In this document: one piece after another, positions 1 through 64,000 of the stretch
Numbering within the stretch: the first letter of the stretch is position 1
Layout: the number at the start of each line of letters is the position of its first letter
NCBI RefSeq assembly: GCF_000422505.1
Contig: NZ_KE383865.1
Coordinates: 158,726-222,725 of the forward strand
Direction of reading: 5' to 3'
DNA: 64,000 nucleotides
DNA from: Paenibacillus pinihumi DSM 23905 = JCM 16419
Lineage (GTDB): Bacteria > Bacillota > Bacilli > Paenibacillales > Paenibacillaceae
Translations under genes and position numbers: made by a program
Notes under the pieces: model-generated
Database searches by the model: none
What the model was told of the DNA's origin: nothing
Seen by the model: only the letters and a program-made list of their open reading frames with translations

Positions 1-131
1 GGATATAAGGGAGCATGCGGAGCGCAACGGATTGGATACAAGACCGGCCTTCTTTTCCTGACAGAGAGTCACTTTCCTGGGTGAAAGCATAGGATAAGGA
101 AGACTACTCTGTATCAGAGAAGGGAAGAGCC

Positions 132-941
132 ATGAAAAAAAACAGGCGAAGCAAAATCAGCAAGCCAAGAAAGCCGCTTTTTTACACGGCGGACCCGCGC
201 ACCTCAGAGCTTAAATACCTGGATGAGCTGAAAAAAACGTCCGCAAACAGCAGCAAGGAGCAGCCGCCGCGCAAGCCGGTCATGATCCATTCCGTTGTCG
301 CGGATTATGAGACAACGAGGCAGAGTTCTCCGCAGGAGAAGCACCAGGTGAGCCGGACCTCCGCAGAGCCAAGCATCAAGATTATCGAGCATGCCATCAC
401 AACTACAGAGAATCAAAAGGCCGGCAGCACAACCATCGAAAAAGTTACCATCGGGGAAGCCAAGCTGGAGCAAGTGGAAAGCAAACTGCAAGCATCTCTT
501 ATCCCCATTCAGGAGCAGCCGCAAGATCATGGATTTAGCGATGCCGCAATACAGTCACGTTCCGTTGCAAATGAGACCAATGAAGAACAGGTGTTGTCCA
601 TGCAGGCACAGGCTGTACAGGCGGCAGACAATACCGCGAGCAATCCCGATGTATCCAACCTTCAACAGACCTCGGGGGGCGGCTACTGCTGTGGTGTCAC
701 TTCGTTTACGCTGCCGGACAGGGTCGACCGGATTCATGTGGGTCTCGTAATGCCGGATTCGTTCCGCTCCATGCTGGGCAGGAGTGCAAACTACGCGTTG
801 ACTGCCGCTTGTAATCAACCGGGCTGTCAGATTTTCATCGCCTCCAAATCTGCCGCGGGTGCCACTATTGCCATTGTACGCAATAAACAGGACGGCATCC
901 TGACAGGTGAGCTGAACTGGATTGCGGCCCGGGTACAATAA
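132..941 (+). CDS. Hypothetical protein with basic N-terminus, head of spore-glycan island
   Basis: 269 aa, family not recognised. The first 17 residues are basic (MKKNRRSKISKPRK), residues about 20-185 are polar, Glu/Gln/Ser-rich and probably disordered, and the last 75 or so residues look globular, starting at a CCGV motif and ending in a hydrophobic segment (GELNWIAARVQ). No signal peptide or membrane segment is visible. GAAGGGAAGAG lies just before the ATG and a strong terminator follows, so it looks monocistronic. The basic N-terminus resembles the tags on the glycosyltransferases downstream, which suggests a related location, but no function can be assigned. Confidence 0.7.
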   Translation: MKKNRRSKISKPRKPLFYTADPRTSELKYLDELKKTSANSSKEQPPRKPVMIHSVVADYETTRQSSPQEKHQVSRTSAEPSIKIIEHAITTTENQKAGSTTIEKVTIGEAKLEQVESKLQASLIPIQEQPQDHGFSDAAIQSRSVANETNEEQVLSMQAQAVQAADNTASNPDVSNLQQTSGGGYCCGVTSFTLPDRVDRIHVGLVMPDSFRSMLGRSANYALTAACNQPGCQIFIASKSAAGATIAIVRNKQDGILTGELNWIAARVQ

Positions 942-970
942 ATGCCAGATTGGGCAAATGAACATCAATC

Positions 971-1009
971 AGGTCTTTGCATCGTTATGATGCAAGGCCT
1001 GTTTTTTTT
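971..1009 (+). terminator. Rho-independent terminator
   Basis: AGGTCTTTGCATC pairs with GATGCAAGGCCT across a 5-nt loop, a 12-bp stem with one bulged T and one G-T pair, followed by eight T. It sits 30 nt after the preceding gene and separates it from the glycosyltransferase operon. The rest of the gap up to the next gene (1010-1325) shows no convincing gene. Confidence 0.85.
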
Positions 1010-1325
1010 ATCTCAAGCCGTGTAGCAGCCCACCCATATTCGTATCGGTTTTTATTGGCATCTGCCTTGTCCGTCATACCTGTATTCCTCAACGCCATGC
1101 GAACTGGCCGTCCGCCCGAAAAACCAAAGGCGAGAGTTCTCTCCGACCTGTACAAATGCCGTTGCGTGGAATAAGCACTGGCATACAATGACTCGTATAA
1201 GTACATTTCAAAAAGTGCCTATTCCGCAAGTCGGAATGGCTTTGAAGAACGGAAGGCTAGTCGGACTTTATGTGCAATTCAAGTGATAAGCCGGGATATG
1301 CCGGCCCGGGCCAGGAGGTGATGAT

Positions 1326-2162
1326 ATGCGCAAAACGGCGGCAAAACGAAGCGGAGCTGTATCGAGCAAAGGGCGTTCCTCTACTTTGCTGCGGAGAGGC
1401 TCCCGTTTGACTATTGTGAACTCTGAAGATCCGCTTGTATCGGTAATTATTCCTTATATGAATGAAAAACGGCTGATCCGCCGAATTATTCGCGAGGCCA
1501 GAGCCGTCCACCCAAGGACGGAAGTAATTATCGTTGCCAACGGCTCCACCAGGGAATCACTGCGTACAGTGCTAGGCAGTGGAGCCAAGGTGCTCGTATA
1601 CAATGAAAGGCTGGGCCATGATGTAGGCCGCAGCATTGGCGCTCAGGCAGCATATGGGGAGGCATTGTTGTTTATCGATGCTGATATGGTGATTTCATCT
1701 GCACGGCTGCGACCCTTTGTGCAGGCAGTACTATCCGGGTCGGCCGATGTTGCGCTGAACGACTATTCCGGCCCTACCGGGAAGTTGGAGGTGCACCGTG
1801 TAGTCTTGGCCAAACATGCCCTGAATGCCATGCTGGGCCAGGAGTCGCTGAAGGGCGCTTCCTTGACTGCGATCCCTCATGCCATTAGCCGCAAGGGGCT
1901 CGCAGCTGTTGGTCCGGAATCTCTTCTGGTCCCTCCACTGGCTCAGGCCAAGGCCATCCAGTTTGGATTAAAGGTGAAAGCCGTTCATTCGGTACAGGTA
2001 GGCAAGCTGAATCCGATTCGAAGAAAGCGCGAGAAGCAATTCTCACTGGCCTCGGTTATTGTTGGAGACCATCTGGAAGCGTTGGATTGGTGGACTGGTG
2101 CTACGGATGATCGCGGGGGGATGGAGGATTTCAGCAGGAAACGTCATATTCTGGGGGGATAA
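1326..2162 (+). CDS. Family 2 glycosyltransferase with basic N-terminus
   Basis: 278 aa. Residues 1-28 are Arg/Lys/Ser-rich; a GT-A fold starts near residue 37 (VSVIIPYMNEKRL), with the nucleotide-sugar acidic motif LLFIDAD near 116-120, then DVALND and an IPHAISRK segment. GT2 enzymes transfer a sugar from an NDP-sugar to an acceptor; donor and acceptor here are unknown. An AGGAGGTG site lies 5 nt before the ATG. It is first in a tight operon and is a paralogue of the next gene (shared VGRSIGA/VGRALGA, ALND and IPHA segments). No membrane segment, so a cytoplasmic or spore-associated enzyme is likely. Confidence 0.85.
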   Translation: MRKTAAKRSGAVSSKGRSSTLLRRGSRLTIVNSEDPLVSVIIPYMNEKRLIRRIIREARAVHPRTEVIIVANGSTRESLRTVLGSGAKVLVYNERLGHDVGRSIGAQAAYGEALLFIDADMVISSARLRPFVQAVLSGSADVALNDYSGPTGKLEVHRVVLAKHALNAMLGQESLKGASLTAIPHAISRKGLAAVGPESLLVPPLAQAKAIQFGLKVKAVHSVQVGKLNPIRRKREKQFSLASVIVGDHLEALDWWTGATDDRGGMEDFSRKRHILGG

Positions 2163-2163
2163 G

Positions 2164-3396
2164 ATGGCTACGCTGGCGAAAAAACAGCCTGGAGCAAGAC
2201 ACATCTCTCCCGGCAAAAAATCGACGGTTCGCAGCTCATCCGGCTCGATGCCGTCCCGGATAAGAGGTTCCAGGGGCGGCAGTTCCGCAGCTTCCGGACC
2301 GGCAGGGACGGCTTCACGCAAGCGCCGCCGTGGTTCAACCGGAACTGCGCTGCGAAGTCAGGGAGGCTGGTATAAGAGAGGGAAGCTGTCAAAGGCAGCA
2401 TTCCGGGCTGCGTATGCTTTGGGCCAGGCAAGTGCGCGGGAGCTAAAGCAGGAGCAGCAAGAAGGCGGGAGACAGCAGTTGCTCAAGAACGGCTCGCAGA
2501 TCAGCCAGACCATGAATGCTGCCTTCAGCAAAAGTAGGGCGGGAAGGCGCGATGCTTCCTTCTCCGCGATTTTACGTGAGGGAGCTGCATTCCGCAATGG
2601 CTTCATGGATGCATGGGGAGAAGGATTGGCCATGACTCCTTATGTACTGCTGCCGCTAAGAGGGACGGCAGCTGCAGTTGTAACAGTATGCAATGAGGAG
2701 GATTCAATCCGCCAGGTGTTGCATGAGCTGAAACTGCTGCCGCTGACCGATATCATTGTGGTCATTAATGGCTGCACGGATCATAGCTTTAAATATACCA
2801 TGGAGTTTGAAGGTGTTACTGTGATCCATGAGCCTGAGGCGCTGGGGCTGGATGTGGGCCGCGCGCTTGGTGCCAAATTAACGAAGGCTGATACTGTATT
2901 GTTTGTAGACGGCGATTTTCCCGTCTCTGCCTGGCAGCTTGCTCCTTTCCTGCTTGCTGTGGATCAGGGAGTGGATGTCGCGTTAAATGATGTTACCCCT
3001 TATCTTGGGGCTTTTAAATACTGGGATGCTGTTTCCCGTGTGAAACAATTTTTAAATTGTTCGCTGGACCGTCCCGATCTGGTCACGAATTCAATGACGT
3101 GTATCCCTCACGCATTGTCACGGCGGGCGCTGGATACAATCGGAGAGAGTACGCTTGCCGTACCTCCCAAAGCACAAGCTGCTGCTCTGGCGGCCCCGCT
3201 GAAGGTTCAGGCAAGCGCTAGTATAAATGTCTTTATGAAAAACCGGCGTCGTAATCAAAACGTTGGCTCAGGCAATCCGGTAGCCCGCCTGATTATTGGT
3301 GATCATATTGAAGCATTAAAAAGTATTCAGCGCAAGCAGGGGTCCAGATTGTCCTTTGCGGACCGGGTAAGGCGCAGAAGTCAGGCAGGGGGATGA
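2164..3396 (+). CDS. Family 2 glycosyltransferase with long polybasic N-terminal extension
   Basis: 410 aa from the ATG 1 nt after the preceding stop (GGGGG just upstream); an in-frame start at 2059 would overlap the previous gene by about 100 nt and is less likely. Residues 1-75 are Lys/Arg/Ser/Gly-rich with an SRKRRRGS stretch, residues 80-160 hold Ala/Gly/Gln helices (AAYALGQASARE, FRNGFMDAWGEG), and the GT2 domain begins near 177 (AAVVTVCNEEDSIRQ) with the acidic motif LFVDGD near 248-251. It resembles the upstream GT2 in its catalytic half. Substrate unknown. The extension belongs to the polybasic tags seen throughout this island. Confidence 0.85.
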   Translation: MATLAKKQPGARHISPGKKSTVRSSSGSMPSRIRGSRGGSSAASGPAGTASRKRRRGSTGTALRSQGGWYKRGKLSKAAFRAAYALGQASARELKQEQQEGGRQQLLKNGSQISQTMNAAFSKSRAGRRDASFSAILREGAAFRNGFMDAWGEGLAMTPYVLLPLRGTAAAVVTVCNEEDSIRQVLHELKLLPLTDIIVVINGCTDHSFKYTMEFEGVTVIHEPEALGLDVGRALGAKLTKADTVLFVDGDFPVSAWQLAPFLLAVDQGVDVALNDVTPYLGAFKYWDAVSRVKQFLNCSLDRPDLVTNSMTCIPHALSRRALDTIGESTLAVPPKAQAAALAAPLKVQASASINVFMKNRRRNQNVGSGNPVARLIIGDHIEALKSIQRKQGSRLSFADRVRRRSQAGG

Positions 3397-3400
3397 ATTT

Positions 3401-4147
3401 ATGCAGTTGACGAGCATTGTAATACCAACATACAACAAACTTCCCCTTCTTCAGCAGGCTGTTGCAGCTATTCGCACCTACACACGTATGGATGAGACTC
3501 CCTATGAGATTGTTGTAGCAGACAATGGCTCCCAAGACGGCACTGTCGAGTGGTGCAGGCAGGAGGGCCTGAGATTTGTGGCCTTGCCATATAATGCAGG
3601 CTTTCCTGTTGCCTGCAACAAGGGGATGAGAATGGCATCCGGGGACTTTTTTCTGCTTTTGAATAATGATGTGACTGTCACAAACAATTGGCTCCCCAAC
3701 TTGCATCGGGCATTGGCATCAGATTCCAGAATCGGAATTGTTGGCCCTGTCTCCAATTTTGTCAGCGGCAAACAGCAGGTTGAATGCTCATTTAGAACCA
3801 TGGAGGAGTTTCAGCAGCTGGCAGCCTCGGTAAATGTACCGGATTCCCGCAAGTGGGAGGAGACAGAGCGTCTGGTTGGATTTTGCCTGCTCTTTTCCAG
3901 AGCATTTTACCAGCAAATCGGCGAGCTTGATGAATGCTTTTCACCGGGGCATTATGAGGATGATGACTTATGCTTCCGGGCACGAAAGATGGGTTACAGG
4001 CTGCTGTTCTGCCGTGATGTTCTCATTCACCACATCGGAAGCGCCAGCTTTAAGAATCAGGATACAGCCGGGCTGCAGGAATTGCTGCAGCGAAACCGGA
4101 AGTTATTTATGGAAAAATGGCAGATCGATCCCCATATTTATATTTAA
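3401..4147 (+). CDS. Family 2 glycosyltransferase (rhamnosyltransferase-like)
   Basis: 248 aa, a nearly bare GT2 domain without the polybasic extension. It begins MQLTSIVIPTYN, has the nucleotide-binding DNGSQDGT stretch, the LLLNNDVTVTNNWL acidic motif near residues 83-96, and the late GHYEDDDLCFRARKMGY segment that supplies the catalytic acidic cluster in rhamnosyltransferase-like GT2 enzymes. The start is 4 nt after the upstream stop. The catalytic part of the gene at 7017 is a clear paralogue. A rhamnosyl or related 6-deoxyhexose donor is a guess from family resemblance and from the adjacent rmlAB genes. Confidence 0.85.
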   Translation: MQLTSIVIPTYNKLPLLQQAVAAIRTYTRMDETPYEIVVADNGSQDGTVEWCRQEGLRFVALPYNAGFPVACNKGMRMASGDFFLLLNNDVTVTNNWLPNLHRALASDSRIGIVGPVSNFVSGKQQVECSFRTMEEFQQLAASVNVPDSRKWEETERLVGFCLLFSRAFYQQIGELDECFSPGHYEDDDLCFRARKMGYRLLFCRDVLIHHIGSASFKNQDTAGLQELLQRNRKLFMEKWQIDPHIYI

Positions 4148-4221
4148 TTGTGCTCTGATTCGTTTTAATCCACTGCTCGGCAAATCGGCCGGTCAGAGGT
4201 TTATGTTTGGGAGGGATGGTT

Positions 4222-4950
4222 TTGAAGGCAGTTATTTTGGCCGGGGGAACTGGAACCCGGCTGCGTCCTTTAACAAGTTACTTAAACAAGCATATGCTGC
4301 CCGTGGGCAAATATCCGATGATTCTTTATTCGATCCGCAAGCTGAAGGAAGCTGGAATAACGGACATTGAGCTTGTGACTGGAAGAAGCAGTGCAGGCTT
4401 GTTTACAGAATTTTTAGGAAGCGGCCGTGATGAGGGTGTTTCCCTGACCTACCGTATCCAGGAGGAGGCTGGCGGCATAGCGGAGGCGCTCAAACTGGCG
4501 GAGCCATTTGTCGGGTCGTCCCCCAAGTTTGTCATGCTGCTCGGCGATAATTTGTTTGAAGAGCCGCTCACAGCTCACATTGAGGCCTTCGGCGAACTGG
4601 AGGAGGGAGCAATGGTGCTCCTCAAGCAGGTTCCAGACCCTCACCGTTACGGTGTGCCGGAATTTGATGCAGGGGGCGAGACCATTGTCTCCATTACGGA
4701 GAAACCGGCTGATCCCAAGTCCAATTTTTGTGTGACCGGAATTTATATGTACGATTCATCCGTCTTCTCATTTATCGACCAGATCAAGCCTTCCCGGCGG
4801 GGGGAACTGGAGATTACCGACGTAAATAATGCTTATGCTTCAAAAGGACAGCTCCGTTTCCGCACGCTGGCAGGCTGGTGGACGGATGCGGGCACATTTG
4901 ATTCCCTTCATGAGGCGGCCAGCCGATTAAGAGAGGGGGAACCGGAATGA
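4222..4950 (+). CDS. rmlA: Glucose-1-phosphate thymidylyltransferase, SpsI/RmlA type
   Basis: 242 aa if translation begins at TTG 4222, giving the canonical MKAVILAGGTGTRLRPLT; GGGAGGG at 4209-4215 is 6 nt upstream, while the ATG at 4216 touches the site and is less likely. The nucleotidyltransferase signature, the substrate segment MLLGDNLFEEPL, the VPDPHRYGVPEFD region and ITEKPADPKSNFC are all present. It makes dTDP-glucose from dTTP and glucose 1-phosphate. The length matches the short SpsI-type enzymes rather than the 290-aa RmlA. It overlaps rmlB by 4 nt, so the pair should be co-translated. Confidence 0.9.
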   Translation: MKAVILAGGTGTRLRPLTSYLNKHMLPVGKYPMILYSIRKLKEAGITDIELVTGRSSAGLFTEFLGSGRDEGVSLTYRIQEEAGGIAEALKLAEPFVGSSPKFVMLLGDNLFEEPLTAHIEAFGELEEGAMVLLKQVPDPHRYGVPEFDAGGETIVSITEKPADPKSNFCVTGIYMYDSSVFSFIDQIKPSRRGELEITDVNNAYASKGQLRFRTLAGWWTDAGTFDSLHEAASRLREGEPE

Positions 4951-5957
4951 GTACCTCAAAGCTTCTTGTAACCGGAGGCCTTGGGTTCATTGGCAGTAAT
5001 TTTATCCGGTATATGCTTAAACGGTATCCTGGCGTCTCCATTGTAAATTTCGACGCGCTGACTTATGCGGGCAATCCGGATAATCTGCAGACATTTGAAT
5101 CCGATCCCCGCTATCGCTTTGTCCATGCGGATCTGACAGATGCAGGAGGGGTCGCTCAAGAGGTGGCTCAAGGGTACGATGCCATTATTCACTTTGCCGC
5201 GGAGTCCCATGTGGATCGCAGCATAGCGGACCCGGGACGCTTCGTTCAGGCGAATGTAGTCGGCACCCATCACCTGTTGGAGGCTGCCCGCAAATATGGT
5301 ATTCCACGTGTAATCCATATATCTACGGATGAGGTATACGGTTCGCTTGAGGCTAATGATCCGGGTTTTACGGAGCTGACCCCTCTTGCGCCCAACAGCC
5401 CATACTCAGCCAGCAAGGCATCCTCCGATTTGTTGGCCCGTGCGGCCTACCATACGTATGGTCTGCCTGTCATTATTACCCGTTGTTCCAACAATTACGG
5501 TCCATACCAATATCCGGAGAAGCTGATACCGACCATTATTACGAAAGCCATGGCCGGCCAGCCAATCCCTGTATATGGAGACGGACTCAACGTAAGAGAT
5601 TGGCTTCATGTAGAGGATCATTGTGCTGCCATAGATTTGGTTCTCCAACACGGGACTCCTGGTGAGGTCTACAATATTGGCGGGGAAAATGAGCGTACGA
5701 ACCTTCAAGTTGTTAAGAGCATATTGCAGACACTGGGTAAATCGGAAGAATTGATCACATTCGTCAAAGACCGTCTTGGCCATGACAGAAGATATGCCAT
5801 TGACGCATCAAAAATAAAATCAGAGCTTGGATGGCAGCCAGAGATAGCCTTTGAGGAAGGGATCAAGACGACGGTAGATTGGTATGTTCACCACCAGGAC
5901 TGGTTGAGCGCCATTATCACACGGCAGGAACGGATTAACGGCAAGGGGTTGAGCTGA
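4947..5957 (+). CDS. rmlB: dTDP-glucose 4,6-dehydratase
   Basis: 336 aa extended SDR. The Rossmann motif GGLGFIGSNF opens the protein, followed by FDALTYAGN, HFAAESHVDRSI, the TDEVYG catalytic segment, YSASKA (Tyr-x3-Lys) and TRCSNNYGPYQ(Y)PEKLIP, all diagnostic of RmlB. It converts dTDP-glucose to dTDP-4-keto-6-deoxyglucose. ATGA overlap with the upstream rmlA and a 1-nt overlap with the following gene. No rmlC or typical rmlD is found in the window, so the final sugar is open. Confidence 0.95.
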   Translation: MSTSKLLVTGGLGFIGSNFIRYMLKRYPGVSIVNFDALTYAGNPDNLQTFESDPRYRFVHADLTDAGGVAQEVAQGYDAIIHFAAESHVDRSIADPGRFVQANVVGTHHLLEAARKYGIPRVIHISTDEVYGSLEANDPGFTELTPLAPNSPYSASKASSDLLARAAYHTYGLPVIITRCSNNYGPYQYPEKLIPTIITKAMAGQPIPVYGDGLNVRDWLHVEDHCAAIDLVLQHGTPGEVYNIGGENERTNLQVVKSILQTLGKSEELITFVKDRLGHDRRYAIDASKIKSELGWQPEIAFEEGIKTTVDWYVHHQDWLSAIITRQERINGKGLS

Positions 5958-6985
5958 TGAAACGGCGGGCCCGGCGCAAAGTATCCTCTTTGAGTGTCCG
6001 CATCAAGAGCGGATCGAGAAAATCATTGCAGAAGCGGCAGACTGGCAGCAGGGGCAGGAAAATCGTATCGGCTGCTGGCGGAGCCAGAACGAGAAGGAGG
6101 CGGGAACCTGCTGCTGCACCTTCGATGCAGGAGCAGCCAGCAGCGGAAATGTCGTCCTTGCAGCAGCATTATCTGGAGGAAGGCCGGCAACTGGGGCGTT
6201 ATGAGGGAGGGGAGGAACTGCTTGAGAGGGCGGTTCCTGCCGATCTTCTGCTCCCCGAGATTACGCTGGAGGAAATCATCAAGGCAGGCATAATGTCGAT
6301 TCAAGACCGATGTATGCCGCTGCTTAATGTCCAGCAAGTCTATGACAGGCTTCACCAGGCCATGGAACAAAAAAGCCCCTGTTCAGTTGTAAGATTGGGT
6401 GATGGGGAATTGCTCGCCTTGGCCCAGGATACGGTCTACAGTACGGAGCAGGTAGCAGCAGAGGGAAGCTTTTTGTCTTATGCGGGAATCCAAGTGCCGG
6501 ATCTCTCTGCCAGAGATACATTATCACATGCCATCCGGTCAGCAGATATCATTGGGGTACCGTTATCCCGGCAGAAAAACTATCATCCGCTTCTGCACCC
6601 GGTTTTAAGAGCCCATCATATTGAACTGAATGAGCAGCATACCACCTCTTCAACCATTAACTACAGTCTGCAGCAGACTGGCATGCTGCAATCCCTGATC
6701 CGCAGCCGTTCACTTCTGCTTATTGGCAATGCAGCGCCTGAGCTGGCTCAGGTAATGACGGTGCTCGGCTACAGGGTTAGCGGCGTAATCGCACCGGTTA
6801 ACGGATTTGCAGATATAGACCGGGTCATCGGAGAAGCCAGCGGGCATTCATTTGATCTTGCCCTTGTGTCCGCAGGCATTCCTGCCGTCGTGATCACTTG
6901 GCGGATTGCAGCGGAGCTTGGCAAGGCTGCCCTGGACTTCGGGCATCTAGCTAATTTTATATCAAGCGGACAAATGTCTATATAG
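5957..6985 (+). CDS. GT-D fold glycosyltransferase with polybasic N-terminus
   Basis: 342 aa. Residues 1-55 are extremely basic (MKRRARRKVSSLSVRIKSGS, then TRRRRE), and residues 65-80 carry YLEEGRQLGRYEGGEE, a Gly-spaced variant of the island's GY tag. The catalytic part begins near 135 with CSVVRLGDGELLAL, the R-x-GDGE signature of the GT-D (DUF1792-like) family, followed by DIIGVPLSRQKNY and a Rossmann-like LLLIGNAAPEL segment. Members transfer hexoses in surface glycan or glycoprotein assembly; the substrate here is unknown. Overlaps rmlB by one base. Confidence 0.75.
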   Translation: MKRRARRKVSSLSVRIKSGSRKSLQKRQTGSRGRKIVSAAGGARTRRRREPAAAPSMQEQPAAEMSSLQQHYLEEGRQLGRYEGGEELLERAVPADLLLPEITLEEIIKAGIMSIQDRCMPLLNVQQVYDRLHQAMEQKSPCSVVRLGDGELLALAQDTVYSTEQVAAEGSFLSYAGIQVPDLSARDTLSHAIRSADIIGVPLSRQKNYHPLLHPVLRAHHIELNEQHTTSSTINYSLQQTGMLQSLIRSRSLLLIGNAAPELAQVMTVLGYRVSGVIAPVNGFADIDRVIGEASGHSFDLALVSAGIPAVVITWRIAAELGKAALDFGHLANFISSGQMSI

Positions 6986-7016
6986 ATTTGGAATGCTCAG
7001 GAAGGAGGAGAGCCAG

Positions 7017-8585
7017 ATGGACCCGAAGAAGCAAAGCACGAACGGGCTGAACCGGCCGGAACTACCGAAATTGCCGAAACTGCACCAGTCCAGCCCGCTC
7101 AATCCCAAGCCCAAGCAAATAGAAAAGCAAAAGTCAAAATCAAAGCAAAAACTAAAATCAAAGCAAAAACTAAAACCAAAGCAAAAGCAGCATCGCTTAA
7201 AACCCAAGCGGACCAAACAACCTGTACAAGTGCAAACGGAGCAGGAATTGAACTCGCCACAGCCTCAGACGGCTGCTACAGCCTATCAGTCAGGCTATCA
7301 AACAGGCTATGAGGCGGGGGTAGCAGCGGGATCTGGCAGCTATGGAAGCTATTTTAACGGAACAAGTATTATTATTCCGAGCTATAATCAGGGAGAGTAC
7401 TTAAAGCTTTGTATAGATAGCATCATTCAGCATACCCGACTGCCCTATGAGATTATTGTCGTGGACAATGCTTCTGAAGATGGAACTGCAGATTATTTGC
7501 ACAGCATGGCAGGACGTGTCCGCTACCGGATACTGGAGGAGAACCGCGGTTTTTCTGGGGCGGTGAATACAGGTTTAATGATGGCCAAGGGCATGAGGAT
7601 GCTGCTGCTGAATAACGACACACTGGTCACGGAGAACTGGCTGGAAAATATGATGGCTTGTCTCGACAGTGACAGTCGCATTGGTATGGTCGGGCCGGTC
7701 ACCAACTTCATCAGCGGGCTGCAGAAGGTCGATGTTCCGTACACCAAGGTTGAGGATATGCCAGCATTCGCCATCCAAAACAATAGATCTGATCCTTCCC
7801 GATGGCAGCGTGTAGACCGGCTGACCGGATTTTGTCTTCTATTCCGGCGTTCACTGTGGGAGAGGACAGGATATTTCGACGAAGGCTATCAAATCGGAAA
7901 TTATGAGGATGATGATTATAATATTCGCGTCAGGCTGCAGGGGTATACGCTGGTTATCGCCCGTGACGCCTTTATCCATCACTTTGGGAGTGTCAGCATG
8001 AAGGCTTTGGGGGAACAGAAGTTCCTTCAGGTCAATGCGATTAATGAGCAGTACTTCTTGAACAAATGGGGAAATCCAAATGAACTGGTTCAGCATATAA
8101 GGGAGCTGAAAGCGGAGCATCACCCGGACGGGCAGGTCACATATCCTGTTCCCCTTGCCAGTAGTGAAGCAGGTTTTCAGCCGCAGTATGTTTTGATTAA
8201 AGGGCTGGGGGATACCTTATACTGGCTGGAGCACGGACACCGCAGGCCAGTTGAGGCAGCAGAGGGCCAGCAGCTTCCGATCCAGGCATTCCGAATCCCG
8301 GTAGTGGATTTAATACGCTGGCCGATTGGTGAGAAAATAACAGCTTCTCAGGTACAGGAGAAATGGCAGCATGAAAATTCCCCCAATGAGGGGCAGCTTG
8401 TTTCATCAGCCGGACGGTTATATTGGCTGGAGCAGGGTATACGCCGCAGGATCGTGAGCGGGCTCGCAGCATCCATGTGGGGGATTAACAGTAAATCGTC
8501 TGTTCAGATGGATGAATCTGACCTGCTTCATTGGCCGGAAGGACTGCCGGTCATCGCACCTGTCAAAATGGTGCAAAGGTTATAA
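7017..8585 (+). CDS. Family 2 glycosyltransferase with Lys/Gln-repeat N-terminus and C-terminal YWLE repeats
   Basis: 522 aa from ATG 7017, which has AAGGAGG 8 nt upstream; the in-frame ATG at 6993 lacks a site. Order: Lys/Gln low-complexity block (about 20-65, repeats of KSKQKLK), a GY repeat (YQSGYQTGYEAGVAAG, about 85-100), GT2 domain from about 119 (IIIPSYNQGEYL) with LLLNNDTLVTENWL near 198 and GNYEDDDYNIRVRLQGY near 296, then two related repeats of about 45 residues (LYWLEHGHRRP and LYWLEQGIRRR). The catalytic part is a paralogue of the GT2 at 3401. The repeats also occur once in the GT4 at 15271. Last gene of the first operon; a hairpin follows. Confidence 0.85.
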   Translation: MDPKKQSTNGLNRPELPKLPKLHQSSPLNPKPKQIEKQKSKSKQKLKSKQKLKPKQKQHRLKPKRTKQPVQVQTEQELNSPQPQTAATAYQSGYQTGYEAGVAAGSGSYGSYFNGTSIIIPSYNQGEYLKLCIDSIIQHTRLPYEIIVVDNASEDGTADYLHSMAGRVRYRILEENRGFSGAVNTGLMMAKGMRMLLLNNDTLVTENWLENMMACLDSDSRIGMVGPVTNFISGLQKVDVPYTKVEDMPAFAIQNNRSDPSRWQRVDRLTGFCLLFRRSLWERTGYFDEGYQIGNYEDDDYNIRVRLQGYTLVIARDAFIHHFGSVSMKALGEQKFLQVNAINEQYFLNKWGNPNELVQHIRELKAEHHPDGQVTYPVPLASSEAGFQPQYVLIKGLGDTLYWLEHGHRRPVEAAEGQQLPIQAFRIPVVDLIRWPIGEKITASQVQEKWQHENSPNEGQLVSSAGRLYWLEQGIRRRIVSGLAASMWGINSKSSVQMDESDLLHWPEGLPVIAPVKMVQRL

Positions 8586-8590
8586 CTTTA

Positions 8591-8622
8591 AGGCCCGGAA
8601 CGTTTGCGTTCCGGGCCTTAAT
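8591..8622 (+). terminator. Strong hairpin at end of first glycosyltransferase operon
   Basis: AGGCCCGGAACG and CGTTCCGGGCCT form a perfect 12-bp stem with a TTTG loop directly after the stop codon. The tail is TAAT rather than a T run; AAAG precedes the stem on the other side. Probably a terminator or mRNA-stabilising hairpin. Confidence 0.6.
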
Positions 8623-8699
8623 ACGGTCTGACCCAGAGTAGCACCTCCATTAATTGTGCATATGCTGTACTAGACGGGTAGACGGGGAGGGACGCAAAG

Positions 8700-8987
8700 A
8701 TGCAGCGTAAGGTCGATGAGATTATTGAACATCTGTCCAACTCACATCAGCAGCTTGCCCGCGTATTGGAAGCCAAAAGGCATGTGGCGGTTCGGATGTC
8801 GCAGATTGTACATGACATACCGGACCAGCATCCAGAATTGGATGGGTTCGACGGGTTGGTGGATAGTGCTCAGGTTGTCTCCAAAAGCGTTGTTTCGTAT
8901 TTAAATAGTCTGGCAGATTTACAAGAAACAATTGCTGATAACCTGTCGCATGTTATGAAGGAGCTGGCTTCCCAGGAAGAGGAATAA
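8700..8987 (+). CDS. Small helical protein, paralogue 1 of 3
   Basis: 95 aa, family not recognised. It is almost wholly predicted helix with heptad-like hydrophobics (IIEHLSNSHQQLARVLEAKRHV) and an acidic end (ELASQEEE). GGGGAGGG lies just before the ATG at the proper distance. The next two small genes encode proteins of the same style (a run of L/I/V with an A(R)ILEAK or ARILN core near residue 20-25), so this looks like a local three-gene expansion. No signal peptide, membrane segment or cysteines. Lying within the glycan island suggests a structural or adaptor role, which is inference only. Confidence 0.7.
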   Translation: MQRKVDEIIEHLSNSHQQLARVLEAKRHVAVRMSQIVHDIPDQHPELDGFDGLVDSAQVVSKSVVSYLNSLADLQETIADNLSHVMKELASQEEE

Positions 8988-9068
8988 AGCAGATGGAGAA
9001 CTCCTACAGACTGGACTGAATTAGATAGTAGGAGCGATTACACAGTTGACTGCTTGACTATCACCATG

Positions 9069-9095
9069 CTGTTCCTGCTGCAAAAGCAGGAACAG
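9069..9095 (+). terminator. Perfect 10-bp hairpin without T run
   Basis: CTGTTCCTGC and GCAGGAACAG flank a 7-nt loop (TGCAAAA). It lies 80 nt after the small gene at 8700 and just before a triple 14-bp repeat. With no U tract it may be a weak terminator or a processing or stability element. Confidence 0.45.
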
Positions 9096-9100
9096 TGCGC

Positions 9101-9142
9101 GGAGATTCATAAGTGGAGATTCATAAGTAGAGATTCATAAGT
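9101..9142 (+). repeat. Three tandem copies of a 14-bp unit
   Basis: GGAGATTCATAAGT occurs three times head to tail (the third copy begins with A). It lies in the leader of the small gene at 9200. The unit contains GGAGA and CATAA, but no regulator is known for it. Confidence 0.85.
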
Positions 9143-9199
9143 ATTGAAGGATGTAAAAGAAGAAAATAAGAACCAAAGCGGAAAAGAGGTGGGGAGGCC

Positions 9200-9547
9200 A
9201 TGAGCCGGGAGCAATCTTATATGCGTGTGCTGGATGCTTCCGCAAAGCTGCAGTGGAACGTGGCGATGATTTTGGAAGCCAAGGCAGTGGAGGCAGAGAA
9301 GGTAAGGAGCTGGCTATGCAATCATATGACCTGTCAGGCGTTTAGCAGTCAGCAGGATCAACTTAAGGGCTCTATGGATGTGCATGATCAGCTCATAGAA
9401 GTAATTGAGGGATTAACCAAGCTGGGACAAGGCATGTCCAGCGTACTGAAGGTCGTATTGCAGCAGGATGCAGAGTCCGGCGGAGATAATATGGGCGGCA
9501 TGTATGGGGGCGGCGGCGGTTTTGATATGGGCTTTGGAGACAAGTGA
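9200..9547 (+). CDS. Small helical protein, paralogue 2 of 3, with Gly/Met-rich tail
   Basis: 115 aa, not recognised. Residues 1-90 are helical and resemble the proteins encoded on either side (VLDASAKLQWNVAMILEAKA, then EVIEGLTKLGQGMSSVLKVV). Residues 94-115 form a Gly/Met/Asp tail (GGMYGGGGGFDMGFGDK), flexible and without charge clusters. Two cysteines lie in a WLCNHMTCQAF segment. A GAGGTGGGGAGG site precedes the ATG. The stop overlaps the next start (TGATG), so the two are translationally coupled. Confidence 0.7.
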   Translation: MSREQSYMRVLDASAKLQWNVAMILEAKAVEAEKVRSWLCNHMTCQAFSSQQDQLKGSMDVHDQLIEVIEGLTKLGQGMSSVLKVVLQQDAESGGDNMGGMYGGGGGFDMGFGDK

Positions 9548-10041
9548 TGAGCCGTCTTGAGAAAGAATGGGAAATCAAAATGGAACTTATTGCGTCCATT
9601 ACGCAGAGCCAGGCTGCACTTGCCAGAATATTAAACAGTGTCGCTGACTTATCGGAGCATTCACCTGGAATGGCAAAAAGACTGCAAGATAATATGGCAA
9701 CATTAACGGGCCTTCAAGAAATGATTGCCCAGAAAATCGCCGGCATCAGCTGGCGGAGACCTTCCCGCGGGAAGCCGGGCCGCATATGGCTGGCTCATGC
9801 GAGGCTCGCAGTGGGCGGAAGGGATGGACTGGATTGTGACGGGAGGAATAAAGTTGATCAGGAAAAAGAAAACGGCTGGACGAAAAACAACAGGGGGTTC
9901 CAAGCGCAAACGCACATTGCGCCGCAAATCGATTACAGGCAGAAGGCTCAAGGCCAGACGCCGGACAGGAGCTTCCAGCAAGCTGAGAGCAGGCAAAAAG
10001 GGCAGGAGACGAATCAAAAAGCTGACCCGCGGCCGTATTAA
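9547..10041 (+). CDS. Small helical protein, paralogue 3 of 3, probably frameshifted after about residue 66
   Basis: The open frame gives 164 aa. Residues 1-66 resemble the two preceding small proteins (MELIASITQSQAALARILNS, LTGLQEMIAQKIAGI), but from about 9747 the translation becomes Arg/Gln-rich and merely shadows the basic gene that starts at 9854. In the -1 frame, from CAG at 9747, the sequence reads QLAETFPREAGPHMAG and stops at TGA 9837-9839, 14 nt before the next gene's start and just before its ribosome site. A one-base change near 9745, with an ancestral end at 9839, explains the layout best. The N-terminal part is a solid prediction; the end is uncertain. Confidence 0.45.
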   Translation: MSRLEKEWEIKMELIASITQSQAALARILNSVADLSEHSPGMAKRLQDNMATLTGLQEMIAQKIAGISWRRPSRGKPGRIWLAHARLAVGGRDGLDCDGRNKVDQEKENGWTKNNRGFQAQTHIAPQIDYRQKAQGQTPDRSFQQAESRQKGQETNQKADPRPY

Positions 10042-10183
10042 AAAACGCCGTATCATCCGTGTACCGGCTGCCGATGCAACCTACAGCCAAGGTTATGACA
10101 GTGCCTATAATGAGGGCTACAACTCTGGATTTGCCAAAGGCTTCGAAGACGGTCATCAACTCTCCTACGAACAGCAGCCATAA
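9854..10183 (+). CDS. Small polybasic protein with C-terminal GY repeat
   Basis: 109 aa from TTG 9854, with GGGAGG 7 nt upstream. Residues 1-68 are dominated by Arg and Lys (MIRKKKTAGRKTTGG, then RKSITGRRLKARRR and GRIKKRRIIR), histone-like in composition. Residues 75-102 carry YSQGYDSAYNEGYNSGFAKG, the same Gly/Tyr-spaced repeat found before the catalytic domains of neighbouring glycosyltransferases. No enzyme domain follows: the gene ends at a strong terminator. It is either a stand-alone carrier of the tag or the remnant of a larger glycosyltransferase cut short by rearrangement next to the repeat block. Confidence 0.7.
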   Translation: MIRKKKTAGRKTTGGSKRKRTLRRKSITGRRLKARRRTGASSKLRAGKKGRRRIKKLTRGRIKKRRIIRVPAADATYSQGYDSAYNEGYNSGFAKGFEDGHQLSYEQQP

Positions 10184-10196
10184 TGTATGGTTCCTC

Positions 10197-10242
10197 AGCC
10201 GTATTGAACTTTTCCACGGAAAAGCTCAATACGGCTTTCTTA
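10197..10242 (+). terminator. Rho-independent terminator
   Basis: AGCCGTATTGA and TCAATACGGCT form a perfect 11-bp stem, with an inner TTTTCC/GGAAAA pairing and a TTCTT tail. It begins 13 nt after the basic protein gene. Confidence 0.85.
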
Positions 10243-10490
10243 TGTACTTCTTGACAGAGTTTATAAGCACTTATTGATAAAATTTCGGGATTTTGAATTT
10301 TTGGGAAAAACAGGGTGATGCTGCAGGGTGATATCTCTTTTAGCCGGTTTTAATCCATGTCTCACTATTCCCATTACTCAGCAAAAATAACTCGATAAGA
10401 AAACTCAGGTTACCCAGTAAATGACTTAGCAAAGTGATATGGCAAAGTGATGATAAAAATGGTCCGGTAAGAGTGGCATGACAAACATAG

Positions 10491-10830
10491 CTAAGCAAGT
10501 GTGGTTGAGTAGAAATGAATAACAGAAATGACTAAGTAGGCGCGGTTGAGTAGAAATGAAAGACAAAAGTGATTAAGTAAGCATGCTTGCAGGAGTGAAT
10601 GATAAAAATGACTAAGCAAGCGAGGCTGAGTAGAAATAAATGATAAAAATGACTAAGCAAGCGTGGTTGAGTAGAAAAGAATGATAAAAATGACTAAGTA
10701 GGCGTGGTTGGCAGAAGTGAATGATAAAAATGACTAAGCAAGAGCGGTTGAGTAGAAGTGAATGATAACAATAACTAAGCAAGAATGGTTGATATAGAAG
10801 TGATTGATAACAATAACTAAATAGGGTATA
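10491..10830 (+). repeat. Degenerate tandem repeat, about 41-bp period
   Basis: A CTAAG(C/T)A(A/G)G core recurs at 10491, 10532, 10573, 10612, 10653, 10694, 10734, 10775 and 10817, spacing 39-42 and mostly 41. Each unit continues with a GTTGAGTAGAA stretch and then GATAAAAATGA. Weaker relatives of the unit (GTGACT..CAAAAGT) extend over about 10360-11040. No open frame crosses it, and it lacks dyads, so it is not a CRISPR array. It fills the gap between the basic protein gene and the transposase relative; nothing else is seen from 10243 to 11054. Confidence 0.9.
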
Positions 10831-11054
10831 TATGTAAAAACATGTGATCTAAAGTAACTCAGCAAGTGTAGCTTGGCAAAAGTAATTCTACAAAAGTATC
10901 TGTATCTTAGTAAGCATGATTAGAAATTGACAAAAATAACTCTGCCAGCGTGGATTGATGAAATTAAATCGAATAAAGTGACTCACCAAAAGTCACTCGA
11001 AAAATGACCCCGTAATAGTGACTTGGAAAAAGTAAATTTATTCAGTAACATGAT

Positions 11055-11981
11055 TTAGACACTTTGCATGCATATGGCTGTCAGAGCAGCAATAGGTGAC
11101 TGCCGGCGCATATGGCAGTTAAGACGGAAGCAGAATTCATCCCAGTAAAGCTGCAAGTATCTTGGTCCAATTCCATGAAACGTCTTGTTGACCCAATGCT
11201 TGGCCTGCATAGCAACTCTTTCTAAGCCAGGAGCATTACTATTTAAAATAATACTTTTCTCAGAACTTGAACTGTAAACCTCTGAAGATAAGTGGACGTG
11301 CCGTCTGAAAAACATAGGTTGGAGCACCTCAGGCATTCTTCGGTTTACCATGAAAGCAGGATTAGCGATTTTTAGTTTAATATAAGGTGAATCAGTTACA
11401 TGCTGATTCCTGACATCCAATGCTGTTTCGCTCCATGTATTCAATGTCGTGGGGGAGTTGGAATTTATAAGATCATTAAGATTATCTAACTCATTGATAA
11501 TAGAAGGGACGGAGGCCATAGCTACAATGGTATGCTCCTTCAGATGGCGTCTTATGGATGGTCTGTTAGCTCTGTTAGCCTGGCCGTAGAAAGTAATCTC
11601 AGCTCGAACATCTCCATACAGAGGCTGCTCCATATCCAGCATACTGATAGCCATACGGATTCTTTTCAGCATAGACCAGGCAGTCTTATAAGAGACTTTA
11701 ATATCTTTGTGCAGACGCATAGCCTGAGTCCCTCCAGGTTGAGCCATTCGTTGCAAAGCTTGAAACCATGTCTCAAGCGGAATACGGGTATGCTCCATAA
11801 CTGTCCCGACAGTTAGAGAGGTTTGATGACGGCAGTGGATACATTGGAATAGAGGAACCTTACGACTACTAACTAAATAAGCATGCCTATGTTTGCAACG
11901 CGGACAGCAGTAGCCTTGAGGCCATTTTGCCTGGTAGAAATAAGCAAGAACTGGATTTCCCTTGATTTTCTCAATCTGCAT
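11055..11981 (-). CDS. IS1595-like transposase relative with degenerate catalytic core
   Basis: 308 aa, uninterrupted. An N-terminal zinc ribbon (CPRC near 24-27, CIHC near 47-50) is followed by the family's helix-turn-helix-like region (GTVMEHTRIPLETWFQAL, YKTAWSMLKRIRMA). The place of the first catalytic acidic motif reads VRAEITFYG where the family has V-x-x-D-E-T-x-x-G, and the middle of the DDE domain is replaced by a Ser/Asn-rich stretch. The C-terminus (WVNKTFHGIGPRYLQLYWDE) matches the family's closing segment. I find no terminal inverted repeats. It is therefore probably either an inactive copy or a domesticated protein; the intact frame favours the latter. Confidence 0.65.
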   Translation of the reverse strand: MQIEKIKGNPVLAYFYQAKWPQGYCCPRCKHRHAYLVSSRKVPLFQCIHCRHQTSLTVGTVMEHTRIPLETWFQALQRMAQPGGTQAMRLHKDIKVSYKTAWSMLKRIRMAISMLDMEQPLYGDVRAEITFYGQANRANRPSIRRHLKEHTIVAMASVPSIINELDNLNDLINSNSPTTLNTWSETALDVRNQHVTDSPYIKLKIANPAFMVNRRMPEVLQPMFFRRHVHLSSEVYSSSSEKSIILNSNAPGLERVAMQAKHWVNKTFHGIGPRYLQLYWDEFCFRLNCHMRRQSPIAALTAICMQSV

Positions 11982-12553
11982 CTGCCGCCCTCCAGCATAT
12001 CTAATCTATTGATTTACCGGTAAAGCAATAAAGAATCTATTGAATGAAATAGTAACATTGATATGAAGACTGAGATTCAGTCACTTTTTTTGCATGTAAG
12101 TCTTTCCTATACGAAGCATTTCTATAAATCAATTATAACAAACATATGTTCTTATTTCAATATTGAATTAGAAAAAATATTAATAAATGGATATTAAGAT
12201 GTTAATCAAAAATAGCTGATTTTAGGGATATGGTCTATTCATTTTAGAGGTTGATAAGCTGATTAAAGGGAATAGTGCAACATTTTGAAAAAGGTTATAA
12301 AAGAGATACATTCATCTGTCAAAAGTAAAAAATTAGAAATTTATTGAAATGTCATATATTTGACGTTCTTTAATGACTTTCATATTCTGCAATTTTAAAT
12401 TGTTAACTTCATTCCCCGTATATATCCCTTCTTGTCGAACATTCCATTAGCCATCTCGTATACTCAGTTCATAATACAGAAGTGCATGTCTTGCGTTAAA
12501 AAAATATTTTCCAAAAATGTTCCTCACCAAGACTGAATCCCTTTAAACTTGTT
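11982..12553. other. AT-rich non-coding stretch
   Basis: No convincing gene, RNA or dyad found. Base composition drops sharply in GC compared with both flanks, and poly-A/T runs are common. It could hold the left boundary of the inserted segment carrying the transposase relative. Confidence 0.5.
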
Positions 12554-12628
12554 CGAAATCCGAAATCCGAAATCCGAAATCCGAAATCCGAAATCCGAAA
12601 TCCGAAATCCGAAATCCGAAATCCGAAT
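12554..12628 (+). repeat. Heptamer microsatellite, (CGAAATC) x 10
   Basis: Ten perfect head-to-tail copies of CGAAATC from 12554 to 12623, then a partial CGAAT. Read on the minus strand, GATTTCG repeats give an FGFRISD peptide because 7 is not a multiple of 3; no ribosome site or plausible gene accompanies it. Such perfect short repeats are prone to slippage, so length variation between strains is expected. The remaining 12629-12858 shows no gene. Confidence 0.95.
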
Positions 12629-12858
12629 AGACGGGTAGCTGAATGATAGAGATAGCTCCCCAAATTGATAGGCTCATAGAGAAAGCAGCGAATGGGTTGG
12701 CAGCGGCGAGCCTGCACGGGCCCCAGTAACGCCGGGCGTTGGACAAATCCCCCGCCTAAATTAGGTACACGAAGGACAAGAGACCATGTTCATTCCACAC
12801 CTGCCGCATATATTTAGAAAATACAAGAAACGCACTATATGGGAAAGCAGGTGACGAC

Positions 12859-13995
12859 ATGCCAGCCCGTAAACACAGAAACCCGAAACGAAGGCCGCTT
12901 TATGACAGCGCGTTGGATACAGGATACAAAAACGGCTGGGAGCATGGAAGGAGAGATGGCGCCTGCAAGGCTATTTTGGAAAGCGTGGTTCCTCCTCAGC
13001 TCCCGCATTACAATTTGCGTATTTTGTACGTTCCACAAGGTTTTGAAGCGATTGATGCCGGAATTATCGGGGCATTGAAGGCGATGGTGAAGGAGCTTCA
13101 TATTGTAGGCGATTTGAATCAAATGTATGAAATGGCTTCTTCATTGCGCCCGGATTTCGTTGTCGTTCTTAACGGACTGCATATTTTTCCGGGTGATCAT
13201 CTGGAGCAGATTGATGCTATCCGTGCACTTAACATTAAGACGATGATCTGGTTTGTGGATGATCCCTATTCTTCAGAGGACAGTATCAAGATTGCCCCGC
13301 ATTATGATATTGTCCTAACTCATGAACTTGGGGCAGTCGATGCGTATCAGCAAGTGTCCAACGGACAGGTACACTATATACCGCTCGCCGTTCATACGGA
13401 CTGGTTTAAGCCGACGCGAATCGAAAACCAGTATATGAGTGATGTCTGTTTTATCGGGCAAGGCTTCTGGAACCGGATTGAGTTGTTTGATGATCTTGCT
13501 CCCAGCTTGAGCAGCAGGCGGGTCATTATTTGTGGAGGGCTATGGGACCGTCTGAAAAATTATGAGCTGTATGGAGATGCCATTCGCCCGGGATGGATGC
13601 CGGTTCAAGAAACGATTCGTTATTACAACAGCGCGAAGATTGTGATTAATTTGCATCGCACAACTGAGGCGGGATCCGATAACCGAAATACGCTCCAGCT
13701 TTCCGGACGCTCCATTAATCCGCGCACGTATGAAATTTCAGCCTGCGCAACACTGCAAATGGTCGATATCCGGGAGGATTTGAACCAGTATTACAAACCA
13801 GGTGTGGAGATCGAGACGTACGCCAGTGCTTCTGAGCTAAAGGACAAAATCGCATATTATCTGGAGCATGAGGATGAACGGCTTATGATCGCGCTTAGAG
13901 GGTTGAAGCGGACCCTGCAGAGCCATACCTTTTCGCTGCGGGTTCAGGAACTGCTCAATATTATTATGAAACAGGAGGGCATGCCCAATGGTTAG
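12859..13995 (+). CDS. CgeB-like glycosyltransferase with GY tag, copy 1
   Basis: 378 aa. Starts basic (MPARKHRNPKRR), then the tag ALDTGYKNGWEHGRRDG at about 17-34, then a two-lobe GT-B-type fold typical of the CgeB family: LRILYVPQGFEAID, MIWFVDDPY near 130, and the late segment INPRTYEISACATLQMVD near 285-302, where CgeB-like proteins have their conserved nucleotide-sugar site. In Bacillus, cgeB belongs to a sigma-K/GerE-controlled locus for spore outer-surface maturation (family knowledge). GGTGAC precedes the ATG. It overlaps the next gene, its paralogue, by 8 nt. Confidence 0.85.
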   Translation: MPARKHRNPKRRPLYDSALDTGYKNGWEHGRRDGACKAILESVVPPQLPHYNLRILYVPQGFEAIDAGIIGALKAMVKELHIVGDLNQMYEMASSLRPDFVVVLNGLHIFPGDHLEQIDAIRALNIKTMIWFVDDPYSSEDSIKIAPHYDIVLTHELGAVDAYQQVSNGQVHYIPLAVHTDWFKPTRIENQYMSDVCFIGQGFWNRIELFDDLAPSLSSRRVIICGGLWDRLKNYELYGDAIRPGWMPVQETIRYYNSAKIVINLHRTTEAGSDNRNTLQLSGRSINPRTYEISACATLQMVDIREDLNQYYKPGVEIETYASASELKDKIAYYLEHEDERLMIALRGLKRTLQSHTFSLRVQELLNIIMKQEGMPNG

Positions 13996-15142
13996 GAGCA
14001 CAAAGAAAGCATCTAAACGAATCATACGAAGACAGTCAAGAATCATACCTCCAAGAATTCTGCATCCGTATGAGCATGGAAGAAGGGACGGTCTGGCTAC
14101 TGGCTGGGATCATGGATACTGGTATGGCCAATGTGAGGCTGTTATTCAAAAAACGATCCGGCCCGCAGTTAAAAAGGATATCCATCTGATGTATGTGGCT
14201 ACCGGAAAAGGATTTCCTTACTCCCCGATAGATGAAGCGATTATTACGACGCTGTCTTCTGTCGTGTCTCATATCACGGTTACCGATGCTTTACAGGATG
14301 TCTCTCTGATCGCCAAGGAGAAGCGGCCGGATCTTGTGCTGGTGCTGGACGGCTTGCAGTTGGATCTTATCCACCCTAAGGAGATGAGAGCAGCAGGCAT
14401 CCGTACGGCTATATGGTTCACGGACGATCCTTACTATACAGATGTGACCGCTAATGTTGCCCAGCATTACGATCATATCTTTACGCTGGAGAAAACCTGC
14501 GTTGATTTTTACCGTCAGCATGGCTGCCAAAGTGTGCATTACTTGCCGCTAGGCTTCTATCCTAATGAATTCAGGCCTCGTAACCCGGACCGCAGCAGAC
14601 GCAAGGAAATTTGCTTTGTGGGAACCGCTTATTGGAAGCGGATTGAATTTTTTAATGAAATCTCTGATTATTTGAGCTCCAAGGACTCGCTGATCTCAGG
14701 TATCTGGTGGGACCGGCTGCCTAATTTTGAGCAGCTTGCTACTAAGATCGAGCTGAACAAATGGATGGGGCCGGCTGAAACGGCTGAGACCTATAACGGT
14801 GCCAGGGTTGTTATCAATATGCACCGGGCTCATGACGACGAAACTTTCAATAATAACAGTGCCAATATCCCGGCCGTGTCTCTTAATCCGCGTACTTTTG
14901 AAATATCCGGTTGCGGAACGCTGCAGCTCTCGGACATCCGTGATGATATGGAGCAGTTCTACACGCCAGGAGAGGAAATTGTCACCTACGCTTCCCCGCA
15001 GGAGCTAATCGAGAAGGCTGAATACTACCTGAATAATGAAGAGGAACGTCGCCGGATTGCTCTCAAAGGGCTATACCGGACGATGCGCGACCATACGTAT
15101 GAAAGAAGATTGGAAACATTGCTGACAATCCTATTCGGCTAA
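13988..15142 (+). CDS. CgeB-like glycosyltransferase with GY tag, copy 2
   Basis: 384 aa, tandem paralogue of the preceding gene. Basic start (MVRSTKKASKRIIRRQSR), then YEHGRRDGLATGWDHGYWYG at about 29-48, then the CgeB core with AIWFTDDPYYTD near 143-154 and the end segment LNPRTFEISGCGTLQLSD near 300. Note that EHGRRDG is identical in the tags of both copies while surrounding residues differ, which suggests selection on the tag itself. Probably a cytosolic or spore-coat enzyme that modifies a spore surface polymer. Confidence 0.85.
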   Translation: MVRSTKKASKRIIRRQSRIIPPRILHPYEHGRRDGLATGWDHGYWYGQCEAVIQKTIRPAVKKDIHLMYVATGKGFPYSPIDEAIITTLSSVVSHITVTDALQDVSLIAKEKRPDLVLVLDGLQLDLIHPKEMRAAGIRTAIWFTDDPYYTDVTANVAQHYDHIFTLEKTCVDFYRQHGCQSVHYLPLGFYPNEFRPRNPDRSRRKEICFVGTAYWKRIEFFNEISDYLSSKDSLISGIWWDRLPNFEQLATKIELNKWMGPAETAETYNGARVVINMHRAHDDETFNNNSANIPAVSLNPRTFEISGCGTLQLSDIRDDMEQFYTPGEEIVTYASPQELIEKAEYYLNNEEERRRIALKGLYRTMRDHTYERRLETLLTILFG

Positions 15143-15270
15143 TTGGGCAAATGTCACAGGGGTGCAAAGGCGGAGAGCTGCAAGCCGTAATTTGTACACT
15201 TGTTCACGGTTCAAATGTCGTGCCGATATGGCTGCCTGATTAATATATTGTTGGAGAAAAGCAAAAGGAG

Positions 15271-16878
15271 GTGAACACATACCCGAGCTTTGCAGGGTAT
15301 GGCAAGCAATTGGCAAATAGCAAACCGGTCTTGATTGCATTTTCCCATATCTGTGGTTCTGATTTTATCACCGGGGCAGAAAAGCTCCTTCTGTTCATGC
15401 TCCAGGAGCTTCAAAGCTCATACGAATGCAGGCTTGTTGTTCCAGAAGAAGGGATCCTCGCCAGAAAAGCCAGAAAGTCAGGCATTCAGGTCATTCTTTT
15501 GCCTATCCCGATCACGCCTGCGCTTTATCTGGCGGGTCCGTCCGCCAGCCAAGAGGCGGAAACGCTAAAGCATCACCCGGCATGGCCGGCTACGATTTCA
15601 TTGCTTCAGTCACACGGTCCGCAGCTTGTGCTTGTCAGTACCTGCGTCCACCCGTTGCCAGCTATGGCTGCCAAGGCACTCGGCATTCCGAAGATCTGGG
15701 CGGTTATGGAGACAATTACGGAGTCAGAACATACTTCACACGCCGCCTCTTTCATTCATCAGCATGCCGACTGGATCATAGGCATCTCGTCTACCACTCT
15801 GCGTCCATTCCATAATGCCGGCTTGGATGGCAAGACGACGATTTTGTTCCCTTCCTGGAATATGGAGGATTATCAGCCTGAAGCCTGGGTGGAGAACCGG
15901 GCAAGCAAGCGCGCAGAGTTGGGGTTTCATGACGGGCAACGGGTAATCGGGTATGTCGCCGCCTCGATCTATAAACGCAAAGGCTTTGAGGATTTCATGA
16001 GCATGGCGCTGCAGATCGGGGAACGCTTTCCGAAGGCGGTATTTGCAGTCATCGGCCATCCTGTGGAGAAGGAGCTTGTAGAAGAAGCATTTGACCGTGT
16101 ACGTGCTGCCGGGATGCTGAACCGGTTCCGCAGGGTTCAATTTGAACAAAGCATACAGAGAATCTATCCCGCTATAGATATTCTCGTTGTCCCAAGTCTT
16201 ATGCCCGAGGGCTTCGGTATGACCGCACTGGAAGGATTGCTGTTCGGGAAGGCTGTCGTTGCCTACGATTCAGGCGGACTGGGAGAAATTCTGAATCTTA
16301 CAGAGAATAAGAAATTTCTGGTGCCAACCGGAGAAGTAGACGGCCTGGTAAAAAAGGTGGCAAAGCTGCTGGACGATGAGAAACAGCTTGTCCAAACAGG
16401 CCTGCGCAACTCTTATAATGCACAGGCGGTATTCGGGATCGCGGCCTACCGCAAACGGCTAAGTCATTTTTTAAATCTGTTGGCCGTGAAGGGGCATACA
16501 CCGCTCCATCTGGTAAGAGGCTCTTCCCCGACAGTATATGTACTTGAAGGAGGCATACTGCGGCCTTTTGCTTCAGAAGAGGCCTTTCTAAAGTCCGGCC
16601 ATTCCTTTCAGGATGTGCGTACCATCACGGACGATATGCTGGATACATTCCCTCAGGGGGATCCGGTCATAGGACTGCCAGTTGCTGCCCCGGTAAGACG
16701 GAAGGCACGCAAAGGCAAGTATGGTCTCGTCAAGGGCAGAGGAAGAACAAGGGGGAGAAAGAAGAGGAAAGGCTTCAGCCAGTCCAACCGGCGTGTGAAG
16801 AAAGGAAGCGTAGCACGTCGTAAGCGCAGGCCGAAAGCCGCGTCCCGAACACGGACGAAGGGCAGACGGCGGGCGTAA
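15271..16878 (+). CDS. GT4 glycosyltransferase with YVLE repeat and polybasic C-terminal tail
   Basis: 535 aa. GT-B fold of family 4: N-lobe with HICGSDFITGAEKLLL, C-lobe with GYVAASIYKRKGFED near 228 and the donor-site EGFGMTALEGLLFGKAVV near 311-328 (E-x7-E). Then one copy of the repeat seen in the GT2 at 7017 (TVYVLEGGILRPF, about 420-470) and a 60-residue Arg/Lys tail (RKARKGK, RGRKKRKG, ARRKRRPK). The GTG start overlaps its own GGAGG; the only other in-frame start nearby is TTG 15310 (MANSKPVLIAFSH), so the exact start is uncertain. Donor and acceptor unknown. Confidence 0.85.
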   Translation: MNTYPSFAGYGKQLANSKPVLIAFSHICGSDFITGAEKLLLFMLQELQSSYECRLVVPEEGILARKARKSGIQVILLPIPITPALYLAGPSASQEAETLKHHPAWPATISLLQSHGPQLVLVSTCVHPLPAMAAKALGIPKIWAVMETITESEHTSHAASFIHQHADWIIGISSTTLRPFHNAGLDGKTTILFPSWNMEDYQPEAWVENRASKRAELGFHDGQRVIGYVAASIYKRKGFEDFMSMALQIGERFPKAVFAVIGHPVEKELVEEAFDRVRAAGMLNRFRRVQFEQSIQRIYPAIDILVVPSLMPEGFGMTALEGLLFGKAVVAYDSGGLGEILNLTENKKFLVPTGEVDGLVKKVAKLLDDEKQLVQTGLRNSYNAQAVFGIAAYRKRLSHFLNLLAVKGHTPLHLVRGSSPTVYVLEGGILRPFASEEAFLKSGHSFQDVRTITDDMLDTFPQGDPVIGLPVAAPVRRKARKGKYGLVKGRGRTRGRKKRKGFSQSNRRVKKGSVARRKRRPKAASRTRTKGRRRA

Positions 16879-16925
16879 TGAATTGGCTGGAGTGATTGGG
16901 TTAGCAAGGAGAGGAGGAGCTTGGT

Positions 16926-18020
16926 TTGAATATCGCAACCATACTGGGGACCCGTCCTGAGATTATAAGGCTCAGTCTGATTATACCGAAATTGGACAGG
17001 ATGGCCCAAAAGCATATTCTCGTCCATACAGGACAAAATTTTACCGCTTCACTGAGCGATATTTTTTTCGAGGAACTGGGAATCCGAAATCCCGATTACT
17101 TGATTGACAGCCATCAGTCTACACTAGGCGGGCAATTGTCGGTCATGTTCGGAGAGATTGAGAGAATTCTTCGCTTTGAGAAGATTGATCTGGTCCTGTT
17201 GCTTGGCGATACGAACAGCGCTCTCAGTGCAATTTTGGCAGAAAGAATGGGCATTCCGGTCGTTCATATGGAGGCGGGCAACCGCTGCTTTGACCTGACT
17301 GTACCGGAGGAGAAGAACCGCAAAGTCATAGACGCCATCTCAACAATTAATATGCCGTATACCGAGTACAGTAAAGCCAATTTGCTCCGCGAGGGCTTTC
17401 CGAGCAACCGGATTGTCGTTACAGGCAATCCGATTTACGAGGTGCTGGAGCACTTCAAGGAGCGCATAGACAGCAGCGATGTGCTGGAACGGCTTGAATT
17501 ACAGGAGGGCAAATATCTGCTTATGACTGCTCACCGGGCCGAAAATGTGGATCATCCGCAGCATTTGTCAGGCATCATTGAGGGAATTAATAGGGCAGCG
17601 GAAGAACTGGAATTGCCGGTAATTTGCAGCATTCATCCCCGTACCCGCTCCAAGCTTGATCATGGCTCGTCAAGCTTGAAGCTGCATCCTCTTATCCAGC
17701 TCCACGAGCCGTTCGGATTTTTTGACTTCGTCAAGCTGGAAAAGCATGCCCGGTGTGCCATAACAGACAGCGGTACAGTCCAAGAGGAATGCTGTATATT
17801 TCAGGTGCCTACAGTTACGATTCGCAATACGACAGAACGGCCGGAGACGGTTGATTGCGGCAGCAATGTCGTATCAGGCCTTCTTCCCGGACGTATTGTC
17901 CACGCTGTCAAAGCCATGACCTCTCTTCCCGCCGATTGGAATCCCCCGAGTGGTTATTTAGCACAGGATGTTTCAAATAAGGTGGTCAAATTCTTGCTTG
18001 GAGGGAAATGGAATGTTTGA
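16926..18020 (+). CDS. UDP-N-acetylglucosamine 2-epimerase family (WecB/CapG/WbvD-like)
   Basis: 364 aa, TTG start 8 nt after GAGGAGGAG. Family marks: LGTRPEIIRLS at the start, HTGQNF, LLLGDTNSALSA, HMEAGNRCFD, MTAHRAENVD near 200, and the ITDSGTVQEECCIFQVPTV segment near 283. The RNTTERPET ending and AGNRCFD (where the classic 2-epimerase has AGLRT) point to the CapG/FnlC/WbvD side of the family, which acts on UDP-linked L-sugars at C-2. It is followed directly by a CapE-like dehydratase and an RmlD-like reductase, supporting a UDP-N-acetyl-L-aminosugar pathway. Confidence 0.8.
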   Translation: MNIATILGTRPEIIRLSLIIPKLDRMAQKHILVHTGQNFTASLSDIFFEELGIRNPDYLIDSHQSTLGGQLSVMFGEIERILRFEKIDLVLLLGDTNSALSAILAERMGIPVVHMEAGNRCFDLTVPEEKNRKVIDAISTINMPYTEYSKANLLREGFPSNRIVVTGNPIYEVLEHFKERIDSSDVLERLELQEGKYLLMTAHRAENVDHPQHLSGIIEGINRAAEELELPVICSIHPRTRSKLDHGSSSLKLHPLIQLHEPFGFFDFVKLEKHARCAITDSGTVQEECCIFQVPTVTIRNTTERPETVDCGSNVVSGLLPGRIVHAVKAMTSLPADWNPPSGYLAQDVSNKVVKFLLGGKWNV

Positions 18021-18996
18021 GAATCAAACCATTTTGGTTACGGGTGGTACGGGTTCCTGGGGGTATGAGCTGGTTCGCCAGCTGCTCCCGCAAAATCCGA
18101 AGGAAATCATCATTTTCTCCCGCAATGAATCCAGTCAGGTTACAATGAGCCGGACTTTTGAAGATAGCAGGCTCAGCTTCTGCATTGGCGATATCAGGGA
18201 CAAGGAAGCTATCGTCAAGGCATGCGAGTCTGTAGATTATGTATTCCATCTGGCAGCACTGAAGCATGTACCGGTCTGTGAGGAACAGCCCTATGAAGCT
18301 TTAAAAACAAACGTCATCGGTACGCAGCATGTCATCGAAGCCGCTATTGCAAATCAGGTGAAGCGCGTAATCTATATATCAACGGATAAAGCTGCAAACC
18401 CATCCAATTTCTATGGTATGACAAAGGCTATTGGGGAGAAACTGATTGTCTACGCTAATCTGCTGCGTACAGAAACGAAATTCGTCTGTGTGCGGGGCGG
18501 AAATGTGCTAGGAACAAACGGAAGTGTCGTGCACTTATTCATGAGTCAGATCAAGCATAAAAACCAGGTCCGCATAACAGACAAGCGGATGACCCGCTTT
18601 TTCCTGACGCTGGAGGAAGCCATATCACTGCTGTTCAAGGCTTCGGAAGCAAGTTTGGGCGGTGAAATTTATGTCATGACCATGCCAACTTGCCGGATCA
18701 CCGAGCTCGCCGAGGTGCTGATGGAGGATATGGGCAAGCAGGTGGAAATGGTGGAGACCGGTGTGCGGCCCGGTGAGAAGCTGCATGAAATATTGCTCAC
18801 CGATTTTGAAAGCAAGAGCACAGTCGTTTACGATGAGCAGTATCTCGTCATCCTGCCTGCATTGGAAATTCCGGGCCTCAAAGAGCATTACCAGCATTGC
18901 CTACCGGTGGACTTCGAGAGCTTCTGCTCTAGCGAAGGACTGATGAATAAAGCGGATATCCGGAAAATGCTCGTCCATGGAGGCTTTCTGTCATGA
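18013..18996 (+). CDS. UDP-GlcNAc 4,6-dehydratase/5-epimerase, CapE/FnlA/WbvB-like
   Basis: 327 aa from ATG 18013 (GGAGGG 7 nt upstream), overlapping the epimerase gene by 8 nt. Polysaccharide-biosynthesis CapD-type SDR: VTGGTGSWGYELVRQLL Rossmann motif, HLAALKHVPVCE, YISTDKAANPSNFYGMTKAIGEK with the MTK in place of YxxxK, typical of this family, VRGGNVLGTNGSVVHLF, and the RPGEKLHE motif near 255. Such enzymes remove water from UDP-GlcNAc and invert C-5, opening the route to L-fucosamine-, L-rhamnosamine- or L-quinovosamine-type sugars. Confidence 0.85.
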   Translation: MFENQTILVTGGTGSWGYELVRQLLPQNPKEIIIFSRNESSQVTMSRTFEDSRLSFCIGDIRDKEAIVKACESVDYVFHLAALKHVPVCEEQPYEALKTNVIGTQHVIEAAIANQVKRVIYISTDKAANPSNFYGMTKAIGEKLIVYANLLRTETKFVCVRGGNVLGTNGSVVHLFMSQIKHKNQVRITDKRMTRFFLTLEEAISLLFKASEASLGGEIYVMTMPTCRITELAEVLMEDMGKQVEMVETGVRPGEKLHEILLTDFESKSTVVYDEQYLVILPALEIPGLKEHYQHCLPVDFESFCSSEGLMNKADIRKMLVHGGFLS

Positions 18997-19853
18997 AGCT
19001 GCTTATCATCGGGGGCGGCGGGATGGCCGGGCATCTAATGGTCAGATACTTCAGATCCCGGCCCTCCTTCCAGGTTGTATACACGACAAGACAGTCTAGC
19101 GCTTCTCAGGCAGGCAGCTGTGAGCCGTTTGCTGAGGGGAGAAGATTTCTTGATGCCTCGCATTATGAGGCAGTGGAAGCGCTGGTGCTGGATGAACAGC
19201 CGGATGTTATCGTAAACGCTGTAGGCATATTGAACCAGGAGGCGGAGAATCATCCGTTAATGGCATTTCGCATTAACGGATTCCTGCCCCATTGGCTCGC
19301 GTATCTGGCGAACCGTTGTCAGGCGAGGCTTATCCATATTAGCTCAGATTGTGTGTTTTCAGGAAAAAAGGGGAGCTATACTGAGAGTGATGTCCCCGAC
19401 GGCACCACGATTTATGCCCAGACAAAGGCGCTTGGGGAGCTGCGCTGCGGACCCCATTTAACCATCCGCACCTCGATTATTGGTCCGGAAGTCCGCAGTC
19501 ACGGAATTGGCCTGCTGCAATGGTTCCTCTCTCAGGAGGGAGAAATCAAGGGCTATGAACGTGTGCTCTGGAACGGGGTAACGACGCTAGAGTTGGCCAA
19601 GTCGGTCGAGTACGCAATTGAAAATCCGCAGCTTGAAGGGCTAGTCCAGCTCACAGCCCCCGAGACGGTTAGCAAGCATGAACTGCTGCTGCTTTTGCAA
19701 AAGCATTTTAACCATAATGGCGCAATGATTATTCCAGACTCGAAAATTGTAATTGATCGCAGCCTTCGCCCGATACGCAAGGATTGGCAGTTTGATACTG
19801 CCAGTTATGATATCATGCTGAGCGAACTCGCTCAATGGATGAGAGGCGTATGA
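18993..19853 (+). CDS. RmlD-like sugar-nucleotide reductase (WbvR-like)
   Basis: 286 aa, ATGA overlap with the dehydratase gene. SDR of the RmlD type: LIIGGGGMAGHLMVRYF, VNAVGILNQEAENHP, HISSDCVFSGKKGSYTE, and YAQTKALGE with the catalytic Tyr-x3-Lys near 150-154. True RmlD reduces dTDP-4-keto-rhamnose; here the position between a CapE-like dehydratase and a WecB-like epimerase suggests the UDP-linked 4-keto-L-sugar as substrate, as described for WbvR in UDP-L-quinovosamine synthesis. It is shorter than CapF/FnlB and lacks the cupin half of that family. Confidence 0.75.
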   Translation: MKLLIIGGGGMAGHLMVRYFRSRPSFQVVYTTRQSSASQAGSCEPFAEGRRFLDASHYEAVEALVLDEQPDVIVNAVGILNQEAENHPLMAFRINGFLPHWLAYLANRCQARLIHISSDCVFSGKKGSYTESDVPDGTTIYAQTKALGELRCGPHLTIRTSIIGPEVRSHGIGLLQWFLSQEGEIKGYERVLWNGVTTLELAKSVEYAIENPQLEGLVQLTAPETVSKHELLLLLQKHFNHNGAMIIPDSKIVIDRSLRPIRKDWQFDTASYDIMLSELAQWMRGV

Positions 19854-20869
19854 GCGTTAAGGGGCAGCGTATACTTGTCACTGGAGCCGGCGGGTTTTGC
19901 GGAGAGCATGCCTGCCGGTACTTTGCAACAAGGGGCATGAAAGTTACCGCAGCAGTCCGATCGATCCCATCCAGTGGCGGCAGCGATGCGGCTACAGGGA
20001 TCGGATGGCCTGGGGCTGTAGATGTCCGTATCTGCGAATTGACTGACAGGGAGCAGGTGAGCAGACTGATTGACGAGGTGCAGCCTGACTATGTGCTCCA
20101 CCTGGCGGGCCTTAACGCGGTAGTACCGTCATGGCAGGACCCGGTTTCATACATGGAGACGAATATGCTGGCGACAGCTTATTTGTTGGATGCTGTCCGC
20201 CGCCTGAACAAAAACGTCAAGCTGTTGATAGCCGGATCTATGCTGCGTTTTAAGCTTCCCCAGGATGGTGAACTGCCCCAGCCGGTCCATCCGTACGGCA
20301 TGAGCAAGACATTGCAAGTATTGATTGCCCAGTGTTGGGCACAGTTATACAGCATGGAGGTGCTGATTGCCCAGCCATCCAACCTCATTGGGCCGGGGCG
20401 TTCAACCGGGCTATGCAGCTTGCTTGCAGGCTATACGGTAAAGACGGAAGAGGCTTACGGATTTCCTCTGCAAGGGCAGCCGCCCCAAAGTGAAAACCAG
20501 AAAGCGGAATCAGGCTTTCAGCTTTCTTCCCGAACCGAGAAGCGGGATTTTCTGGATGTCCGTGATGCAATGGCAGCATACGAAACCATATTTATAAAGG
20601 GCCAGCCCGGCTTCATTTATCCGGTCGTATCCGGCAAAATGATAACGCTTGGCAAAGTAGCCGATACATTTGAAGAACTGGCACTATGTCCCCTTGGTAT
20701 TCGGAACGGCAAGTCCAATGCGCCATCCCCTGCGGAAGAGAATGGAAAACCAATGCGGGAACTGGGCTGGCAGCCGCAAATTCCTTTCCGCGACTCCATA
20801 AGGGACCTGTTGCTGCATGTTCGTCTGGCAAGGATGAAGGCTCGCCGGGAAGGGGCCCGACTTAAATGA
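19850..20869 (+). CDS. NAD-dependent epimerase/dehydratase (GDP-mannose dehydratase-like SDR)
   Basis: 339 aa from ATG 19850, which overlaps the upstream stop as ATGA; an in-frame ATG at 19835 has no ribosome site. Rossmann motif VTGAGGFCGEHACRYF, HLAGLNAVVPSWQDP, YGMSKTLQVLIA supplying Tyr-x3-Lys, QPSNLIGPGRSTGLCSLLA and RDFLDVRDA, the last two typical of GDP-4-keto-6-deoxymannose reductase and related enzymes. The substrate cannot be named. It overlaps the following GT2 by 4 nt, so it probably feeds the same polymer. Confidence 0.75.
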   Translation: MSVKGQRILVTGAGGFCGEHACRYFATRGMKVTAAVRSIPSSGGSDAATGIGWPGAVDVRICELTDREQVSRLIDEVQPDYVLHLAGLNAVVPSWQDPVSYMETNMLATAYLLDAVRRLNKNVKLLIAGSMLRFKLPQDGELPQPVHPYGMSKTLQVLIAQCWAQLYSMEVLIAQPSNLIGPGRSTGLCSLLAGYTVKTEEAYGFPLQGQPPQSENQKAESGFQLSSRTEKRDFLDVRDAMAAYETIFIKGQPGFIYPVVSGKMITLGKVADTFEELALCPLGIRNGKSNAPSPAEENGKPMRELGWQPQIPFRDSIRDLLLHVRLARMKARREGARLK

Positions 20870-21588
20870 CTGTGAAAGTAACGATAGTCATCCCGTTCTA
20901 TAATGATCCATATATCGTCCATGCCTTAGAAAGCGCCTTGTCCCAAACCTATGGCAATATTGAAATCATTGTTGTGGATGACGGCTCCAGCAAGTACCAG
21001 GAGCTGTTATGGCCGTATATGAACAAAATCCGCTACATTCTGAAGGAACACGGGGGAACAGGCAGCGCACTCAACCAGGGTTTTCGTGAAGCGGAGGGCG
21101 AATATATTGCCTGGCTTAGCTCAGACGACTTCTTTTACCGGCATAAGGTGGAGCTTCAGCTCAAAGCCATGTTTACATCCGGAGCGTGGATCAGCCACAC
21201 TGCGTTTAATTACATTGACAAATTCGGACGTGTCACCGACTATCTGGTCTCCCACGCACAAAGCGATACTGATCTGTACCAGGTTTTTTTAAGGGGCAAC
21301 CCGGTAAACGGCTGTACGGTCATGATGCGAAAAGCGCTGTACAACAAGGTCGGTCCTTTTGACGAAACGCTTATCTTCACACAGGATTTGGATTTTTGGT
21401 ATCGCGTGCTGCTGCTGGGAATTCCATTTCTATCTTTGAAACAACCGCTTACCGCTTACCGCAGGCATGAGAAAATGGGGACGCTTCTCCATCAGGATGA
21501 TGTCATGAAGGAAGCATTATATCTCTATAGCAAGTATGAGCAGCAAATGACGGCCTTAATTTACCGCAACGGGATTGGCACAGAATGA
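20866..21588 (+). CDS. Family 2 glycosyltransferase
   Basis: 240 aa compact GT2: VTIVIPFYNDPYIVHALESA at the start, IIVVDDGSSKYQE near 35, GGTGSALNQGFREA, WLSSDDFFYRHK near 80-91 with the acidic motif, NPVNGCTVMMRK and a YRRHEKMGT end. No tag or membrane segment. It ends the 12.9-21.6 kb operon. The gene facing it across a shared terminator encodes a close paralogue in inverted orientation. Confidence 0.85.
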   Translation: MTVKVTIVIPFYNDPYIVHALESALSQTYGNIEIIVVDDGSSKYQELLWPYMNKIRYILKEHGGTGSALNQGFREAEGEYIAWLSSDDFFYRHKVELQLKAMFTSGAWISHTAFNYIDKFGRVTDYLVSHAQSDTDLYQVFLRGNPVNGCTVMMRKALYNKVGPFDETLIFTQDLDFWYRVLLLGIPFLSLKQPLTAYRRHEKMGTLLHQDDVMKEALYLYSKYEQQMTALIYRNGIGTE

Positions 21589-21599
21589 GCATCAATAAA

Positions 21600-21643
21600 C
21601 GAAGGGGTATCTCGTCCGCTAAGGATGACGGGATACCCCTTCG
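21600..21643. terminator. Bidirectional terminator between convergent GT2 genes
   Basis: CGAAGGGGTATC and GATACCCCTTCG form a long perfect stem around an 18-nt loop, lying 11 nt after the plus-strand GT2 stop and about 40 nt from the minus-strand GT2 stop. T runs on either side are weak. Confidence 0.65.
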
Positions 21644-21686
21644 TTGTGAGCAAATGCAATAAAAGCTATCGCTATGAATAGAATTC

Positions 21687-22403
21687 TCAGCCGGGAAGTG
21701 ATGCGGTCAATGAATCCAGCATCGCCCCGTACTGCTGGCCAATGAGCGCCAGCTCCTGCTGGATCTGCGGCAAAAAGCGCACTGTTCCCATGCCGGAGTG
21801 GCGGCGGTAGACAGTCAGGGGCTGATTAATATAATGAAAGTCGACCCGTGAAAGCAGGACACGTATCCATAATTCGTAGTCATGCGTATATTTCAGGCCT
21901 TCGTTGAACCAGCCAAGCGCAGGAAGAAGCTCGCGTCTCATCATTACAGTACAGCCGTTCACCGGACATACCCGGCGGAAGGACTCGATAAAGGAACGGG
22001 CGGTAGGAAATTTCATGCCTTCGCCGATCACCGTAATTTGCCCATGCTCATTCATGACATCAAAATCGGTATGGCTGATTTGAGCGCCAATCTGCTCCAT
22101 GAATGATGCCTGAAAAGAAACTTTATGCGGGGCAAAGCGATCATCCGAGCTTAGCCATGTGACATATTTGCCGCTTGCTACACGGAAGCCATAATTCAGC
22201 GCACTAGCTGTCCCGCCGTTAGCCTTGCCAATATAGTGGATGCTCGAATGGTAAGGGGCGAGTCTTTCCTGATGCATCGTAGAGCCGTCATCCACGACGA
22301 TGACCTCAATATTGGGATAGGTCTGATGCAATGCACTGCTTACGGATTGTTCGATATAAGGGCAGTTATAGAAAGGGATTACGATCGATACTAAAGGTAA
22401 AAT
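21687..22403 (-). CDS. Family 2 glycosyltransferase with apparent ATT/ATC start
   Basis: 238 aa if begun at ATT 22403. The first ATG/GTG/TTG in frame is TTG 22331, which would delete the family's essential SIVIPFYNCPYIEQSV strand. The frame stays open upstream to a GGAGGTGA site (minus strand, 22417-22410); between site and PLVSIVIPFYN lie only ATA, ATC and ATT. Beginning at ATT reproduces the N-terminal length of the paralogue at 20866. Motifs: VVDDGSTMHQE, GGTASALNYGF, WLSSDDRFAPHK, CPVNGCTVMMRR, YRRHSGMGT. Either a rare start codon or a start-codon mutation; the rest of the gene is intact. Confidence 0.75.
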   Translation of the reverse strand: MLPLVSIVIPFYNCPYIEQSVSSALHQTYPNIEVIVVDDGSTMHQERLAPYHSSIHYIGKANGGTASALNYGFRVASGKYVTWLSSDDRFAPHKVSFQASFMEQIGAQISHTDFDVMNEHGQITVIGEGMKFPTARSFIESFRRVCPVNGCTVMMRRELLPALGWFNEGLKYTHDYELWIRVLLSRVDFHYINQPLTVYRRHSGMGTVRFLPQIQQELALIGQQYGAMLDSLTASLPG

Positions 22404-22534
22404 GATTATTCACCTCCATCCCGCTTGTCATTACAAATCAATATATGGCAGGATGGCCCGGGAGGGCACGGACAAGTGCGGTCATACCCGGATTTCTTTT
22501 TTTGAAGCAACACGAATTGTTTGCTTGGTATCTT

Positions 22535-23620
22535 CTATAGAGGGAAACCCATTGCCCGTAGAACATTGAAAACATCTTCCACATAACGATGGGGCGAAAA
22601 ATGCTGCCGGATATGCTCCTGGCCTTGGGTTCTGATGGAACCGCGCAGCGTAGAGGAGGAAATCAGCTCCAGCGCTTCTGCTGCTGCAAGAGAAGGAATA
22701 TGCTCCATAATCAACTTGCCCGTGCGGTTATGTTCAATAAAGAACTGCACCCCATCGGAAGCAGTAGCAAGAACCGGACATTGGCAGCTCATCGCTTCTG
22801 CAACTGCATAGCCAAAGCCTTCAATATGAGAGGTGGAGAACATCAAGCCTCCTGATCGGCCAACTTCATAAAAGTAACGGGGCATCTCATGATGTGGAAC
22901 ATTGGAGCGAATTGTGAGGCGCTCAGAAAGCTGATACTGTGCGACTAGCGCTTCAAAATAAGCGCGCTCAGCCGGATCGTACAGATTGGCATCTTGAAAC
23001 ATCCACAGCTGCAAATCCGGAACGCTTTTTATGAGTTCCACAGCCGTTTCAATGTAAAGCAGCCAGTTTTTGTTCTTTTCCAGCCTGCCTACCCAGGCAA
23101 GAACAGGTCCTTTCGCATCGGGGAGACTCGTTTCAGACGGCACAGGCGGACAATTCTCGGTATCAACTGCATTCTGAATATAGAACTGTGGGAAACCGGC
23201 TAAAAATTCATGATAAAGCTGCATCAGATGGGGAGTAGGGGTGCATATGGCTGCATCGGCGTAGCTTTGGATATAAGGAGCAGCCACACCCATCAATTCT
23301 CTGGCCTGGCTTAGCATTCCAAGTCCTTGGGCTTCATAAATAATGCGCCCCGTATGACCCATATTCCTCAGACGGGGCAGCATTAGGTAATCGCTTGTAC
23401 ATATAATGGCGTCGTATTGGTACATTTGGATAACTGGTGCAATCTCATGGTCCAAATCCGAAATAAATAAGGGGATATCTTTAATATTTTGCTTCCCTGC
23501 GCCATCCCGCAAATAAAGCAGATGGGTCTCAATACCAGCCTTCATCAATGCTCTGCAGCGGGTACGGTTCAAGGTCTCAACGCCTCCGCTGGGGATGTAA
23601 TACGTAAACAGTATGCGCAA
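22535..23620 (-). CDS. GT4-type glycosyltransferase
   Basis: 361 aa, TTG start with a GGCGGGG site 6 nt upstream. GT-B fold: N-lobe opens RILFTYYIPSGGVETLNRTR with the glycine motif that binds the acceptor side, C-lobe has LAWVGRLEKNKNWLLYIE near 170 and SHIEGFGYAVAEAMSCQCPVL near 270-290, the family-4 donor site with E-x7-E. No tag or repeat is present, unlike the plus-strand members. It lies about 130 nt upstream of the minus-strand GT2 and likely shares its transcript. Confidence 0.85.
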   Translation of the reverse strand: MRILFTYYIPSGGVETLNRTRCRALMKAGIETHLLYLRDGAGKQNIKDIPLFISDLDHEIAPVIQMYQYDAIICTSDYLMLPRLRNMGHTGRIIYEAQGLGMLSQARELMGVAAPYIQSYADAAICTPTPHLMQLYHEFLAGFPQFYIQNAVDTENCPPVPSETSLPDAKGPVLAWVGRLEKNKNWLLYIETAVELIKSVPDLQLWMFQDANLYDPAERAYFEALVAQYQLSERLTIRSNVPHHEMPRYFYEVGRSGGLMFSTSHIEGFGYAVAEAMSCQCPVLATASDGVQFFIEHNRTGKLIMEHIPSLAAAEALELISSSTLRGSIRTQGQEHIRQHFSPHRYVEDVFNVLRAMGFPL

Positions 23621-23753
23621 GCGAAACCCCGCCTTCCGTTGGTGTCCAACATGGTGGATAAGTTCAAACTTCTCCTTATTTATAACCTATGTCGGGCCAA
23701 GCAATGAGGCGTGGGATTATGCACCGGGGAGCCTGCCCGATCACAGTATAATA

Positions 23754-24752
23754 TCAGGAAGCCAGCGTCCATTTTAGCAGGAGTGCTGCTTGGGTCAAGC
23801 CGCCGCCGAAGCCATAGAGCAGCAGGAGCTGATCTTGTTGTACCTTGCCAGTCTTGATTCCAAGATCAAGTGCCAGCGGGATTGTTGCCGCTGAAGTATT
23901 TCCGTAGTAAACCATACTGTATAATGTCTGATCCATCGAAATGCCGGTACGTTCACAAATGGCTTCAATAATACGCAGATTCGCGCTGTGCGGAATAAAC
24001 CAATTGATATCCTGAGTAGTAAGGTTTTGCTGCTCAAGCAGTTTCTCTACGCCTGCGGTTACACGAGTGACTGCCCATTTATATACCTCCCGGCCATTCT
24101 GCACCAGCTTGCCTTTACGGTCAACCGGGATGCCTCCTATATGATTTGAGAGATGGGAGCTGTAGACGTTATGTCCGAGTTTGCCTTCTGTGTGTGAATA
24201 GGAAGCGAGGAATGAATCAGACTGGTCGGCTTCAACAAGTACAGCTCCAGCACCGTCTCCGAACAAAATGCATGTTGTCCGGTCTGTGTAGTCTGTAACC
24301 TTGGTCAGCGTCTCGGCTCCGATCACAAGAATCTTGCGGCAGATGCCGGAAGCCAGCAAACCTGACGCCATCTGCAATGCGGCGACGAAGCCTGCACAGG
24401 CCGCCTGAAGATCAACCGCGCCGCTTGAAGCAATATTGAACTCAGCCTGAACGCGAGAGGCTACAGCCGGGGTTATTGTATCCGGTGTAGTAGTGGCGAC
24501 AATTATATAATCAACATCCTCTATGGTAACCGGGTAACGGGTAAGCATGTCGCGTACAGCACCAAAGCACAGATCACTTGTAAATTCATGCTCCGCAGCC
24601 GCTCTGCGCTCTACGATACCCGTTCGTTGAACAATCCATTCATGATTTGTATCGACCATAGCCTCCAGATCACTGTTGCTGATCACGCGCTCGGGTACAT
24701 AGCTCCCTATGGCGGTTATTGCTGCGCGGGCCGAGTAAAATGATTGAGTCAT
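23754..24752 (-). CDS. fabH: Beta-ketoacyl-ACP synthase III
   Basis: 332 aa. Catalytic triad visible: Cys118 in LQAACAGF, His254 in FIPHSANLRI and Asn284 in YYGNTSAAT; N-terminal ITAIGSYVPERVISN and GDGAGAVL are also typical. It condenses a starter acyl-CoA with malonyl-ACP to begin fatty acid synthesis, and in Gram-positives with branched starters. It stands alone here, without fabF or other fab genes, and is preceded by a FapR-like operator. Ends in LLKWTLAS. Confidence 0.95.
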   Translation of the reverse strand: MTQSFYSARAAITAIGSYVPERVISNSDLEAMVDTNHEWIVQRTGIVERRAAAEHEFTSDLCFGAVRDMLTRYPVTIEDVDYIIVATTTPDTITPAVASRVQAEFNIASSGAVDLQAACAGFVAALQMASGLLASGICRKILVIGAETLTKVTDYTDRTTCILFGDGAGAVLVEADQSDSFLASYSHTEGKLGHNVYSSHLSNHIGGIPVDRKGKLVQNGREVYKWAVTRVTAGVEKLLEQQNLTTQDINWFIPHSANLRIIEAICERTGISMDQTLYSMVYYGNTSAATIPLALDLGIKTGKVQQDQLLLLYGFGGGLTQAALLLKWTLAS

Positions 24753-24784
24753 TCGCCATTCCTCCTTGGTTCTAAAACCTGATA

Positions 24785-24801
24785 TTAGTACCAGGTGCTA
24801 A
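24785..24801 (-). promoter_or_regulatory. FapR operator
   Basis: TTAGTACCAGGTGCTAA is a 17-bp imperfect palindrome that matches the FapR box (TTAGTACCTGATACTAA in Bacillus). It lies about 33 nt upstream of fabH, where FapR would block transcription until malonyl-CoA releases it. Confidence 0.8.
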
Positions 24802-24896
24802 ATTTAAGTTAAATGTATACAACTTGCGAACAATTGTCAATAAAAATTCCGTTCATCTTACATCTTTTTTTACTGCTGGCTGCCAATCTTTTGGCC

Positions 24897-24926
24897 GTAT
24901 AAGGGATGGTATATTGTCACACGATA
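24897..24926 (+). promoter_or_regulatory. Possible sigma-G/F promoter of the YhcN-like gene
   Basis: GTATA at 24897-24901, an 18-nt spacer, then CACGATA at 24920-24926, against GHATR-N18-CATNNTA for forespore sigma-G. One mismatch in the -10 box. It fits the forespore expression known for YhcN/YlaJ lipoproteins. Confidence 0.4.
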
Positions 24927-24959
24927 TGAAGGACAATTGTCTGAATGGAGGAGCTAATG

Positions 24960-25583
24960 ATGATGAAACGTAGTTTCACTGCGCTGACAGCAAGTATTGC
25001 TCTTGCTGCCATGCTGACAGGCTGTGCAAGCAACCAGGGGGAAGTAGGCAATAAAAGCTATCAGCAAAACAGTGTGCTTCGGGATGCCAATGGCAACCGG
25101 ATCATGAATAAAAGATTTGCCAATGATCAAGGCAATGAAATGAACCGTGTCAATGGACGCCGCCTCAACAGCAACAATGTCTTAGGTGCTCATCAAAATT
25201 ATAAAATTGATATGAGCGAATCCGCGGCGAATCATGTGGTATCTCTCAAAGAAGTACATTCTGCTTATGTCATGCTTGGAGACAAAAATGCTTATGTAGC
25301 TGTAAATCTCCATGATTCCCGGATGCCCGGAACAATGAGAACCCACTCGGCAGGTACGGATGTTGCTTTAACGGATCACCTGAAGGAAAAGATTGCTGCT
25401 GAAGTAAAAAAAGTTAAACCGGACACCCGGCATGTCTACGTATCTACAAACCCGGATTTTGTCGGACGCATGACCAGCTATATGGAAGATGCGCGAGCAG
25501 GCCACCCGATTCAGGGGCTGATAGCTGAATTCAATGCGATGGTCGAGCGTGTATTTCCTGAAAGGGCAGCAGGTACACGATAA
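24960..25583 (+). CDS. YhcN/YlaJ-family sporulation lipoprotein
   Basis: About 207 aa. Three consecutive ATG codons (24957, 24960, 24963) follow GGAGG at 24947-24951; the middle one has the best spacing. A lipoprotein signal ends in MLTGCASN, lipidated Cys near residue 22. The C-terminal domain (HVVSLKEVHSAYVMLGDKNA, AYVAVNL, then HVYVSTNPDFVGRM) is the YhcN/YlaJ fold. Family members sit on the inner spore membrane and affect germination or outgrowth. A terminator follows at once. Confidence 0.8.
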   Translation: MMKRSFTALTASIALAAMLTGCASNQGEVGNKSYQQNSVLRDANGNRIMNKRFANDQGNEMNRVNGRRLNSNNVLGAHQNYKIDMSESAANHVVSLKEVHSAYVMLGDKNAYVAVNLHDSRMPGTMRTHSAGTDVALTDHLKEKIAAEVKKVKPDTRHVYVSTNPDFVGRMTSYMEDARAGHPIQGLIAEFNAMVERVFPERAAGTR

Positions 25584-25612
25584 TCACGCTAATACTCATT
25601 ATGAAATTTCTC

Positions 25613-25657
25613 AAAGGCTTCAGACAGGTTTTATCCTGTACTGGAGCCTTTTTATTT
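25613..25657 (+). terminator. Rho-independent terminator
   Basis: AAGGCTTCAG pairs with CTGGAGCCTT (one T-G), with an inner ACAGG/CCTGT stem, followed by TTTTTATTT. It ends the YhcN-like transcript, before gerE. Confidence 0.85.
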
Positions 25658-25734
25658 GCCTGTCCCAATCGCTTGCGGCTGAAAAGGCTGAAGCGGGTCA
25701 AACGCTTGCTGTGCCCAAATTTATCCCTTACCGC

Positions 25735-25762
25735 ACCACTCTTGAATCCCTTTCATACTATA
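25735..25762 (+). promoter_or_regulatory. Sigma-K-like promoter of gerE
   Basis: CATACTATA at 25754-25762 fits the sigma-K -10 form CATANNNTA, and an AC at 25735-25736 lies 17 nt upstream, the right place for the minimal sigma-K -35. In Bacillus gerE is a late mother-cell gene read by sigma-K. Transcription would begin near 25770. Confidence 0.6.
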
Positions 25763-25824
25763 TTTTGACTGTATCCCTTAACCTTGTTATACCACAAAAA
25801 CCCACGCAAGGAGGGGTGACTCAT

Positions 25825-26049
25825 TTGAAGGCCAGCGAGCACAAGAGCAAATTTTTGTTGACGCATCGTGAACGTGAAGTATTCGAACTATTGGTACAGG
25901 ATAAGACAACACGGGACATAGCGCAGCAGCTATTTATCAGTGAGAAAACCGTCAGAAATCATATTTCTAACGTCATGCAAAAATTAAATGTCAAAGGCCG
26001 TTCCCAGGCCGTTGTCGAACTAATTAAGCTTGGAGAGCTTACTATCTAA
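25825..26049 (+). CDS. gerE: Spore germination/coat regulator GerE
   Basis: 74 aa, exactly the length of Bacillus GerE. TTG start 6-8 nt after GGAGGGGTGA; a longer in-frame extension back to 25534 would run through the upstream terminator and promoter. It is a bare LuxR-type helix-turn-helix: HREREVFELLVQDKTTRDIA, then LFISEKTVRNHISNVMQKL, the recognition helix, and KGRSQAVVELIKLGEL. GerE activates and represses late coat and spore-surface genes in the mother cell, so it may control the glycan island at the start of the window. Confidence 0.95.
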   Translation: MKASEHKSKFLLTHREREVFELLVQDKTTRDIAQQLFISEKTVRNHISNVMQKLNVKGRSQAVVELIKLGELTI

Positions 26050-26074
26050 TTGCGTTCGCCCCGGCTGAGCATGA

Positions 26075-26120
26075 AGCCTTCCTGAATCCCAGACCAGGAA
26101 ACAGGAGGGCTATTTTATTT
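26075..26120 (+). terminator. Rho-independent terminator of gerE
   Basis: AGCCTTCCTG and CAGGAGGGCT form a 10-bp stem (one T-G) with a 17-nt loop, followed by ATTTTATTTATT. Confidence 0.85.
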
Positions 26121-26192
26121 ATTCTCATTGTGCAAATTTTCAGATCACATGACAGCAGTTCAAGAACAGAATATGCCTGTTCAAAAATATTC

Positions 26193-26221
26193 TTGACGAA
26201 TCCACTGCTGTTATGTAAAAT
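26193..26221 (+). promoter_or_regulatory. Sigma-A promoter of the riboswitch-terC transcript
   Basis: TTGACG at 26193-26198 and TAAAAT at 26216-26221 with a 17-nt spacer. Transcription would begin near 26228, just before the aptamer. Confidence 0.75.
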
Positions 26222-26230
26222 CTGACTTAT

Positions 26231-26340
26231 AAAGGGGAGTAGCTTTTACAACAAGGTCGTCAATTCACGAGGTTATCGCCTCCGGCTTTGTTGGCAGCGT
26301 TCCGTTGTTAGCCAGACCTTTACCGCAGGGTAAAGGTATA
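26231..26340 (+). ncRNA. yybP-ykoY manganese riboswitch aptamer
   Basis: The leader has the motif AAAGGGGAGTAGC at its 5' side, a middle ACGAGG..CC segment, and GCCAGACCTTTACC with a pairing GGTAAAGGT at its 3' side, the conserved frame of the yybP-ykoY element. It binds Mn2+ and lets the downstream gene be transcribed. A terminator follows directly and a TerC-family exporter is the next gene, the classic arrangement for this class. The stretch from the terminator to the gene (26387-26623) shows no other clear element. Confidence 0.85.
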
Positions 26341-26347
26341 TCTTTTT

Positions 26348-26386
26348 ATGACCATTACCGTTTGCGGTAGTGGTCATTTTTATTTT
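26348..26386 (+). terminator. Riboswitch expression-platform terminator
   Basis: ATGACCATTACCG and CGGTAGTGGTCAT form a 13-bp stem (one A-G-free, one T-G position) with a TTTG loop, followed by TTTTATTTT. Its position directly after the aptamer marks it as the conditional terminator. Confidence 0.85.
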
Positions 26387-26623
26387 CCGGAGGAGGGATA
26401 AGCCCAATCAGCCAAAACAACGAGTGAAATACACATAGTTTGGAGACTTTAATGAAATATAAGAATTATCCCCGATAATGACTTATATTTCCCGCGAAGC
26501 AAACGACGCTTCCGTTAACACATGCCGGGTAGGGCGGTCTGCTTTGACCGTTTGCCGGTTGTTGCAAAGGAAAGCTTTTGTTTCGTGTTTCAACATAAAC
26601 GATAGATGAAGGAGTGGCACATT

Positions 26624-27307
26624 ATGGAGCTTTTTACACCGGAGTTTTGGTCAGCTCTATTGGCAATTGTAATTATTGATTTGGTATTGGCAGGGGATAA
26701 TGCGATTGTAATCGGAATGGCAGCAAGGAATTTGCCTAAGGAAAATCAAAAGAAAGTGATCTTCTGGGGAACTTTCGGCGCGATTGCGATCCGCAGTGTG
26801 TTGACACTAGTCGTTGTATGGCTGCTGCTGATCCCGGGTCTGCGTGTCGTTGGCGGACTGCTTCTGGTTTGGATCGCTTACAAGCTGCTGGTTGAAGAAA
26901 AATCACATGAAGTGAAGACAGCCACAAATCTTTGGGCAGCTATCCGTACGATCATTATTGCGGATACGGCAATGGGATTGGACAACGTCCTTGCAGTCGG
27001 TGGCGCAGCCCACGGCAACTTTGTACTGGTCGTCCTCGGTCTGTTGATTAGCGTGCCGATTGTCGTGTGGGGAAGTACGCTGATTCTGAAGCTTATGGAA
27101 CGTTTTCCATTTATCATTTATATCGGCTCCGGGGTGCTTGCCTTTACAGCAGCTAAAATGATTGAAGAAGAGCCTCTGCTGAATGGAATTTTTGGCGAGA
27201 TGGCTGCAATCAAATGGGGATTCAGCATATTGGTGGTCGTGCTCGTTCTTCTGGCGGGCAGATTGAAAAACAAAAGCAAAGCACGCGCTTCCGTATCGAC
27301 CTCTTAA
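26624..27307 (+). CDS. TerC-family integral membrane protein (Mn2+ exporter type)
   Basis: 227 aa from ATG 26624, with AAGGAG 9 nt upstream (26609-26614). Seven or so membrane segments; the family's acidic motifs lie inside them: DLVLAGDNAIVIGMA near residues 19-33 and DTAMGLDNVLAVGGA near 110-124. TerC/YkoY/YceF-type proteins move Mn2+ out of the cytoplasm, often to supply extracytoplasmic metalloproteins. The yybP-ykoY riboswitch upstream strongly supports Mn2+ as the cue. Confidence 0.9.
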   Translation: MELFTPEFWSALLAIVIIDLVLAGDNAIVIGMAARNLPKENQKKVIFWGTFGAIAIRSVLTLVVVWLLLIPGLRVVGGLLLVWIAYKLLVEEKSHEVKTATNLWAAIRTIIIADTAMGLDNVLAVGGAAHGNFVLVVLGLLISVPIVVWGSTLILKLMERFPFIIYIGSGVLAFTAAKMIEEEPLLNGIFGEMAAIKWGFSILVVVLVLLAGRLKNKSKARASVSTS

Positions 27308-27324
27308 ACCAAAATTAGAAATGA

Positions 27325-27357
27325 AAAACGGCCGTCTCAAGCAGACCGGCCGTTTTG
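27325..27357. terminator. Rho-independent terminator
   Basis: AAAACGGCCGTCT pairs with AGACCGGCCGTTTT (one bulge), 17 nt after the TerC gene. Confidence 0.85.
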
Positions 27358-27429
27358 TGTATCCCATGAAAAATTCAGATTGCTGCTGATATTCAGGTTA
27401 TAATAGAAATAAAAAAAGGGGTGCGGGCT

Positions 27430-27825
27430 GTGAATAATGAAGCGATATTGCTATATGACGGCGTATGCAGCTTTTGCAACAGCAGTGTCCAGTTTATTCT
27501 TAAACGGGACCCTCACGGGTATTTCCGCTTTGCTGCTCAGCAGAGCGACACAGGCCAGAAATTAATGAAGGATCATGGAACAGAGCATGTGGACGGGATT
27601 GTATTAATAGAGGGAAATCGCAGCTATGTGAAGACGGATGCAGTTGTACGTATTTGTCGTCATCTGCCATGGCCGTGGAGGCTGGGGGCAGCGCTTGTCG
27701 TTATTCCGCGTTTTGCCCGTGAATTTGCCTACGGAATTTTTGCCCGCAACCGCTATCGCTGGTTCGGCAAGCTGGACAGCTGCATGCTGCCCACACCGGA
27801 GCAGCGCAGCCGTTTTATTGATTAA
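27430..27825 (+). CDS. DCC-family thiol-disulfide oxidoreductase (DUF393)
   Basis: 131 aa from GTG 27430, which has AAGGGG about 8 nt upstream; GTG 27421 overlaps that site. The family signature DGVCSFC (D-x2-C-x2-C) lies at residues 9-15, followed by the FRFAAQQSDTGQKLM strand. Compact thioredoxin-like fold, predicted to be cytoplasmic. Physiological partner unknown. Convergent with the SDR gene, 13 nt apart. Confidence 0.85.
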   Translation: MNNEAILLYDGVCSFCNSSVQFILKRDPHGYFRFAAQQSDTGQKLMKDHGTEHVDGIVLIEGNRSYVKTDAVVRICRHLPWPWRLGAALVVIPRFAREFAYGIFARNRYRWFGKLDSCMLPTPEQRSRFID

Positions 27826-27838
27826 GCCTGGAGTGTGA

Positions 27839-28711
27839 TTATCCGTTGACGACCTCGCCACCGTTAATATGCATCATCTGTCCCGTCATATAGGAAGAGT
27901 CATCTGAGGCCAGATAGACGTAGGCAGCTGCCAGCTCGGCAGGCTGTCCGGCCCGCTTCATCGGCGTATCCGAGCCAAAGGCAGATACCTGCTGCTCGTC
28001 AAAGGTGGACGGGATTAATGGTGTCCAGATCGGACCCGGCGCGACGCCGTTCACACGAATGCCCTTCTCCGCCACATTGATGGCAAGCGAACGGGTAAAA
28101 GAGACGACAGCCCCTTTCGTAGCAGAGTAATCAAGCAGATTGGCGTTGCCCCGGTAAGCTGTAATGGAGGCTGTATTGATAATGGAGGCTCCCTGCTTCA
28201 AATGAGGCATAGCTGCCTTCGTTACATAGAAGTAGCCGAATACATTGGTCCGAAACGTCTTGTTTAATTGGTCCGCTGTTATATCCTCAATTTTCTGCTG
28301 CGGATGCTGCTCGGCGGCGTTGTTGACCAGCACATCGATTTTGCCGAAGGTGTCGATTGTATCCTTCACGCATTCTTTGGCAAAGCGCTCATCGCCTATA
28401 TCGCCCGCTATGAGCAGGCACCGCCTGCCTTCCTGCTCGATTCGCTTTTGCGTCAGCCGGGCATCCTCATGCTCGTCCAAATACACAACAGCCACATCGG
28501 CGCCTTCTTTGGCAAAGGCGACGGCAGCCGCCCGGCCGATTCCGCTGTCTCCGCCTGTAATCAATACGGCTTTGCCCTCCAACTTGCCGCCTGCCCGGTA
28601 TTGCTCTGATTCAAATACAGGCAGGGGCTTCATATCGGATTCCAGCCCTGGCTGCCGCATTTGATGCTGGGGCGGGAACGTTTGCTTGGTTTGCTTGGAA
28701 GACGGGCTCAT
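27839..28711 (-). CDS. Short-chain dehydrogenase/reductase, YhdF/general-stress type
   Basis: 290 aa. A 40-residue N-terminal leader with a PPQHQMRQPGLESDMKP segment, typical of the longer stress-type SDRs, comes before the Rossmann motif VLITGGDSGIGRAAA, then NNAAEQHPQQ, the catalytic Ser in INTASITAYRG and YSATKGAV (Tyr-x3-Lys). The C-terminus ends MMHINGGEVVNG. NAD(P)-dependent, substrate unknown. GGAGGAAG lies just upstream of the ATG. Confidence 0.85.
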   Translation of the reverse strand: MSPSSKQTKQTFPPQHQMRQPGLESDMKPLPVFESEQYRAGGKLEGKAVLITGGDSGIGRAAAVAFAKEGADVAVVYLDEHEDARLTQKRIEQEGRRCLLIAGDIGDERFAKECVKDTIDTFGKIDVLVNNAAEQHPQQKIEDITADQLNKTFRTNVFGYFYVTKAAMPHLKQGASIINTASITAYRGNANLLDYSATKGAVVSFTRSLAINVAEKGIRVNGVAPGPIWTPLIPSTFDEQQVSAFGSDTPMKRAGQPAELAAAYVYLASDDSSYMTGQMMHINGGEVVNG

Positions 28712-28863
28712 GATACTTCCTCCTTCAGTTCAATTTGGACCGCTCACCTTATGTTGGCAACTTGGGGAAAAAAAATACCCCAGAGCCTAAGTGAACTTTA
28801 AAAACCATTAAACTTCTCAAGGTTTTCCAAACATCAGAAGGGGGACTTTCCCAGTAACATGTA

Positions 28864-29808
28864 TTAGAACATGCTCCACCCGTAAGACCGGGAAAGGGAT
28901 TCCAATAGATGCACGCCTGCGGTGCTGTTGCCCTTGCTATTGAGCGCGGGCCCGATCACGCCAATGCCGTAGCGGCCGGGAACCAGCGCCAGTATACCGC
29001 CGGAAACACCGCTTTTCGCCGGGATTCCGGCCTGGATGGCAAATTCGCCGGATGCATTGTACATCCCGCAGGATATCATGAAGGTTTTGGCAATTTGAAC
29101 ATACCGCTTGGGTATGAGCTGAACGCCTGTTGCCGGATCTGCCCCCTGATTCGCAAGAATCACAGCCATAGCAGCGAGATGGCCGCAGTTCGTCTCAATG
29201 GAGCAGTGGCGGAAGTAGACATCCAACACTTCCTCAACGTCCGTATCCTCATCAAGCACCTGATTTTCCTTCAGGAAATAAGCGAGTGAGCGGTTGCGGT
29301 GTGCCGTACGCTTTTCAGACAGGTAGACCTTCTCATTGACGGTGAGACTGGCATCACCAGTAAGAGTATGGAAAAACTCCAGCACCCGACCGGCCTTCTC
29401 CTGGGGCGATTTCCCTTTAATCATTGAGGAAACGGCAATTGCGCCCGCGTTAATGAGCGGATTAAACGGAATGCCGGGCTCCACAAGCTCCAGCTTGAGC
29501 ATGGAGTTAAAATCATCCCCGGTAGGCTCCTTGCCAACCTTGGTGAAAACAGTTTCTTCCCCGTTATCCATCAAAGCAAGCATCAGTGTAAATACCTTGG
29601 AAATACTTTGCAAAGTGAAGGAAATGCTGCAATCTCCTGCGTGAATAACATTTCCTTGCCGGTCGGCAATTGTAATTCCCAATCCCTGTGCAGGCGCATG
29701 GGCCAGCTCGGGGATATATTCGGCTACCTGACCATGTATCGTCTCTTTGCGGCTTTGTTCCAGAAGCTCAGGCAATTCATTTTTTAATTGGCTCCACTCG
29801 TTGTGCAT
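28864..29808 (-). CDS. glsA: Glutaminase A
   Basis: 314 aa from ATG 29808, which has AGGAGGATC just upstream; in-frame codons further up are not needed. Serine-dependent beta-lactamase-like fold: FTLQSISKVFTLMLAL carries the S-x-x-K nucleophile pair, NPLINAGAIAVSSMI the Asn-Ala-Gly-Ala substrate loop, and VSGGILALVPGRYGIGVIGP the late active-site segment. It hydrolyses L-glutamine to glutamate and ammonia. Stand-alone gene with no transporter alongside. Confidence 0.95.
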   Translation of the reverse strand: MHNEWSQLKNELPELLEQSRKETIHGQVAEYIPELAHAPAQGLGITIADRQGNVIHAGDCSISFTLQSISKVFTLMLALMDNGEETVFTKVGKEPTGDDFNSMLKLELVEPGIPFNPLINAGAIAVSSMIKGKSPQEKAGRVLEFFHTLTGDASLTVNEKVYLSEKRTAHRNRSLAYFLKENQVLDEDTDVEEVLDVYFRHCSIETNCGHLAAMAVILANQGADPATGVQLIPKRYVQIAKTFMISCGMYNASGEFAIQAGIPAKSGVSGGILALVPGRYGIGVIGPALNSKGNSTAGVHLLESLSRSYGWSMF

Positions 29809-29912
29809 CGCTTGATCCTCCTGTATGTATACTGCTTTTATTCTAAATTCCCGAATCAACATTTGTCACCATTTATGTTATGATTATATGATGAAGCATC
29901 GGAGGGGAAGAG

Positions 29913-30584
29913 ATGGGTAAGTTTTTATTGTTTCCGCTATTATGGTGGCTGTTCGGCAATCCATTCGTCGCCATTATAGTCCTGCTCATTATTGCTTATT
30001 TTATTGACCGGCGTTTCATTGGCTTGACGCCAAGTCTGGTTCGCCCGTTCAAGAGGCGAAGCCGGATTGCAAAACTCCGCCAGCAGCTTTTGCTTAACCC
30101 TGGCGACGTGACAGCCAAGCAGGAATTGGCCCGGCTTTATATCGAGAAGAAAAATTATCGTGAAGCGCGCAAATGGCTGGAGTCAATCGGGGATGTGATG
30201 GAGCATTCGGCAGAGTTTTGGGATGATTTGGGCACAACCTACATTCATACCGGAGATGCTGCCCGCGGTGAGGAAGCGATCCTGAAGGGGATCAGCATCA
30301 ATCCTAGAGTCAAGTACGGACAGCCGTATTTGAGGCTGGCTCATCTTCATTCGAATGGAGATCCCGGCAAAGCGCTGGACTATCTGGAAACGTTTCGTCA
30401 CATTCATTCTTCCTCTTGTGAAGCTTATTACAGACTCGGGACGATTTATGAGCAGCTCGGACGTTCGCGTGAAGCGGCAGAAGCTTACCGCGAAGCCGTG
30501 AATATATACCGTTCCCTGCCCAAATACAAAAAGCGGCAGGAAAGAAAATGGGTTATTCGCTGCTTATTAAAAAAACGGAAGTAA
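29913..30584 (+). CDS. Membrane-anchored TPR protein
   Basis: 223 aa. Residues 5-32 form one membrane segment (LLFPLLWWLFGNPFVAIIVL), followed by a basic stretch (RPFKRRSRIAKLRQ) that should face the cytoplasm, then about four TPR repeats from residue 55 (TAKQELARLYIEKKNYREAR, and AYYRLGTIYEQLGRSREAAE). Such proteins scaffold protein complexes at the membrane. Partner unknown. It lies 39 nt upstream of the sensor kinase and may be co-transcribed. GGAGGGGAAG precedes the ATG. Confidence 0.85.
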   Translation: MGKFLLFPLLWWLFGNPFVAIIVLLIIAYFIDRRFIGLTPSLVRPFKRRSRIAKLRQQLLLNPGDVTAKQELARLYIEKKNYREARKWLESIGDVMEHSAEFWDDLGTTYIHTGDAARGEEAILKGISINPRVKYGQPYLRLAHLHSNGDPGKALDYLETFRHIHSSSCEAYYRLGTIYEQLGRSREAAEAYREAVNIYRSLPKYKKRQERKWVIRCLLKKRK

Positions 30585-30623
30585 ACTTTTGCGAAAAGAA
30601 ATATACCACAGGGGTTGTAACAG

Positions 30624-32372
30624 ATGATGCGACGAAACAGATGGCTGCTGCTTGCCATTGTGATCGTGATGCTGTTATTAATCAACAACACGGTCTATTA
30701 TTATACAACGAAGCATTCGCTTGAAGAGAGTCTCAGCCATGAGATGAGCTCTGTCGCCAAGCAGATTGAAATATCGGTGGAGCAGTCGAGGCTGGGAGCA
30801 GAGAAATACCAGGAGCTGATCGGCAGCGGGCTGCGAACGGCAGCAATAGCCGCCCAATATGCGCTTGATCCGGATATCGAGAAGGTCAGCAATGAGCAAT
30901 TGGCCGAGCTTAGTGAGCGGCTTGGTGTTCTGCATATTACACTGCTCAAGCGGATAGAGAATGATATTGTGCTGTACAAATCCTCTGACCCAAAACAGCT
31001 CAACGTCAAAACCTCCACCTGGAAGCCGTGGTACCAGGCTTTTAACGAGTTGTTTGACAAGCAGGATGTTACAATTGATTGGGGGCAGCCGCTCAAAAAC
31101 TTCTGGACCGGGCCGTTTGAAGTCGCCACGACCGATACGAGCAAAGTCCGCAAGTGGGGCTATTATTATGATGGTTCGACGAACTATATTACAGATCCGT
31201 ATGTCAGCTATGAAATGCAAGAGGAATATGAGAATATTACTGGCGTCAGCAAGCTGATTGAGAGAACATTAAAAGAAAATGCTTCGCTTCTGGAGATTAC
31301 CGCTTTTAATCCGAAGACCTTCCCGCTTGGGGAAATGACAACCAAGACCGAGAGCGGCGAAGACCTCAAGCATATTACTCAACAGCCGGTTATATTCGGC
31401 TCCTATCAATTCAAGGGCCAGGCTGACGCCGAATACATTGCCAAGGTCTACGACACGAACGAATCACTGACGGTGAATACAAAGATTAACGGCAGGCATG
31501 TGCTGAAAAAATTTGTTCCTGTGGAAATAAGCAAGGTAGCCAGCATATTGGATGAGACCGGACAGCCGTTAGACCGGTATGTGCTAAGCCTGGTGTCGGA
31601 TTACCGTTCTATACAGGATACATTGGACAACCAATTTTTTAATATCGGCTTCATTATTATCATTGTCTCGCTGCTGAGCGGATTGATTATCTGGATCTCG
31701 CTGCGTGCCTTACGCACTTCTCGCGACCGGGTCGCCAGGGAGGCCCAGGAAACGTATCTGACTGAAATGAATCAGCTATATAATTCGATTCGGGCTCAAC
31801 GGCATGACTTCATTAATCATGTCCAGACGATGCACTCGATGGCGACGTTGAACAAGGTGAATGAGCTAAAAGCGTATGCCAAGGAGTTAAGCGGAGAAGT
31901 TCATGAACTGAGCGAACTGATCACAATTGATAATCCCGCTATTGCTGCGCTTGTGCGCTCCAAGCTGTCCCAGGCGGCCGGTCAGAAGACGCGTCTGGAA
32001 TGCAGCTTTGAAGGGATGGGGACACTGGAATTAGGTGTCAAATCACTTGATCTGACCCGGATGCTGGGCAATCTGATCGACAATGCACTGGATGAGGTCA
32101 GCCATTATCCGGAGGAGAAGCGGCTCATTGAACTGAGAGCCTCAGCAGATGCACAACTGGAATTTAGCATCTCCAACTATACGGAGAGGGCCGGTGTGCT
32201 CAAGGAAACTTCCTGGTTTGAGGCAGGTTATACGACAAAGGGCGGCGGGCATCAGGGTCTTGGCTTGTCAATAGTCCGCAACATGGTGGAGCAATACAAG
32301 GGACAAATGCAAGTTCAGCTGGACCAGCCGCAAAAAATAACGATCGTGATTCATATTCCGAATAAAAAATAG
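30624..32372 (+). CDS. Orphan sensor histidine kinase with Spo0B/AgrC-type dimerisation
   Basis: 582 aa. Membrane segment at about 6-27, a 300-residue extracytoplasmic domain, a second segment at about 337-360, then the phosphoacceptor motif QRHDFINHVQTMHSM near 392-406, the Spo0B/AgrC/CitA-style H box, and a HATPase domain with NLIDNALDE near 482 and a GLGLSIV motif near 545. No response regulator gene is adjacent, and only the TPR gene shares its operon. Its partner regulator must be encoded elsewhere; a link to sporulation or to C4-acid or peptide sensing would be a guess. Confidence 0.85.
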   Translation: MMRRNRWLLLAIVIVMLLLINNTVYYYTTKHSLEESLSHEMSSVAKQIEISVEQSRLGAEKYQELIGSGLRTAAIAAQYALDPDIEKVSNEQLAELSERLGVLHITLLKRIENDIVLYKSSDPKQLNVKTSTWKPWYQAFNELFDKQDVTIDWGQPLKNFWTGPFEVATTDTSKVRKWGYYYDGSTNYITDPYVSYEMQEEYENITGVSKLIERTLKENASLLEITAFNPKTFPLGEMTTKTESGEDLKHITQQPVIFGSYQFKGQADAEYIAKVYDTNESLTVNTKINGRHVLKKFVPVEISKVASILDETGQPLDRYVLSLVSDYRSIQDTLDNQFFNIGFIIIIVSLLSGLIIWISLRALRTSRDRVAREAQETYLTEMNQLYNSIRAQRHDFINHVQTMHSMATLNKVNELKAYAKELSGEVHELSELITIDNPAIAALVRSKLSQAAGQKTRLECSFEGMGTLELGVKSLDLTRMLGNLIDNALDEVSHYPEEKRLIELRASADAQLEFSISNYTERAGVLKETSWFEAGYTTKGGGHQGLGLSIVRNMVEQYKGQMQVQLDQPQKITIVIHIPNKK

Positions 32373-32392
32373 GCGTCCCGGCGATGCCTCAG

Positions 32393-32438
32393 GCTGTCTA
32401 TCGCCGGGCACGTGCCCGCGCGGCGGACAGCTTTTTTT
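32393..32438 (+). terminator. Rho-independent terminator
   Basis: GCTGTC pairs with GACAGC, enclosing a CGGGCACGTGCCCG palindrome, and is followed by seven T. It ends the kinase transcript. Confidence 0.8.
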
Positions 32439-32512
32439 AATAAAGGACATCAAAGCCGTTTACGCTTGGTTCAGAAACGCTGCGGTAATATAAACAGATG
32501 GGGGAGAACAGC

Positions 32513-34180
32513 ATGGATGGACTCATACGCCTGGAACAACAGCAAATGGCCTATCTGGAGGAGCAGTTCGGCTCTCAGATGCCGCGGCATATATTATCCA
32601 ATGGATGGGATTATTACAGCAACCGCAGAGTGTTGACCACCGAGGTCATTGACGGAAATTCAATATACGGTGCAGTAAATGGCAGCAGTGTGTATGCCGT
32701 CGTGCTGGACTCCGATGAATTCGGCTACAGCAAGTGCACCTGTGATTATGAGGGCTACTGCAAGCATATGGCCGCTGTTTATTATCAATATTGTGCATTG
32801 ATCGGCATGGACCCTGAGGAGATGTACCGGCATTTGATCAGCGAAGGGACAATCGAGCAAAAGCGCATGAAGCGCGAAATGGCCGCTAAGCGGCCGCCGG
32901 ATAATGCCGGGCCTGCTGTATGGAGAGAATGGTTCAGCAAGATGTACGGCGAGATGTGGAAGCAATGCAAGCAATCGCTCCATCCGTTGCAGGCAGTGCT
33001 GTCTGAAATGAAGGGCACAACCAAGCATTGGGAAAAGAACCGGCAGCGGCTTCACTGGATGCATGCGATCGAATTTGTGCTGGAACAGGTAGAGCTGGCC
33101 TATGAAGCGACAGACAGCTACAGCCGCTACTATTATGAGATGTCTTTCAATCGTACGGTTGATCCGTGGATACTCAATTTTCATGAGCTGACCCTCGCCA
33201 TGCAGCCATCCGCATTGGATGAGGAGGAAGAGTTTTGGCTCGAATCCTTGACGTCCGCGCTGCGGGAGCGTGCTCTTCGCAAGGCGGCGAGCCTGCTCCG
33301 CTGGGATCTGCTGTATCATGTACTGGCAGAGAAGCTGGCTGAGGACGCTGCCTGGCGCAGCGGCGAGCGGGGACTGCTGGGTCGCGTAATGGCAGAGCTT
33401 GAGCGGGAGACGCTCATCAATCCTGCTATGGGGACGAACGGGCCGGAGTTGGTGTCCGATGTTCCAGTTTCCCGGGCGGAAGCTCCGCAAGGGAAGCAGC
33501 AGCGGCCGGAAGCATTCATTCAAGCGGCTCTTGCCTGTCTGGATATGGTGGATGGAGACGATGCTGATGCTGTGCGCCGCATGCAGGAGACGGAATTTGA
33601 GCGGACCTCGGATCTTGTATACAAGTTTGTCAACCGGCGGCTGGAAGACCGCCTGTGGCCGGCGTTCCGGCTGTGGATGGATTATTTGCATGAAAAGCTG
33701 GAAGGCAGCCGCAATGCGACAGTGCTGAGGCCTTATTTAACCTTGTGCAGGCAGGCGGATGTGCTGGGAGGCGGAGGAGCGGCGGAATGGAGCGGCAGGC
33801 TGATCTTCTTCCTTCCTGCTTCCTACCATGAGCTGGCAGCTCACTGGCTGCATACAGGGCAGTATGAAGAATGGGCGGATTTACAGCTCTATCTCGGTAT
33901 CCGGCCTGATGAACTGGATGTCGCTGATATGCGCTCGGTGAGCAAATCAGCTCCCGGCAGTCTGATTCCGATGTACCATCAGGCGGTAGATGAAGCGATA
34001 TTGTCGCGCAACCGGCAAGGGTACAGGACGGCGGTCAGGCTGATGAAGAAGCTGGAGAAGCTGTATCTGGAGGACGGCCGGACGGAGAAGTGGAACAAGT
34101 ATGTGTCCGGGATTGCCGATAAATATCAGCGGCTTCGAGCGTTTCAGGAAGAGCTGTGGAAAGGGAAGGTCATGACATGA
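32513..34180 (+). CDS. SWIM zinc-finger protein, partner of the SNF2 helicase
   Basis: 555 aa from ATG 32513, with GGGGGAG 6 nt upstream; ATG 32498 lacks a site. The SWIM finger CTCDYEGYCKHM (C-x-C-xn-C-x-H) lies near residues 74-85. The rest is a long alpha-helical, Trp- and Glu-rich region with no recognised motif. It overlaps the helicase gene by 4 nt (ATGA). Bacillus ywqB-ywqA has the same SWIM plus SNF2 pairing, so the two proteins probably work together on DNA or protein-DNA complexes; the exact role is unknown. Confidence 0.85.
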   Translation: MDGLIRLEQQQMAYLEEQFGSQMPRHILSNGWDYYSNRRVLTTEVIDGNSIYGAVNGSSVYAVVLDSDEFGYSKCTCDYEGYCKHMAAVYYQYCALIGMDPEEMYRHLISEGTIEQKRMKREMAAKRPPDNAGPAVWREWFSKMYGEMWKQCKQSLHPLQAVLSEMKGTTKHWEKNRQRLHWMHAIEFVLEQVELAYEATDSYSRYYYEMSFNRTVDPWILNFHELTLAMQPSALDEEEEFWLESLTSALRERALRKAASLLRWDLLYHVLAEKLAEDAAWRSGERGLLGRVMAELERETLINPAMGTNGPELVSDVPVSRAEAPQGKQQRPEAFIQAALACLDMVDGDDADAVRRMQETEFERTSDLVYKFVNRRLEDRLWPAFRLWMDYLHEKLEGSRNATVLRPYLTLCRQADVLGGGGAAEWSGRLIFFLPASYHELAAHWLHTGQYEEWADLQLYLGIRPDELDVADMRSVSKSAPGSLIPMYHQAVDEAILSRNRQGYRTAVRLMKKLEKLYLEDGRTEKWNKYVSGIADKYQRLRAFQEELWKGKVMT

Positions 34181-37080
34181 TAAAAGCGGCGGATCGCCTC
34201 GTCTGGGCTGTGGACGGGAACTGGCTCAATAATGAAGGCCTGTGGATGAGCTACAAGGATGTTTCTGGCTCTGTACAGCGTCTGAAGCAGCTCATGTTTG
34301 CCTGGCATGAAGGCTCCTGGTACGGGGCAGAGATCGAAGAGAAGACCATACAGGGAGTGAACGGTCTGCTGGTGCCCCCGCTGCTGGCTATTGATTATCT
34401 GGCGATGCCTGCCCATGCAAAGTTAATGAAGGTTCAGTGGAGCAGCCGGATGGAGCTTTATATTGAAGCTGCATCACTGCTGCATCGGGCCCTTCTGGAG
34501 GGCTGGTATGCGCCGAATCCTGCGGGCTGGAACGGTCCAAGATGGATTTTGCATCTGCCACAGGAGGCTCAGGAAGCCTATGACCGCTGGCTGCAGGAGG
34601 CTGCTGCTGAGGGATTGAAACCGGGGCTGGCGGATGAATGGCTGAGCCTGGCCGCTGATGAAGCCATTGAGAGCAGCGGAGAAGCGCGCCTGGCTTGGTC
34701 ATATCTGTCTTCGAGGATGGGTAAAGGCACAGGCGACGGCATTACCCGGGATAAAGAGGATTGGTGGTCGCAAATCGGCTGGATGCAGGATAACACGCCC
34801 TTCCGAATCGTCCTGCAGCTGGCAGAGCCGCAGGAAGACAGGAGCTGGAGGCTTCATGTTTTGCTGCAAAGCCGGGAGGAAGATGCTCTTCCTGTTGTTG
34901 TAGTGTACAAGGACGGACATTGGCTGCCGGAGGCATCGGAAGGCTCGAGTCTGCCGGAGCATTGGGAGCCCGTTATGCAGGAGAAGCTGACCAAGGAGCT
35001 ACGCCGCTGGATGGATGCCTATCCGCCGCTTGCAGCTGAGACGGGGGATATGCTGAAGAAATTCCTTACTGACCAGGAAGCCTGGATGCTTCTGGAAGAA
35101 GGCAGCGTCAGACTGCTGGAGGCGGGGAGTTCGTTGCTGCTGCCTGCCTGGTGGGAGGCCGTGCGCACCCGGAAGCCGCGGTTGAAAGCGCAGATCAAGT
35201 CATCCGTTGGCTCTATGTCTGATCCTGTATTTGGACTGGATGCGATCGTCGATTTCGATTGGAAGCTGGCGGTAGGCAATTTGGACTTGTCCGAAGAAGA
35301 ATTCTTGAGGCTGGCTGATGAGAAGCGCAGGCTTGTGCAAATCCGCAGCGAGTGGGTTTATTTGAACCCGGACGATGTCGAGCAGATCCGCCGTTGGATG
35401 AAGACCAAGGGAGGGAAGAAGTTGCTCTCCCTCAGCGAAATGCTGGAGCTTCATCTTCGCGGCGGCTGGCCGGACCGCTACCTGGACGAGGAGTTGACCG
35501 GTGCAGGAATTGAGGCTGAGGTGGAGCTGAACGCTCACATGGAGCACTGGCTGGACCAGCTTCGCCACACAAGCGAGCTGCCGCTGGTTGATAAGCCTGC
35601 CGCCTTCCTCGGCGAGCTGAGGCCTTACCAGCTTCAAGGGCTGTCCTGGCTCGCTTTCCTGAGACGGTTCGGACTTGGAGGCTGCCTTGCAGATGATATG
35701 GGACTGGGCAAGACGATCCAGTTCACCGCATATATGCTGCATATTAAAGAACAGGCTGCAGTCAGATCAGCTGGGGCCTTGACAGGACCGTCACTGCTGA
35801 TATGTCCGACATCAGTCATCGGCAACTGGGAGAAGGAGCTGGAGCGCTTTGCCCCGACACTCAAGGTTGTTGTGCATTACGGGCCACGCAGATTGAAGGG
35901 GGAGGAATTCCGTGATGCGGTACAGGATGCGGATCTAATCATTACTTCATATGCGCTCGCTCCGCTTGATGAGGAGGAACTGGGCAGCATCAAATGGAAT
36001 GCACTGTGTCTGGACGAGGCGCAAAATATAAAAAATGTCTATACGAAGCAGGCGGGGGCGATCCGCCAGATTCCCGCGTATCACCGGATTGCCATGACAG
36101 GAACACCGATGGAAAATCGGCTTACCGAGCTGTGGTCCATTCATGACTTCATGAATCCCGGTTATCTCGGCACGCTGGCGGAATTCAGGCGCGAGGTCGT
36201 CCAGCCGATTGAGCGGACCAAGGATGAAGAGATGATCATCCGGCTCCAGCGCTGGGTGCAGCCGTTCATGCTGCGCCGTCTGAAGAAGGACCCGGCAATT
36301 GCACTTGCGCTCCCTGACAAGCATGAGGCCAAGACCTATATTTCGTTGACAGTCGAACAAGGGACATTGTATGAGAATACGGTCAGCGGCCTGCTGGAGA
36401 AACTGAACACGCTGACGCCAATGCAGCGGCGCGGATTGATCCTCGCAACTTTAACCAGGCTCAAGCAGCTATGCGATCACCCGTCACTATTGCTCAAAGA
36501 CCAGAAGGGCGGTGCAGCCAAATGGGAAGCGGAGCGCTCCAACAAAGTGACGAGACTGCTGGAGATGGTGGAGGAAATCGCGGCGAAGCAGGAACGCTGC
36601 CTGATCTTTACCCAGTTTGTTGATATGGGCAACATGCTGCAAACCGAGCTTGAAAAGCTGATTGGATTGCCGGTGCCATTCCTGCACGGCGGCGTCTCCA
36701 AGGCGGAGCGCGATGCCATGATTGCAGATTACCAGAACCCTGAGCAGGAGCGGTGCGCGTTTATCTTGTCCTTGAAGGCAGGCGGTACGGGACTTAACCT
36801 GACCGCAGCGAATCATGTCTTCCACTTTGACCGGTGGTGGAATCCCGCAGTGGAGAATCAGGCGACGGACCGCGCCTTCCGGATCGGACAGCAGAAGGAG
36901 GTTCAGGTGCACAAGTTCGTGACGCTCGGTACGCTGGAGGAAAAAATCGATGATATGATCTCGCGCAAGCAAGCAATGAATGAACAGGTTGTCAGCAGTT
37001 CTGAGAGCTGGATCACGGAACTGTCTCATGAAGAACTGACCGAGCTGTTTACGTTGCGTAAAACATGGCTGAGCGGGTAA
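34177..37080 (+). CDS. SNF2-family DNA-dependent ATPase
   Basis: 967 aa from ATG 34177 (AAGG 7 nt upstream, overlapping the SWIM gene stop). N-terminal half (about 1-470) is the SNF2-associated region of bacterial members; the motor begins near 480 (FLGELRPYQLQGLSWLAFL), with Walker A in DDMGLGKT near 505-512, DEAQ near 611, TGTPMENR near 640, and motif VI QATDRAFRIGQ near 895. Swi2/Snf2 ATPases translocate on duplex DNA and strip proteins. No nuclease or methylase domain is attached. Operon with the SWIM gene and a small disordered protein. Confidence 0.9.
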   Translation: MIKAADRLVWAVDGNWLNNEGLWMSYKDVSGSVQRLKQLMFAWHEGSWYGAEIEEKTIQGVNGLLVPPLLAIDYLAMPAHAKLMKVQWSSRMELYIEAASLLHRALLEGWYAPNPAGWNGPRWILHLPQEAQEAYDRWLQEAAAEGLKPGLADEWLSLAADEAIESSGEARLAWSYLSSRMGKGTGDGITRDKEDWWSQIGWMQDNTPFRIVLQLAEPQEDRSWRLHVLLQSREEDALPVVVVYKDGHWLPEASEGSSLPEHWEPVMQEKLTKELRRWMDAYPPLAAETGDMLKKFLTDQEAWMLLEEGSVRLLEAGSSLLLPAWWEAVRTRKPRLKAQIKSSVGSMSDPVFGLDAIVDFDWKLAVGNLDLSEEEFLRLADEKRRLVQIRSEWVYLNPDDVEQIRRWMKTKGGKKLLSLSEMLELHLRGGWPDRYLDEELTGAGIEAEVELNAHMEHWLDQLRHTSELPLVDKPAAFLGELRPYQLQGLSWLAFLRRFGLGGCLADDMGLGKTIQFTAYMLHIKEQAAVRSAGALTGPSLLICPTSVIGNWEKELERFAPTLKVVVHYGPRRLKGEEFRDAVQDADLIITSYALAPLDEEELGSIKWNALCLDEAQNIKNVYTKQAGAIRQIPAYHRIAMTGTPMENRLTELWSIHDFMNPGYLGTLAEFRREVVQPIERTKDEEMIIRLQRWVQPFMLRRLKKDPAIALALPDKHEAKTYISLTVEQGTLYENTVSGLLEKLNTLTPMQRRGLILATLTRLKQLCDHPSLLLKDQKGGAAKWEAERSNKVTRLLEMVEEIAAKQERCLIFTQFVDMGNMLQTELEKLIGLPVPFLHGGVSKAERDAMIADYQNPEQERCAFILSLKAGGTGLNLTAANHVFHFDRWWNPAVENQATDRAFRIGQQKEVQVHKFVTLGTLEEKIDDMISRKQAMNEQVVSSSESWITELSHEELTELFTLRKTWLSG

Positions 37081-37120
37081 AGGGAAGTTAAGATAAGTGA
37101 ACAGATAAAGGGGTGGGGCT

Positions 37121-37393
37121 ATGAGCGGAAAACGCGAGCAAATCGCCGGCAGGGGGCAACAGGTGACGGCAGACGACAGGCCGGCTGGGATGACCCGTCC
37201 GGAGAGCGGTAGCGGGGCCGGCAGGGAAGACGGCGGGCATGGAGTGCACGGGAACCTCCCGGCTCCTCTGTCCGCTGCTCCACAGCCGTCTGCGCCGCTG
37301 CCAGCCCAATCGCTGACCGGGGCAGATCCGCAATGGCAGGAACTTTACGCGGCCATTCGCAAGGCGGTGCTGGAGCTTCGCTCCGGGTCTTAA
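37121..37393 (+). CDS. Small Gly/Pro-rich hypothetical protein after the helicase
   Basis: 90 aa, not recognised. AAAGGGGTGGGGCT precedes the ATG and the gene lies 40 nt after the helicase. Residues 1-65 are Gly/Ala/Pro/Ser-rich and probably disordered; only the last 23 or so (DPQWQELYAAIRKAVLELRS) look like a helix. It could be a short peptide partner of the SNF2-SWIM module. The chance that it is not translated is real. Confidence 0.45.
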   Translation: MSGKREQIAGRGQQVTADDRPAGMTRPESGSGAGREDGGHGVHGNLPAPLSAAPQPSAPLPAQSLTGADPQWQELYAAIRKAVLELRSGS

Positions 37394-37407
37394 GCGACCG
37401 CGGCTAA

Positions 37408-38028
37408 TCAGGATTCCGACAGCTCATCCAGTGTCTTGCCAAGGCCAGGAGCGAGGTACGTAAGGAACCATTCCACCTCAGGCATTTCCAGCTTGGCAAG
37501 GGCATGCTCGGTCTGGCCCTTGGCGACAGCAAATTCACGGTTGCCGGAGGACAGCTCAGATACACATTTCAAATAAGCGTCGAGCAGATCGGCAGCTTTC
37601 AGATATTTTCTCAGTTCCAGAGCGGCAGGATCAACCGTTGATTCTGCCGTTTTGTCATGTCCTTGAGCCCCGATAAGCGGCTCGTAGGCTTCACGGAGCG
37701 GCTCGGGCACCATGCCAAGCAGGCGGTCTGCGGCAAGTGCTTCCAACTCGCGGAAGCTGGCGAGCATCTTCGGGTTGTGATGCTTGACTGGTGTTGGGAT
37801 ATCTCCGGTGAACACCTCAGCTGCATCGTGGAACAGTGCCATCGCGGCTGCACGGTCACTGTTCAGCTCGCGCCCGAACAATCGGTTGCCGATTTCACAC
37901 AGCATATGGACGAGCAGCGCGACATGATAGGAATGCTCGGCGACAGTTTCTTTGGTCGTGTTGCGCATCAGGCTCCAGCGTTTAATATAGCGAAGACGGT
38001 ACAAATAAGCGAAAAAATGGCTTTCCAT
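37408..38028 (-). CDS. yfbR: YfbR-like HD-domain 5'-deoxynucleotidase
   Basis: 206 aa. HD superfamily metal site: ETVAEHSYHVALL near 27-39, MALFHDAAEVFTGDIPTPVK near 63-82 with the HD pair, then the late helices. The YIKRWSLMRNT start and GDIPTPVK motif identify YfbR. It removes phosphate from deoxynucleoside 5'-monophosphates, a clean-up or salvage activity. Convergent with the helicase operon and divergent from the fumarase gene. Confidence 0.9.
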   Translation of the reverse strand: MESHFFAYLYRLRYIKRWSLMRNTTKETVAEHSYHVALLVHMLCEIGNRLFGRELNSDRAAAMALFHDAAEVFTGDIPTPVKHHNPKMLASFRELEALAADRLLGMVPEPLREAYEPLIGAQGHDKTAESTVDPAALELRKYLKAADLLDAYLKCVSELSSGNREFAVAKGQTEHALAKLEMPEVEWFLTYLAPGLGKTLDELSES

Positions 38029-38093
38029 TTTAGAAAAACTCCCTGCTTGTAAACTTTTAGCCCGTCATGCTCAAAAAGGGCTAACTATGCTAT

Positions 38094-38099
38094 TATAAT
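38094..38099 (+). promoter_or_regulatory. Likely -10 element of the fumarase gene
   Basis: A perfect TATAAT lies 45 nt before the fumarase start. The region 17 nt further up (TCAAAA) is a poor -35, so activity may need an activator or an extended interaction. Confidence 0.5.
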
Positions 38100-38143
38100 A
38101 TTAAAGCTGAAATGCGACCAGAGAGAGGAGCAACGAGGACGAT

Positions 38144-39691
38144 ATGAACCGTTTTGAAGACAGTGTCTATCAACTAATAGTAGAAACCTCAACGAACCTG
38201 CCGGGGGATGTCCGCCAGGCTATTAAGGCTGCTCAGGAGGCTGAGGACAGCGCCACCCGTGCAGGCCTTTCCTTATCTACCATCGCTACAAATATTGAAA
38301 TGGCTGAAAATAAAGTATCTCCAATCTGCCAGGATACGGGTATGCCTACCTTTGTCGTGCATACGCCGGTTGGAGCCAACCAGCTCATTATGAAGGAACA
38401 GATACGCACCGCGATCGCCAAAGCAACGAAAGACGGCAAGTTGCGCACCAACTCCGTCGACTCTCTGACGGGGGGCAATACCGGTGACAATCTCGGGCCT
38501 GGTACGCCGGTCATTCACTTTGAACAATGGGACAAGGACGATATTGATGTCCGTCTGATTCTCAAGGGCGGCGGCTGCGAGAACAAAAATATCCAGTACA
38601 GCCTGCCGGCCGAGCTTGAAGGGCTGGGCAAGGCAGGCCGCGATCTTGACGGCATCCGCAAATGCGTCATGCATGCAGTGTATCAGGCACAGGGTCAAGG
38701 CTGCAGCGCCGGATTCATCGGTGTCGGCATCGGCGGCGACCGGACAACCGGCTACGAGCTGGCGAAGCAGCAGTTGTTCCGCCGCGTGGATGATACGAAT
38801 CCGATTCCGGAATTGCAGCAGCTTGAGGAATACGTGCTGGAGAATGCCAACAAGCTCGGGATCGGCACGATGGGCTTTGGCGGACAAGTCACCTTGCTTG
38901 GCTGTAAGGCTGGTGTCATGAACCGCTTGCCTGCAAGTTTCTTCGTCTCCGTTGCGTATAACTGCTGGGCATACCGCCGCCAGGGCGTGCTGATCAGTGT
39001 CGAGACAGGCGAAATCAAGGAATGGCTGTACCCGGAAGGCCAGGAAGTGAAGATGAAGTCTGATCTGGCCAGCAGCGCGGAGGAAGCGGCTGCGGCTGGA
39101 GGCACAGAACGCAGGGAGGTCGTGCTGAACACACCGCTCACGGAGGAACAGATGCGCAGCTTGCGGGTTGGTGATATCGTCATCATCAACGGCGAGATGC
39201 ATACTGGCCGTGATGCCCTTCACAAGCATTTGATTGATCACGATTCTCCGATTGATCTGAACGGCTCGGTTATTTACCATTGTGGTCCGGTTATGCTCAA
39301 AGACGGCGAGCAGTGGCAGGTCAAGGCAGCGGGTCCTACGACCAGCATCCGCGAGGAGCCGTATCAGGGCGACATTATCAAGAAGTTTGGCATCCGTGCT
39401 GTCATCGGAAAAGGCGGCATGGGCGCGAAGACGCTCGCGGCGCTTCAGGAGCATGGAGCGGTCTATCTGAATGCGATCGGCGGAGCGGCACAATATTATG
39501 CCGAATGCTTCAAGAACGTGAATGGTGTAGACTTTATGGAATTTGGCATTCCGGAAGCCATGTGGCATCTCCAGACTGAGGGCTTTGCTGCAATTGTCAC
39601 CATGGATGCCCACGGCAACAGCCTTCACGCTGATGTGGAGCAGAATTCGCTTGAGAAACTGTCCCAGTTCAAGGAGCCTGTATTTAAATAA
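38144..39691 (+). CDS. fumA: Class I fumarate hydratase
   Basis: 515 aa, the single-chain form that fuses the alpha and beta parts of [4Fe-4S] fumarases. Iron-sulfur cysteines visible: Cys in SPICQDTGMPTF near 64, in GGGCENKN near 148, and in LLGCKAGV near 255. The beta part carries INGEMHTGRDALHKHL near 350 and GKGGMGAKTL near 427. It interconverts fumarate and malate. Bacillus has the class II enzyme instead, so the oxygen-labile class I form is notable. AGAGAGGAG before the ATG; the transporter gene follows in 15 nt. Confidence 0.93.
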   Translation: MNRFEDSVYQLIVETSTNLPGDVRQAIKAAQEAEDSATRAGLSLSTIATNIEMAENKVSPICQDTGMPTFVVHTPVGANQLIMKEQIRTAIAKATKDGKLRTNSVDSLTGGNTGDNLGPGTPVIHFEQWDKDDIDVRLILKGGGCENKNIQYSLPAELEGLGKAGRDLDGIRKCVMHAVYQAQGQGCSAGFIGVGIGGDRTTGYELAKQQLFRRVDDTNPIPELQQLEEYVLENANKLGIGTMGFGGQVTLLGCKAGVMNRLPASFFVSVAYNCWAYRRQGVLISVETGEIKEWLYPEGQEVKMKSDLASSAEEAAAAGGTERREVVLNTPLTEEQMRSLRVGDIVIINGEMHTGRDALHKHLIDHDSPIDLNGSVIYHCGPVMLKDGEQWQVKAAGPTTSIREEPYQGDIIKKFGIRAVIGKGGMGAKTLAALQEHGAVYLNAIGGAAQYYAECFKNVNGVDFMEFGIPEAMWHLQTEGFAAIVTMDAHGNSLHADVEQNSLEKLSQFKEPVFK

Positions 39692-39706
39692 AAAGAGGGA
39701 TGACTT

Positions 39707-40696
39707 ACGCGATCTTTTGGACTTGCCTTCAACCATTATTTTGAACGCTGGATGTTTTTAATAATCCCCGGATCATTGATTCTGGGATTTCTTTTTGCGG
39801 ATGCACTTGCTCCGTATGTGAAATGGGTTCCTTACCTGTTTGCCTTCGTCACGCTGACGATGGCTCTGGGTTGCGGACTGGCGCAAATCAAGCTCGTGAT
39901 TATGCGCCCGCTGCCTGTACTGTGGGCGATGCTGATTGCCCATCTGCTGCTTCCGCTGCTGGCATATGGAATTGGAGCGGCGCTGTTCGGCGCCCACTCC
40001 CCATATACAGTTGGATTTGTGTTGTTCACGCTCATTCCATTCGGCGTATCCTCGGTCATCTGGGTCGGGCTCTCGGGCGGCAGTGTGCCGCTCATGCTCT
40101 GTCTGGTTGTATTGGACTCAGCGCTCAGCCCGGTCTTGGTGCCTGCCGGCATCCATGCCATCTTCGGGCAGGGGGTTGAAGTGAATACTGCCAAAATCAT
40201 GCTTGATCTGCTGATTATTGTTGTGCTGCCAACCATAATCGGCGTTGCACTTCATCAATTTAGCAAAGGCCGGATCAATCCTGCAGTCAAGCCATATACG
40301 GCGCCGGTTGCCAAGCTGTGCTTTGTAGCAGTCGTCATGCTCAATTCCGTTGCGATTGCCCCCTTTGTGCTTCAGCTCGGCGGAGATATGCTCAAGCTCG
40401 TTCCTGTTGTAATTGGTCTTGTGCTGCTTTGCTACGCTGCCGGTTACGCCGGATCGCTCGGTTTTGGCAGCAGGGAGCTGACTGCAACGCTGTCTTATGC
40501 AACGGGCATGCGCAATATTTCACTCGGCATTGTACTGGCTATGGGCTATTTCAGTCCGCTGACGGCGGTCCCGGTTGTGCTGTCCATTCTTATTCAGCAG
40601 CCGGCTGCTACATTATTTCATTACATTTTGAACAAGCTGAATAAAAGGCGTCATCTATACCATACTCAGGTCAGAAGAGAGGATGTATCTTCTTGA
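39707..40696 (+). CDS. Bile acid:sodium symporter (BASS) family transporter, non-ATG start
   Basis: 329 aa if begun at ACG 39707; the first usual start, ATG 39752 (314 aa), has no ribosome site and would cut off the LAFNHYFERWMFLIIPGSLILG segment, in which the first membrane helix begins. The frame is open back to a TGA at 39701, and AAAGAGGG ends 7 nt before ACG, just where ATG would be expected. About nine membrane segments, with GVSSVIWVGLSGGSVPL near 105 and SYATGMRNISLGIVLA near 270, the sodium-site regions of BASS carriers. The substrate may be an organic acid, suggested by the fumarase next to it. Ends overlapping phoR by 4 nt. Confidence 0.8.
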   Translation, partial: TRSFGLAFNHYFERWMFLIIPGSLILGFLFADALAPYVKWVPYLFAFVTLTMALGCGLAQIKLVIMRPLPVLWAMLIAHLLLPLLAYGIGAALFGAHSPYTVGFVLFTLIPFGVSSVIWVGLSGGSVPLMLCLVVLDSALSPVLVPAGIHAIFGQGVEVNTAKIMLDLLIIVVLPTIIGVALHQFSKGRINPAVKPYTAPVAKLCFVAVVMLNSVAIAPFVLQLGGDMLKLVPVVIGLVLLCYAAGYAGSLGFGSRELTATLSYATGMRNISLGIVLAMGYFSPLTAVPVVLSILIQQPAATLFHYILNKLNKRRHLYHTQVRREDVSS

Positions 40697-42504
40697 ACAG
40701 CTTTCGCTTTCGTTTAACAACAATGATGATCGTGCTCATCGGACTATCCGTACTGGCCTCCGGCTTGTTCATCGGAAAAACCTACAAGGAAAATTATCTT
40801 GATAATTTGCAGCAGAGCATGGTGCGTGAAATGAAGGTTGTGCTGTCGAAGACGGATTGGCCGAGCGGATCGCTGGAAGAGCAATACGCTTATTTCACGA
40901 ATGAAGCGCAGCGCTTTAAGAAAGTGACCGGCGAGCGCATTACGTTCATATTGGGGGACGGAACAGTTGTCGGGGATTCGGATCACGACCCGAAGTCGAT
41001 GGAGAACCACCTGGATCGCAATGAAATCCGGATGGCCCGGGAAACGGGAGAGGGACGGGATATTAGGCTTAGTGAAACGACCAAGAGCAATTTTATGTAT
41101 GTTGCGATCCCCGTTGATCCGGCATCCCTTTCATCCTCTCCGATGCTCCGTCTGGCAATGAACCTGGGCGAGGTCGAAGCCAGCATCAGCAAGATGTGGA
41201 TGGTGCTTCTTCTGGGACTGCTGGTGCTGTTCATTATCGCGGCCCTGCTATGCTACCGGATCGCCAAAGGGTTGACGAGGCCGCTGGAACAAATATCCGA
41301 GGTCGCCAAGCAGATTAAAAATCATCAGTATGAAGCACGCGTAACCGGTCCTGACAAGGGTGAAATCGGGGAGTTGGGGCAGTCCATCAATGCAATGGCA
41401 GCGAGTCTCCAGGAGCAGATGCGCCAGATCAGGCAAAATGAAACCCAACTGGAGAGCGTGCTCGAAAATATGATCAACGGCATTGTCATGATTGACCGTG
41501 ACGGTAAAATTGTGCTGATGAACCAGCGGGCGGAAGAGGTGCTCGGCTTCTCGGCCAAGGAATTCGAAGGTCGCCACTATACGGAAGCCAAGCAGCAATA
41601 CGAGCTGGCCCAGATGATCCAGGAAGGATTGGAGCTGCGGGAGCACTTGAAGGAGGAACTGACTTTCTACTTCCCGGTTGAGCGGCTCCTGGAACTGCAT
41701 TTGGTGCCTGTATTCCATGCCGGAGATGAGTTCGGCGGGGCGCTGCTGGTCGTGCAGGATGTATCCGCCATTCGCAGACTCGAGCGTATGCGCAGTGAGT
41801 TTGTGGCGAATGTATCCCATGAGCTGAAGACGCCGGTCGCTGCAGTCAAGGGGTTTGCGGAGACGCTGCTGGGCGGTGCCGTGAACGACCCGGAAATTGC
41901 CCGCTCTTTCCTGCAGATCATATTTGATGAGAGCGAACGGTTAAACCGGCTGATTGGTGATTTGCTGGAGCTGTCCAAGGTGGAATCGAGAAGAGTGCCG
42001 CTGCACTTCTCTCCGATCGAGATGTCCGGCTTTATTGCCAAAACGATCGAAGTGATCTCGGCGGAGGCAGCCAAGAAGCGTATTATTCTTGATATGCGGG
42101 TGGAGGAAGGCATCTATGTGGAAGCGGACGAGGATCGTCTCCTTCAAATACTGATGAACCTGCTGTCCAATGGCATCAATTACACGCCTGAGGGCGGCAA
42201 GGTGTCCGTCAGTGTGGAGCCGTTGTACAAGAAGCAGGGCGGCCGTCTCAAGCAGGAAGGAGATTATGAGCATATCCGCATCCGGATTACAGATACTGGA
42301 ATCGGGATACCGAAAAAGGATCTCCCGCGCATTTTCGAGCGGTTCTATCGTGTCGACAAGGCCCGCTCCCGCAGTTCAGGCGGCACGGGGCTTGGATTAT
42401 CCATCGTCAAGCACCTTGTAGAGCTTCATAAAGGTACCATAACGGTGGAAAGCACAGTTGGCGTCGGCTCTACCTTTACAATTGAGCTGCCGGTGCTGCA
42501 GTAG
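40693..42504 (+). CDS. phoR: Phosphate sensor histidine kinase PhoR
   Basis: 603 aa, TTG start overlapping the upstream stop. Membrane segment at about 9-28, extracytoplasmic loop, second segment at about 170-190, HAMP near 192-245, PAS near 255-350, HisKA with SHELKTPVAAVKGFAE near 375-390, HATPase with NLLSNGINYTPEGG near 488 and GTGLGLSIVKHL near 564. PhoR phosphorylates PhoP when phosphate is scarce. Here it precedes phoP, the reverse of the usual phoP-phoR order, with a Pho box in the gap. It is coupled to the BASS gene. Confidence 0.85.
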   Translation: MNSFRFRLTTMMIVLIGLSVLASGLFIGKTYKENYLDNLQQSMVREMKVVLSKTDWPSGSLEEQYAYFTNEAQRFKKVTGERITFILGDGTVVGDSDHDPKSMENHLDRNEIRMARETGEGRDIRLSETTKSNFMYVAIPVDPASLSSSPMLRLAMNLGEVEASISKMWMVLLLGLLVLFIIAALLCYRIAKGLTRPLEQISEVAKQIKNHQYEARVTGPDKGEIGELGQSINAMAASLQEQMRQIRQNETQLESVLENMINGIVMIDRDGKIVLMNQRAEEVLGFSAKEFEGRHYTEAKQQYELAQMIQEGLELREHLKEELTFYFPVERLLELHLVPVFHAGDEFGGALLVVQDVSAIRRLERMRSEFVANVSHELKTPVAAVKGFAETLLGGAVNDPEIARSFLQIIFDESERLNRLIGDLLELSKVESRRVPLHFSPIEMSGFIAKTIEVISAEAAKKRIILDMRVEEGIYVEADEDRLLQILMNLLSNGINYTPEGGKVSVSVEPLYKKQGGRLKQEGDYEHIRIRITDTGIGIPKKDLPRIFERFYRVDKARSRSSGGTGLGLSIVKHLVELHKGTITVESTVGVGSTFTIELPVLQ

Positions 42505-42505
42505 A

Positions 42506-42543
42506 TTTACAAGGCCTTTACATTGCGTTTACATTCGTTTAAT
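42506..42543 (+). promoter_or_regulatory. Pho box upstream of phoP
   Basis: TTTACA occurs at 42506-42511, 42517-42522 and 42528-42533, an exact 11-bp period (5-nt gaps), and a fourth weaker copy TTTAAT ends at 42543. This is the PhoP~P binding pattern. The likely -10 lies near 42560 and the gene starts at 42638, so PhoP should control its own transcription from inside the operon. Confidence 0.8.
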
Positions 42544-42637
42544 CTAATTTTTATAAATGTATTGTAAACTGTGAGTAATGATCCTGTCCGCATGGCGGTA
42601 TTCATTACGATTCAAGTCGTATAAGCTGGAGGTTAAC

Positions 42638-43357
42638 ATGTCGCAAAAGGTGCTTGTAATTGAAGATGAACCGACCCTTGCCCGGCTGCTTTCTTATAAC
42701 CTGATGCAGGAAGGATATGAAACGACTGTCGTGGATCATGGAGCAGAAGGTCTGCAAACTGCGCTGCAAGGAAGCTTTGACCTGATTATTCTTGATATTA
42801 TGCTCCCTGGGATGAATGGCTTTGAGGTGCTGACAAAGCTGCGTCAGAACCGCATCGCAACGCCGGTCGTTATTCTGACTGCACGCAATGCCGAGGAAGA
42901 GGTTGTTCAAGGATTAAAGCATGGCGCGGATGATTATATTACAAAACCGTTTGGAGTAGCCGAGCTTCTTGCCCGGGTATCCGCGGTGCTCCGCCGTTCC
43001 CAGAACGAGGAAGCCCGCGGCAAGGAACAGACGGAGAAAGTTATTACAGCAGGCGTGTTGTCCATCTATCCGGAAAAGTACGAGGTTGTACTTGACGGAG
43101 AAGTGGTGCCGTTGCGTCCGAAGGAATTTGAAGTACTGCTATACCTGGTCCAGCGCCCGGGCATGGTTGTCACTCGTGACGATCTGATGAATGTGGTGTG
43201 GGGCTTCGACTATATCGGCGGACAGCGTACAGTGGATGTGCATGTCAGTTCCCTGCGCAAGAAGCTGGAGCTGGGGCAGCAATCCGTTCAGATTGAATCT
43301 ATCCGAGGTGTCGGCTATAAGCTGGTCATGCCCAAAAAGCTCGTCTCTCCTTTGTAG
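42638..43357 (+). CDS. phoP: Phosphate response regulator PhoP
   Basis: 239 aa from ATG 42638, with GGAGG 7 nt upstream. Receiver domain: acidic pocket near VIEDE 8-12, phosphoacceptor Asp in LIILDIMLPGMNG near 53, VILTARNAEE with the Thr switch, and ITKPFGVAE Lys near 104. OmpR-type winged helix from about 135 (LRPKEFEVLLYLVQRPG, RTVDVHVSSLRKKLE, RGVGYKL). It should drive the pst operon 9 kb downstream. The gene's last codons run into the following terminator. Confidence 0.9.
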   Translation: MSQKVLVIEDEPTLARLLSYNLMQEGYETTVVDHGAEGLQTALQGSFDLIILDIMLPGMNGFEVLTKLRQNRIATPVVILTARNAEEEVVQGLKHGADDYITKPFGVAELLARVSAVLRRSQNEEARGKEQTEKVITAGVLSIYPEKYEVVLDGEVVPLRPKEFEVLLYLVQRPGMVVTRDDLMNVVWGFDYIGGQRTVDVHVSSLRKKLELGQQSVQIESIRGVGYKLVMPKKLVSPL

Positions 43358-43378
43358 GAGGACGAGCTTTTTTTCTTT
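43334..43378 (+). terminator. Rho-independent terminator of phoP
   Basis: AAAAGCTCGTC and GACGAGCTTTT form a long stem (with an inner CTCC/GGAG), followed by a T-rich TTTTTTCTTTT. Its 5' arm overlaps the end of the phoP reading frame. Confidence 0.85.
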
Positions 43379-43417
43379 TACAATGCGGATACTTGGCGCC
43401 GGGCAAGTATGGGTTGC

Positions 43418-44290
43418 CTACACCTGCTGCTTCCAGGCAAACATCCGCTTTTGATATTCCTTGGGCGAACAGTCATTATATTTTTTGAACATTTTGTAAA
43501 AATGGGCCATATTCGGCATGCCGATCTGGTCGCCAACCTCAGCAATGCTCAGGTCACGGGTGAGCAGCAGCCGCTCCGCCCATTTGATTTTCCGGTAATT
43601 GACGTATTCCGTAAAGGACATGCCCAGTGTTTTTTTGAAAAATTTGACGAAGTAGTAATAACTCATATTCGCGAGCTTGCATACCTCACTGATGGAAATC
43701 TTGTCTCCGAGTCTGGATTCCACATATTGCAGCACATCCTTCATCCGCAACCGGTCAAAGTTTTCCTGCTCGGTCAGCACCTTGCGCTGGTCATTGCGCA
43801 ACAGGAGCAGAATAATTTTCTTGATCAGCAAATCGACCGCCAGCTCATAGCCGTTCTCCTTGGCAACCGTCTCCTTATGAATCTCACGGACGATGGAGGC
43901 AATTTCCCTGCGAATTTCCGGTTTCTCCTCAAAGATATAATTGGTATGGCTGAGCGGATGCTCGGATTCAAAGAAATAGCGGATGTACGGCATCGTGCTG
44001 TGATCAAAAAATTTCTCCAGATCGAACTGAAGGACGATATAATGAAGCGGGCCGCCGTAGCTGCGGTCGCGGTGAAGCTGGGAATGGCCGATAATCGCAA
44101 TGTCGCCTTCCTGAAGGCTGTAAAATTCATCATCCACATGAACCTCAAGCATACCGGTCTCCACAAGCAGCAGCTCCACTTCACGGTGGTAGTGCCAGGG
44201 AATCATCAGATCCTCCTCGCGATGAACCACAAGCACCCGCAATGACAAAAGAGGGTTTTCATAATGAACTTTTTCATTGGTGTATTCCAT
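43418..44290 (-). CDS. AraC-family transcriptional regulator
   Basis: 290 aa. N-terminal cupin-like sensor: IPWHYHREVELLLVETG near 27-43 and YSLQEGDIAIIGHSQLH near 56. C-terminal double helix-turn-helix: ISEVCKLANMSYYYFVKFFK and SIAEVGDQIGMPNMAHFYKMFK, ending SPKEYQKRMFA. It is divergent from the Gfo/Idh/MocA gene (138 nt), which it very likely controls, probably in reply to a sugar or sugar acid. Confidence 0.88.
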   Translation of the reverse strand: MEYTNEKVHYENPLLSLRVLVVHREEDLMIPWHYHREVELLLVETGMLEVHVDDEFYSLQEGDIAIIGHSQLHRDRSYGGPLHYIVLQFDLEKFFDHSTMPYIRYFFESEHPLSHTNYIFEEKPEIRREIASIVREIHKETVAKENGYELAVDLLIKKIILLLLRNDQRKVLTEQENFDRLRMKDVLQYVESRLGDKISISEVCKLANMSYYYFVKFFKKTLGMSFTEYVNYRKIKWAERLLLTRDLSIAEVGDQIGMPNMAHFYKMFKKYNDCSPKEYQKRMFAWKQQV

Positions 44291-44428
44291 GGGTGAAATC
44301 TCCCTTTGGCAAAATCACATAAAAGCAGCGCTATTCTGTAAATATCTTTTCTGCTGTTTCTCCATTATACTTTATTTTATTCTCAAGTCTAAATAGCAGT
44401 AGCGAGATGAATAAGGAGGCCAGCAATA

Positions 44429-45514
44429 ATGAGATCTGTACGAGTTGGAATTATCGGCTGCGGGGGCATTGCCAGCGGCAAGCATATGCCGAGCCTGAAT
44501 ACAGTAAAGGAAGCGCAGATGGTGGCTTTTTGCGATATCGTCCGGGAGCGCGCTGAAGAAGCAAGAGCCAAATATGGCAGCAAGGATACAGAGACTGCAG
44601 TATATGAGAACTACCGGGAACTGCTGAAAGACCCGTCCATTGAAGTGGTACATATTTGTACACCGAATGATTCTCACGCGGAAATTACGATTGCCGCTCT
44701 TGAGGCTGGCAAGCATGTCATGTGTGAGAAGCCGATGGCCAAAACAGCTGCGGATGCGCGCAGAATGCTGGAAGCCGCCAAGCGGACCGGCAAAAAACTG
44801 AGCATCGGCTACCAGAACCGCTTCCGCGCGGACAGCCGTTATTTGAAGGATGCTTGTGCAGCGGGAGAGCTGGGCGAAGTGTACTTTGCCAAAGCCCATG
44901 CGATTCGCCGTCGCGCGGTACCAACCTGGGGCGTTTTCCTCGATGAGGAAAAGCAAGGGGGCGGACCGCTCATTGATATCGGGACCCATGCGCTTGATCT
45001 GGCGCTGTGGATGATGGACAACTACAAGCCAAAGGTTGTACTTGGCCGGGCATACCACAAGCTGTCGCAGACTGAGAATGCGGCTAATGCTTGGGGACCA
45101 TGGGACCCGAAACAGTTCACGGTTGAGGATTCGGCTTTCGCCATGATTACCATGGAGAATGGTGCTTCCATCATGCTCGAATCGAGCTGGGCACTCAACT
45201 CGCTGGAGGTCGATGAGGCGAAGGTTACGCTGTGCGGAACAAAGGGCGGGGCAGATATGAAGGACGGCCTGCGCTTCAACGGCGAGCATAACAGCCGTCT
45301 GTATGTGAATAAGGTGGATATGGAAGCCGGAGGCGTAGCCTTCTATGAGGGGCAGTCCGAGACGGCTGCCGATGTGGAGGCAAGAACATGGATTCACGCG
45401 GTCATCAATGATGAGGAGCTTGTAGTAACACCAGAGCAGGCGCTCGTTGTCTCGGAAATTTTGGAGGCTGTCTACGAATCCTCACGTACAGGCAAAGCTG
45501 TTTATTTTGATTAA
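44429..45514 (+). CDS. Gfo/Idh/MocA-family oxidoreductase
   Basis: 361 aa. Rossmann motif VGIIGCGGIASGKHMPSL at the start, then VHICTPNDSHAEITIAALEAGKHVMCEKPMA near 72-103, with the EKP that carries the catalytic lysine, and RRAVPTWGVFLDEEKQGGGPLIDIGTHALDLAL near 160-192, holding the DIGTHALDL catalytic segment. NAD(P)-dependent sugar or cyclitol dehydrogenase; substrate unknown. AAGGAGG before the ATG. Adjacent to a divergent AraC regulator. Confidence 0.9.
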   Translation: MRSVRVGIIGCGGIASGKHMPSLNTVKEAQMVAFCDIVRERAEEARAKYGSKDTETAVYENYRELLKDPSIEVVHICTPNDSHAEITIAALEAGKHVMCEKPMAKTAADARRMLEAAKRTGKKLSIGYQNRFRADSRYLKDACAAGELGEVYFAKAHAIRRRAVPTWGVFLDEEKQGGGPLIDIGTHALDLALWMMDNYKPKVVLGRAYHKLSQTENAANAWGPWDPKQFTVEDSAFAMITMENGASIMLESSWALNSLEVDEAKVTLCGTKGGADMKDGLRFNGEHNSRLYVNKVDMEAGGVAFYEGQSETAADVEARTWIHAVINDEELVVTPEQALVVSEILEAVYESSRTGKAVYFD

Positions 45515-45550
45515 TCCTAATTGAACTTTACAGCGGCAATTTTAGCAGAT

Positions 45551-45597
45551 AAGCAGACTTCTTCCCGGTAAGCGGAGGGAGTCTGCTTTATTTTTTT
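45551..45597 (+). terminator. Rho-independent terminator
   Basis: AAGCAGACT pairs with AGTCTGCTT, with an inner TCCC/GGGA, followed by TATTTTTTTG. Confidence 0.85.
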
Positions 45598-45753
45598 GAG
45601 CCTTTTTAAGATGGCACAGCCGCTTACACTTGGTTAAAATAGGATGAGAAGTGGAACGGGAGACACGCAATTCAAAAAACTGTTAGAACTATTGCAAAAA
45701 AACGGTTGTTTCCCCTGAAGAGATTGTCTATTCTTATAAAATAGAGTTGCCAT

Positions 45754-45784
45754 GCTGAGCTTGTATTCAGGAATTCAAGCTCAG
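45754..45784 (+). promoter_or_regulatory. Perfect inverted repeat in the leader of the DUF420 gene
   Basis: GCTGAGCTTG and CAAGCTCAGC, 11 nt apart, with no T run. It could be a protein-binding site or an mRNA hairpin. The rest of 45598-45830 holds no gene; a TATAAAA stretch at about 45735 may be a -10 element. Confidence 0.45.
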
Positions 45785-45830
45785 CTGGGTATGGCTATGG
45801 TTGTTTTTATATTGATTAAGGGGTGTAGGA

Positions 45831-46355
45831 ATGAAGAAAGCACGCAGCTTTACGTTGCCGATTACAATCTTCTCGATTGTGCTGATCGGTACGATCGGCA
45901 CATTGTTTTTTCTCCCGGCCTATGATCGGGAAGTGAGCTTTGATGTTTCGATTTTGCCGATGCTCAATGCGATTTACAATTTGTTTACGTTCAGCTTCCT
46001 TATTATATCGCTGGTCGCGATCAAGAAGCGCAACATCAATGTTCACCGGAATTTTATTTTGTGGGCGTTCGTGTCTACAGCCTTGTTCCTGGTTACATAC
46101 GTTATTTATCACTTTTTGACAGAACCGACGCCGTTCGGCGGCAACAGCACCGTGAAGATGATCTACTACTTTATTCTGATTTCCCACGTGCTGCTGGCGA
46201 TTGTCAATGTCCCGCTGGCGTTAATCTCCGTTGTTCGCGGCTTCAATATGCAAATTGCAAGCCATCGCCGGATTGCACGCTGGACGATGCCGATTTGGCT
46301 GTATGTAAGCGGTACAGGTGTTATCGTTTACCTGCTCATTTCACCTTATTATTAA
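45831..46355 (+). CDS. DUF420 membrane protein (YozB-like)
   Basis: 174 aa with five predicted membrane segments: near 8-28 (FTLPITIFSIVLIGTIGTLF), 42-62, 72-95, 108-133 and 150-170. A histidine sits in the third segment (NVHRNFILWAFV) and in HVLLAIVNVPLALI, and CxxxH-like features of haem-copper partners are absent. DUF420 proteins such as YozB relate to cytochrome oxidase assembly, but the function is unproven. AAGGGGTG before the ATG. Stand-alone gene. Confidence 0.85.
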   Translation: MKKARSFTLPITIFSIVLIGTIGTLFFLPAYDREVSFDVSILPMLNAIYNLFTFSFLIISLVAIKKRNINVHRNFILWAFVSTALFLVTYVIYHFLTEPTPFGGNSTVKMIYYFILISHVLLAIVNVPLALISVVRGFNMQIASHRRIARWTMPIWLYVSGTGVIVYLLISPYY

Positions 46356-46374
46356 GCAAAAGCAAGCTGTGTCC

Positions 46375-46412
46375 GCAAAAAGCCGGCCCTGAATTCAGAG
46401 CCGGCTTTTTGC
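46375..46412. terminator. Bidirectional terminator
   Basis: GCAAAAAGCCGGC and GCCGGCTTTTTGC form a 13-bp perfect stem, serving the DUF420 gene and the convergent manC gene. Confidence 0.9.
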
Positions 46413-46432
46413 TTTACACCCGTATTATAATG

Positions 46433-47779
46433 TCAGGAGCCGCAAGTCATGCTGATTCGCAATGTATCATCCTCCGTCAGCTGCTCCCCAAGCTGAACTT
46501 CCATCCATTCCATTCCGGTATCCGAACACATGCCGTGTTTTGTGCCGCATGGAATATCCAGCACTGTTCCAGGGACTGCCTTGCGTTCCCGGCCATTACG
46601 GATGAATAAGCCGCTGCCGCTCAGCACCGTCCAAATTTTGCGCCGTCTGGCATGAACATGATAGCTTGTGCTCGTGCCCGGCTGCATGCGTACTTTGCGG
46701 GTCCAGCTCTCCATTCCTCCTGCCGCTTTGACAACATCAAGTGTCCGCACATCGCCCCAGCGCTTTTCCTCATACCATGGCAGAGCGTCCCCTTCCGGGA
46801 GCTGCTGCTTGATCGCATCCGCATTGCTTAAGCTGGCAACCAGAATGCCGTCGGGGCTGGCAGCTACAATGACATCAGGCACATCGATGAGATGAACGGG
46901 GCAATGAAGTTCATTGACGAGAAAGCTTCCGCCGGAGCTCTGGGAAACTCTTCCGGGGCCAATCTGAGAACTGTCAAGCTGAGCCGTAAGCTGCGGCCAG
47001 CTCCCAAGATCATTCCACATGCCGTCATAGGGCAGCACAATAGCCTGCCGGGTTTGTTCGGCAATCTCTTCATCAATGCTTCTGACGGGTAGCAGCGGAT
47101 AACGGGCCAGAAGAGAGCCGGCATCCAGCGGAAGTTCGCGCTCCTTCAGGGCAGCCACCAGAAAGCCGAGCCGGAAGGCAAAAACACCGCAATTCCAAAG
47201 CGCTTGTCTGGCGATCAGCGCGGCAGCCCGGGATTCCTCCGGCTTCTCTACAAAGCAGGAGATTGGAGTGTAAGGCGCCTTCGTAAATGCTTTGCCGGGC
47301 ACAATGTAGCCGTACTGGCTGGAAGGTGAACGGGGCTGGCATCCGATTAACCCCAGTTCAGCTCCACTTTCCTTCAATGCTCTGGGAAGCTGTTGAAGCA
47401 GATGGAAAAAGCTTTGCTCGGCATACATGTCAGCAGGAATAACCGCGATAAGCTCGTCGTCATGCAGGTTTAGTGAATTGTGAAAATAAGCGGTTGCCAA
47501 GGCGACAGCATGAAAGGTTCCCCGTTTATGGGGCTCACTGAGCAGGGGAATACGATCGCCAATATGATTCTGAATGCTGTCTGTCTGGCTTGCGTGCGTG
47601 ACAATGACCGCGCTGCCAAGCAAACCGGCTGCCTCCAGTTGCCTGCGTATGCGCTGTATCATTGACTCCTCTTTCCCGTAATTATCCTGCAGCAGCCTGA
47701 GAAAAACTTTGGAGCGGCTGCCGTTGGACAAGGGCCAAAGCCGCTTGCCGGAACCTCCCGACAAAATTACAACCCGCAC
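46433..47779 (-). CDS. manC: Mannose-1-phosphate guanylyltransferase with C-terminal cupin
   Basis: 448 aa, GTG start 6 nt after AGGAGGG. Nucleotidyltransferase start VVILSGGSGKRLWPLSNGSR, then IAVIPADMYAEQSF near 90 and CFVEKPEESRAA near 165, where the active-site lysine lies. A cupin from about 365 holds the metal-pocket HARRRK and VLDIPCGTKHGM segments of the PMI II half. It makes GDP-mannose from GTP and mannose 1-phosphate. The cupin's isomerase activity is uncertain from sequence. Followed on the same strand by a DUF6492-like gene that lies upstream of it. Confidence 0.88.
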   Translation of the reverse strand: MRVVILSGGSGKRLWPLSNGSRSKVFLRLLQDNYGKEESMIQRIRRQLEAAGLLGSAVIVTHASQTDSIQNHIGDRIPLLSEPHKRGTFHAVALATAYFHNSLNLHDDELIAVIPADMYAEQSFFHLLQQLPRALKESGAELGLIGCQPRSPSSQYGYIVPGKAFTKAPYTPISCFVEKPEESRAAALIARQALWNCGVFAFRLGFLVAALKERELPLDAGSLLARYPLLPVRSIDEEIAEQTRQAIVLPYDGMWNDLGSWPQLTAQLDSSQIGPGRVSQSSGGSFLVNELHCPVHLIDVPDVIVAASPDGILVASLSNADAIKQQLPEGDALPWYEEKRWGDVRTLDVVKAAGGMESWTRKVRMQPGTSTSYHVHARRRKIWTVLSGSGLFIRNGRERKAVPGTVLDIPCGTKHGMCSDTGMEWMEVQLGEQLTEDDTLRISMTCGS

Positions 47780-47838
47780 AGGGGTTCCCTCCTTGTATCA
47801 GCTTGCCGGCTCAAACATGGCTCCTCCGGAAATGCCTG

Positions 47839-48657
47839 CTATCCTTTCGAGTTTCGTACATAGCCCTTGCGTTTATGAAAGGAGAGGGACCTGAAGGCTT
47901 TGGCAAGCGATTTCTTGCGGGCCGGAGCAAGAGCTGAGTAGCTTTGGCCAAGGCTTTTGTTCAGCGCCCGTTTGAAGCTGACCCGGCTTGCATTCCGGGC
48001 ATAGAGGAAGTTCCCGTATGTTTCAAATTCGGAGAAGCCGAACTGCTTCTTTTTGTTAATGCTTCTGAGAATAGCGGAATACCATTTGACACCATGGCGC
48101 TTTTCGATGGTCTGCTTCAGCTCGCGAACCTTCTTTTTGTCAAACAGCATATAATGGGCCACGAATGACCGGGGCGCGGAAGCCTTTTTGCCCAGAAGCC
48201 GGGAGTAGGTATTGAAATATTCATCTTGGCTCCATTTTCGCGAATAGAAGATGAATTTCTCTCCTGACTTGAAACGGTGCGGCCGAAGCAGTATCGTATC
48301 GGCATCAATAACGAGGTAATGCCGCTGATTGCCGAATCGCTCGCCGCCAAGCTTAAGCAACTGCTGATACAGCCACCCGGAGCGTTCCCATCGTTTGGAG
48401 CGATAATTAATATCCTGCTTGGTGAACGGGAGCACGTTGCGCTCATTGACAAAGGTACAGCCTTTTTTCGCAATCGCCTTGCGAATGGCCGGCCTGTCAG
48501 GGGAGACAATCATAATGCGGTCAATCGGGTGTTTCACATGTTTGCGCACACTGTCTATTACATATGGGAGTGTTCCCAGGTCCTTCTCAATGGCGGGAAT
48601 AAAGACATCAATCACAATTCTGCTGCCCGGACTTTTGCTCATAGATGTTAGCGCCAT
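47839..48657 (-). CDS. DUF6492-like probable glycosyltransferase
   Basis: 272 aa. IVIDVFIPAIEKDLGTLPYV at 14-33 opens a GT-A-like fold; RHYLVIDADTILLRPHRF near 115-132 carries a D-x-D motif typical of sugar transferases in the DUF6492 group. The C-terminus is basic (RKKSLAKAFRSLSFHKRKG). No membrane segment. The start is uncertain: ATG 48657 has GGAAAGGA almost touching it, and ATG 48642 has it too far away. It lies about 60 nt upstream of manC on the same strand, so both may serve a mannose-containing glycan. Confidence 0.7.
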   Translation of the reverse strand: MALTSMSKSPGSRIVIDVFIPAIEKDLGTLPYVIDSVRKHVKHPIDRIMIVSPDRPAIRKAIAKKGCTFVNERNVLPFTKQDINYRSKRWERSGWLYQQLLKLGGERFGNQRHYLVIDADTILLRPHRFKSGEKFIFYSRKWSQDEYFNTYSRLLGKKASAPRSFVAHYMLFDKKKVRELKQTIEKRHGVKWYSAILRSINKKKQFGFSEFETYGNFLYARNASRVSFKRALNKSLGQSYSALAPARKKSLAKAFRSLSFHKRKGYVRNSKG

Positions 48658-48773
48658 TCCTTTCCATTTTGGTCATGTCGTGTTATGATATGACGCCCGC
48701 TTTGATTTTGTCCCGGAAACGGGAGGGAAGATTTGGTATAATGAGGTATCTTCCGCCGAAAGGGGCCAGGCTA

Positions 48774-49637
48774 ATGACAGCCTTCCAGAGCGTTTTGAAG
48801 CATGAGCATATCAGCTTTGGCTACCGGAGCGACAACCCGGTCAAAGCGGTTTTTCATTCCCATGCTGAATATGAAATTTATTATTTTCATGAAGGAAGCT
48901 GCCGGTATTTAATCGGCGATCAAATATATGAGCTGGAACCGGGAGATCTGATTATTATGCATGGCATGACACTTCACTGTGCAAATATGAGCCCCGGGAA
49001 ACCGTACGTCCGGAGCATCTGCCATTTTGATCCGGTCTATGTCCAGGAGATGATGATGATTCCCGGACGGATTGATGTGACTGAACCTTTCCGCAGACTG
49101 CAAAATGCCCGTCTCCAGCTGGAAGGAACCGGGCGTGAGGCCGCAGAGGAGCTGCTGCTCAAGATGAATGCCTCCAACCGTCCTCATGATCCTGCTTCTT
49201 ATTTCCGGTTCCATCTGCAATTTTACGAGCTGTTGGTGCTGATTTACACCGAATGCAAGCAATTGAGCAGGCCTGCTCCGGCTCATACCTCGGAAAAGCT
49301 GGAGCATGTGCAGCGCATTATATCATTTATTGAAGCGCATTATATGGAGGATATTCACTTGTCGGATATGGAGGAAGCGCTGCATCTGAACCGCCAGTAC
49401 CTGTCGAAGCTGTTCAAGGAAGTGACTGGAACGACGATTTTTACTTACCTGTTCGAACGGCGGATTAACCAGTCACGCATTCTGATTACGATGAACCCGG
49501 AGATGAAGCTGACTGATATTTCGTATCAGATCGGATTCAAGCATCCAGCCCATTTTAGCCGCGTATTTAAGCAGTATATAGGGGTAAGCCCGGATCAATA
49601 CAGGAGAACCAGCGATTTTAACATTGCCTTAACATAA
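48774..49637 (+). CDS. AraC-family transcriptional regulator
   Basis: 287 aa from ATG 48774 (AAAGGGG about 8 nt upstream); the in-frame ATGs at 48645 and 48741 are less well placed. Cupin sensor: HSHAEYEIYYFHEGSCRYLIG near 24-44 and YELEPGDLIIMHGMTLHC near 47-64. Helix-turn-helix pair: IHLSDMEEALHLNRQYLSKLFK and KLTDISYQIGFKHPAHFSRVFK. Divergent from the manC/DUF6492 genes, which it may control; ligand unknown. Confidence 0.88.
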   Translation: MTAFQSVLKHEHISFGYRSDNPVKAVFHSHAEYEIYYFHEGSCRYLIGDQIYELEPGDLIIMHGMTLHCANMSPGKPYVRSICHFDPVYVQEMMMIPGRIDVTEPFRRLQNARLQLEGTGREAAEELLLKMNASNRPHDPASYFRFHLQFYELLVLIYTECKQLSRPAPAHTSEKLEHVQRIISFIEAHYMEDIHLSDMEEALHLNRQYLSKLFKEVTGTTIFTYLFERRINQSRILITMNPEMKLTDISYQIGFKHPAHFSRVFKQYIGVSPDQYRRTSDFNIALT

Positions 49638-49732
49638 TTGCATAGTGAGGATGACATTCCTTCGTTATCGTTTTCTTACAACACCGCTACCGCATATAAC
49701 CCGTATAGATAAAGCGCCAAGGGGGATGCAAG

Positions 49733-50923
49733 ATGGAGGCAGCAACAAAGCCTGATGTAAGAACAAGGATGGTTCTTCAACAAACGGAGGGGAGGGAGGT
49801 TCAGCAGACCGGTTCGGGTTCACTTTCTGAAGCTGATAAGGAACTGCTGCTCGTCCCGTATATCAGGCGGTGCATCACCGTTCAGACAGGTCAACCCTGT
49901 GGAAGGGTCAGCAAGCTGCTGCAGGAGAATGCCGATCAGGAATGCATTGTGGTTTGCGATGAGAATGGTGTCCCCGAGGGTCTGGTTATGCGGCAGTCGT
50001 TCTTCCGCATGATGGGCAAGCGCTACGGGACAGATTTATATGGCGAACGTCCGGTTTCGATGATCATGCAAACTTCGCCATTCGCAGTGGAGTATGATAT
50101 TGTGCCGGGCGATCTGATCGAGCAGGCACTGGGCCGGACAAGCCAGCATTTGTACGATTGTGTCATTGTAACAAAGCGCGGCCGGATCGAAGGCATCGTG
50201 ACAATGGGGGATCTGCTCGCTTTATCAAGCGAGCTGCAGAAGCGGACGGTACAGTCGCAGGTGCAAATTCTTCAGCGTGTAGGCGACAAGCTTAAAGGCA
50301 TCCGCCAGGCAGCGGAACAGGTTCATGCCTCCGCTACAGAAGGAATTGCCCTGTCGGCGGACATGGTCGATATTACATTAAAGGGCAAGCATGAGCTGGA
50401 CCTGGTCATGTCGGCCTGTAACAAGCTCTCAGAGATTACGACCGGGCAGCAGGTGCAGATAACCGTTCTGAAGGAGCGGGGCGACTCGATAACGAAGGTA
50501 TCCGCACTTATCCGCGACTTGGCTGATCAATGCGGGCTGCTCGCCATGAATGCAGCGATCGAGGCTGCACGGGCCGGAGTTCACGGCGCAGGCTTCTCCG
50601 TAGTTGCCGATGAAATCCGCAAACTGGCCGCACGGACCAAGCAGTCTGTGGACGAGATTCATACGCTTACTGACGGCATTCGGCTGTCCGTCGACTCTAC
50701 CGCTGCACTTGTCCAGAACGGCCGCCAGGAGACGATGCGCAGCGAGCAGGATGTCAGAAGGGCCGTCGATTTGTTCCATCAGCTCTTTTTGGCAGCCGGC
50801 AACAACCGGACCAGCTCGGAGACGATGGGAGCGGTATCCTCGAACAGCTTCCAGCATGCCAGCCTCGTCATGGACGAGATGGACCGTCTAATTGGAGATA
50901 TGAAGCGCCGCGCCGGGGCATAA
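49733..50923 (+). CDS. Soluble CBS-domain chemoreceptor-like protein
   Basis: 396 aa. A short disordered start, then two CBS motifs at about 40-160 ([20 protein letters not shown] near 63-83; [22 protein letters not shown] near 140-162), then a methyl-accepting signalling domain with [40 protein letters not shown] and [20 protein letters not shown] at about 245-312, the hallmark hairpin tip. There are no membrane segments and no HAMP. CBS pairs bind adenine nucleotides or SAM, so this looks like an internal energy sensor that could feed CheA. GGGGGATG before the ATG. Confidence 0.85.
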
Positions 50924-50942
50924 CCAGACACAGCAGCATTGG

Positions 50943-51869
50943 CTAAGGCTTCAGCAGATCAATGGCTTTGCGCACTAGCGGCGGATTCCAATGATGATGC
51001 GCCCAGGAAGCGACAATGTTCCAAGGCGGTGCTTCTCCCGGCAGCGGGAGTGTCACAAGCCCGGATTCTTGGGCTGCAATCCGCTCAGGGACAATGGCAA
51101 GCCCCATTCCTTCCATAATAGCCTTGATCACAAGGCTCGTCTGATCCAGCTCCATCACAGGACGCAACGATAGCTGGACGTCTGCCTCCCAGGCCGCAAT
51201 GGCGGCTTGTATGGAAGGCTCGCCAAACGCGATCAACGGATAGTGGGCGATATCGGACGGCTTGACAGACTCCACCCCCATCAGGGGGTGGGCAGCAGGC
51301 AGGAGCAGAGACAACGGTAATTGCACAAGCTGCTCTGAATGAACGGCCAGTAGTTTCCCTCTGTATTCCATTTCCTCTGTGTATGCCTGGTCCTCCATAT
51401 GCCCTGCTTTACCCGACAGGACCAGATCAATTTCTCCAGCAAGCATCCGCTCCATTAAATATTCGGTCTCACCGGTCTGAACGGCGATTGCAAATTGTTG
51501 GGTCAAGTCAGCCGTCGCCCCGCCGAACCAATGACGGTCGAATAAAGTCTGGCTTATAACGTCGGGACATCCGATAACGAGCCTGTTGCGGGAGGTGCTG
51601 TTCAATTCCTGCATGCGTCTTTCCGCTTCATCTGCACTGCTGACGATTTGCCGGGCATAATGATGAAGCAGTCTGCCCGCTTCTGTAAACATCACTTTAC
51701 CGGTCTTTAACTCAAACAGCTTGGCTCCCCATTCTTCCTCAAGTTTCTTCATATGAAAGCTGACGGTCGGCTGCTTCATATTCAAAGATTCAGCGACCGC
51801 AGTCACCTTCTTTAGCTTCCCGATCAGCACAATTATCCGCATTCTTAATATGCTCATTACATTCCGCAC
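50943..51869 (-). CDS. LysR-family transcriptional regulator
   Basis: 308 aa. Winged helix near the start (KKVTAVAESLNMKQPTVSFHMKKLEEEWG), then the type 2 periplasmic-like sensor: RLVIGCPDVISQTL near 95, IDLVLSGKAGHM near 150 and GLAIVPERIAAQESG near 258. The start is uncertain because GTG 51869 has only a weak GAAAG site; ATG 51857 would shorten it by four residues. A T-N11-A palindrome lies just upstream. It faces away from pstS, so it could also touch phosphate uptake, but there is no direct evidence. Confidence 0.85.
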   Translation of the reverse strand: MRNVMSILRMRIIVLIGKLKKVTAVAESLNMKQPTVSFHMKKLEEEWGAKLFELKTGKVMFTEAGRLLHHYARQIVSSADEAERRMQELNSTSRNRLVIGCPDVISQTLFDRHWFGGATADLTQQFAIAVQTGETEYLMERMLAGEIDLVLSGKAGHMEDQAYTEEMEYRGKLLAVHSEQLVQLPLSLLLPAAHPLMGVESVKPSDIAHYPLIAFGEPSIQAAIAAWEADVQLSLRPVMELDQTSLVIKAIMEGMGLAIVPERIAAQESGLVTLPLPGEAPPWNIVASWAHHHWNPPLVRKAIDLLKP

Positions 51870-51885
51870 TTTCTATTTTCAATTT

Positions 51886-51900
51886 ATAGAATAATTCTAT
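51886..51900. promoter_or_regulatory. LysR-type T-N11-A palindrome
   Basis: ATAGAATAATTCTAT is a perfect 15-bp palindrome with the T-N11-A pattern of LysR operators. It lies 17 nt upstream of the LysR gene and 141 nt upstream of pstS. Confidence 0.5.
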
Positions 51901-51948
51901 GATACCATATAAAATTATTCAATATCCTATAAATCTTTTGTTGCTCCG

Positions 51949-51987
51949 TTAACAAAACGAAAATATTGAATTAATTTGTTTCCATTA
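51949..51987 (+). promoter_or_regulatory. Possible degenerate Pho box of pstS
   Basis: TTAACA, AAAATA, TTAATT and CCATTA recur with an 11-bp period. The first and third fit TT(A/C/T)A(C/T)A closely, the others poorly. The position, 55-95 nt before pstS, is right for PhoP. Confidence 0.4.
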
Positions 51988-52041
51988 CAATAAGACCTGT
52001 AAATAATAAAAAGCAGGAACACGGAAGGGGAAACGTTTGAA

Positions 52042-53010
52042 ATGAGAAAGAGCTTGTTATTGTTAATGGCAATTGTATTGACTTTTACACTTGCAGCTTG
52101 TGGCGGAGGTAAGAACACACCAAGCAATACAACAGGGGATAAAGGAAACAATGCAAGCCAAGGAGCAAGCGGCGGACAAAATACACCAACAGATACGAAG
52201 CAGCTTGAAGGCTCCATTTTGGCAGTAGGCTCCTCAGCTCTTCAACCGCTCGTTGAACAAGCTTCCAAAAAGTTCATGGAAAAAGCTGAATACAGCAAAA
52301 TTACAGTTCTGGTGCAAGGCGGAGGAAGCGGTACAGGCTTGACGCAAGTTGCAGAAGGACAATCAGATATCGGTAACTCGGATATTTTCGCAGAAGAGAA
52401 ATTCAAAGATGCTGATGCAAGCAAAGCTGAAGGTCTTGTTGACCATCAAGTAGGTGTAGTTGCAATGGCAGCTGTTGCGAACCCGGGAGCAGGTGTAGAC
52501 AACTTGACCAAACAACAACTGGTTGACATTTTTACAGGCAAAGTGAAGAACTGGAAAGAGATTGGCGGAGCAGATCAAAAGATCGTTCTGGTCAACCGTC
52601 CTGCAAGCTCCGGTACCCGTAAAACGTTTGAAACATATGCGCTTGGACAAAGCACTGAGGATCTGCCGGAAGCAATTCAGGAAGAGTCCTCCGGTAACGT
52701 TAAGAAGCTGGTTGCAGAAACACCTGGCGCAATCGGATACCTGGCTCTGTCCTACCTGGATCAAACCGTTACAGTAATTAAATATGACGGTGTAGATGCA
52801 ACAGAAGAAAACGTAGTAGACGGTAAATATCCGGTATGGGCTTACCAGCACATGTATACAAAAGGCGAGCCTAACGAGGTTGTAAAAGCGTTCCTGGATT
52901 TCATGATCTCCCCTGAAGTTCAAGATAATGATGTTGTTGAGCTGGGTTACATTCCTGCATCCAAAATGAAAATCTCACGTGATGTAAAAGGAACGGTAAC
53001 ACAAAAGTAA
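52042..53010 (+). CDS. pstS: Phosphate-binding lipoprotein PstS
   Basis: 322 aa. Lipoprotein signal with LAACGGG, lipidated Cys20, then a low-complexity linker (residues 22-50). Phosphate-binding fold: ILAVGSSALQPLVEQASKKF near 57, VQGGGSGTGLTQVAEGQSDI near 90 with Ser/Gly ligands, and VLVNRPASSGTRKTFETYAL near 182. It catches phosphate at the membrane surface for PstCA. GGAAGGGGAAA before the ATG. First gene of the pst operon; an attenuator follows. Confidence 0.95.
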   Translation: MRKSLLLLMAIVLTFTLAACGGGKNTPSNTTGDKGNNASQGASGGQNTPTDTKQLEGSILAVGSSALQPLVEQASKKFMEKAEYSKITVLVQGGGSGTGLTQVAEGQSDIGNSDIFAEEKFKDADASKAEGLVDHQVGVVAMAAVANPGAGVDNLTKQQLVDIFTGKVKNWKEIGGADQKIVLVNRPASSGTRKTFETYALGQSTEDLPEAIQEESSGNVKKLVAETPGAIGYLALSYLDQTVTVIKYDGVDATEENVVDGKYPVWAYQHMYTKGEPNEVVKAFLDFMISPEVQDNDVVELGYIPASKMKISRDVKGTVTQK

Positions 53011-53058
53011 GCTGATGAACCTGTAAGCTGATTTGGTAATTATATAGAAGCAAATAGG

Positions 53059-53132
53059 GCAGATCATCCCCGCGGACTTCAACAAGTCGAAAGAGAGACC
53101 CGGTTTGAGGTGGAGATGGTCTGCTTCTTTTT
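53059..53132 (+). terminator. Hairpin with T run between pstS and pstC
   Basis: GCAGATCATC at 53059-53068 pairs with GATGGTCTGC at 53115-53124 (one T-G), followed by TTCTTTTT. A partial terminator here would give more PstS than transporter, as seen in other pst operons. Confidence 0.7.
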
Positions 53133-53206
53133 GAAGAAAAGGCCCTTAGCGGGAAGCTAACGTGAACACATCATGACTGAATTATGAATGAAAGGGTTTG
53201 CTGCCT

Positions 53207-54103
53207 ATGCAGGATAAACAACGAGTGGTCAAACCTCATCTTGCTGAGGAATGGGTAGGGAAAATTTACACGCTGCTTTGTATCTTTTTTCTGATTGTTA
53301 CCATTTTTTCGATGGTTTACTTCGTAGCATCTAAAGGGATCGGCACGTTTTTGTTGCCTAATGTAAATGTACTGGATTTTCTTACCGGATTAAAGTGGGC
53401 TCCGGAAGGAAGCCCGCCTGCTTTTGGCGCTTTGCCGTTTATCGTCGGTTCATTCACAACCTCGATTCTGGCAGCACTCATCGCAGCACCTCTCGGCATT
53501 TGTGCAGCGATCTTCATGACGGAGATTATGCCTGGTGCGGGACGCCGCTACTTGCAGCCTGTTATTGAGCTGCTGGCCGGTATTCCATCTGTTGTATACG
53601 GCTTTATCGGACTGAGTGTGCTTGTACCTTTCCTGCGGGATGTATTCCCGGGACAAGGGATCGGGATTGCAGCCGGCTCGATCGTATTATCGATTATGAT
53701 TTTGCCTACGATTACGACCATTGCCGCTGATGCGCTGGCCGGTTTGCCGAACAGCCTCAAGGAAGGCTCCTACGCGCTTGGTGCGACACGCTGGCAGACG
53801 ATTTACCGCATTATATTGCCAACGACACTGCCTGCTCTATTAACAGGGGTGGTGCTGGGGATCTCCAGGGCATTTGGTGAAGCGCTGGCTGTCCAGATGG
53901 TAATCGGTAATGCGCCGCATATCCCCAAGTCGCTGTTCGAATCGACCTCGACACTGACGAGTGTCATTACGCTCAGCATGGGGAATACCGTCTCGGGATC
54001 GCCGCATAATAGCGCGCTCTGGTCACTTGCCTTTATTTTGATGGCGATGACCTTCGTATTCGTATTTATCGTCAGATGGCTGGAAAGGAGATCGAAAGTA
54101 TGA
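53207..54103 (+). CDS. pstC: Phosphate ABC transporter permease PstC
   Basis: 298 aa from ATG 53207 (AAAGGG 10 nt upstream); TTG 53198 touches the site. Six membrane segments beginning near 21 (IYTLLCIFFLIVTIFSMVYF), with the ABC permease EAA loop as DALAGLPNSLKEGSYALGATRWQTIYRIILP near 178-208. It pairs with PstA to carry phosphate across the membrane. Overlaps pstA by 4 nt. Confidence 0.93.
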   Translation: MQDKQRVVKPHLAEEWVGKIYTLLCIFFLIVTIFSMVYFVASKGIGTFLLPNVNVLDFLTGLKWAPEGSPPAFGALPFIVGSFTTSILAALIAAPLGICAAIFMTEIMPGAGRRYLQPVIELLAGIPSVVYGFIGLSVLVPFLRDVFPGQGIGIAAGSIVLSIMILPTITTIAADALAGLPNSLKEGSYALGATRWQTIYRIILPTTLPALLTGVVLGISRAFGEALAVQMVIGNAPHIPKSLFESTSTLTSVITLSMGNTVSGSPHNSALWSLAFILMAMTFVFVFIVRWLERRSKV

Positions 54104-54987
54104 GTGCCAAAACAGCGGACCGCATTGCCACTGGTGTCATCATCTCTGTTGCAGTCTTTATCGTTGCGCTGCTTGCAAGCTTGCTCGGTTTCATACTGGT
54201 GCGTGGTATCGGACATATCAGCTTCGATTTCCTTACTTCAGCTCCGCAGACGATCAAGGCCGGGGGCGGAATTGGCCCGCAGTTGTTCAACTCGCTCTTT
54301 TTGCTTGTCCTGACACTGATGATTACGGTTCCGCTTGGAATCGGAGCCGGCATTTATATGAGTGAATATGCAAAGCCGGGCCGCTTGACGGACTTTATCC
54401 GGCTCATTGTCGAAGTATTGTCCTCCTTCCCGTCTATTGTGGTCGGCTTGTTCGGCTTGCTCGTTATCGTAAACTTGTTCGGACTCGGGTTCTCCCTGTT
54501 CTCCGGCGCGCTGGCGCTGACAGTGTTCAACCTGCCGCTGATGGTGCGGATTACGGAGCAGGCAATTCGCGGCGTGCCGCGTGAACAGAAGGAAGCGAGT
54601 CTTGCGCTTGGCCTGTCGCGCTGGAAGACGATTACGAGCGTGATGATGCCGATTGCGCTTCCGACAATTGTTACCGGAACTGTTCTTGCTTCCGGACGTG
54701 TATTCGGAGAAGCGGCTGCACTGCTGTTCACAGCAGGGATGACGTCGCCGCGGCTTGATTTTACGAACTGGAATCCGTTCAGTCCGACTTCACCGCTTAA
54801 CCCGTTCCGTCCGGCAGAGACGCTGGCGGTTCATATCTGGAAGATCAACAGTGAAGGTCTGGCGCCGGATGCCGCGCAGATTGCAGCAGGGGCATCGGCT
54901 GTACTCGTCATTGTCGTACTGCTGTTCAATTTTACAGCCAGATGGTTTGGACGCTTCCTGTACAAAAAACTGACTGCCAGCAAGTAA
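54100..54987 (+). CDS. pstA: Phosphate ABC transporter permease PstA
   Basis: 295 aa from ATG 54100, AAGGAG 9 nt upstream, ATGA overlap with pstC. Six membrane segments beginning near 12 (GVIISVAVFIVALLASLLGF), EAA loop QAIRGVPREQKEASLALGLSRWKTITSVMMP near 153-183. Forms the channel with PstC. The downstream pstB gene follows after 71 nt. Confidence 0.93.
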   Translation: MSAKTADRIATGVIISVAVFIVALLASLLGFILVRGIGHISFDFLTSAPQTIKAGGGIGPQLFNSLFLLVLTLMITVPLGIGAGIYMSEYAKPGRLTDFIRLIVEVLSSFPSIVVGLFGLLVIVNLFGLGFSLFSGALALTVFNLPLMVRITEQAIRGVPREQKEASLALGLSRWKTITSVMMPIALPTIVTGTVLASGRVFGEAAALLFTAGMTSPRLDFTNWNPFSPTSPLNPFRPAETLAVHIWKINSEGLAPDAAQIAAGASAVLVIVVLLFNFTARWFGRFLYKKLTASK

Positions 54988-55058
54988 GAGGCAGTAAACG
55001 TGTAGTTAAGGAAAATGTGAAGAAGTGGAAGTAAAGAGTATCGTCAGGAGGGTCTTGT

Positions 55059-55826
55059 ATGCAAGCAACTCAGGAGCTTGGACTGTCGGCAAAAGATCTG
55101 AGCGTTTATTATGGCAGTAAACAGGCAGTTCGCAATATATCGCTTGATTTTGAGAAGAAACAGGTTACGGCCCTGATCGGCCCGTCAGGCTGCGGGAAAT
55201 CGACCTTCCTGCGCAGCCTGAACCGGATGAATGATCTTATCAGCGGCGCCAGGGTGACGGGTGAAATATGGATTGAGGAGGATAACATCCTTGATCCCCG
55301 TGTCGATGTCGTGCTGCTCAGACAGAAAATCGGGATGGTCTGGCAGCGTCCGAATCCGTTCCACAAATCGATCTACGAAAATATTGCCTTTGGTCCGCGT
55401 TACCATGGCATCAAAAATAAAAAGCAGCTGGATGAGATTGTAGAAAGCTCGTTGCGCAAAGCGGCACTGTGGGAAGAGACCAAGGACCGTCTCCACCAGT
55501 CAGCGCTTGCCCTCTCCGGCGGCCAGCAGCAGCGTCTGTGCATTGCACGCTCCATTGCGGTCAAGCCGCAGATTATCTTGATGGATGAGCCGGCCTCGGC
55601 TCTTGATCCGGTATCCACAGCGAAAATCGAGGAACTGATTACCGAACTGAAACAGGACTACTGTATTATTATCGTCACGCATAATATGCATCAGGCGGCC
55701 CGGGTATCGGATAAAACAGCGTTTTTCTATATGGGTGATCTCATCGAGCATGATGACACGCAAAAGCTGTTCACTAATCCGTCCCAGCAGCAGACAGATG
55801 ACTATATCTCGGGACGATTCGGTTAA
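55059..55826 (+). CDS. pstB: Phosphate ABC transporter ATP-binding protein PstB, copy 1
   Basis: 255 aa. Walker [10 protein letters not shown] near 40-48, Q loop near 90-95 ([12 protein letters not shown]), signature [14 protein letters not shown] near 150-163, Walker [13 protein letters not shown] near 171-182 and the H loop [13 protein letters not shown]. It drives the PstCA channel by ATP hydrolysis. AGGAGGG before the ATG. A second PstB of equal quality follows after 14 nt. Confidence 0.93.
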
Positions 55827-55840
55827 AGGGGGCGACAATC

Positions 55841-56596
55841 ATGACAACCAAATTCGAGGTTAAGGAGCTGCAGCTTCACTACGGCGAATTTCACGCACTG
55901 AAAAAAATATCGCTCACGGTTCCCGAGCGTTCAGTCAATGCGCTGATCGGCCCGTCAGGCTGTGGGAAATCGACCTTCCTGCGTACGCTCAACCGGATGA
56001 ACGATATGATCAGCTCCGTCCGGGTAGAGGGAGAAATCAAGCTGTCCGGCACGAATATTTATGACCCCGGGATGGACGTCGAGGAATTGCGCAAGCGGGT
56101 CGGGATGGTATTTCAGCAGCCGAATCCATTCCCGAAATCGATCTATGAGAATGTCGCTTACGGTCCGCGCCTTCACCGGAAGCCGGGCAAGAAGGAAATG
56201 GATGAGATCGTGGAAAAAAGCTTGCGCGGCGCCTCGCTGTGGGACGAAGTAAAGGATGACCTGCACAAATCTGCACTGGGATTGTCCGGCGGCCAACAGC
56301 AGCGTCTGTGCATTGCCAGGGCGCTTGCGGTGAATCCGGAGGTGCTGCTGATGGATGAGTCCACTTCCGCGCTTGACCCGATTTCAACCTTGAAGATCGA
56401 AGAGTTGATTCAGGAGCTCAAGAAAGACTATACGATTGTAATGGTTACGCACAACATGCATCAGGCGGCCCGTGTGTCGGATTATACGACTTTCTTCCTG
56501 AACGGAGAAGTAGTTGAGAGCTCCCCGACGGAAAAGCTGTTTTCCACTCCGGTCGATCACCGCACCGAGCAATATATTACGGGAAGATTCGGGTAA
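55841..56596 (+). CDS. pstB2: Phosphate ABC transporter ATP-binding protein PstB, copy 2
   Basis: 251 aa, tandem paralogue of copy 1. Walker [10 protein letters not shown] near 36-44, [13 protein letters not shown] loop near 90, signature [14 protein letters not shown] near 148-161, Walker [13 protein letters not shown] near 168-179 with Ser where copy 1 has Pro after the catalytic Glu. Both copies have all ATPase residues. Bacillus also has pstBA and pstBB. Same strand and close spacing make it one transcript with phoU. Confidence 0.93.
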
Positions 56597-56613
56597 AGGA
56601 GAGGGATTTTAAG

Positions 56614-57273
56614 ATGATCGTTCGTAAAGATTTGGATGATGGGCTGGAGCAGTTAAAATCGATGCTGCTTGAGATGGGCAGCCGTGTTGAGACGGTGCTT
56701 CATGATGCAATGAAAGCGCTGGAGCAGCTCGATCAGGAGAGCGCCAGAGCGATTATCAAGAAGGACCCGGAGCTGAACCGTCTTGAGGATCAAATTTCCG
56801 AGGTCGGCGCGAAGCTGATTGCCACCCAGCAGCCGGTCGCCAAGGACCTCCGGCGTGTGCTGGTAGCTTTCCGGATGGCAAGTGATTTGGAGCGTATGGG
56901 CGACCTGTCGGTTGATATCGCCAAGGTTGTTCTGCGGATGGAAGGCGAGACGCTGATCAAGCCGCTGATTGATCTTCCAAGGATGGCTGCCATCTCGCAG
57001 ACGATGATCTATGAATCGATTCAGGCCTATATTCACGAGGATATTGATCTGGCTTACAAAATGGCGAATGACGATGATAACGTCGACGCCCTGTACAGCC
57101 AAATTTTGCGTGAGCTGTTCACGTTGATGACGCAAAATCCGAATATGATATCCCAAGCGATGCTGCTCAGCTTCGTTGGCCGTTACGTGGAGCGTATCGC
57201 TGACCATGCGACAAATATTGGCGAGAGCGTTGTCTATCTGGTGACAGGCAAACGTCCGGACTTGAACGATTAG
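56614..57273 (+). CDS. phoU: Phosphate signalling protein PhoU
   Basis: 219 aa all-helical protein with two three-helix repeats, each ending in a metal-binding acidic cluster: RVLVAFRMASDLERMGDLSVDIAK near 90-113 and FVGRYVERIADHATNIGESV near 187-206 (E-x-x-x-D-H/G patterns). It links Pst transport to PhoR signalling and prevents over-accumulation of phosphate. Start at ATG with AAAGGAGAGGG upstream. Last gene of the pst operon. Confidence 0.93.
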   Translation: MIVRKDLDDGLEQLKSMLLEMGSRVETVLHDAMKALEQLDQESARAIIKKDPELNRLEDQISEVGAKLIATQQPVAKDLRRVLVAFRMASDLERMGDLSVDIAKVVLRMEGETLIKPLIDLPRMAAISQTMIYESIQAYIHEDIDLAYKMANDDDNVDALYSQILRELFTLMTQNPNMISQAMLLSFVGRYVERIADHATNIGESVVYLVTGKRPDLND

Positions 57274-57340
57274 GCTATCTGCTTTTCTTATTGAAGCTGA
57301 ATCTTATTTTACGTTACGATCGGCCTTTTGCCTGGCATCA

Positions 57341-57378
57341 AGCCATTCTCCTATATGGATTGGAGAGTGGCTTTTTGT
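57341..57378 (+). terminator. Rho-independent terminator of the pst-phoU operon
   Basis: AGCCATTCTCC pairs with GGAGAGTGGCT (11 bp, one T-G) around TATATGGATT, followed by TTTTTGTG. The remaining 57379-57617 holds only the polA leader. Confidence 0.85.
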
Positions 57379-57617
57379 GTTTAGATTTTGCAGCAGAGCT
57401 TTTAGAGACGGAGACATTAGTCAGGACGGTTTGTTTATAATGGGAGTAATCAGCTTCACGGATGAAAAGCAGGAGGTTCGAAAAAACACTAGACAATTCA
57501 ACCCCAAAGAGCATTAAAACCTTCTCATTAAATTCAGTTGTGACGGGGCAAATTACGGTTTTGGGCGGTGTCTATGGTATTATAGTTGTAGACAAGTTGA
57601 CGGGTGAGGTGTCCCTT

Positions 57618-60284
57618 ATGGATAAATGGATTTTGATTGACGGCAACAGTATTGCGAACCGCGCATTTTATGCGATGCCGCCGCTGACCAATTCAGCGGG
57701 TCTGCATACGAACGCGGTATACGGGTTTACAACGATGCTTCTCCGCCTTCTGGAAGAAGAGAAGCCGACACATATGATGGTGGCTTTTGATGCGGGCAAA
57801 ATTACGTTTCGCCATGAAGGCTATGAGGATTATAAGGGCGGACGCGCGAAAACGCCGTCGGAACTGTCCGAGCAATTCCCGCTGATCAAAGAGCTGTTGA
57901 AGGCCTTTGGCATTGCACAATACGAGCTGAGCGGTTATGAGGCTGATGATATTATCGGTACGCTGACCAGGATGGCAGACGAGAACGGTGCAGAGACGCT
58001 GGTCGTCAGCGGAGACAAGGATATGCTGCAGCTCGCCTCAGATCATGTCACCATTGCGATTACCCGCAAAGGGGTCAGTGAAGTGGACCGGTTTACGCCG
58101 GAAGCAGTCGGGGAGAAATACAATCTGACGCCACAGCAAATTATTGATCTTAAAGGCTTGATGGGGGATGCCTCTGATAACATTCCGGGCATTCCGGGTG
58201 TCGGCGAGAAGACGGCGCTCAAGCTGCTCCACGAATACGGGACCGTTGAAGACGTGCTTGCCAATGCCGGAAGTCTGAAGGGCAAAATGAAGGAGAAGGT
58301 CGAGCAGCACCGGGAAGAAGCGCTGATGAGCAAAAAGCTGGCGACGATTTTCCGTGAGGTTCCGCTTGAACAGGGTATCGACGAGATGGCCTATAACGGC
58401 TATTTGCCGCAGCAATTGTCTGAGGCGTTCCGCAAGCTGGAATTCAAGTCATTGCTGGAACGGCTCGATCTGCCGTCCGGCAGCGCAGGTCATGCGGACG
58501 GAGATGGAGGAGAGGGACAGGAAGCGGCAATCGAGACGGTATCCATTGATGCCGACGGGATCTCGAGGCTGGCTGATGAGCTGAATCAGGTGAGGGCTGT
58601 ACTCATTGAAGCGACCGGTGAAAATCCGCATCACGCCGAGCTGCTCGCAATAGCTCTGGCAACAGAGACGAAGGCGTATGTTGTGCCTGCTGAACTGTTG
58701 TTATCCGCGCAAGGTACGATTGTCAGAGAGTGGCTGGAGGATGAGCATCAAGAGAAGCAAGGCTATGATATGCATAAGGCAGAGCTGGCGCTTGCATGGA
58801 ACGGCATCAAGCTGAAAGGCACAACATTCGATGTGCATCTTGCGGCTTATCTGCTGGACCCGTCTGATTCCGGGCAGACCTTGAACGGTCTGGCTGCCCG
58901 CTATTCGCTGCCTCATGTGCCGGCGGATGAAGAGGTATACGGCAAGGGAGCCAAATTTAAGGTGCCAGGACAGGAGATTCTCCATGCCCATTTGGCCCGC
59001 AAGGCGGATGCGGTGCGCCGTCTTGCTCCGTTGCAGGCACAGGAGCTGGAAGAGAGCGGCATGCACCGCCTCTACTATGAGCTGGAGCTGCCTTTGTCCT
59101 CGATATTGGCTGGCATGGAGAAGCAGGGGATCGTGGTCAAAAACGATACGATCGGCCAGCTCGGGCAGGAGATCGAAGGCAAAATAACCTCATCCATGAA
59201 TGAGGTATACCGATACGCAGGCATGGAGTTTAATATCGGCTCTACCAGGCAGCTTGGGGAAGTGCTGTTTGACAAGCTGGGTCTGCCGGTTATAAAGAAG
59301 ACAAAGACAGGCTATTCGACGGATGCGGATGTACTGGAGAAGCTGGAGCCGTATCACGGCATCATTCCTTCTATTCTGCACTATCGCCAGTTGACAAAGC
59401 TGCAATCGACTTATGTGGAGGGCTTGCTGAAGGAGATCCGCAAGGAGACGGGCAGGGTGCATACGTACTTCCGCCAGACAATTGCGGCAACAGGCCGTCT
59501 CAGCAGCCAGTTCCCGAACCTTCAGAACATTCCGATCCGGCTGGAGGAAGGCCGCAAAATCCGCAAAGCCTTCGTGCCGTCAGAGCAGGGGTGGTACATT
59601 CTCGCTGCAGACTACTCGCAGATTGAATTGCGGGTACTGGCGCATATTTCCGGTGATGAAGGCTTGAAGGAAGCGTTCATTAACGATATGGACATTCACA
59701 CGAAAACAGCGATGGATGTGTTCGGCGTATCGGCAGATCAGGTTGACTCGAATATGAGAAGGCAGGCAAAGGCGGTTAACTTCGGCATTGTTTACGGAAT
59801 AAGCGATTTCGGGCTGTCCCAGAACTTGAATATTACCCGGAAGGAAGCGGCACAGTTTATCGAGCAGTATTTTGCGGCCTTCAAGGGAGTTAGAAAGTAC
59901 ATGGATGATATTGTCGCTCAAGCACGCCAGGACGGCTATGTGACAACACTGCTGGAGCGGCGCAGATATTTGCCGGAAATCAAGGCATCGAACTTTAATC
60001 TGCGTTCATTCGCGGAGCGTACAGCGATGAATACCCCTATTCAGGGAACCGCGGCAGATATTATCAAGCTGGCAATGGTACGGATGGACGAGAAGCTTGC
60101 CGAACAAAAGCTGCGCAGCCGCATGTTGCTGCAAGTGCACGATGAGCTGGTGTTCGAGGTGCCGGAGGATGAGCTTGCCATCATGGAGAAGCTTGTGCCA
60201 GAGGTAATGGCCGGGGCGATCGCACTCGATGTTCCGCTGCGCGCAGATGTAAGCTACGGGACCAATTGGTATGAGACGAAATAG
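57618..60284 (+). CDS. polA: DNA polymerase I
   Basis: 888 aa from ATG 57618 (GAGGTG 9 nt upstream); an in-frame ATG at 57462 adds unlike residues and is rejected. 5'-nuclease domain about 1-290 (MDKWILIDGNSIANRAFYAM, YEADDIIGTL, VGEKTALKLL). The middle domain, about 310-470, lacks the D-x-E proofreading motif (IEATGEN in its place), so 3'-5' exonuclease activity is probably absent, as in Bacillus-type Pol I. Polymerase motifs: A in DYSQIELRVLAH near 664, O helix RRQAKAVNFGIVYGISD near 714, C in VHDEL near 840. Used in repair and Okazaki fragment processing. Confidence 0.95.
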   Translation: MDKWILIDGNSIANRAFYAMPPLTNSAGLHTNAVYGFTTMLLRLLEEEKPTHMMVAFDAGKITFRHEGYEDYKGGRAKTPSELSEQFPLIKELLKAFGIAQYELSGYEADDIIGTLTRMADENGAETLVVSGDKDMLQLASDHVTIAITRKGVSEVDRFTPEAVGEKYNLTPQQIIDLKGLMGDASDNIPGIPGVGEKTALKLLHEYGTVEDVLANAGSLKGKMKEKVEQHREEALMSKKLATIFREVPLEQGIDEMAYNGYLPQQLSEAFRKLEFKSLLERLDLPSGSAGHADGDGGEGQEAAIETVSIDADGISRLADELNQVRAVLIEATGENPHHAELLAIALATETKAYVVPAELLLSAQGTIVREWLEDEHQEKQGYDMHKAELALAWNGIKLKGTTFDVHLAAYLLDPSDSGQTLNGLAARYSLPHVPADEEVYGKGAKFKVPGQEILHAHLARKADAVRRLAPLQAQELEESGMHRLYYELELPLSSILAGMEKQGIVVKNDTIGQLGQEIEGKITSSMNEVYRYAGMEFNIGSTRQLGEVLFDKLGLPVIKKTKTGYSTDADVLEKLEPYHGIIPSILHYRQLTKLQSTYVEGLLKEIRKETGRVHTYFRQTIAATGRLSSQFPNLQNIPIRLEEGRKIRKAFVPSEQGWYILAADYSQIELRVLAHISGDEGLKEAFINDMDIHTKTAMDVFGVSADQVDSNMRRQAKAVNFGIVYGISDFGLSQNLNITRKEAAQFIEQYFAAFKGVRKYMDDIVAQARQDGYVTTLLERRRYLPEIKASNFNLRSFAERTAMNTPIQGTAADIIKLAMVRMDEKLAEQKLRSRMLLQVHDELVFEVPEDELAIMEKLVPEVMAGAIALDVPLRADVSYGTNWYETK

Positions 60285-60351
60285 CCGTAATCAGGTATAA
60301 TGGACTATAGAAAAAACTGCAACATTGTGAATGAACAAGAGGTGAACAACA

Positions 60352-61221
60352 ATGCCGGAATTGCCGGAGGTGGAGACCGTCCGCCGCACGTTAATCGAGC
60401 TTGTCGCAGGCAAGACGATTGAGCGGGTATCGGTCAATCTGCCAAGAATAATTCAGCGTCCCAGCGACGGCGATGCTTTTGCGATGATGCTGGCAGGCCG
60501 TAAGATCGCAGGCGTCGGGCGGCGCGGGAAGTTTTTACTCATTCAGTTAAATGGACTGGTTCTCGTATCGCATTTGCGAATGGAAGGAAGGTATGGCGTC
60601 TACAGGCAGGATGAGCCTGTGGAAAAGCATACGCATGTCATATTCCATTTCGATGACGGGACTGAACTTCGATATAAGGATGTCAGACAGTTCGGCACGA
60701 TGCATTTATTTGAGCCGGGGGAGGAGTTCTCGCTCCCTCCTCTGAACAAGCTTGGCATTGAGCCGCTCTCTGAAGAATTTACGCTGCAGGCGCTGCGCGC
60801 CAAGCTTGAACGCAGGACGACGAAGATCAAGCCGCTGCTGCTCAATCAGGAATATATCGTGGGGCTTGGCAATATTTATGTAGATGAAGCTTTGTTTTTG
60901 GCGGGCATCCATCCCGAGCGGACGGCTAATACGCTCAAGCCGAAGGAATGGGAGCGTCTGCACATGGCGATTGGACAAACTTTGGGCAGTGCAGTAGAAG
61001 CAGGCGGTTCCTCTATCAAGTCGTATGTGAACGGCCAGGGCGAGATGGGGATGTTCCAGCATCAGCTTGCGGTATACGGACGCCAGAATGAAAATTGCAG
61101 GCAATGCGGCCATGCAATTGAGAAATCTGTCGTTGGCGGAAGAGGCACCCATGTTTGTATGAAATGCCAGCCGTTGCCGCGGCCAAAAGCCGGAAAACAA
61201 GAAAAGCAGGAAGCAAACTGA
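60352..61221 (+). CDS. mutM: Formamidopyrimidine-DNA glycosylase
   Basis: 289 aa. N-terminal MPELPEVETVRRTL with the catalytic Pro2-Glu3, Lys near residue 60 in GRRGKFLLIQLNG, H2TH region about 150-220 (LLNQEYIVGLGNIYVDEALF) and a C-terminal zinc finger C-x2-C-x16-C-x2-C (CRQCGHAI, then HVCMKCQP). It removes 8-oxoguanine and formamidopyrimidines and cuts the abasic site. A short Lys-rich tail follows the finger. GAGGTGAA before the ATG. Next to polA, ytaF and coaE, the standard order for this group. Confidence 0.95.
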   Translation: MPELPEVETVRRTLIELVAGKTIERVSVNLPRIIQRPSDGDAFAMMLAGRKIAGVGRRGKFLLIQLNGLVLVSHLRMEGRYGVYRQDEPVEKHTHVIFHFDDGTELRYKDVRQFGTMHLFEPGEEFSLPPLNKLGIEPLSEEFTLQALRAKLERRTTKIKPLLLNQEYIVGLGNIYVDEALFLAGIHPERTANTLKPKEWERLHMAIGQTLGSAVEAGGSSIKSYVNGQGEMGMFQHQLAVYGRQNENCRQCGHAIEKSVVGGRGTHVCMKCQPLPRPKAGKQEKQEAN

Positions 61222-61327
61222 TTTTGACGGACAGTTCAATTCTCCCCATGCACGGCATTGCCCTCCCGGCATATGATGTTACCAGACATGGGCGCTATGT
61301 GGGCGCTGTGCATGAGGAGGGAATTCG

Positions 61328-62062
61328 ATGCTGTTGCATGTTGTCACGCTGCTGCTGCTGGCCTTTGCGGTCAGTCTGGATGGCTTTGGCGTCGGGGTAA
61401 CCTACGGTTTGCGGCAAATCCGTATTCCGGGTTTGTCGATTCTGATTATTGCGGGCTGTTCGGGTATTATTATTTTGTTATCAATGCTGTTTGGCCAATG
61501 GATGGCGGATTATATCTCGCCGCATATAGCAGGGCTGATCGGCGCCATGATTTTGATTGGGATCGGCGTGGCTTCTTTGGTTAACTTTTTCCGCAACAAA
61601 CGGGCGGAGCAGTCAGATGAAATGCCAGACTTTGTTGAAGGCGGAACTGTTAGAGAGCAAGCGGAGACGGTGAGGGAGAGCATCAGTGCAGCTGCGGGTC
61701 CTGTAGCCATTAAGCAAAGTGCGACGGTGCTCAGTCTGGAGCTGCGCAGTCTGGGTCTGGTCATTCAAATTTTACGCTCGCCCCAGGCAGCGGATGTTGA
61801 CCGTTCCGGCATTATTTCTCCATCCGAGGCAATTTTGCTCGGCTGTGCGCTCTCCTTCGACGCCTTCGGGGCTGGCCTGGGTGCGGCTTTGCTTGGTTTT
61901 CCCCCGTTGCTGACTGCACTCCTGATCGCGGTTTCGAGCGGGATGTTTCTTTATTTGGGAATTCGGATCGGATTCAAATTTTCTTACTCCCATCGTATGA
62001 AGGCATTATCTTTTTTGCCGGGAGTTGTGCTTATTGTAATGGGCTGTTTCAAACTGTTATAG
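61328..62062 (+). CDS. ytaF: Sporulation membrane protein YtaF
   Basis: 244 aa, MntP/YtaF-like, two sets of three membrane segments. The paired motifs AVSLDGFGVGVTYGLRQ near 14-30 and ALSFDAFGAGLGAALLG near 175-191 hold the acidic residues in the membrane, separated by a charged cytoplasmic loop (about 80-150). Bacillus ytaF is a sporulation gene in the same polA-mutM-ytaF-coaE neighbourhood. Related MntP proteins export Mn2+, so metal transport is possible. GAGGAGGG before the ATG. Confidence 0.9.
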   Translation: MLLHVVTLLLLAFAVSLDGFGVGVTYGLRQIRIPGLSILIIAGCSGIIILLSMLFGQWMADYISPHIAGLIGAMILIGIGVASLVNFFRNKRAEQSDEMPDFVEGGTVREQAETVRESISAAAGPVAIKQSATVLSLELRSLGLVIQILRSPQAADVDRSGIISPSEAILLGCALSFDAFGAGLGAALLGFPPLLTALLIAVSSGMFLYLGIRIGFKFSYSHRMKALSFLPGVVLIVMGCFKLL

Positions 62063-62124
62063 GACACAATAGAAAAAGATTTAAGGGCGGGTCAAATCAA
62101 GATATTGCAGGAATGAGGTGAAGC

Positions 62125-62721
62125 ATGAAAATCGGATTAACTGGCGGAATCGCCTGTGGCAAAAGCACCGTTGGAACGATGCTGGTCCAGCGCGGGGCGG
62201 CGCTTGTTGATGCTGACCAAGTCGCCAGGGAAGTCGTATTCCCTGGTGAACCTGCGCTCGGTGAGATTGCTGCTTTGTTCGGACAAGAAGTGCTTCAGGC
62301 TGACGGAACATTAAATCGGGGCGCTCTTGGGGCGATTGTATTTAATGATGAGGACAAGCGGCGGCAGCTTGAGCAAATCCTGCACCCTGCCATTCGATCA
62401 AGGATGAGGGAGCGGATTGCACGGCATGAGGAGAAGTATCCATCAGTGCCGATATTTGCTGATGTGCCGCTGTTGTATGAGACTGGACAGGACAAGCTCT
62501 ATGATAGCGTAGTGGTAGTCTATGTCCCAAGAGAACAGCAGCTTCTTCGCCTGCTGAACCGCAATCCGGAGATGGCAGAAGAACAAGCAGTCAAGCGGAT
62601 TGAGGCACAGATGGACATTGAGCAAAAGAAACAGCAGGCACATTGGGTCATTGACAACAGCGGCACGCTGGAGGAAACGAAAAACCAGGTTGATGCGCTG
62701 TGGGAGCGCCTTATACGATGA
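62125..62721 (+). CDS. coaE: Dephospho-CoA kinase
   Basis: 198 aa. P-loop LTGGIACGKSTV near 5-16, LVDADQVAREVVFPG near 31-45, IFADVPLLYETG near 112 and VVVVYVPREQQLLRLLNR near 130. It phosphorylates dephospho-CoA, the last step of CoA synthesis. GAGGTGAAGC before the ATG. Overlaps the transglycosylase gene by 4 nt. Confidence 0.95.
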   Translation: MKIGLTGGIACGKSTVGTMLVQRGAALVDADQVAREVVFPGEPALGEIAALFGQEVLQADGTLNRGALGAIVFNDEDKRRQLEQILHPAIRSRMRERIARHEEKYPSVPIFADVPLLYETGQDKLYDSVVVVYVPREQQLLRLLNRNPEMAEEQAVKRIEAQMDIEQKKQQAHWVIDNSGTLEETKNQVDALWERLIR

Positions 62722-63287
62722 TGAGGCTTTTCCGGAAAAAGCGTGTCCTGCTGCTTTTGTTTGTCGGACTGCTGATTTTGCTTTTTGCCCGGTCAGAATG
62801 GATGGGCAGATGGATGTATCCCATTCAATACATAGATGATATTAAAGCCAGCTCGCTGAATTACGAGGTTGATCCTTATCTGGTGGCGGCGATCATCCGT
62901 GCAGAAAGCAATTTTGAGACTGGGCGCGAATCCCGCAAGGGGGCGCTTGGCATTATGCAGATCATGCCGGATACGGCCGACTGGATCGTGTCCAGGGCTA
63001 ATTTTACAAATGTGACGCTGGATGATGTTCATCATCGTGCAGATGTCAGTATTCAGATGGGGACCTGGTATATCAAGTCACTGGAAAAGCAATTTCAGGA
63101 CAAGAGGCCTCTTGTCATCGCTGCTTACAATGCCGGTCCCGGCAAAGTCAACCGCTGGTTGAAGGAGGAAGTATGGGACGGCGAGCTGGATACCGTCAAC
63201 CATATTCCGTATGGCGAGACAAGACGTTATGTACAGAAGGTTATTTATTATTATAATAAATACAAGGAGTTATACCCTGTGCTTTAA
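62718..63287 (+). CDS. Membrane-anchored lytic transglycosylase
   Basis: 189 aa from ATG 62718 overlapping coaE. One N-terminal membrane segment (VLLLLFVGLLILLFARS, about 8-25), then an SLT domain: VAAIIRAESNFETGRESRKG near 56-75 with the catalytic Glu, GALGIMQIMPDTADWI near 75-90 and VIAAYNAGPGKVNRW near 135-149. It cuts peptidoglycan glycan strands outside the membrane. The same gene pair occurs in other spore formers and may be used in growth or sporulation. Confidence 0.9.
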   Translation: MMRLFRKKRVLLLLFVGLLILLFARSEWMGRWMYPIQYIDDIKASSLNYEVDPYLVAAIIRAESNFETGRESRKGALGIMQIMPDTADWIVSRANFTNVTLDDVHHRADVSIQMGTWYIKSLEKQFQDKRPLVIAAYNAGPGKVNRWLKEEVWDGELDTVNHIPYGETRRYVQKVIYYYNKYKELYPVL

Positions 63288-63445
63288 CTTGATATGGCGA
63301 CCGGTTGACGGATCAGTTTAGAGCTGAAGCTAAATTAATTGTTGATGATATGAAATTGCGCCTGATCATATCGATTCCAAGTTGAAGAAAGCCTTGGCCG
63401 CCGCATATCAGTTGCGGACAGCCAAAGCTTTCGAAAAAGACGATA

Positions 63446-63664
63446 TTATTTGTATTGACCGGCAAGAGATTGCTCGGCGATTTGTACCAGCTTACGAGTG
63501 ATGTAACCCCCCAGGGATCCAGCATCACGAGTAGCCATGTTACCGTAGTAACCGTCTTGTGGAATCGTAATACCCAGTTCTTGTGCAACCTCGTATTTCA
63601 TTTGGTCGAGGGCTGCAGTAGCTTGAGGTACTACCAATTGGTTGCTGCTGCGTTGTGAGCTCAT
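63446..63664 (-). CDS. Alpha/beta-type small acid-soluble spore protein
   Basis: 72 aa with the family's two marks: LDQMKYEVAQELGI (GPR protease site region, E-x-A) near 19-32 and GNMATRDAGSLGGYITRKLV near 41-60, the DNA-contact helix. It coats DNA in the spore core and guards it from UV and desiccation. AAGGAGGTGAA before the ATG, and a good sigma-G promoter upstream. Ends SLAGQYK. Confidence 0.95.
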   Translation of the reverse strand: MSSQRSSNQLVVPQATAALDQMKYEVAQELGITIPQDGYYGNMATRDAGSLGGYITRKLVQIAEQSLAGQYK

Positions 63665-63693
63665 TTAGTTCACCTCCTTGCAGTTGGTAACAG

Positions 63694-63723
63694 TATTATG
63701 TGCCGCATTTTCAGACTTCATAC
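63694..63723 (-). promoter_or_regulatory. Sigma-G promoter of the SASP gene
   Basis: On the minus strand GTATG (63723-63719), an 18-nt spacer, then CATAATA (63700-63694), an exact fit to GHATR-N18-CATWMTA. Start of the SASP is 30 nt downstream, consistent with forespore-specific expression. Confidence 0.75.
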
Positions 63724-63803
63724 AACATTGATTCATAAAAAAGCATGGTAAAACCTAACAAACTTTTACAACTAAACGAATAGGAAAAGGAGGGAAATGA
63801 CCT

Positions 63804-64000
63804 GTGAAATGTCCCTATTGTGATAACGGCGGTACGAAGGTACTTGATTCCCGGCCCGCCAATGAAAACAAATCGATCCGTCGCAGACGTGAATGCGAGC
63901 GCTGCAGCAGAAGATTTACGACCTTTGAGATGATTGAGGAAACGCCCCTGATCGTAATTAAAAAGGATGGCAGCCGCGAGGAATTTAGCCGTGACAAGAT
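63804..64000 (+). CDS. nrdR: Transcriptional repressor NrdR, 5' part
   Basis: First 65 codons seen; the gene runs off the window. GTG start 8 nt after AAAAGGAGGG. N-terminal zinc ribbon [20 protein letters not shown] with C-x2-C, then [12 protein letters not shown] with the second C-x2-C, and the start of the ATP-cone ([18 protein letters not shown]). NrdR represses ribonucleotide reductase genes when dATP is high. Confidence 0.93.

What the first reader, a model, noticed from the sequence alone, without database searches (positions are those of the whole stretch)
132..16878. A shared polybasic plus Gly-Tyr tag on unrelated glycan enzymes
Polybasic ends appear on a GT2 pair (1326, 2164), a GT-D enzyme (5957), a repeat-bearing GT2 (7017), two CgeB-like enzymes (12859, 13988), a GT4 (15271, at its C-terminus) and non-enzymes (132, 9854). 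In five of these a Gly/Tyr-spaced repeat follows, such as GYQTGYEAG, GYDSAYNEGYNSG, GYKNGWEHG or EHGRRDGLATGWDHG. The enzyme folds differ while the tag persists, which looks like a modular targeting or assembly signal, perhaps for docking to an anionic spore layer. I know of no described system with this feature.
Basis: partly seen in the sequence, partly recalled or inferred. Interest (0 to 1): 0.8.

Follow-up and report, generated by a model that had tools for sequence, protein, structure and literature searches.

The report
Docking tag shared by spore-sugar enzymes
Several unrelated sugar-adding enzymes in one gene cluster of Paenibacillus-type bacteria carry the same kind of end pieces (a positively charged tail and a glycine-tyrosine helix), and a small neighbouring protein is made of nothing but those pieces, which suggests an undescribed way of gathering enzymes to decorate the spore surface.

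Summary
It is two separable modules: a fast-evolving polycation, and a glycine-every-fourth-residue helix like that of FliH and Yae1 ('GX3'). Both occur on GT-D (5957), GT2 (7017), often CgeB-like 13988, and on a stand-alone 109-aa protein (9854, 'hub'); mainly GX3 on 12859; mainly polycation on GT2 1326 and 2164, and at the C-end of GT4 15271. In 80 loci, 357 of 391 members of these seven enzyme families carry a module versus 16 of 378 of eight neighbouring sugar-enzyme families. In the own genome the tag profile hits only this cluster. The hub is in 127 of 134 spoIVA-positive family genomes and 0 of 14 negative ones, all one genus, and in 94 of 94 with long-frame GT-D. Seven hub-less spoIVA-positive genomes also lack the CgeB and full-length GT2 relatives. 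Of CgeB homologues outside the family, 0 of 9 examined are tagged. Best reading: a modular co-assembly tag for spore-glycan enzymes, GX3 helices pairing as in Yae1-Lto1.

The parts
1326..2162 (+). GT2 glycosyltransferase with polybasic N-terminus only (GT2a)
   Evidence: Pfam PF00535; N-basic in 37 of 47 orthologues, GX3 in 0 of 47
2164..3396 (+). GT2 glycosyltransferase with polybasic N-terminus, degenerate GX3 (GT2b)
   Evidence: PF00535; N-basic 38 of 43, GX3 3 of 43
5957..6985 (+). GT-D fold glycosyltransferase: polybasic N-terminus, then degenerate GX3 segment EEGRQLGRYEGGEE, then GT-D domain
   Evidence: PF22882 E 6e-81 and NF040628; N-basic 40 of 42, GX3 over threshold 20 of 42 orthologues
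7017..8585 (+). GT2 glycosyltransferase (GT2d): polybasic N-terminus, GX3 helix GYQTGYEAGVAAG, GT2 domain, C-terminal YWLExGxRRxI-type modules
   Evidence: PF00535; GX3 41 of 52, N-basic 33 of 52
9854..10183 (+). stand-alone tag protein ('hub', 109 aa): polycation about 70 aa, then GX3 helix YSQGYDSAYNEGYNSGFAKGFEDGH, no other domain
   Evidence: 75 such ORFs in window and loci; 127 of 148 family genomes; Yae1_N E 0.008 and FliH E 4e-4, both below cut-off, run on the longer frame from 9725; start and GGGAGG
12859..13995 (+). CgeB-like glycosyltransferase A (Glyco_trans_1_2 + DUF3880) with GX3 helix GYKNGWEHGRRDGAC and a short basic leader
   Evidence: PF13524, PF12996; GX3 61 of 69, N-basic 10 of 69 orthologues
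13988..15142 (+). CgeB-like glycosyltransferase B with polybasic leader and GX3 helix HGRRDGLATGWDHGYWYGQC
   Evidence: PF13524, PF12996; GX3 73 of 80, N-basic 37 of 80; with a tag-free query 21 of 21 family loci tagged, 0 of 9 outside
15271..16878 (+). GT4 glycosyltransferase with polybasic C-terminus (about 60 aa), no GX3
   Evidence: PF00534; C-basic in 57 of 58 orthologues
8700..8987 (+). small helical protein next to the hub, no tag; possible head of the hub suboperon with a mother-cell-type promoter-like site upstream in relatives
   Evidence: 50 of 80 loci; CATAnnnTA in 7 of 21 upstream regions versus 18 of 218 before unassigned genes
9200..9547 (+). small helical protein, untagged, conserved beside the hub
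   Evidence: 52 of 80 loci; no family above cut-off
3401..5957 (+). untagged internal controls: GT2 (3401), rfbA-like (4207), rfbB-like (4947)
   Evidence: any module in 0 of 42, 3 of 58, 1 of 13 orthologues
16926..20869 (+). untagged nucleotide-sugar genes of the same cluster (UDP-GlcNAc 2-epimerase, Polysacc_synt_2, RmlD, epimerase)
   Evidence: Pfam; any module in 1 of 54, 0 of 55, 1 of 58, 1 of 53 orthologues

Best explanation
The end segments are a modular assembly tag of a sporulation glycan machine. The GX3 part forms a glycine-striped helix that pairs with other GX3 helices, so that the GT-D, GT2 (7017) and two CgeB-like enzymes assemble with one another and with the stand-alone hub 9854. 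The polycations, on these and on the GT2 pair and the GT4, hold the assembly by charge to an anionic partner on the developing spore (coat or crust, or the anionic glycan itself). The nucleotide-sugar enzymes and GT2 3401 carry no tag and would not be held. The result would be glycan built in place by a concentrated enzyme layer around the spore. SHOWN: the modules, their conservation, their concentration in this cluster, co-occurrence of hub, tagged enzymes and spoIVA. SUPPORTED BUT INDIRECT: mother-cell expression. INFERRED: helix pairing, hub as docking partner, electrostatic anchoring, spore location.
For: Specificity: 357 of 391 members of the seven tagged families against 16 of 378 of eight neighbouring sugar-enzyme families carry a module (members are related, so this is not 769 independent events). 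The tag profile finds in the whole own genome only this cluster (E up to 0.1; window tags are among its 27 rows, so the finding is the absence elsewhere). Hub in 94 of 94 genomes with long-frame GT-D versus 33 of 54 others, within 5 kb in 72 of 94. Hub in 127 of 134 spoIVA-positive and 0 of 14 spoIVA-negative genomes. Seven hub-less spoIVA-positive genomes: 0 of 7 have the CgeB relative and 0 of 7 a full-length GT2d (one has a 111-residue piece); ten hub-positive genomes picked from two of the same genera: 8 and 10. With a tag-free CgeB query 21 of 21 family loci are tagged and 0 of the 9 outside loci held; 7 of those 9 begin within about 10 residues of the catalytic domain, e.g. L193 at 47% identity, so the tag is an add-on. 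In CgeB B (39 sequences) pairwise identity is 18.6% in the polycation, 48.8% in GX3, 59.5% in the enzyme, mean charge before GX3 +8.3. GX3 residue choice resembles FliH's: hub x1 is Tyr/Phe in 80%, FliH x1 over 45%, helix dimerisation proposed (PMC2674601, passages). In Yae1-Lto1 the GX3 motifs of two different proteins facilitate their complex, and Gly mutations decrease it (PMC4523923, abstract and passages).
Against: The GX3 of CgeB B is nearly as conserved as the enzyme (Gly39, 43, 47 and Cys49 invariant in 39 sequences), which also fits an intramolecular role. GT2 1326 and GT4 have no GX3, most CgeB A have little charge, and only 20 of 42 GT-D pass the GX3 threshold. Of the small neighbours, 12 of 45 h9544 orthologues also have a basic end (10 C-terminal), and 9 of 45 GT2 20866, so basic ends are not wholly confined to the tagged set. 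Two hub-positive genomes (G012, G073) lack the CgeB relative. The hub is missing from seven spoIVA-positive genomes, so sporulation does not need it. spoIVA loss is in one genus, so probably one event. Promoter evidence is partial: the recalled sigma-K type -10 is enriched before 8700 (7 of 21) and 1326 (9 of 38) but found 0 of 45 times before 12859 and 1 of 41 before 15271.
Confidence: 0.5

Rival explanations
1. Coat-incorporation tag: the polycation and Tyr/Gln-rich GX3 segments are structural coat material, like the polycationic coat proteins CotB/CotG (recalled), so that the enzymes become cross-linked or phosphorylated parts of the coat; there is no specific hub docking.
For: Polycation charge is conserved without sequence; hub is Arg/Lys/Ala/Gly/Ser rich and often ends in Gln/Tyr-containing residues; CotH-family kinases are in the own genome twice and in 117 of 148 family genomes.
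Against: CotH is also present in several genomes of the spoIVA-less genus g8 (G007, G039, G050, G099, G115) and so is not tied to the hub; register and glycine spacing of GX3 are conserved beyond composition.
Confidence: 0.22
2. Enzyme-intrinsic element: the GX3 helix packs on its own catalytic domain or makes homodimers, and the polycation binds the growing anionic glycan or lipid-linked acceptor; no shared docking.
For: Family-specific GX3 signatures, e.g. GWxHGYWxGxCE in CgeB B with invariant Gly39/43/47 and Cys49.
Against: Homologues outside the family with the same catalytic domain have no such helix (0 of 9 examined); the same element occurs on GT2, CgeB-type and GT-D enzymes and alone in a protein without enzyme.
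Confidence: 0.17
3. Peripheral membrane anchor: the basic ends bind anionic phospholipid of the outer forespore or mother-cell membrane.
For: Basic ends on glycosyltransferases that may use lipid-linked acceptors (inference).
Against: Polycations are hydrophilic (15.8% FILMVWY in the hub part); the hub has no other domain; does not explain the GX3.
Confidence: 0.07
4. Low-complexity drift with no function in one gene neighbourhood.
For: The polycation itself aligns poorly (18.6 and 20.1% identity).
Against: Untagged neighbours in the same operons; charge, module order and glycines kept in other families of the order.
Confidence: 0.02

Closest known systems
Yae1-Lto1 deca-GX3 adaptor pair (PMC4523923, abstract and passages seen)
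   Same: Glycine every fourth residue in two different proteins; there the motifs facilitate the hetero-complex and Gly mutations decrease it; the hub frame scores Yae1_N below cut-off (E 0.008).
   Different: Eukaryotic Fe-S adaptor; no polycation; no enzyme set; no homology shown.
FliH/YscL GxxxG repeats (PMC2674601, passages seen)
   Same: Tyr/Phe at x1, Glu/Gln/Ala common at x3, soluble helix with long glycine repeats, dimerisation proposed; FliH is the one other such protein found in the own-genome sample.
   Different: FliH is a flagellar export protein; FliH domain absent here; hub has only 47% Glu/Gln/Ala at x3 against about two thirds in FliH; polycation and glycosyltransferases are peculiar to this system.
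Bacillus subtilis spore crust polysaccharide genes (sps, cge; PMC7439481 and PMC10502511 seen as search listing only)
   Same: CgeB-like and other glycosyltransferases plus nucleotide-sugar genes, sporulation (B. subtilis gene content recalled).
   Different: CgeB relatives from nine genomes outside the family carry no tag; no strong hub match outside the order in the phylum sample.
Dockerin/cohesin, microcompartment encapsulation peptides (recalled)
   Same: Short shared terminal tag on unrelated enzymes that gather on a scaffold.
   Different: No sequence relation tested or claimed; scaffold here is only a candidate, 109 aa with a single GX3 helix.

Membership tests
Yae1/Lto1 deca-GX3 proteins | match to Yae1_N profile above curated cut-off | tested here: not met
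   16.3 bits against 27.5 for the hub frame; 21.2 bits for tagged GT-D L279
Yae1/Lto1 deca-GX3 proteins | GX3 motif mediates hetero-association | not testable with these tools
   needs binding data; structure prediction off
FliH | FliH domain (PF02108) | tested here: not met
   hub has no such domain and scores 19.5 bits against 293 on NCBIfam FliH; the FliH of this genome is elsewhere on C1 (L208)
FliH-type GxxxG repeat (as a motif) | Gly every fourth residue, Tyr/Phe at x1, Glu/Gln/Ala at x3 | tested here: met
   hub x0 Gly 64% Ala 29%, x1 Tyr 45% Phe 35%, x3 Gln 20% Glu 16% Asp 13% Lys 12% Ala 11%; weaker in the enzymes, e.g. CgeB B x1 Arg 20% Tyr 20% Trp 10% Phe 9%
Sporulation glycan (cge/sps-like) cluster | CgeB-type glycosyltransferase and nucleotide-sugar genes together | tested here: met
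   PF13524 + DUF3880, Epimerase_2, Polysacc_synt_2, RmlD, Epimerase; rfbA/rfbB named by eye from sequence; synteny in loci
Sporulation glycan (cge/sps-like) cluster | confined to spore formers | tested here: met
   hub in 127 of 134 spoIVA-positive, 0 of 14 spoIVA-negative family genomes; one genus, probably one event; only spoIVA tested
Sporulation glycan (cge/sps-like) cluster | mother-cell sigma E/K promoters | tested here: inconclusive
   motif letters recalled, 5' ends unmapped
Scaffold-docked enzyme systems | tag binds a scaffold | not testable with these tools
   no interaction data

The most novel reading that the evidence does not exclude
A previously undescribed enzyme-recruitment system of the order around Paenibacillus: a stand-alone polycation-GX3 hub lays a sticky layer on the forming spore, and glycosyltransferases of three folds plug into it through GX3 helix pairing, making the spore surface itself a glycan-synthesising organelle; the code is open, since in some species an APH-fold kinase and a further GT4-like enzyme carry the same tag.
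Probability: 0.4. Interest if true: 0.85.

Novelty: new variant of a known kind. Interest (0 to 1): 0.75.

Why it matters
If the tag docks enzymes, it explains how mother-cell glycosyltransferases are kept at the spore surface, a question that I take to be open for crust and exosporium glycans (own knowledge), and gives a short, genetically portable address that could put enzymes on spores. It would also be a bacterial use of GX3 helices outside flagellar export, a repeat whose 'extreme rarity' in other proteins the FliH authors remarked on. The tagged and untagged homologues provide ready-made controls.

Tried and rejected
Chance composition: rejected by neighbours and background. Tag as part of the glycosyltransferase fold: disfavoured for CgeB, since the nine outside homologues examined lack it. 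Plasmid-borne hub: no match in the plasmid collection. Solved structure of the GX3 profile: four meaningless matches at E 0.59 to 1.7; CgeB alignment A2: one weak match, CagM E 0.004. CotH as partner: present in 117 of 148 genomes, including some without the hub, not informative. Sigma-K scans: a first scan of the 250 bases before and 60 after each start gave CATAnnnTA at 8700 orthologues in 21 of 51 (2.1 expected from shuffles) and at 1326 orthologues in 15 of 48 (3.0 expected), but eight of the sites listed for 8700 lie in the coding start; the stricter intergenic scan is the one used: 7 of 21, 9 of 38, rfbA 3 of 11, unassigned genes 18 of 218, CgeA 0 of 45, GT4 1 of 41. Post hoc, the most enriched 8-mers (one mismatch allowed) show a GCATATAT-like word before CgeA (22 to 29 of 45 regions, 5 to 13 of 218 elsewhere) and a GTCGTGAC-like word before GT4 (up to 22 of 41, 4 of 218); they were picked after the fact. 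Hub outside the order: the phylum sample gave 28 of 299 genomes at E 0.001, of which four, all same family, at 1e-11 or better; of the weak ones that my script could read, several are about 250 aa with FliH-like repeats and three are 104-106 aa without polycation, the rest were not resolved. Loci L275-L278 and L280, brought in by weak tag matches, held no tagged cluster; L281 held only a hub-like ORF; G668 (one weak match) and G671 (none) were not followed. WIAG domain literature: none found.

Limits of the counts: one search used six peptide patterns of which one lies in the tag (GWDHGYWY), so the 80 loci are somewhat biased for CgeB B itself, not for its neighbours; 115 relatives were found and the best 80 kept. 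Searches used tag-free queries; of 46 genomes with a match (21 in the family, 25 outside) the best 30 places were held as loci, so 9 of 25 outside genomes were read; two of the nine (L194, L195) sit in longer frames, without GX3 over the threshold. Genes in loci were called as longest open frames, so starts are uncertain. In one search hits covering less than 75% of the seed domain were dropped (5 of 86 GT2d, 4 of 74 CgeA, 3 of 62 GT4, 1 of 22 rfbB, 1 of 56 epimerase_2, 2 of 61 RmlD, 4 of 58 epimerase, 5 of 66 GT2 20866). The small helical proteins were left out of the tally: any module 3 of 50 (8700), 0 of 52 (9200), 12 of 45 (9544). In one search only genomes with a GT-D frame of 336 aa or longer count as long-frame GT-D (94 of 103). 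Searches took 7 hub-less and 10 of 127 hub-positive genomes. Loci overlap, so 16 of 18 tagged counts genes twice; the two misses are one G063 gene whose script-called start lies at the domain. In the same of 12 GT2d pass the GX3 threshold and three score 8. Alignments A2 and A3 hold 39 and 34 sequences chosen from the orthologues.

Full report
WHAT IS THERE. The window lies in a 6.76-Mb genome in 45 contigs; the nearest named relative of the CgeB-like protein found is Paenibacillus roseus, 84% identity. Between 1326 and about 20870 runs a glycan cluster on the + strand: GT2 (1326), GT2 (2164), GT2 (3401), rfbA-like (4207) and rfbB-like (4947, both named by eye), GT-D (5957), GT2 (7017), three small helical proteins (8700, 9200, 9544), a small basic protein (9854), two CgeB-like enzymes (12859, 13988), GT4 (15271), UDP-GlcNAc 2-epimerase, Polysacc_synt_2, RmlD and an epimerase. 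The same gene order, wholly or in long stretches, recurs in many of 80 loci, mostly Paenibacillus and Cohnella; in others, such as L103, L107, L110 and L135, it is partial or rearranged.

THE TAG IS TWO MODULES. Module 1 is a polycation, on average 32 residues before the GX3 of CgeB B and 34 in GT2 7017, about 70 in the hub, rich in Arg, Lys, Ala, Gly, Ser. Module 2 is a run with glycine (or Ala/Ser) at every fourth residue, often followed by an aromatic residue. Where an enzyme has both, the order seen is polycation, GX3, catalytic domain. Orthologues per locus, loci L059-L138, n being loci with a full-length domain: GT2 1326 N-basic 37 of 47, GX3 0; GT2 2164 38 of 43, GX3 3; GT-D N-basic 40 of 42, GX3 20; GT2 7017 N-basic 33 of 52, GX3 41; CgeB A N-basic 10 of 69, GX3 61; CgeB B N-basic 37 of 80, GX3 73; GT4 C-basic 57 of 58, GX3 0. 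Controls in the same loci, any module: GT2 3401 0 of 42, rfbA 3 of 58, rfbB 1 of 13, epimerase_2 1 of 54, Polysacc_synt_2 0 of 55, RmlD 1 of 58, epimerase 1 of 53, GT2 20866 9 of 45. Together 357 of 391 against 16 of 378. The small helical neighbours, not in that tally, give 3 of 50, 0 of 52 and 12 of 45.

THE STAND-ALONE TAG. The protein at 9854 (109 aa) is nothing but both modules. It begins at TTG after GGGAGGAATAAAG. Seventy-five such ORFs were found in the window and the loci, some loci with two. Consensus of its GX3 part over 25 sequences: YxxxFxQAYNEGYNxGFAKGxEDGHQxAYxxQ. It is in 127 of 148 genomes of the family and 17 of 19 genera; all 94 genomes with a long-frame GT-D have it, against 33 of 54 others, and in 72 of 94 it lies within 5 kb of the GT-D. 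In the phylum sample of 299 genomes, matches at 1e-11 or better are only in the family. Among nine genomes, one from each of nine other families of the order, tagged clusters came up in f165, f168 and f173 (L273, L272, L274), a tagged GT-D with a basic GT2 in f167 (L279) and a hub-like ORF in f171 (L281).

NOT FOUND ELSEWHERE IN THE GENOME. A profile of 27 tags (A4) finds four places in the own genome at E up to 0.1, all in this cluster (window tags are among its rows, so the information is the absence of others). The hub-only profile A1 finds, besides the hub (1.5e-17), the tags of 7017 (0.43) and 12859 (1.2), the FliH gene at C1:527270 (0.52) and a place at C3:172029 (0.66). In 1.2 Mb of the same genome, 1024 ORFs: 10 with GX score 9 or more in the first 200 residues, 16 with a polybasic end, none with both; in the cluster 6 of 15 are polybasic by the same measure, Fisher p 2e-7.

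AN ADD-ON, GAINED AND LOST WITH THE SYSTEM. With a tag-free CgeB query, 21 of 21 loci of the family are GX3-tagged and 0 of the 9 held from outside it (of 25 outside genomes with a match), although L193 is 47% identical. Short-frame GT-D matches (mostly 236 to 300 aa, not read individually) occur in many of the same genomes and leave little room for a tag. Hub-less genomes of the family are 21: 14 are one genus (g8), and all 14 lack spoIVA, whereas the 134 genomes of the other 18 genera have it (the last hub-less genome, G147, is not listed and is inferred from the totals). The seven other hub-less genomes have spoIVA but none has the CgeB relative (E 1e-20) or a full-length GT2d (one partial), whereas ten hub-positive genomes, picked from two of the same genera, have 8 and 10. 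So the system goes with spoIVA, but spoIVA-positive genomes can do without the system.

SPORULATION LINK. Besides spoIVA: CgeB-type enzymes (the family name is known from B. subtilis spore genes, recalled), a YhcN/YlaJ sporulation lipoprotein at 24945, and promoter-like sites. The sigma-K letters used (AC, 14 to 17, CATAnnnTA) are recalled; the paper gives spacing 14-16 in its text and shows the letters in a figure (PMC517825, passages). CATAnnnTA occurs before 8700 in 7 of 21 intergenic regions and before GT2 1326 in 9 of 38, versus 18 of 218 before unassigned genes; before CgeA 0 of 45, before GT4 1 of 41. A conserved GCATATAT-like word precedes CgeA (post hoc). This fits mother-cell expression but does not show it.

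HOW IT MOST LIKELY WORKS. The polycation keeps charge but not sequence, 18.6% pairwise identity and mean charge +8.3 in CgeB B, 20.1% and +9.9 in GT2d, while GX3 is conserved at 48.8% and 40.1%. That is what one expects of an electrostatic tether followed by a packing helix. The GX3 residue preferences of the hub resemble FliH's, where dimerisation through the glycine face was proposed, and in Yae1-Lto1 two different GX3 proteins associate with the help of these motifs, and glycine changes decrease the complex. The simplest reading is helix pairing among the enzymes and with the hub, and charge anchoring to the spore. Pairing, docking on the hub, and the anionic target are inference. In some species the tag is also on an APH-fold kinase (L106:11826, L107:12288) and on a GT4-like enzyme (L134:13871), as expected of a general address.

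COMPARISON AND NOVELTY. It is not a member of FliH or Yae1 (profiles not met), but the motif is of that kind. The searches and 77 of the open-access library list no paper on the tag, hub or cluster in Paenibacillus (the last three found no paper at all); of the listed papers I saw only titles and starts of abstracts, and most subscription papers are not held. Enzyme recruitment by shared tags is a known kind (dockerins, encapsulation peptides, recalled), hence 'new variant of a known kind'; a demonstration of docking would make the case for a new system.

CONFIDENCE. That the tag is real, conserved and specific: about 0.97. That it belongs to sporulation: about 0.85. That it acts as assembly or targeting module: about 0.65. 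The hub-docking mechanism in the form given: about 0.4 to 0.5.

Noticed in passing
window 132-941 (+): Weakly basic N-terminus and a C-terminal WIAG-tail domain (NF012201, 53 bits); probably a different surface protein, not part of the tag system.
   Followed up: partly
window 11055-11981 (-): IS1595-type transposase in the 2.7-kb gap between hub and CgeB A; in the nearest relative L059 that gap is about 270 bp, so probably an insertion into the cluster.
   Followed up: partly
window 8700-9774 (+): Three consecutive small helical proteins of no known family, conserved next to the hub in 50, 52 and 45 of 80 loci; candidates for structural partners.
   Followed up: partly
window 8229-8582 and 16453-16700 (+): YWLExGxRRxI-type modules at the C-end of GT2 7017 (two copies by eye) and a similar stretch in GT4 15271; no Pfam match.
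   Followed up: partly
window 47839-48657 (-): DUF6492 protein with a basic C-terminus (net 10 in 30 aa) beside a nucleotidyltransferase-plus-cupin gene at 46433 (mannose-1-phosphate guanylyltransferase-like); perhaps another basic-tailed glycan enzyme outside the cluster.
   Followed up: partly
L106:11826-13028, L107:12288-13469: APH-fold kinase with an N-terminal GX3 tag near the cluster in Cohnella.
   Followed up: partly
L134:13871-15055, L129:13680-15008, L137:13677-15005: A further GT4-like glycosyltransferase with polybasic N-terminus and GX3 tag.
   Followed up: partly
L090, L101, L102, L105, L120, L273: Two hub genes in one locus; their GX3 helices differ, which might mean separate partners.
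   Followed up: no
genus g8 of the family (14 of 148 sampled genomes): All 14 genomes lack spoIVA and the hub: apparently an asporogenous genus inside a spore-forming family; only spoIVA was tested.
   Followed up: partly
window 9544-10041 (+): The third small helical ORF stays open far into the hub gene in another frame, here and in L059; overlap not examined.
   Followed up: no
upstream of GT4 15271 and its orthologues: A conserved GTCGTGAC-like word in up to 22 of 41 upstream regions, 4 of 218 elsewhere (post hoc); unexplained.
   Followed up: no
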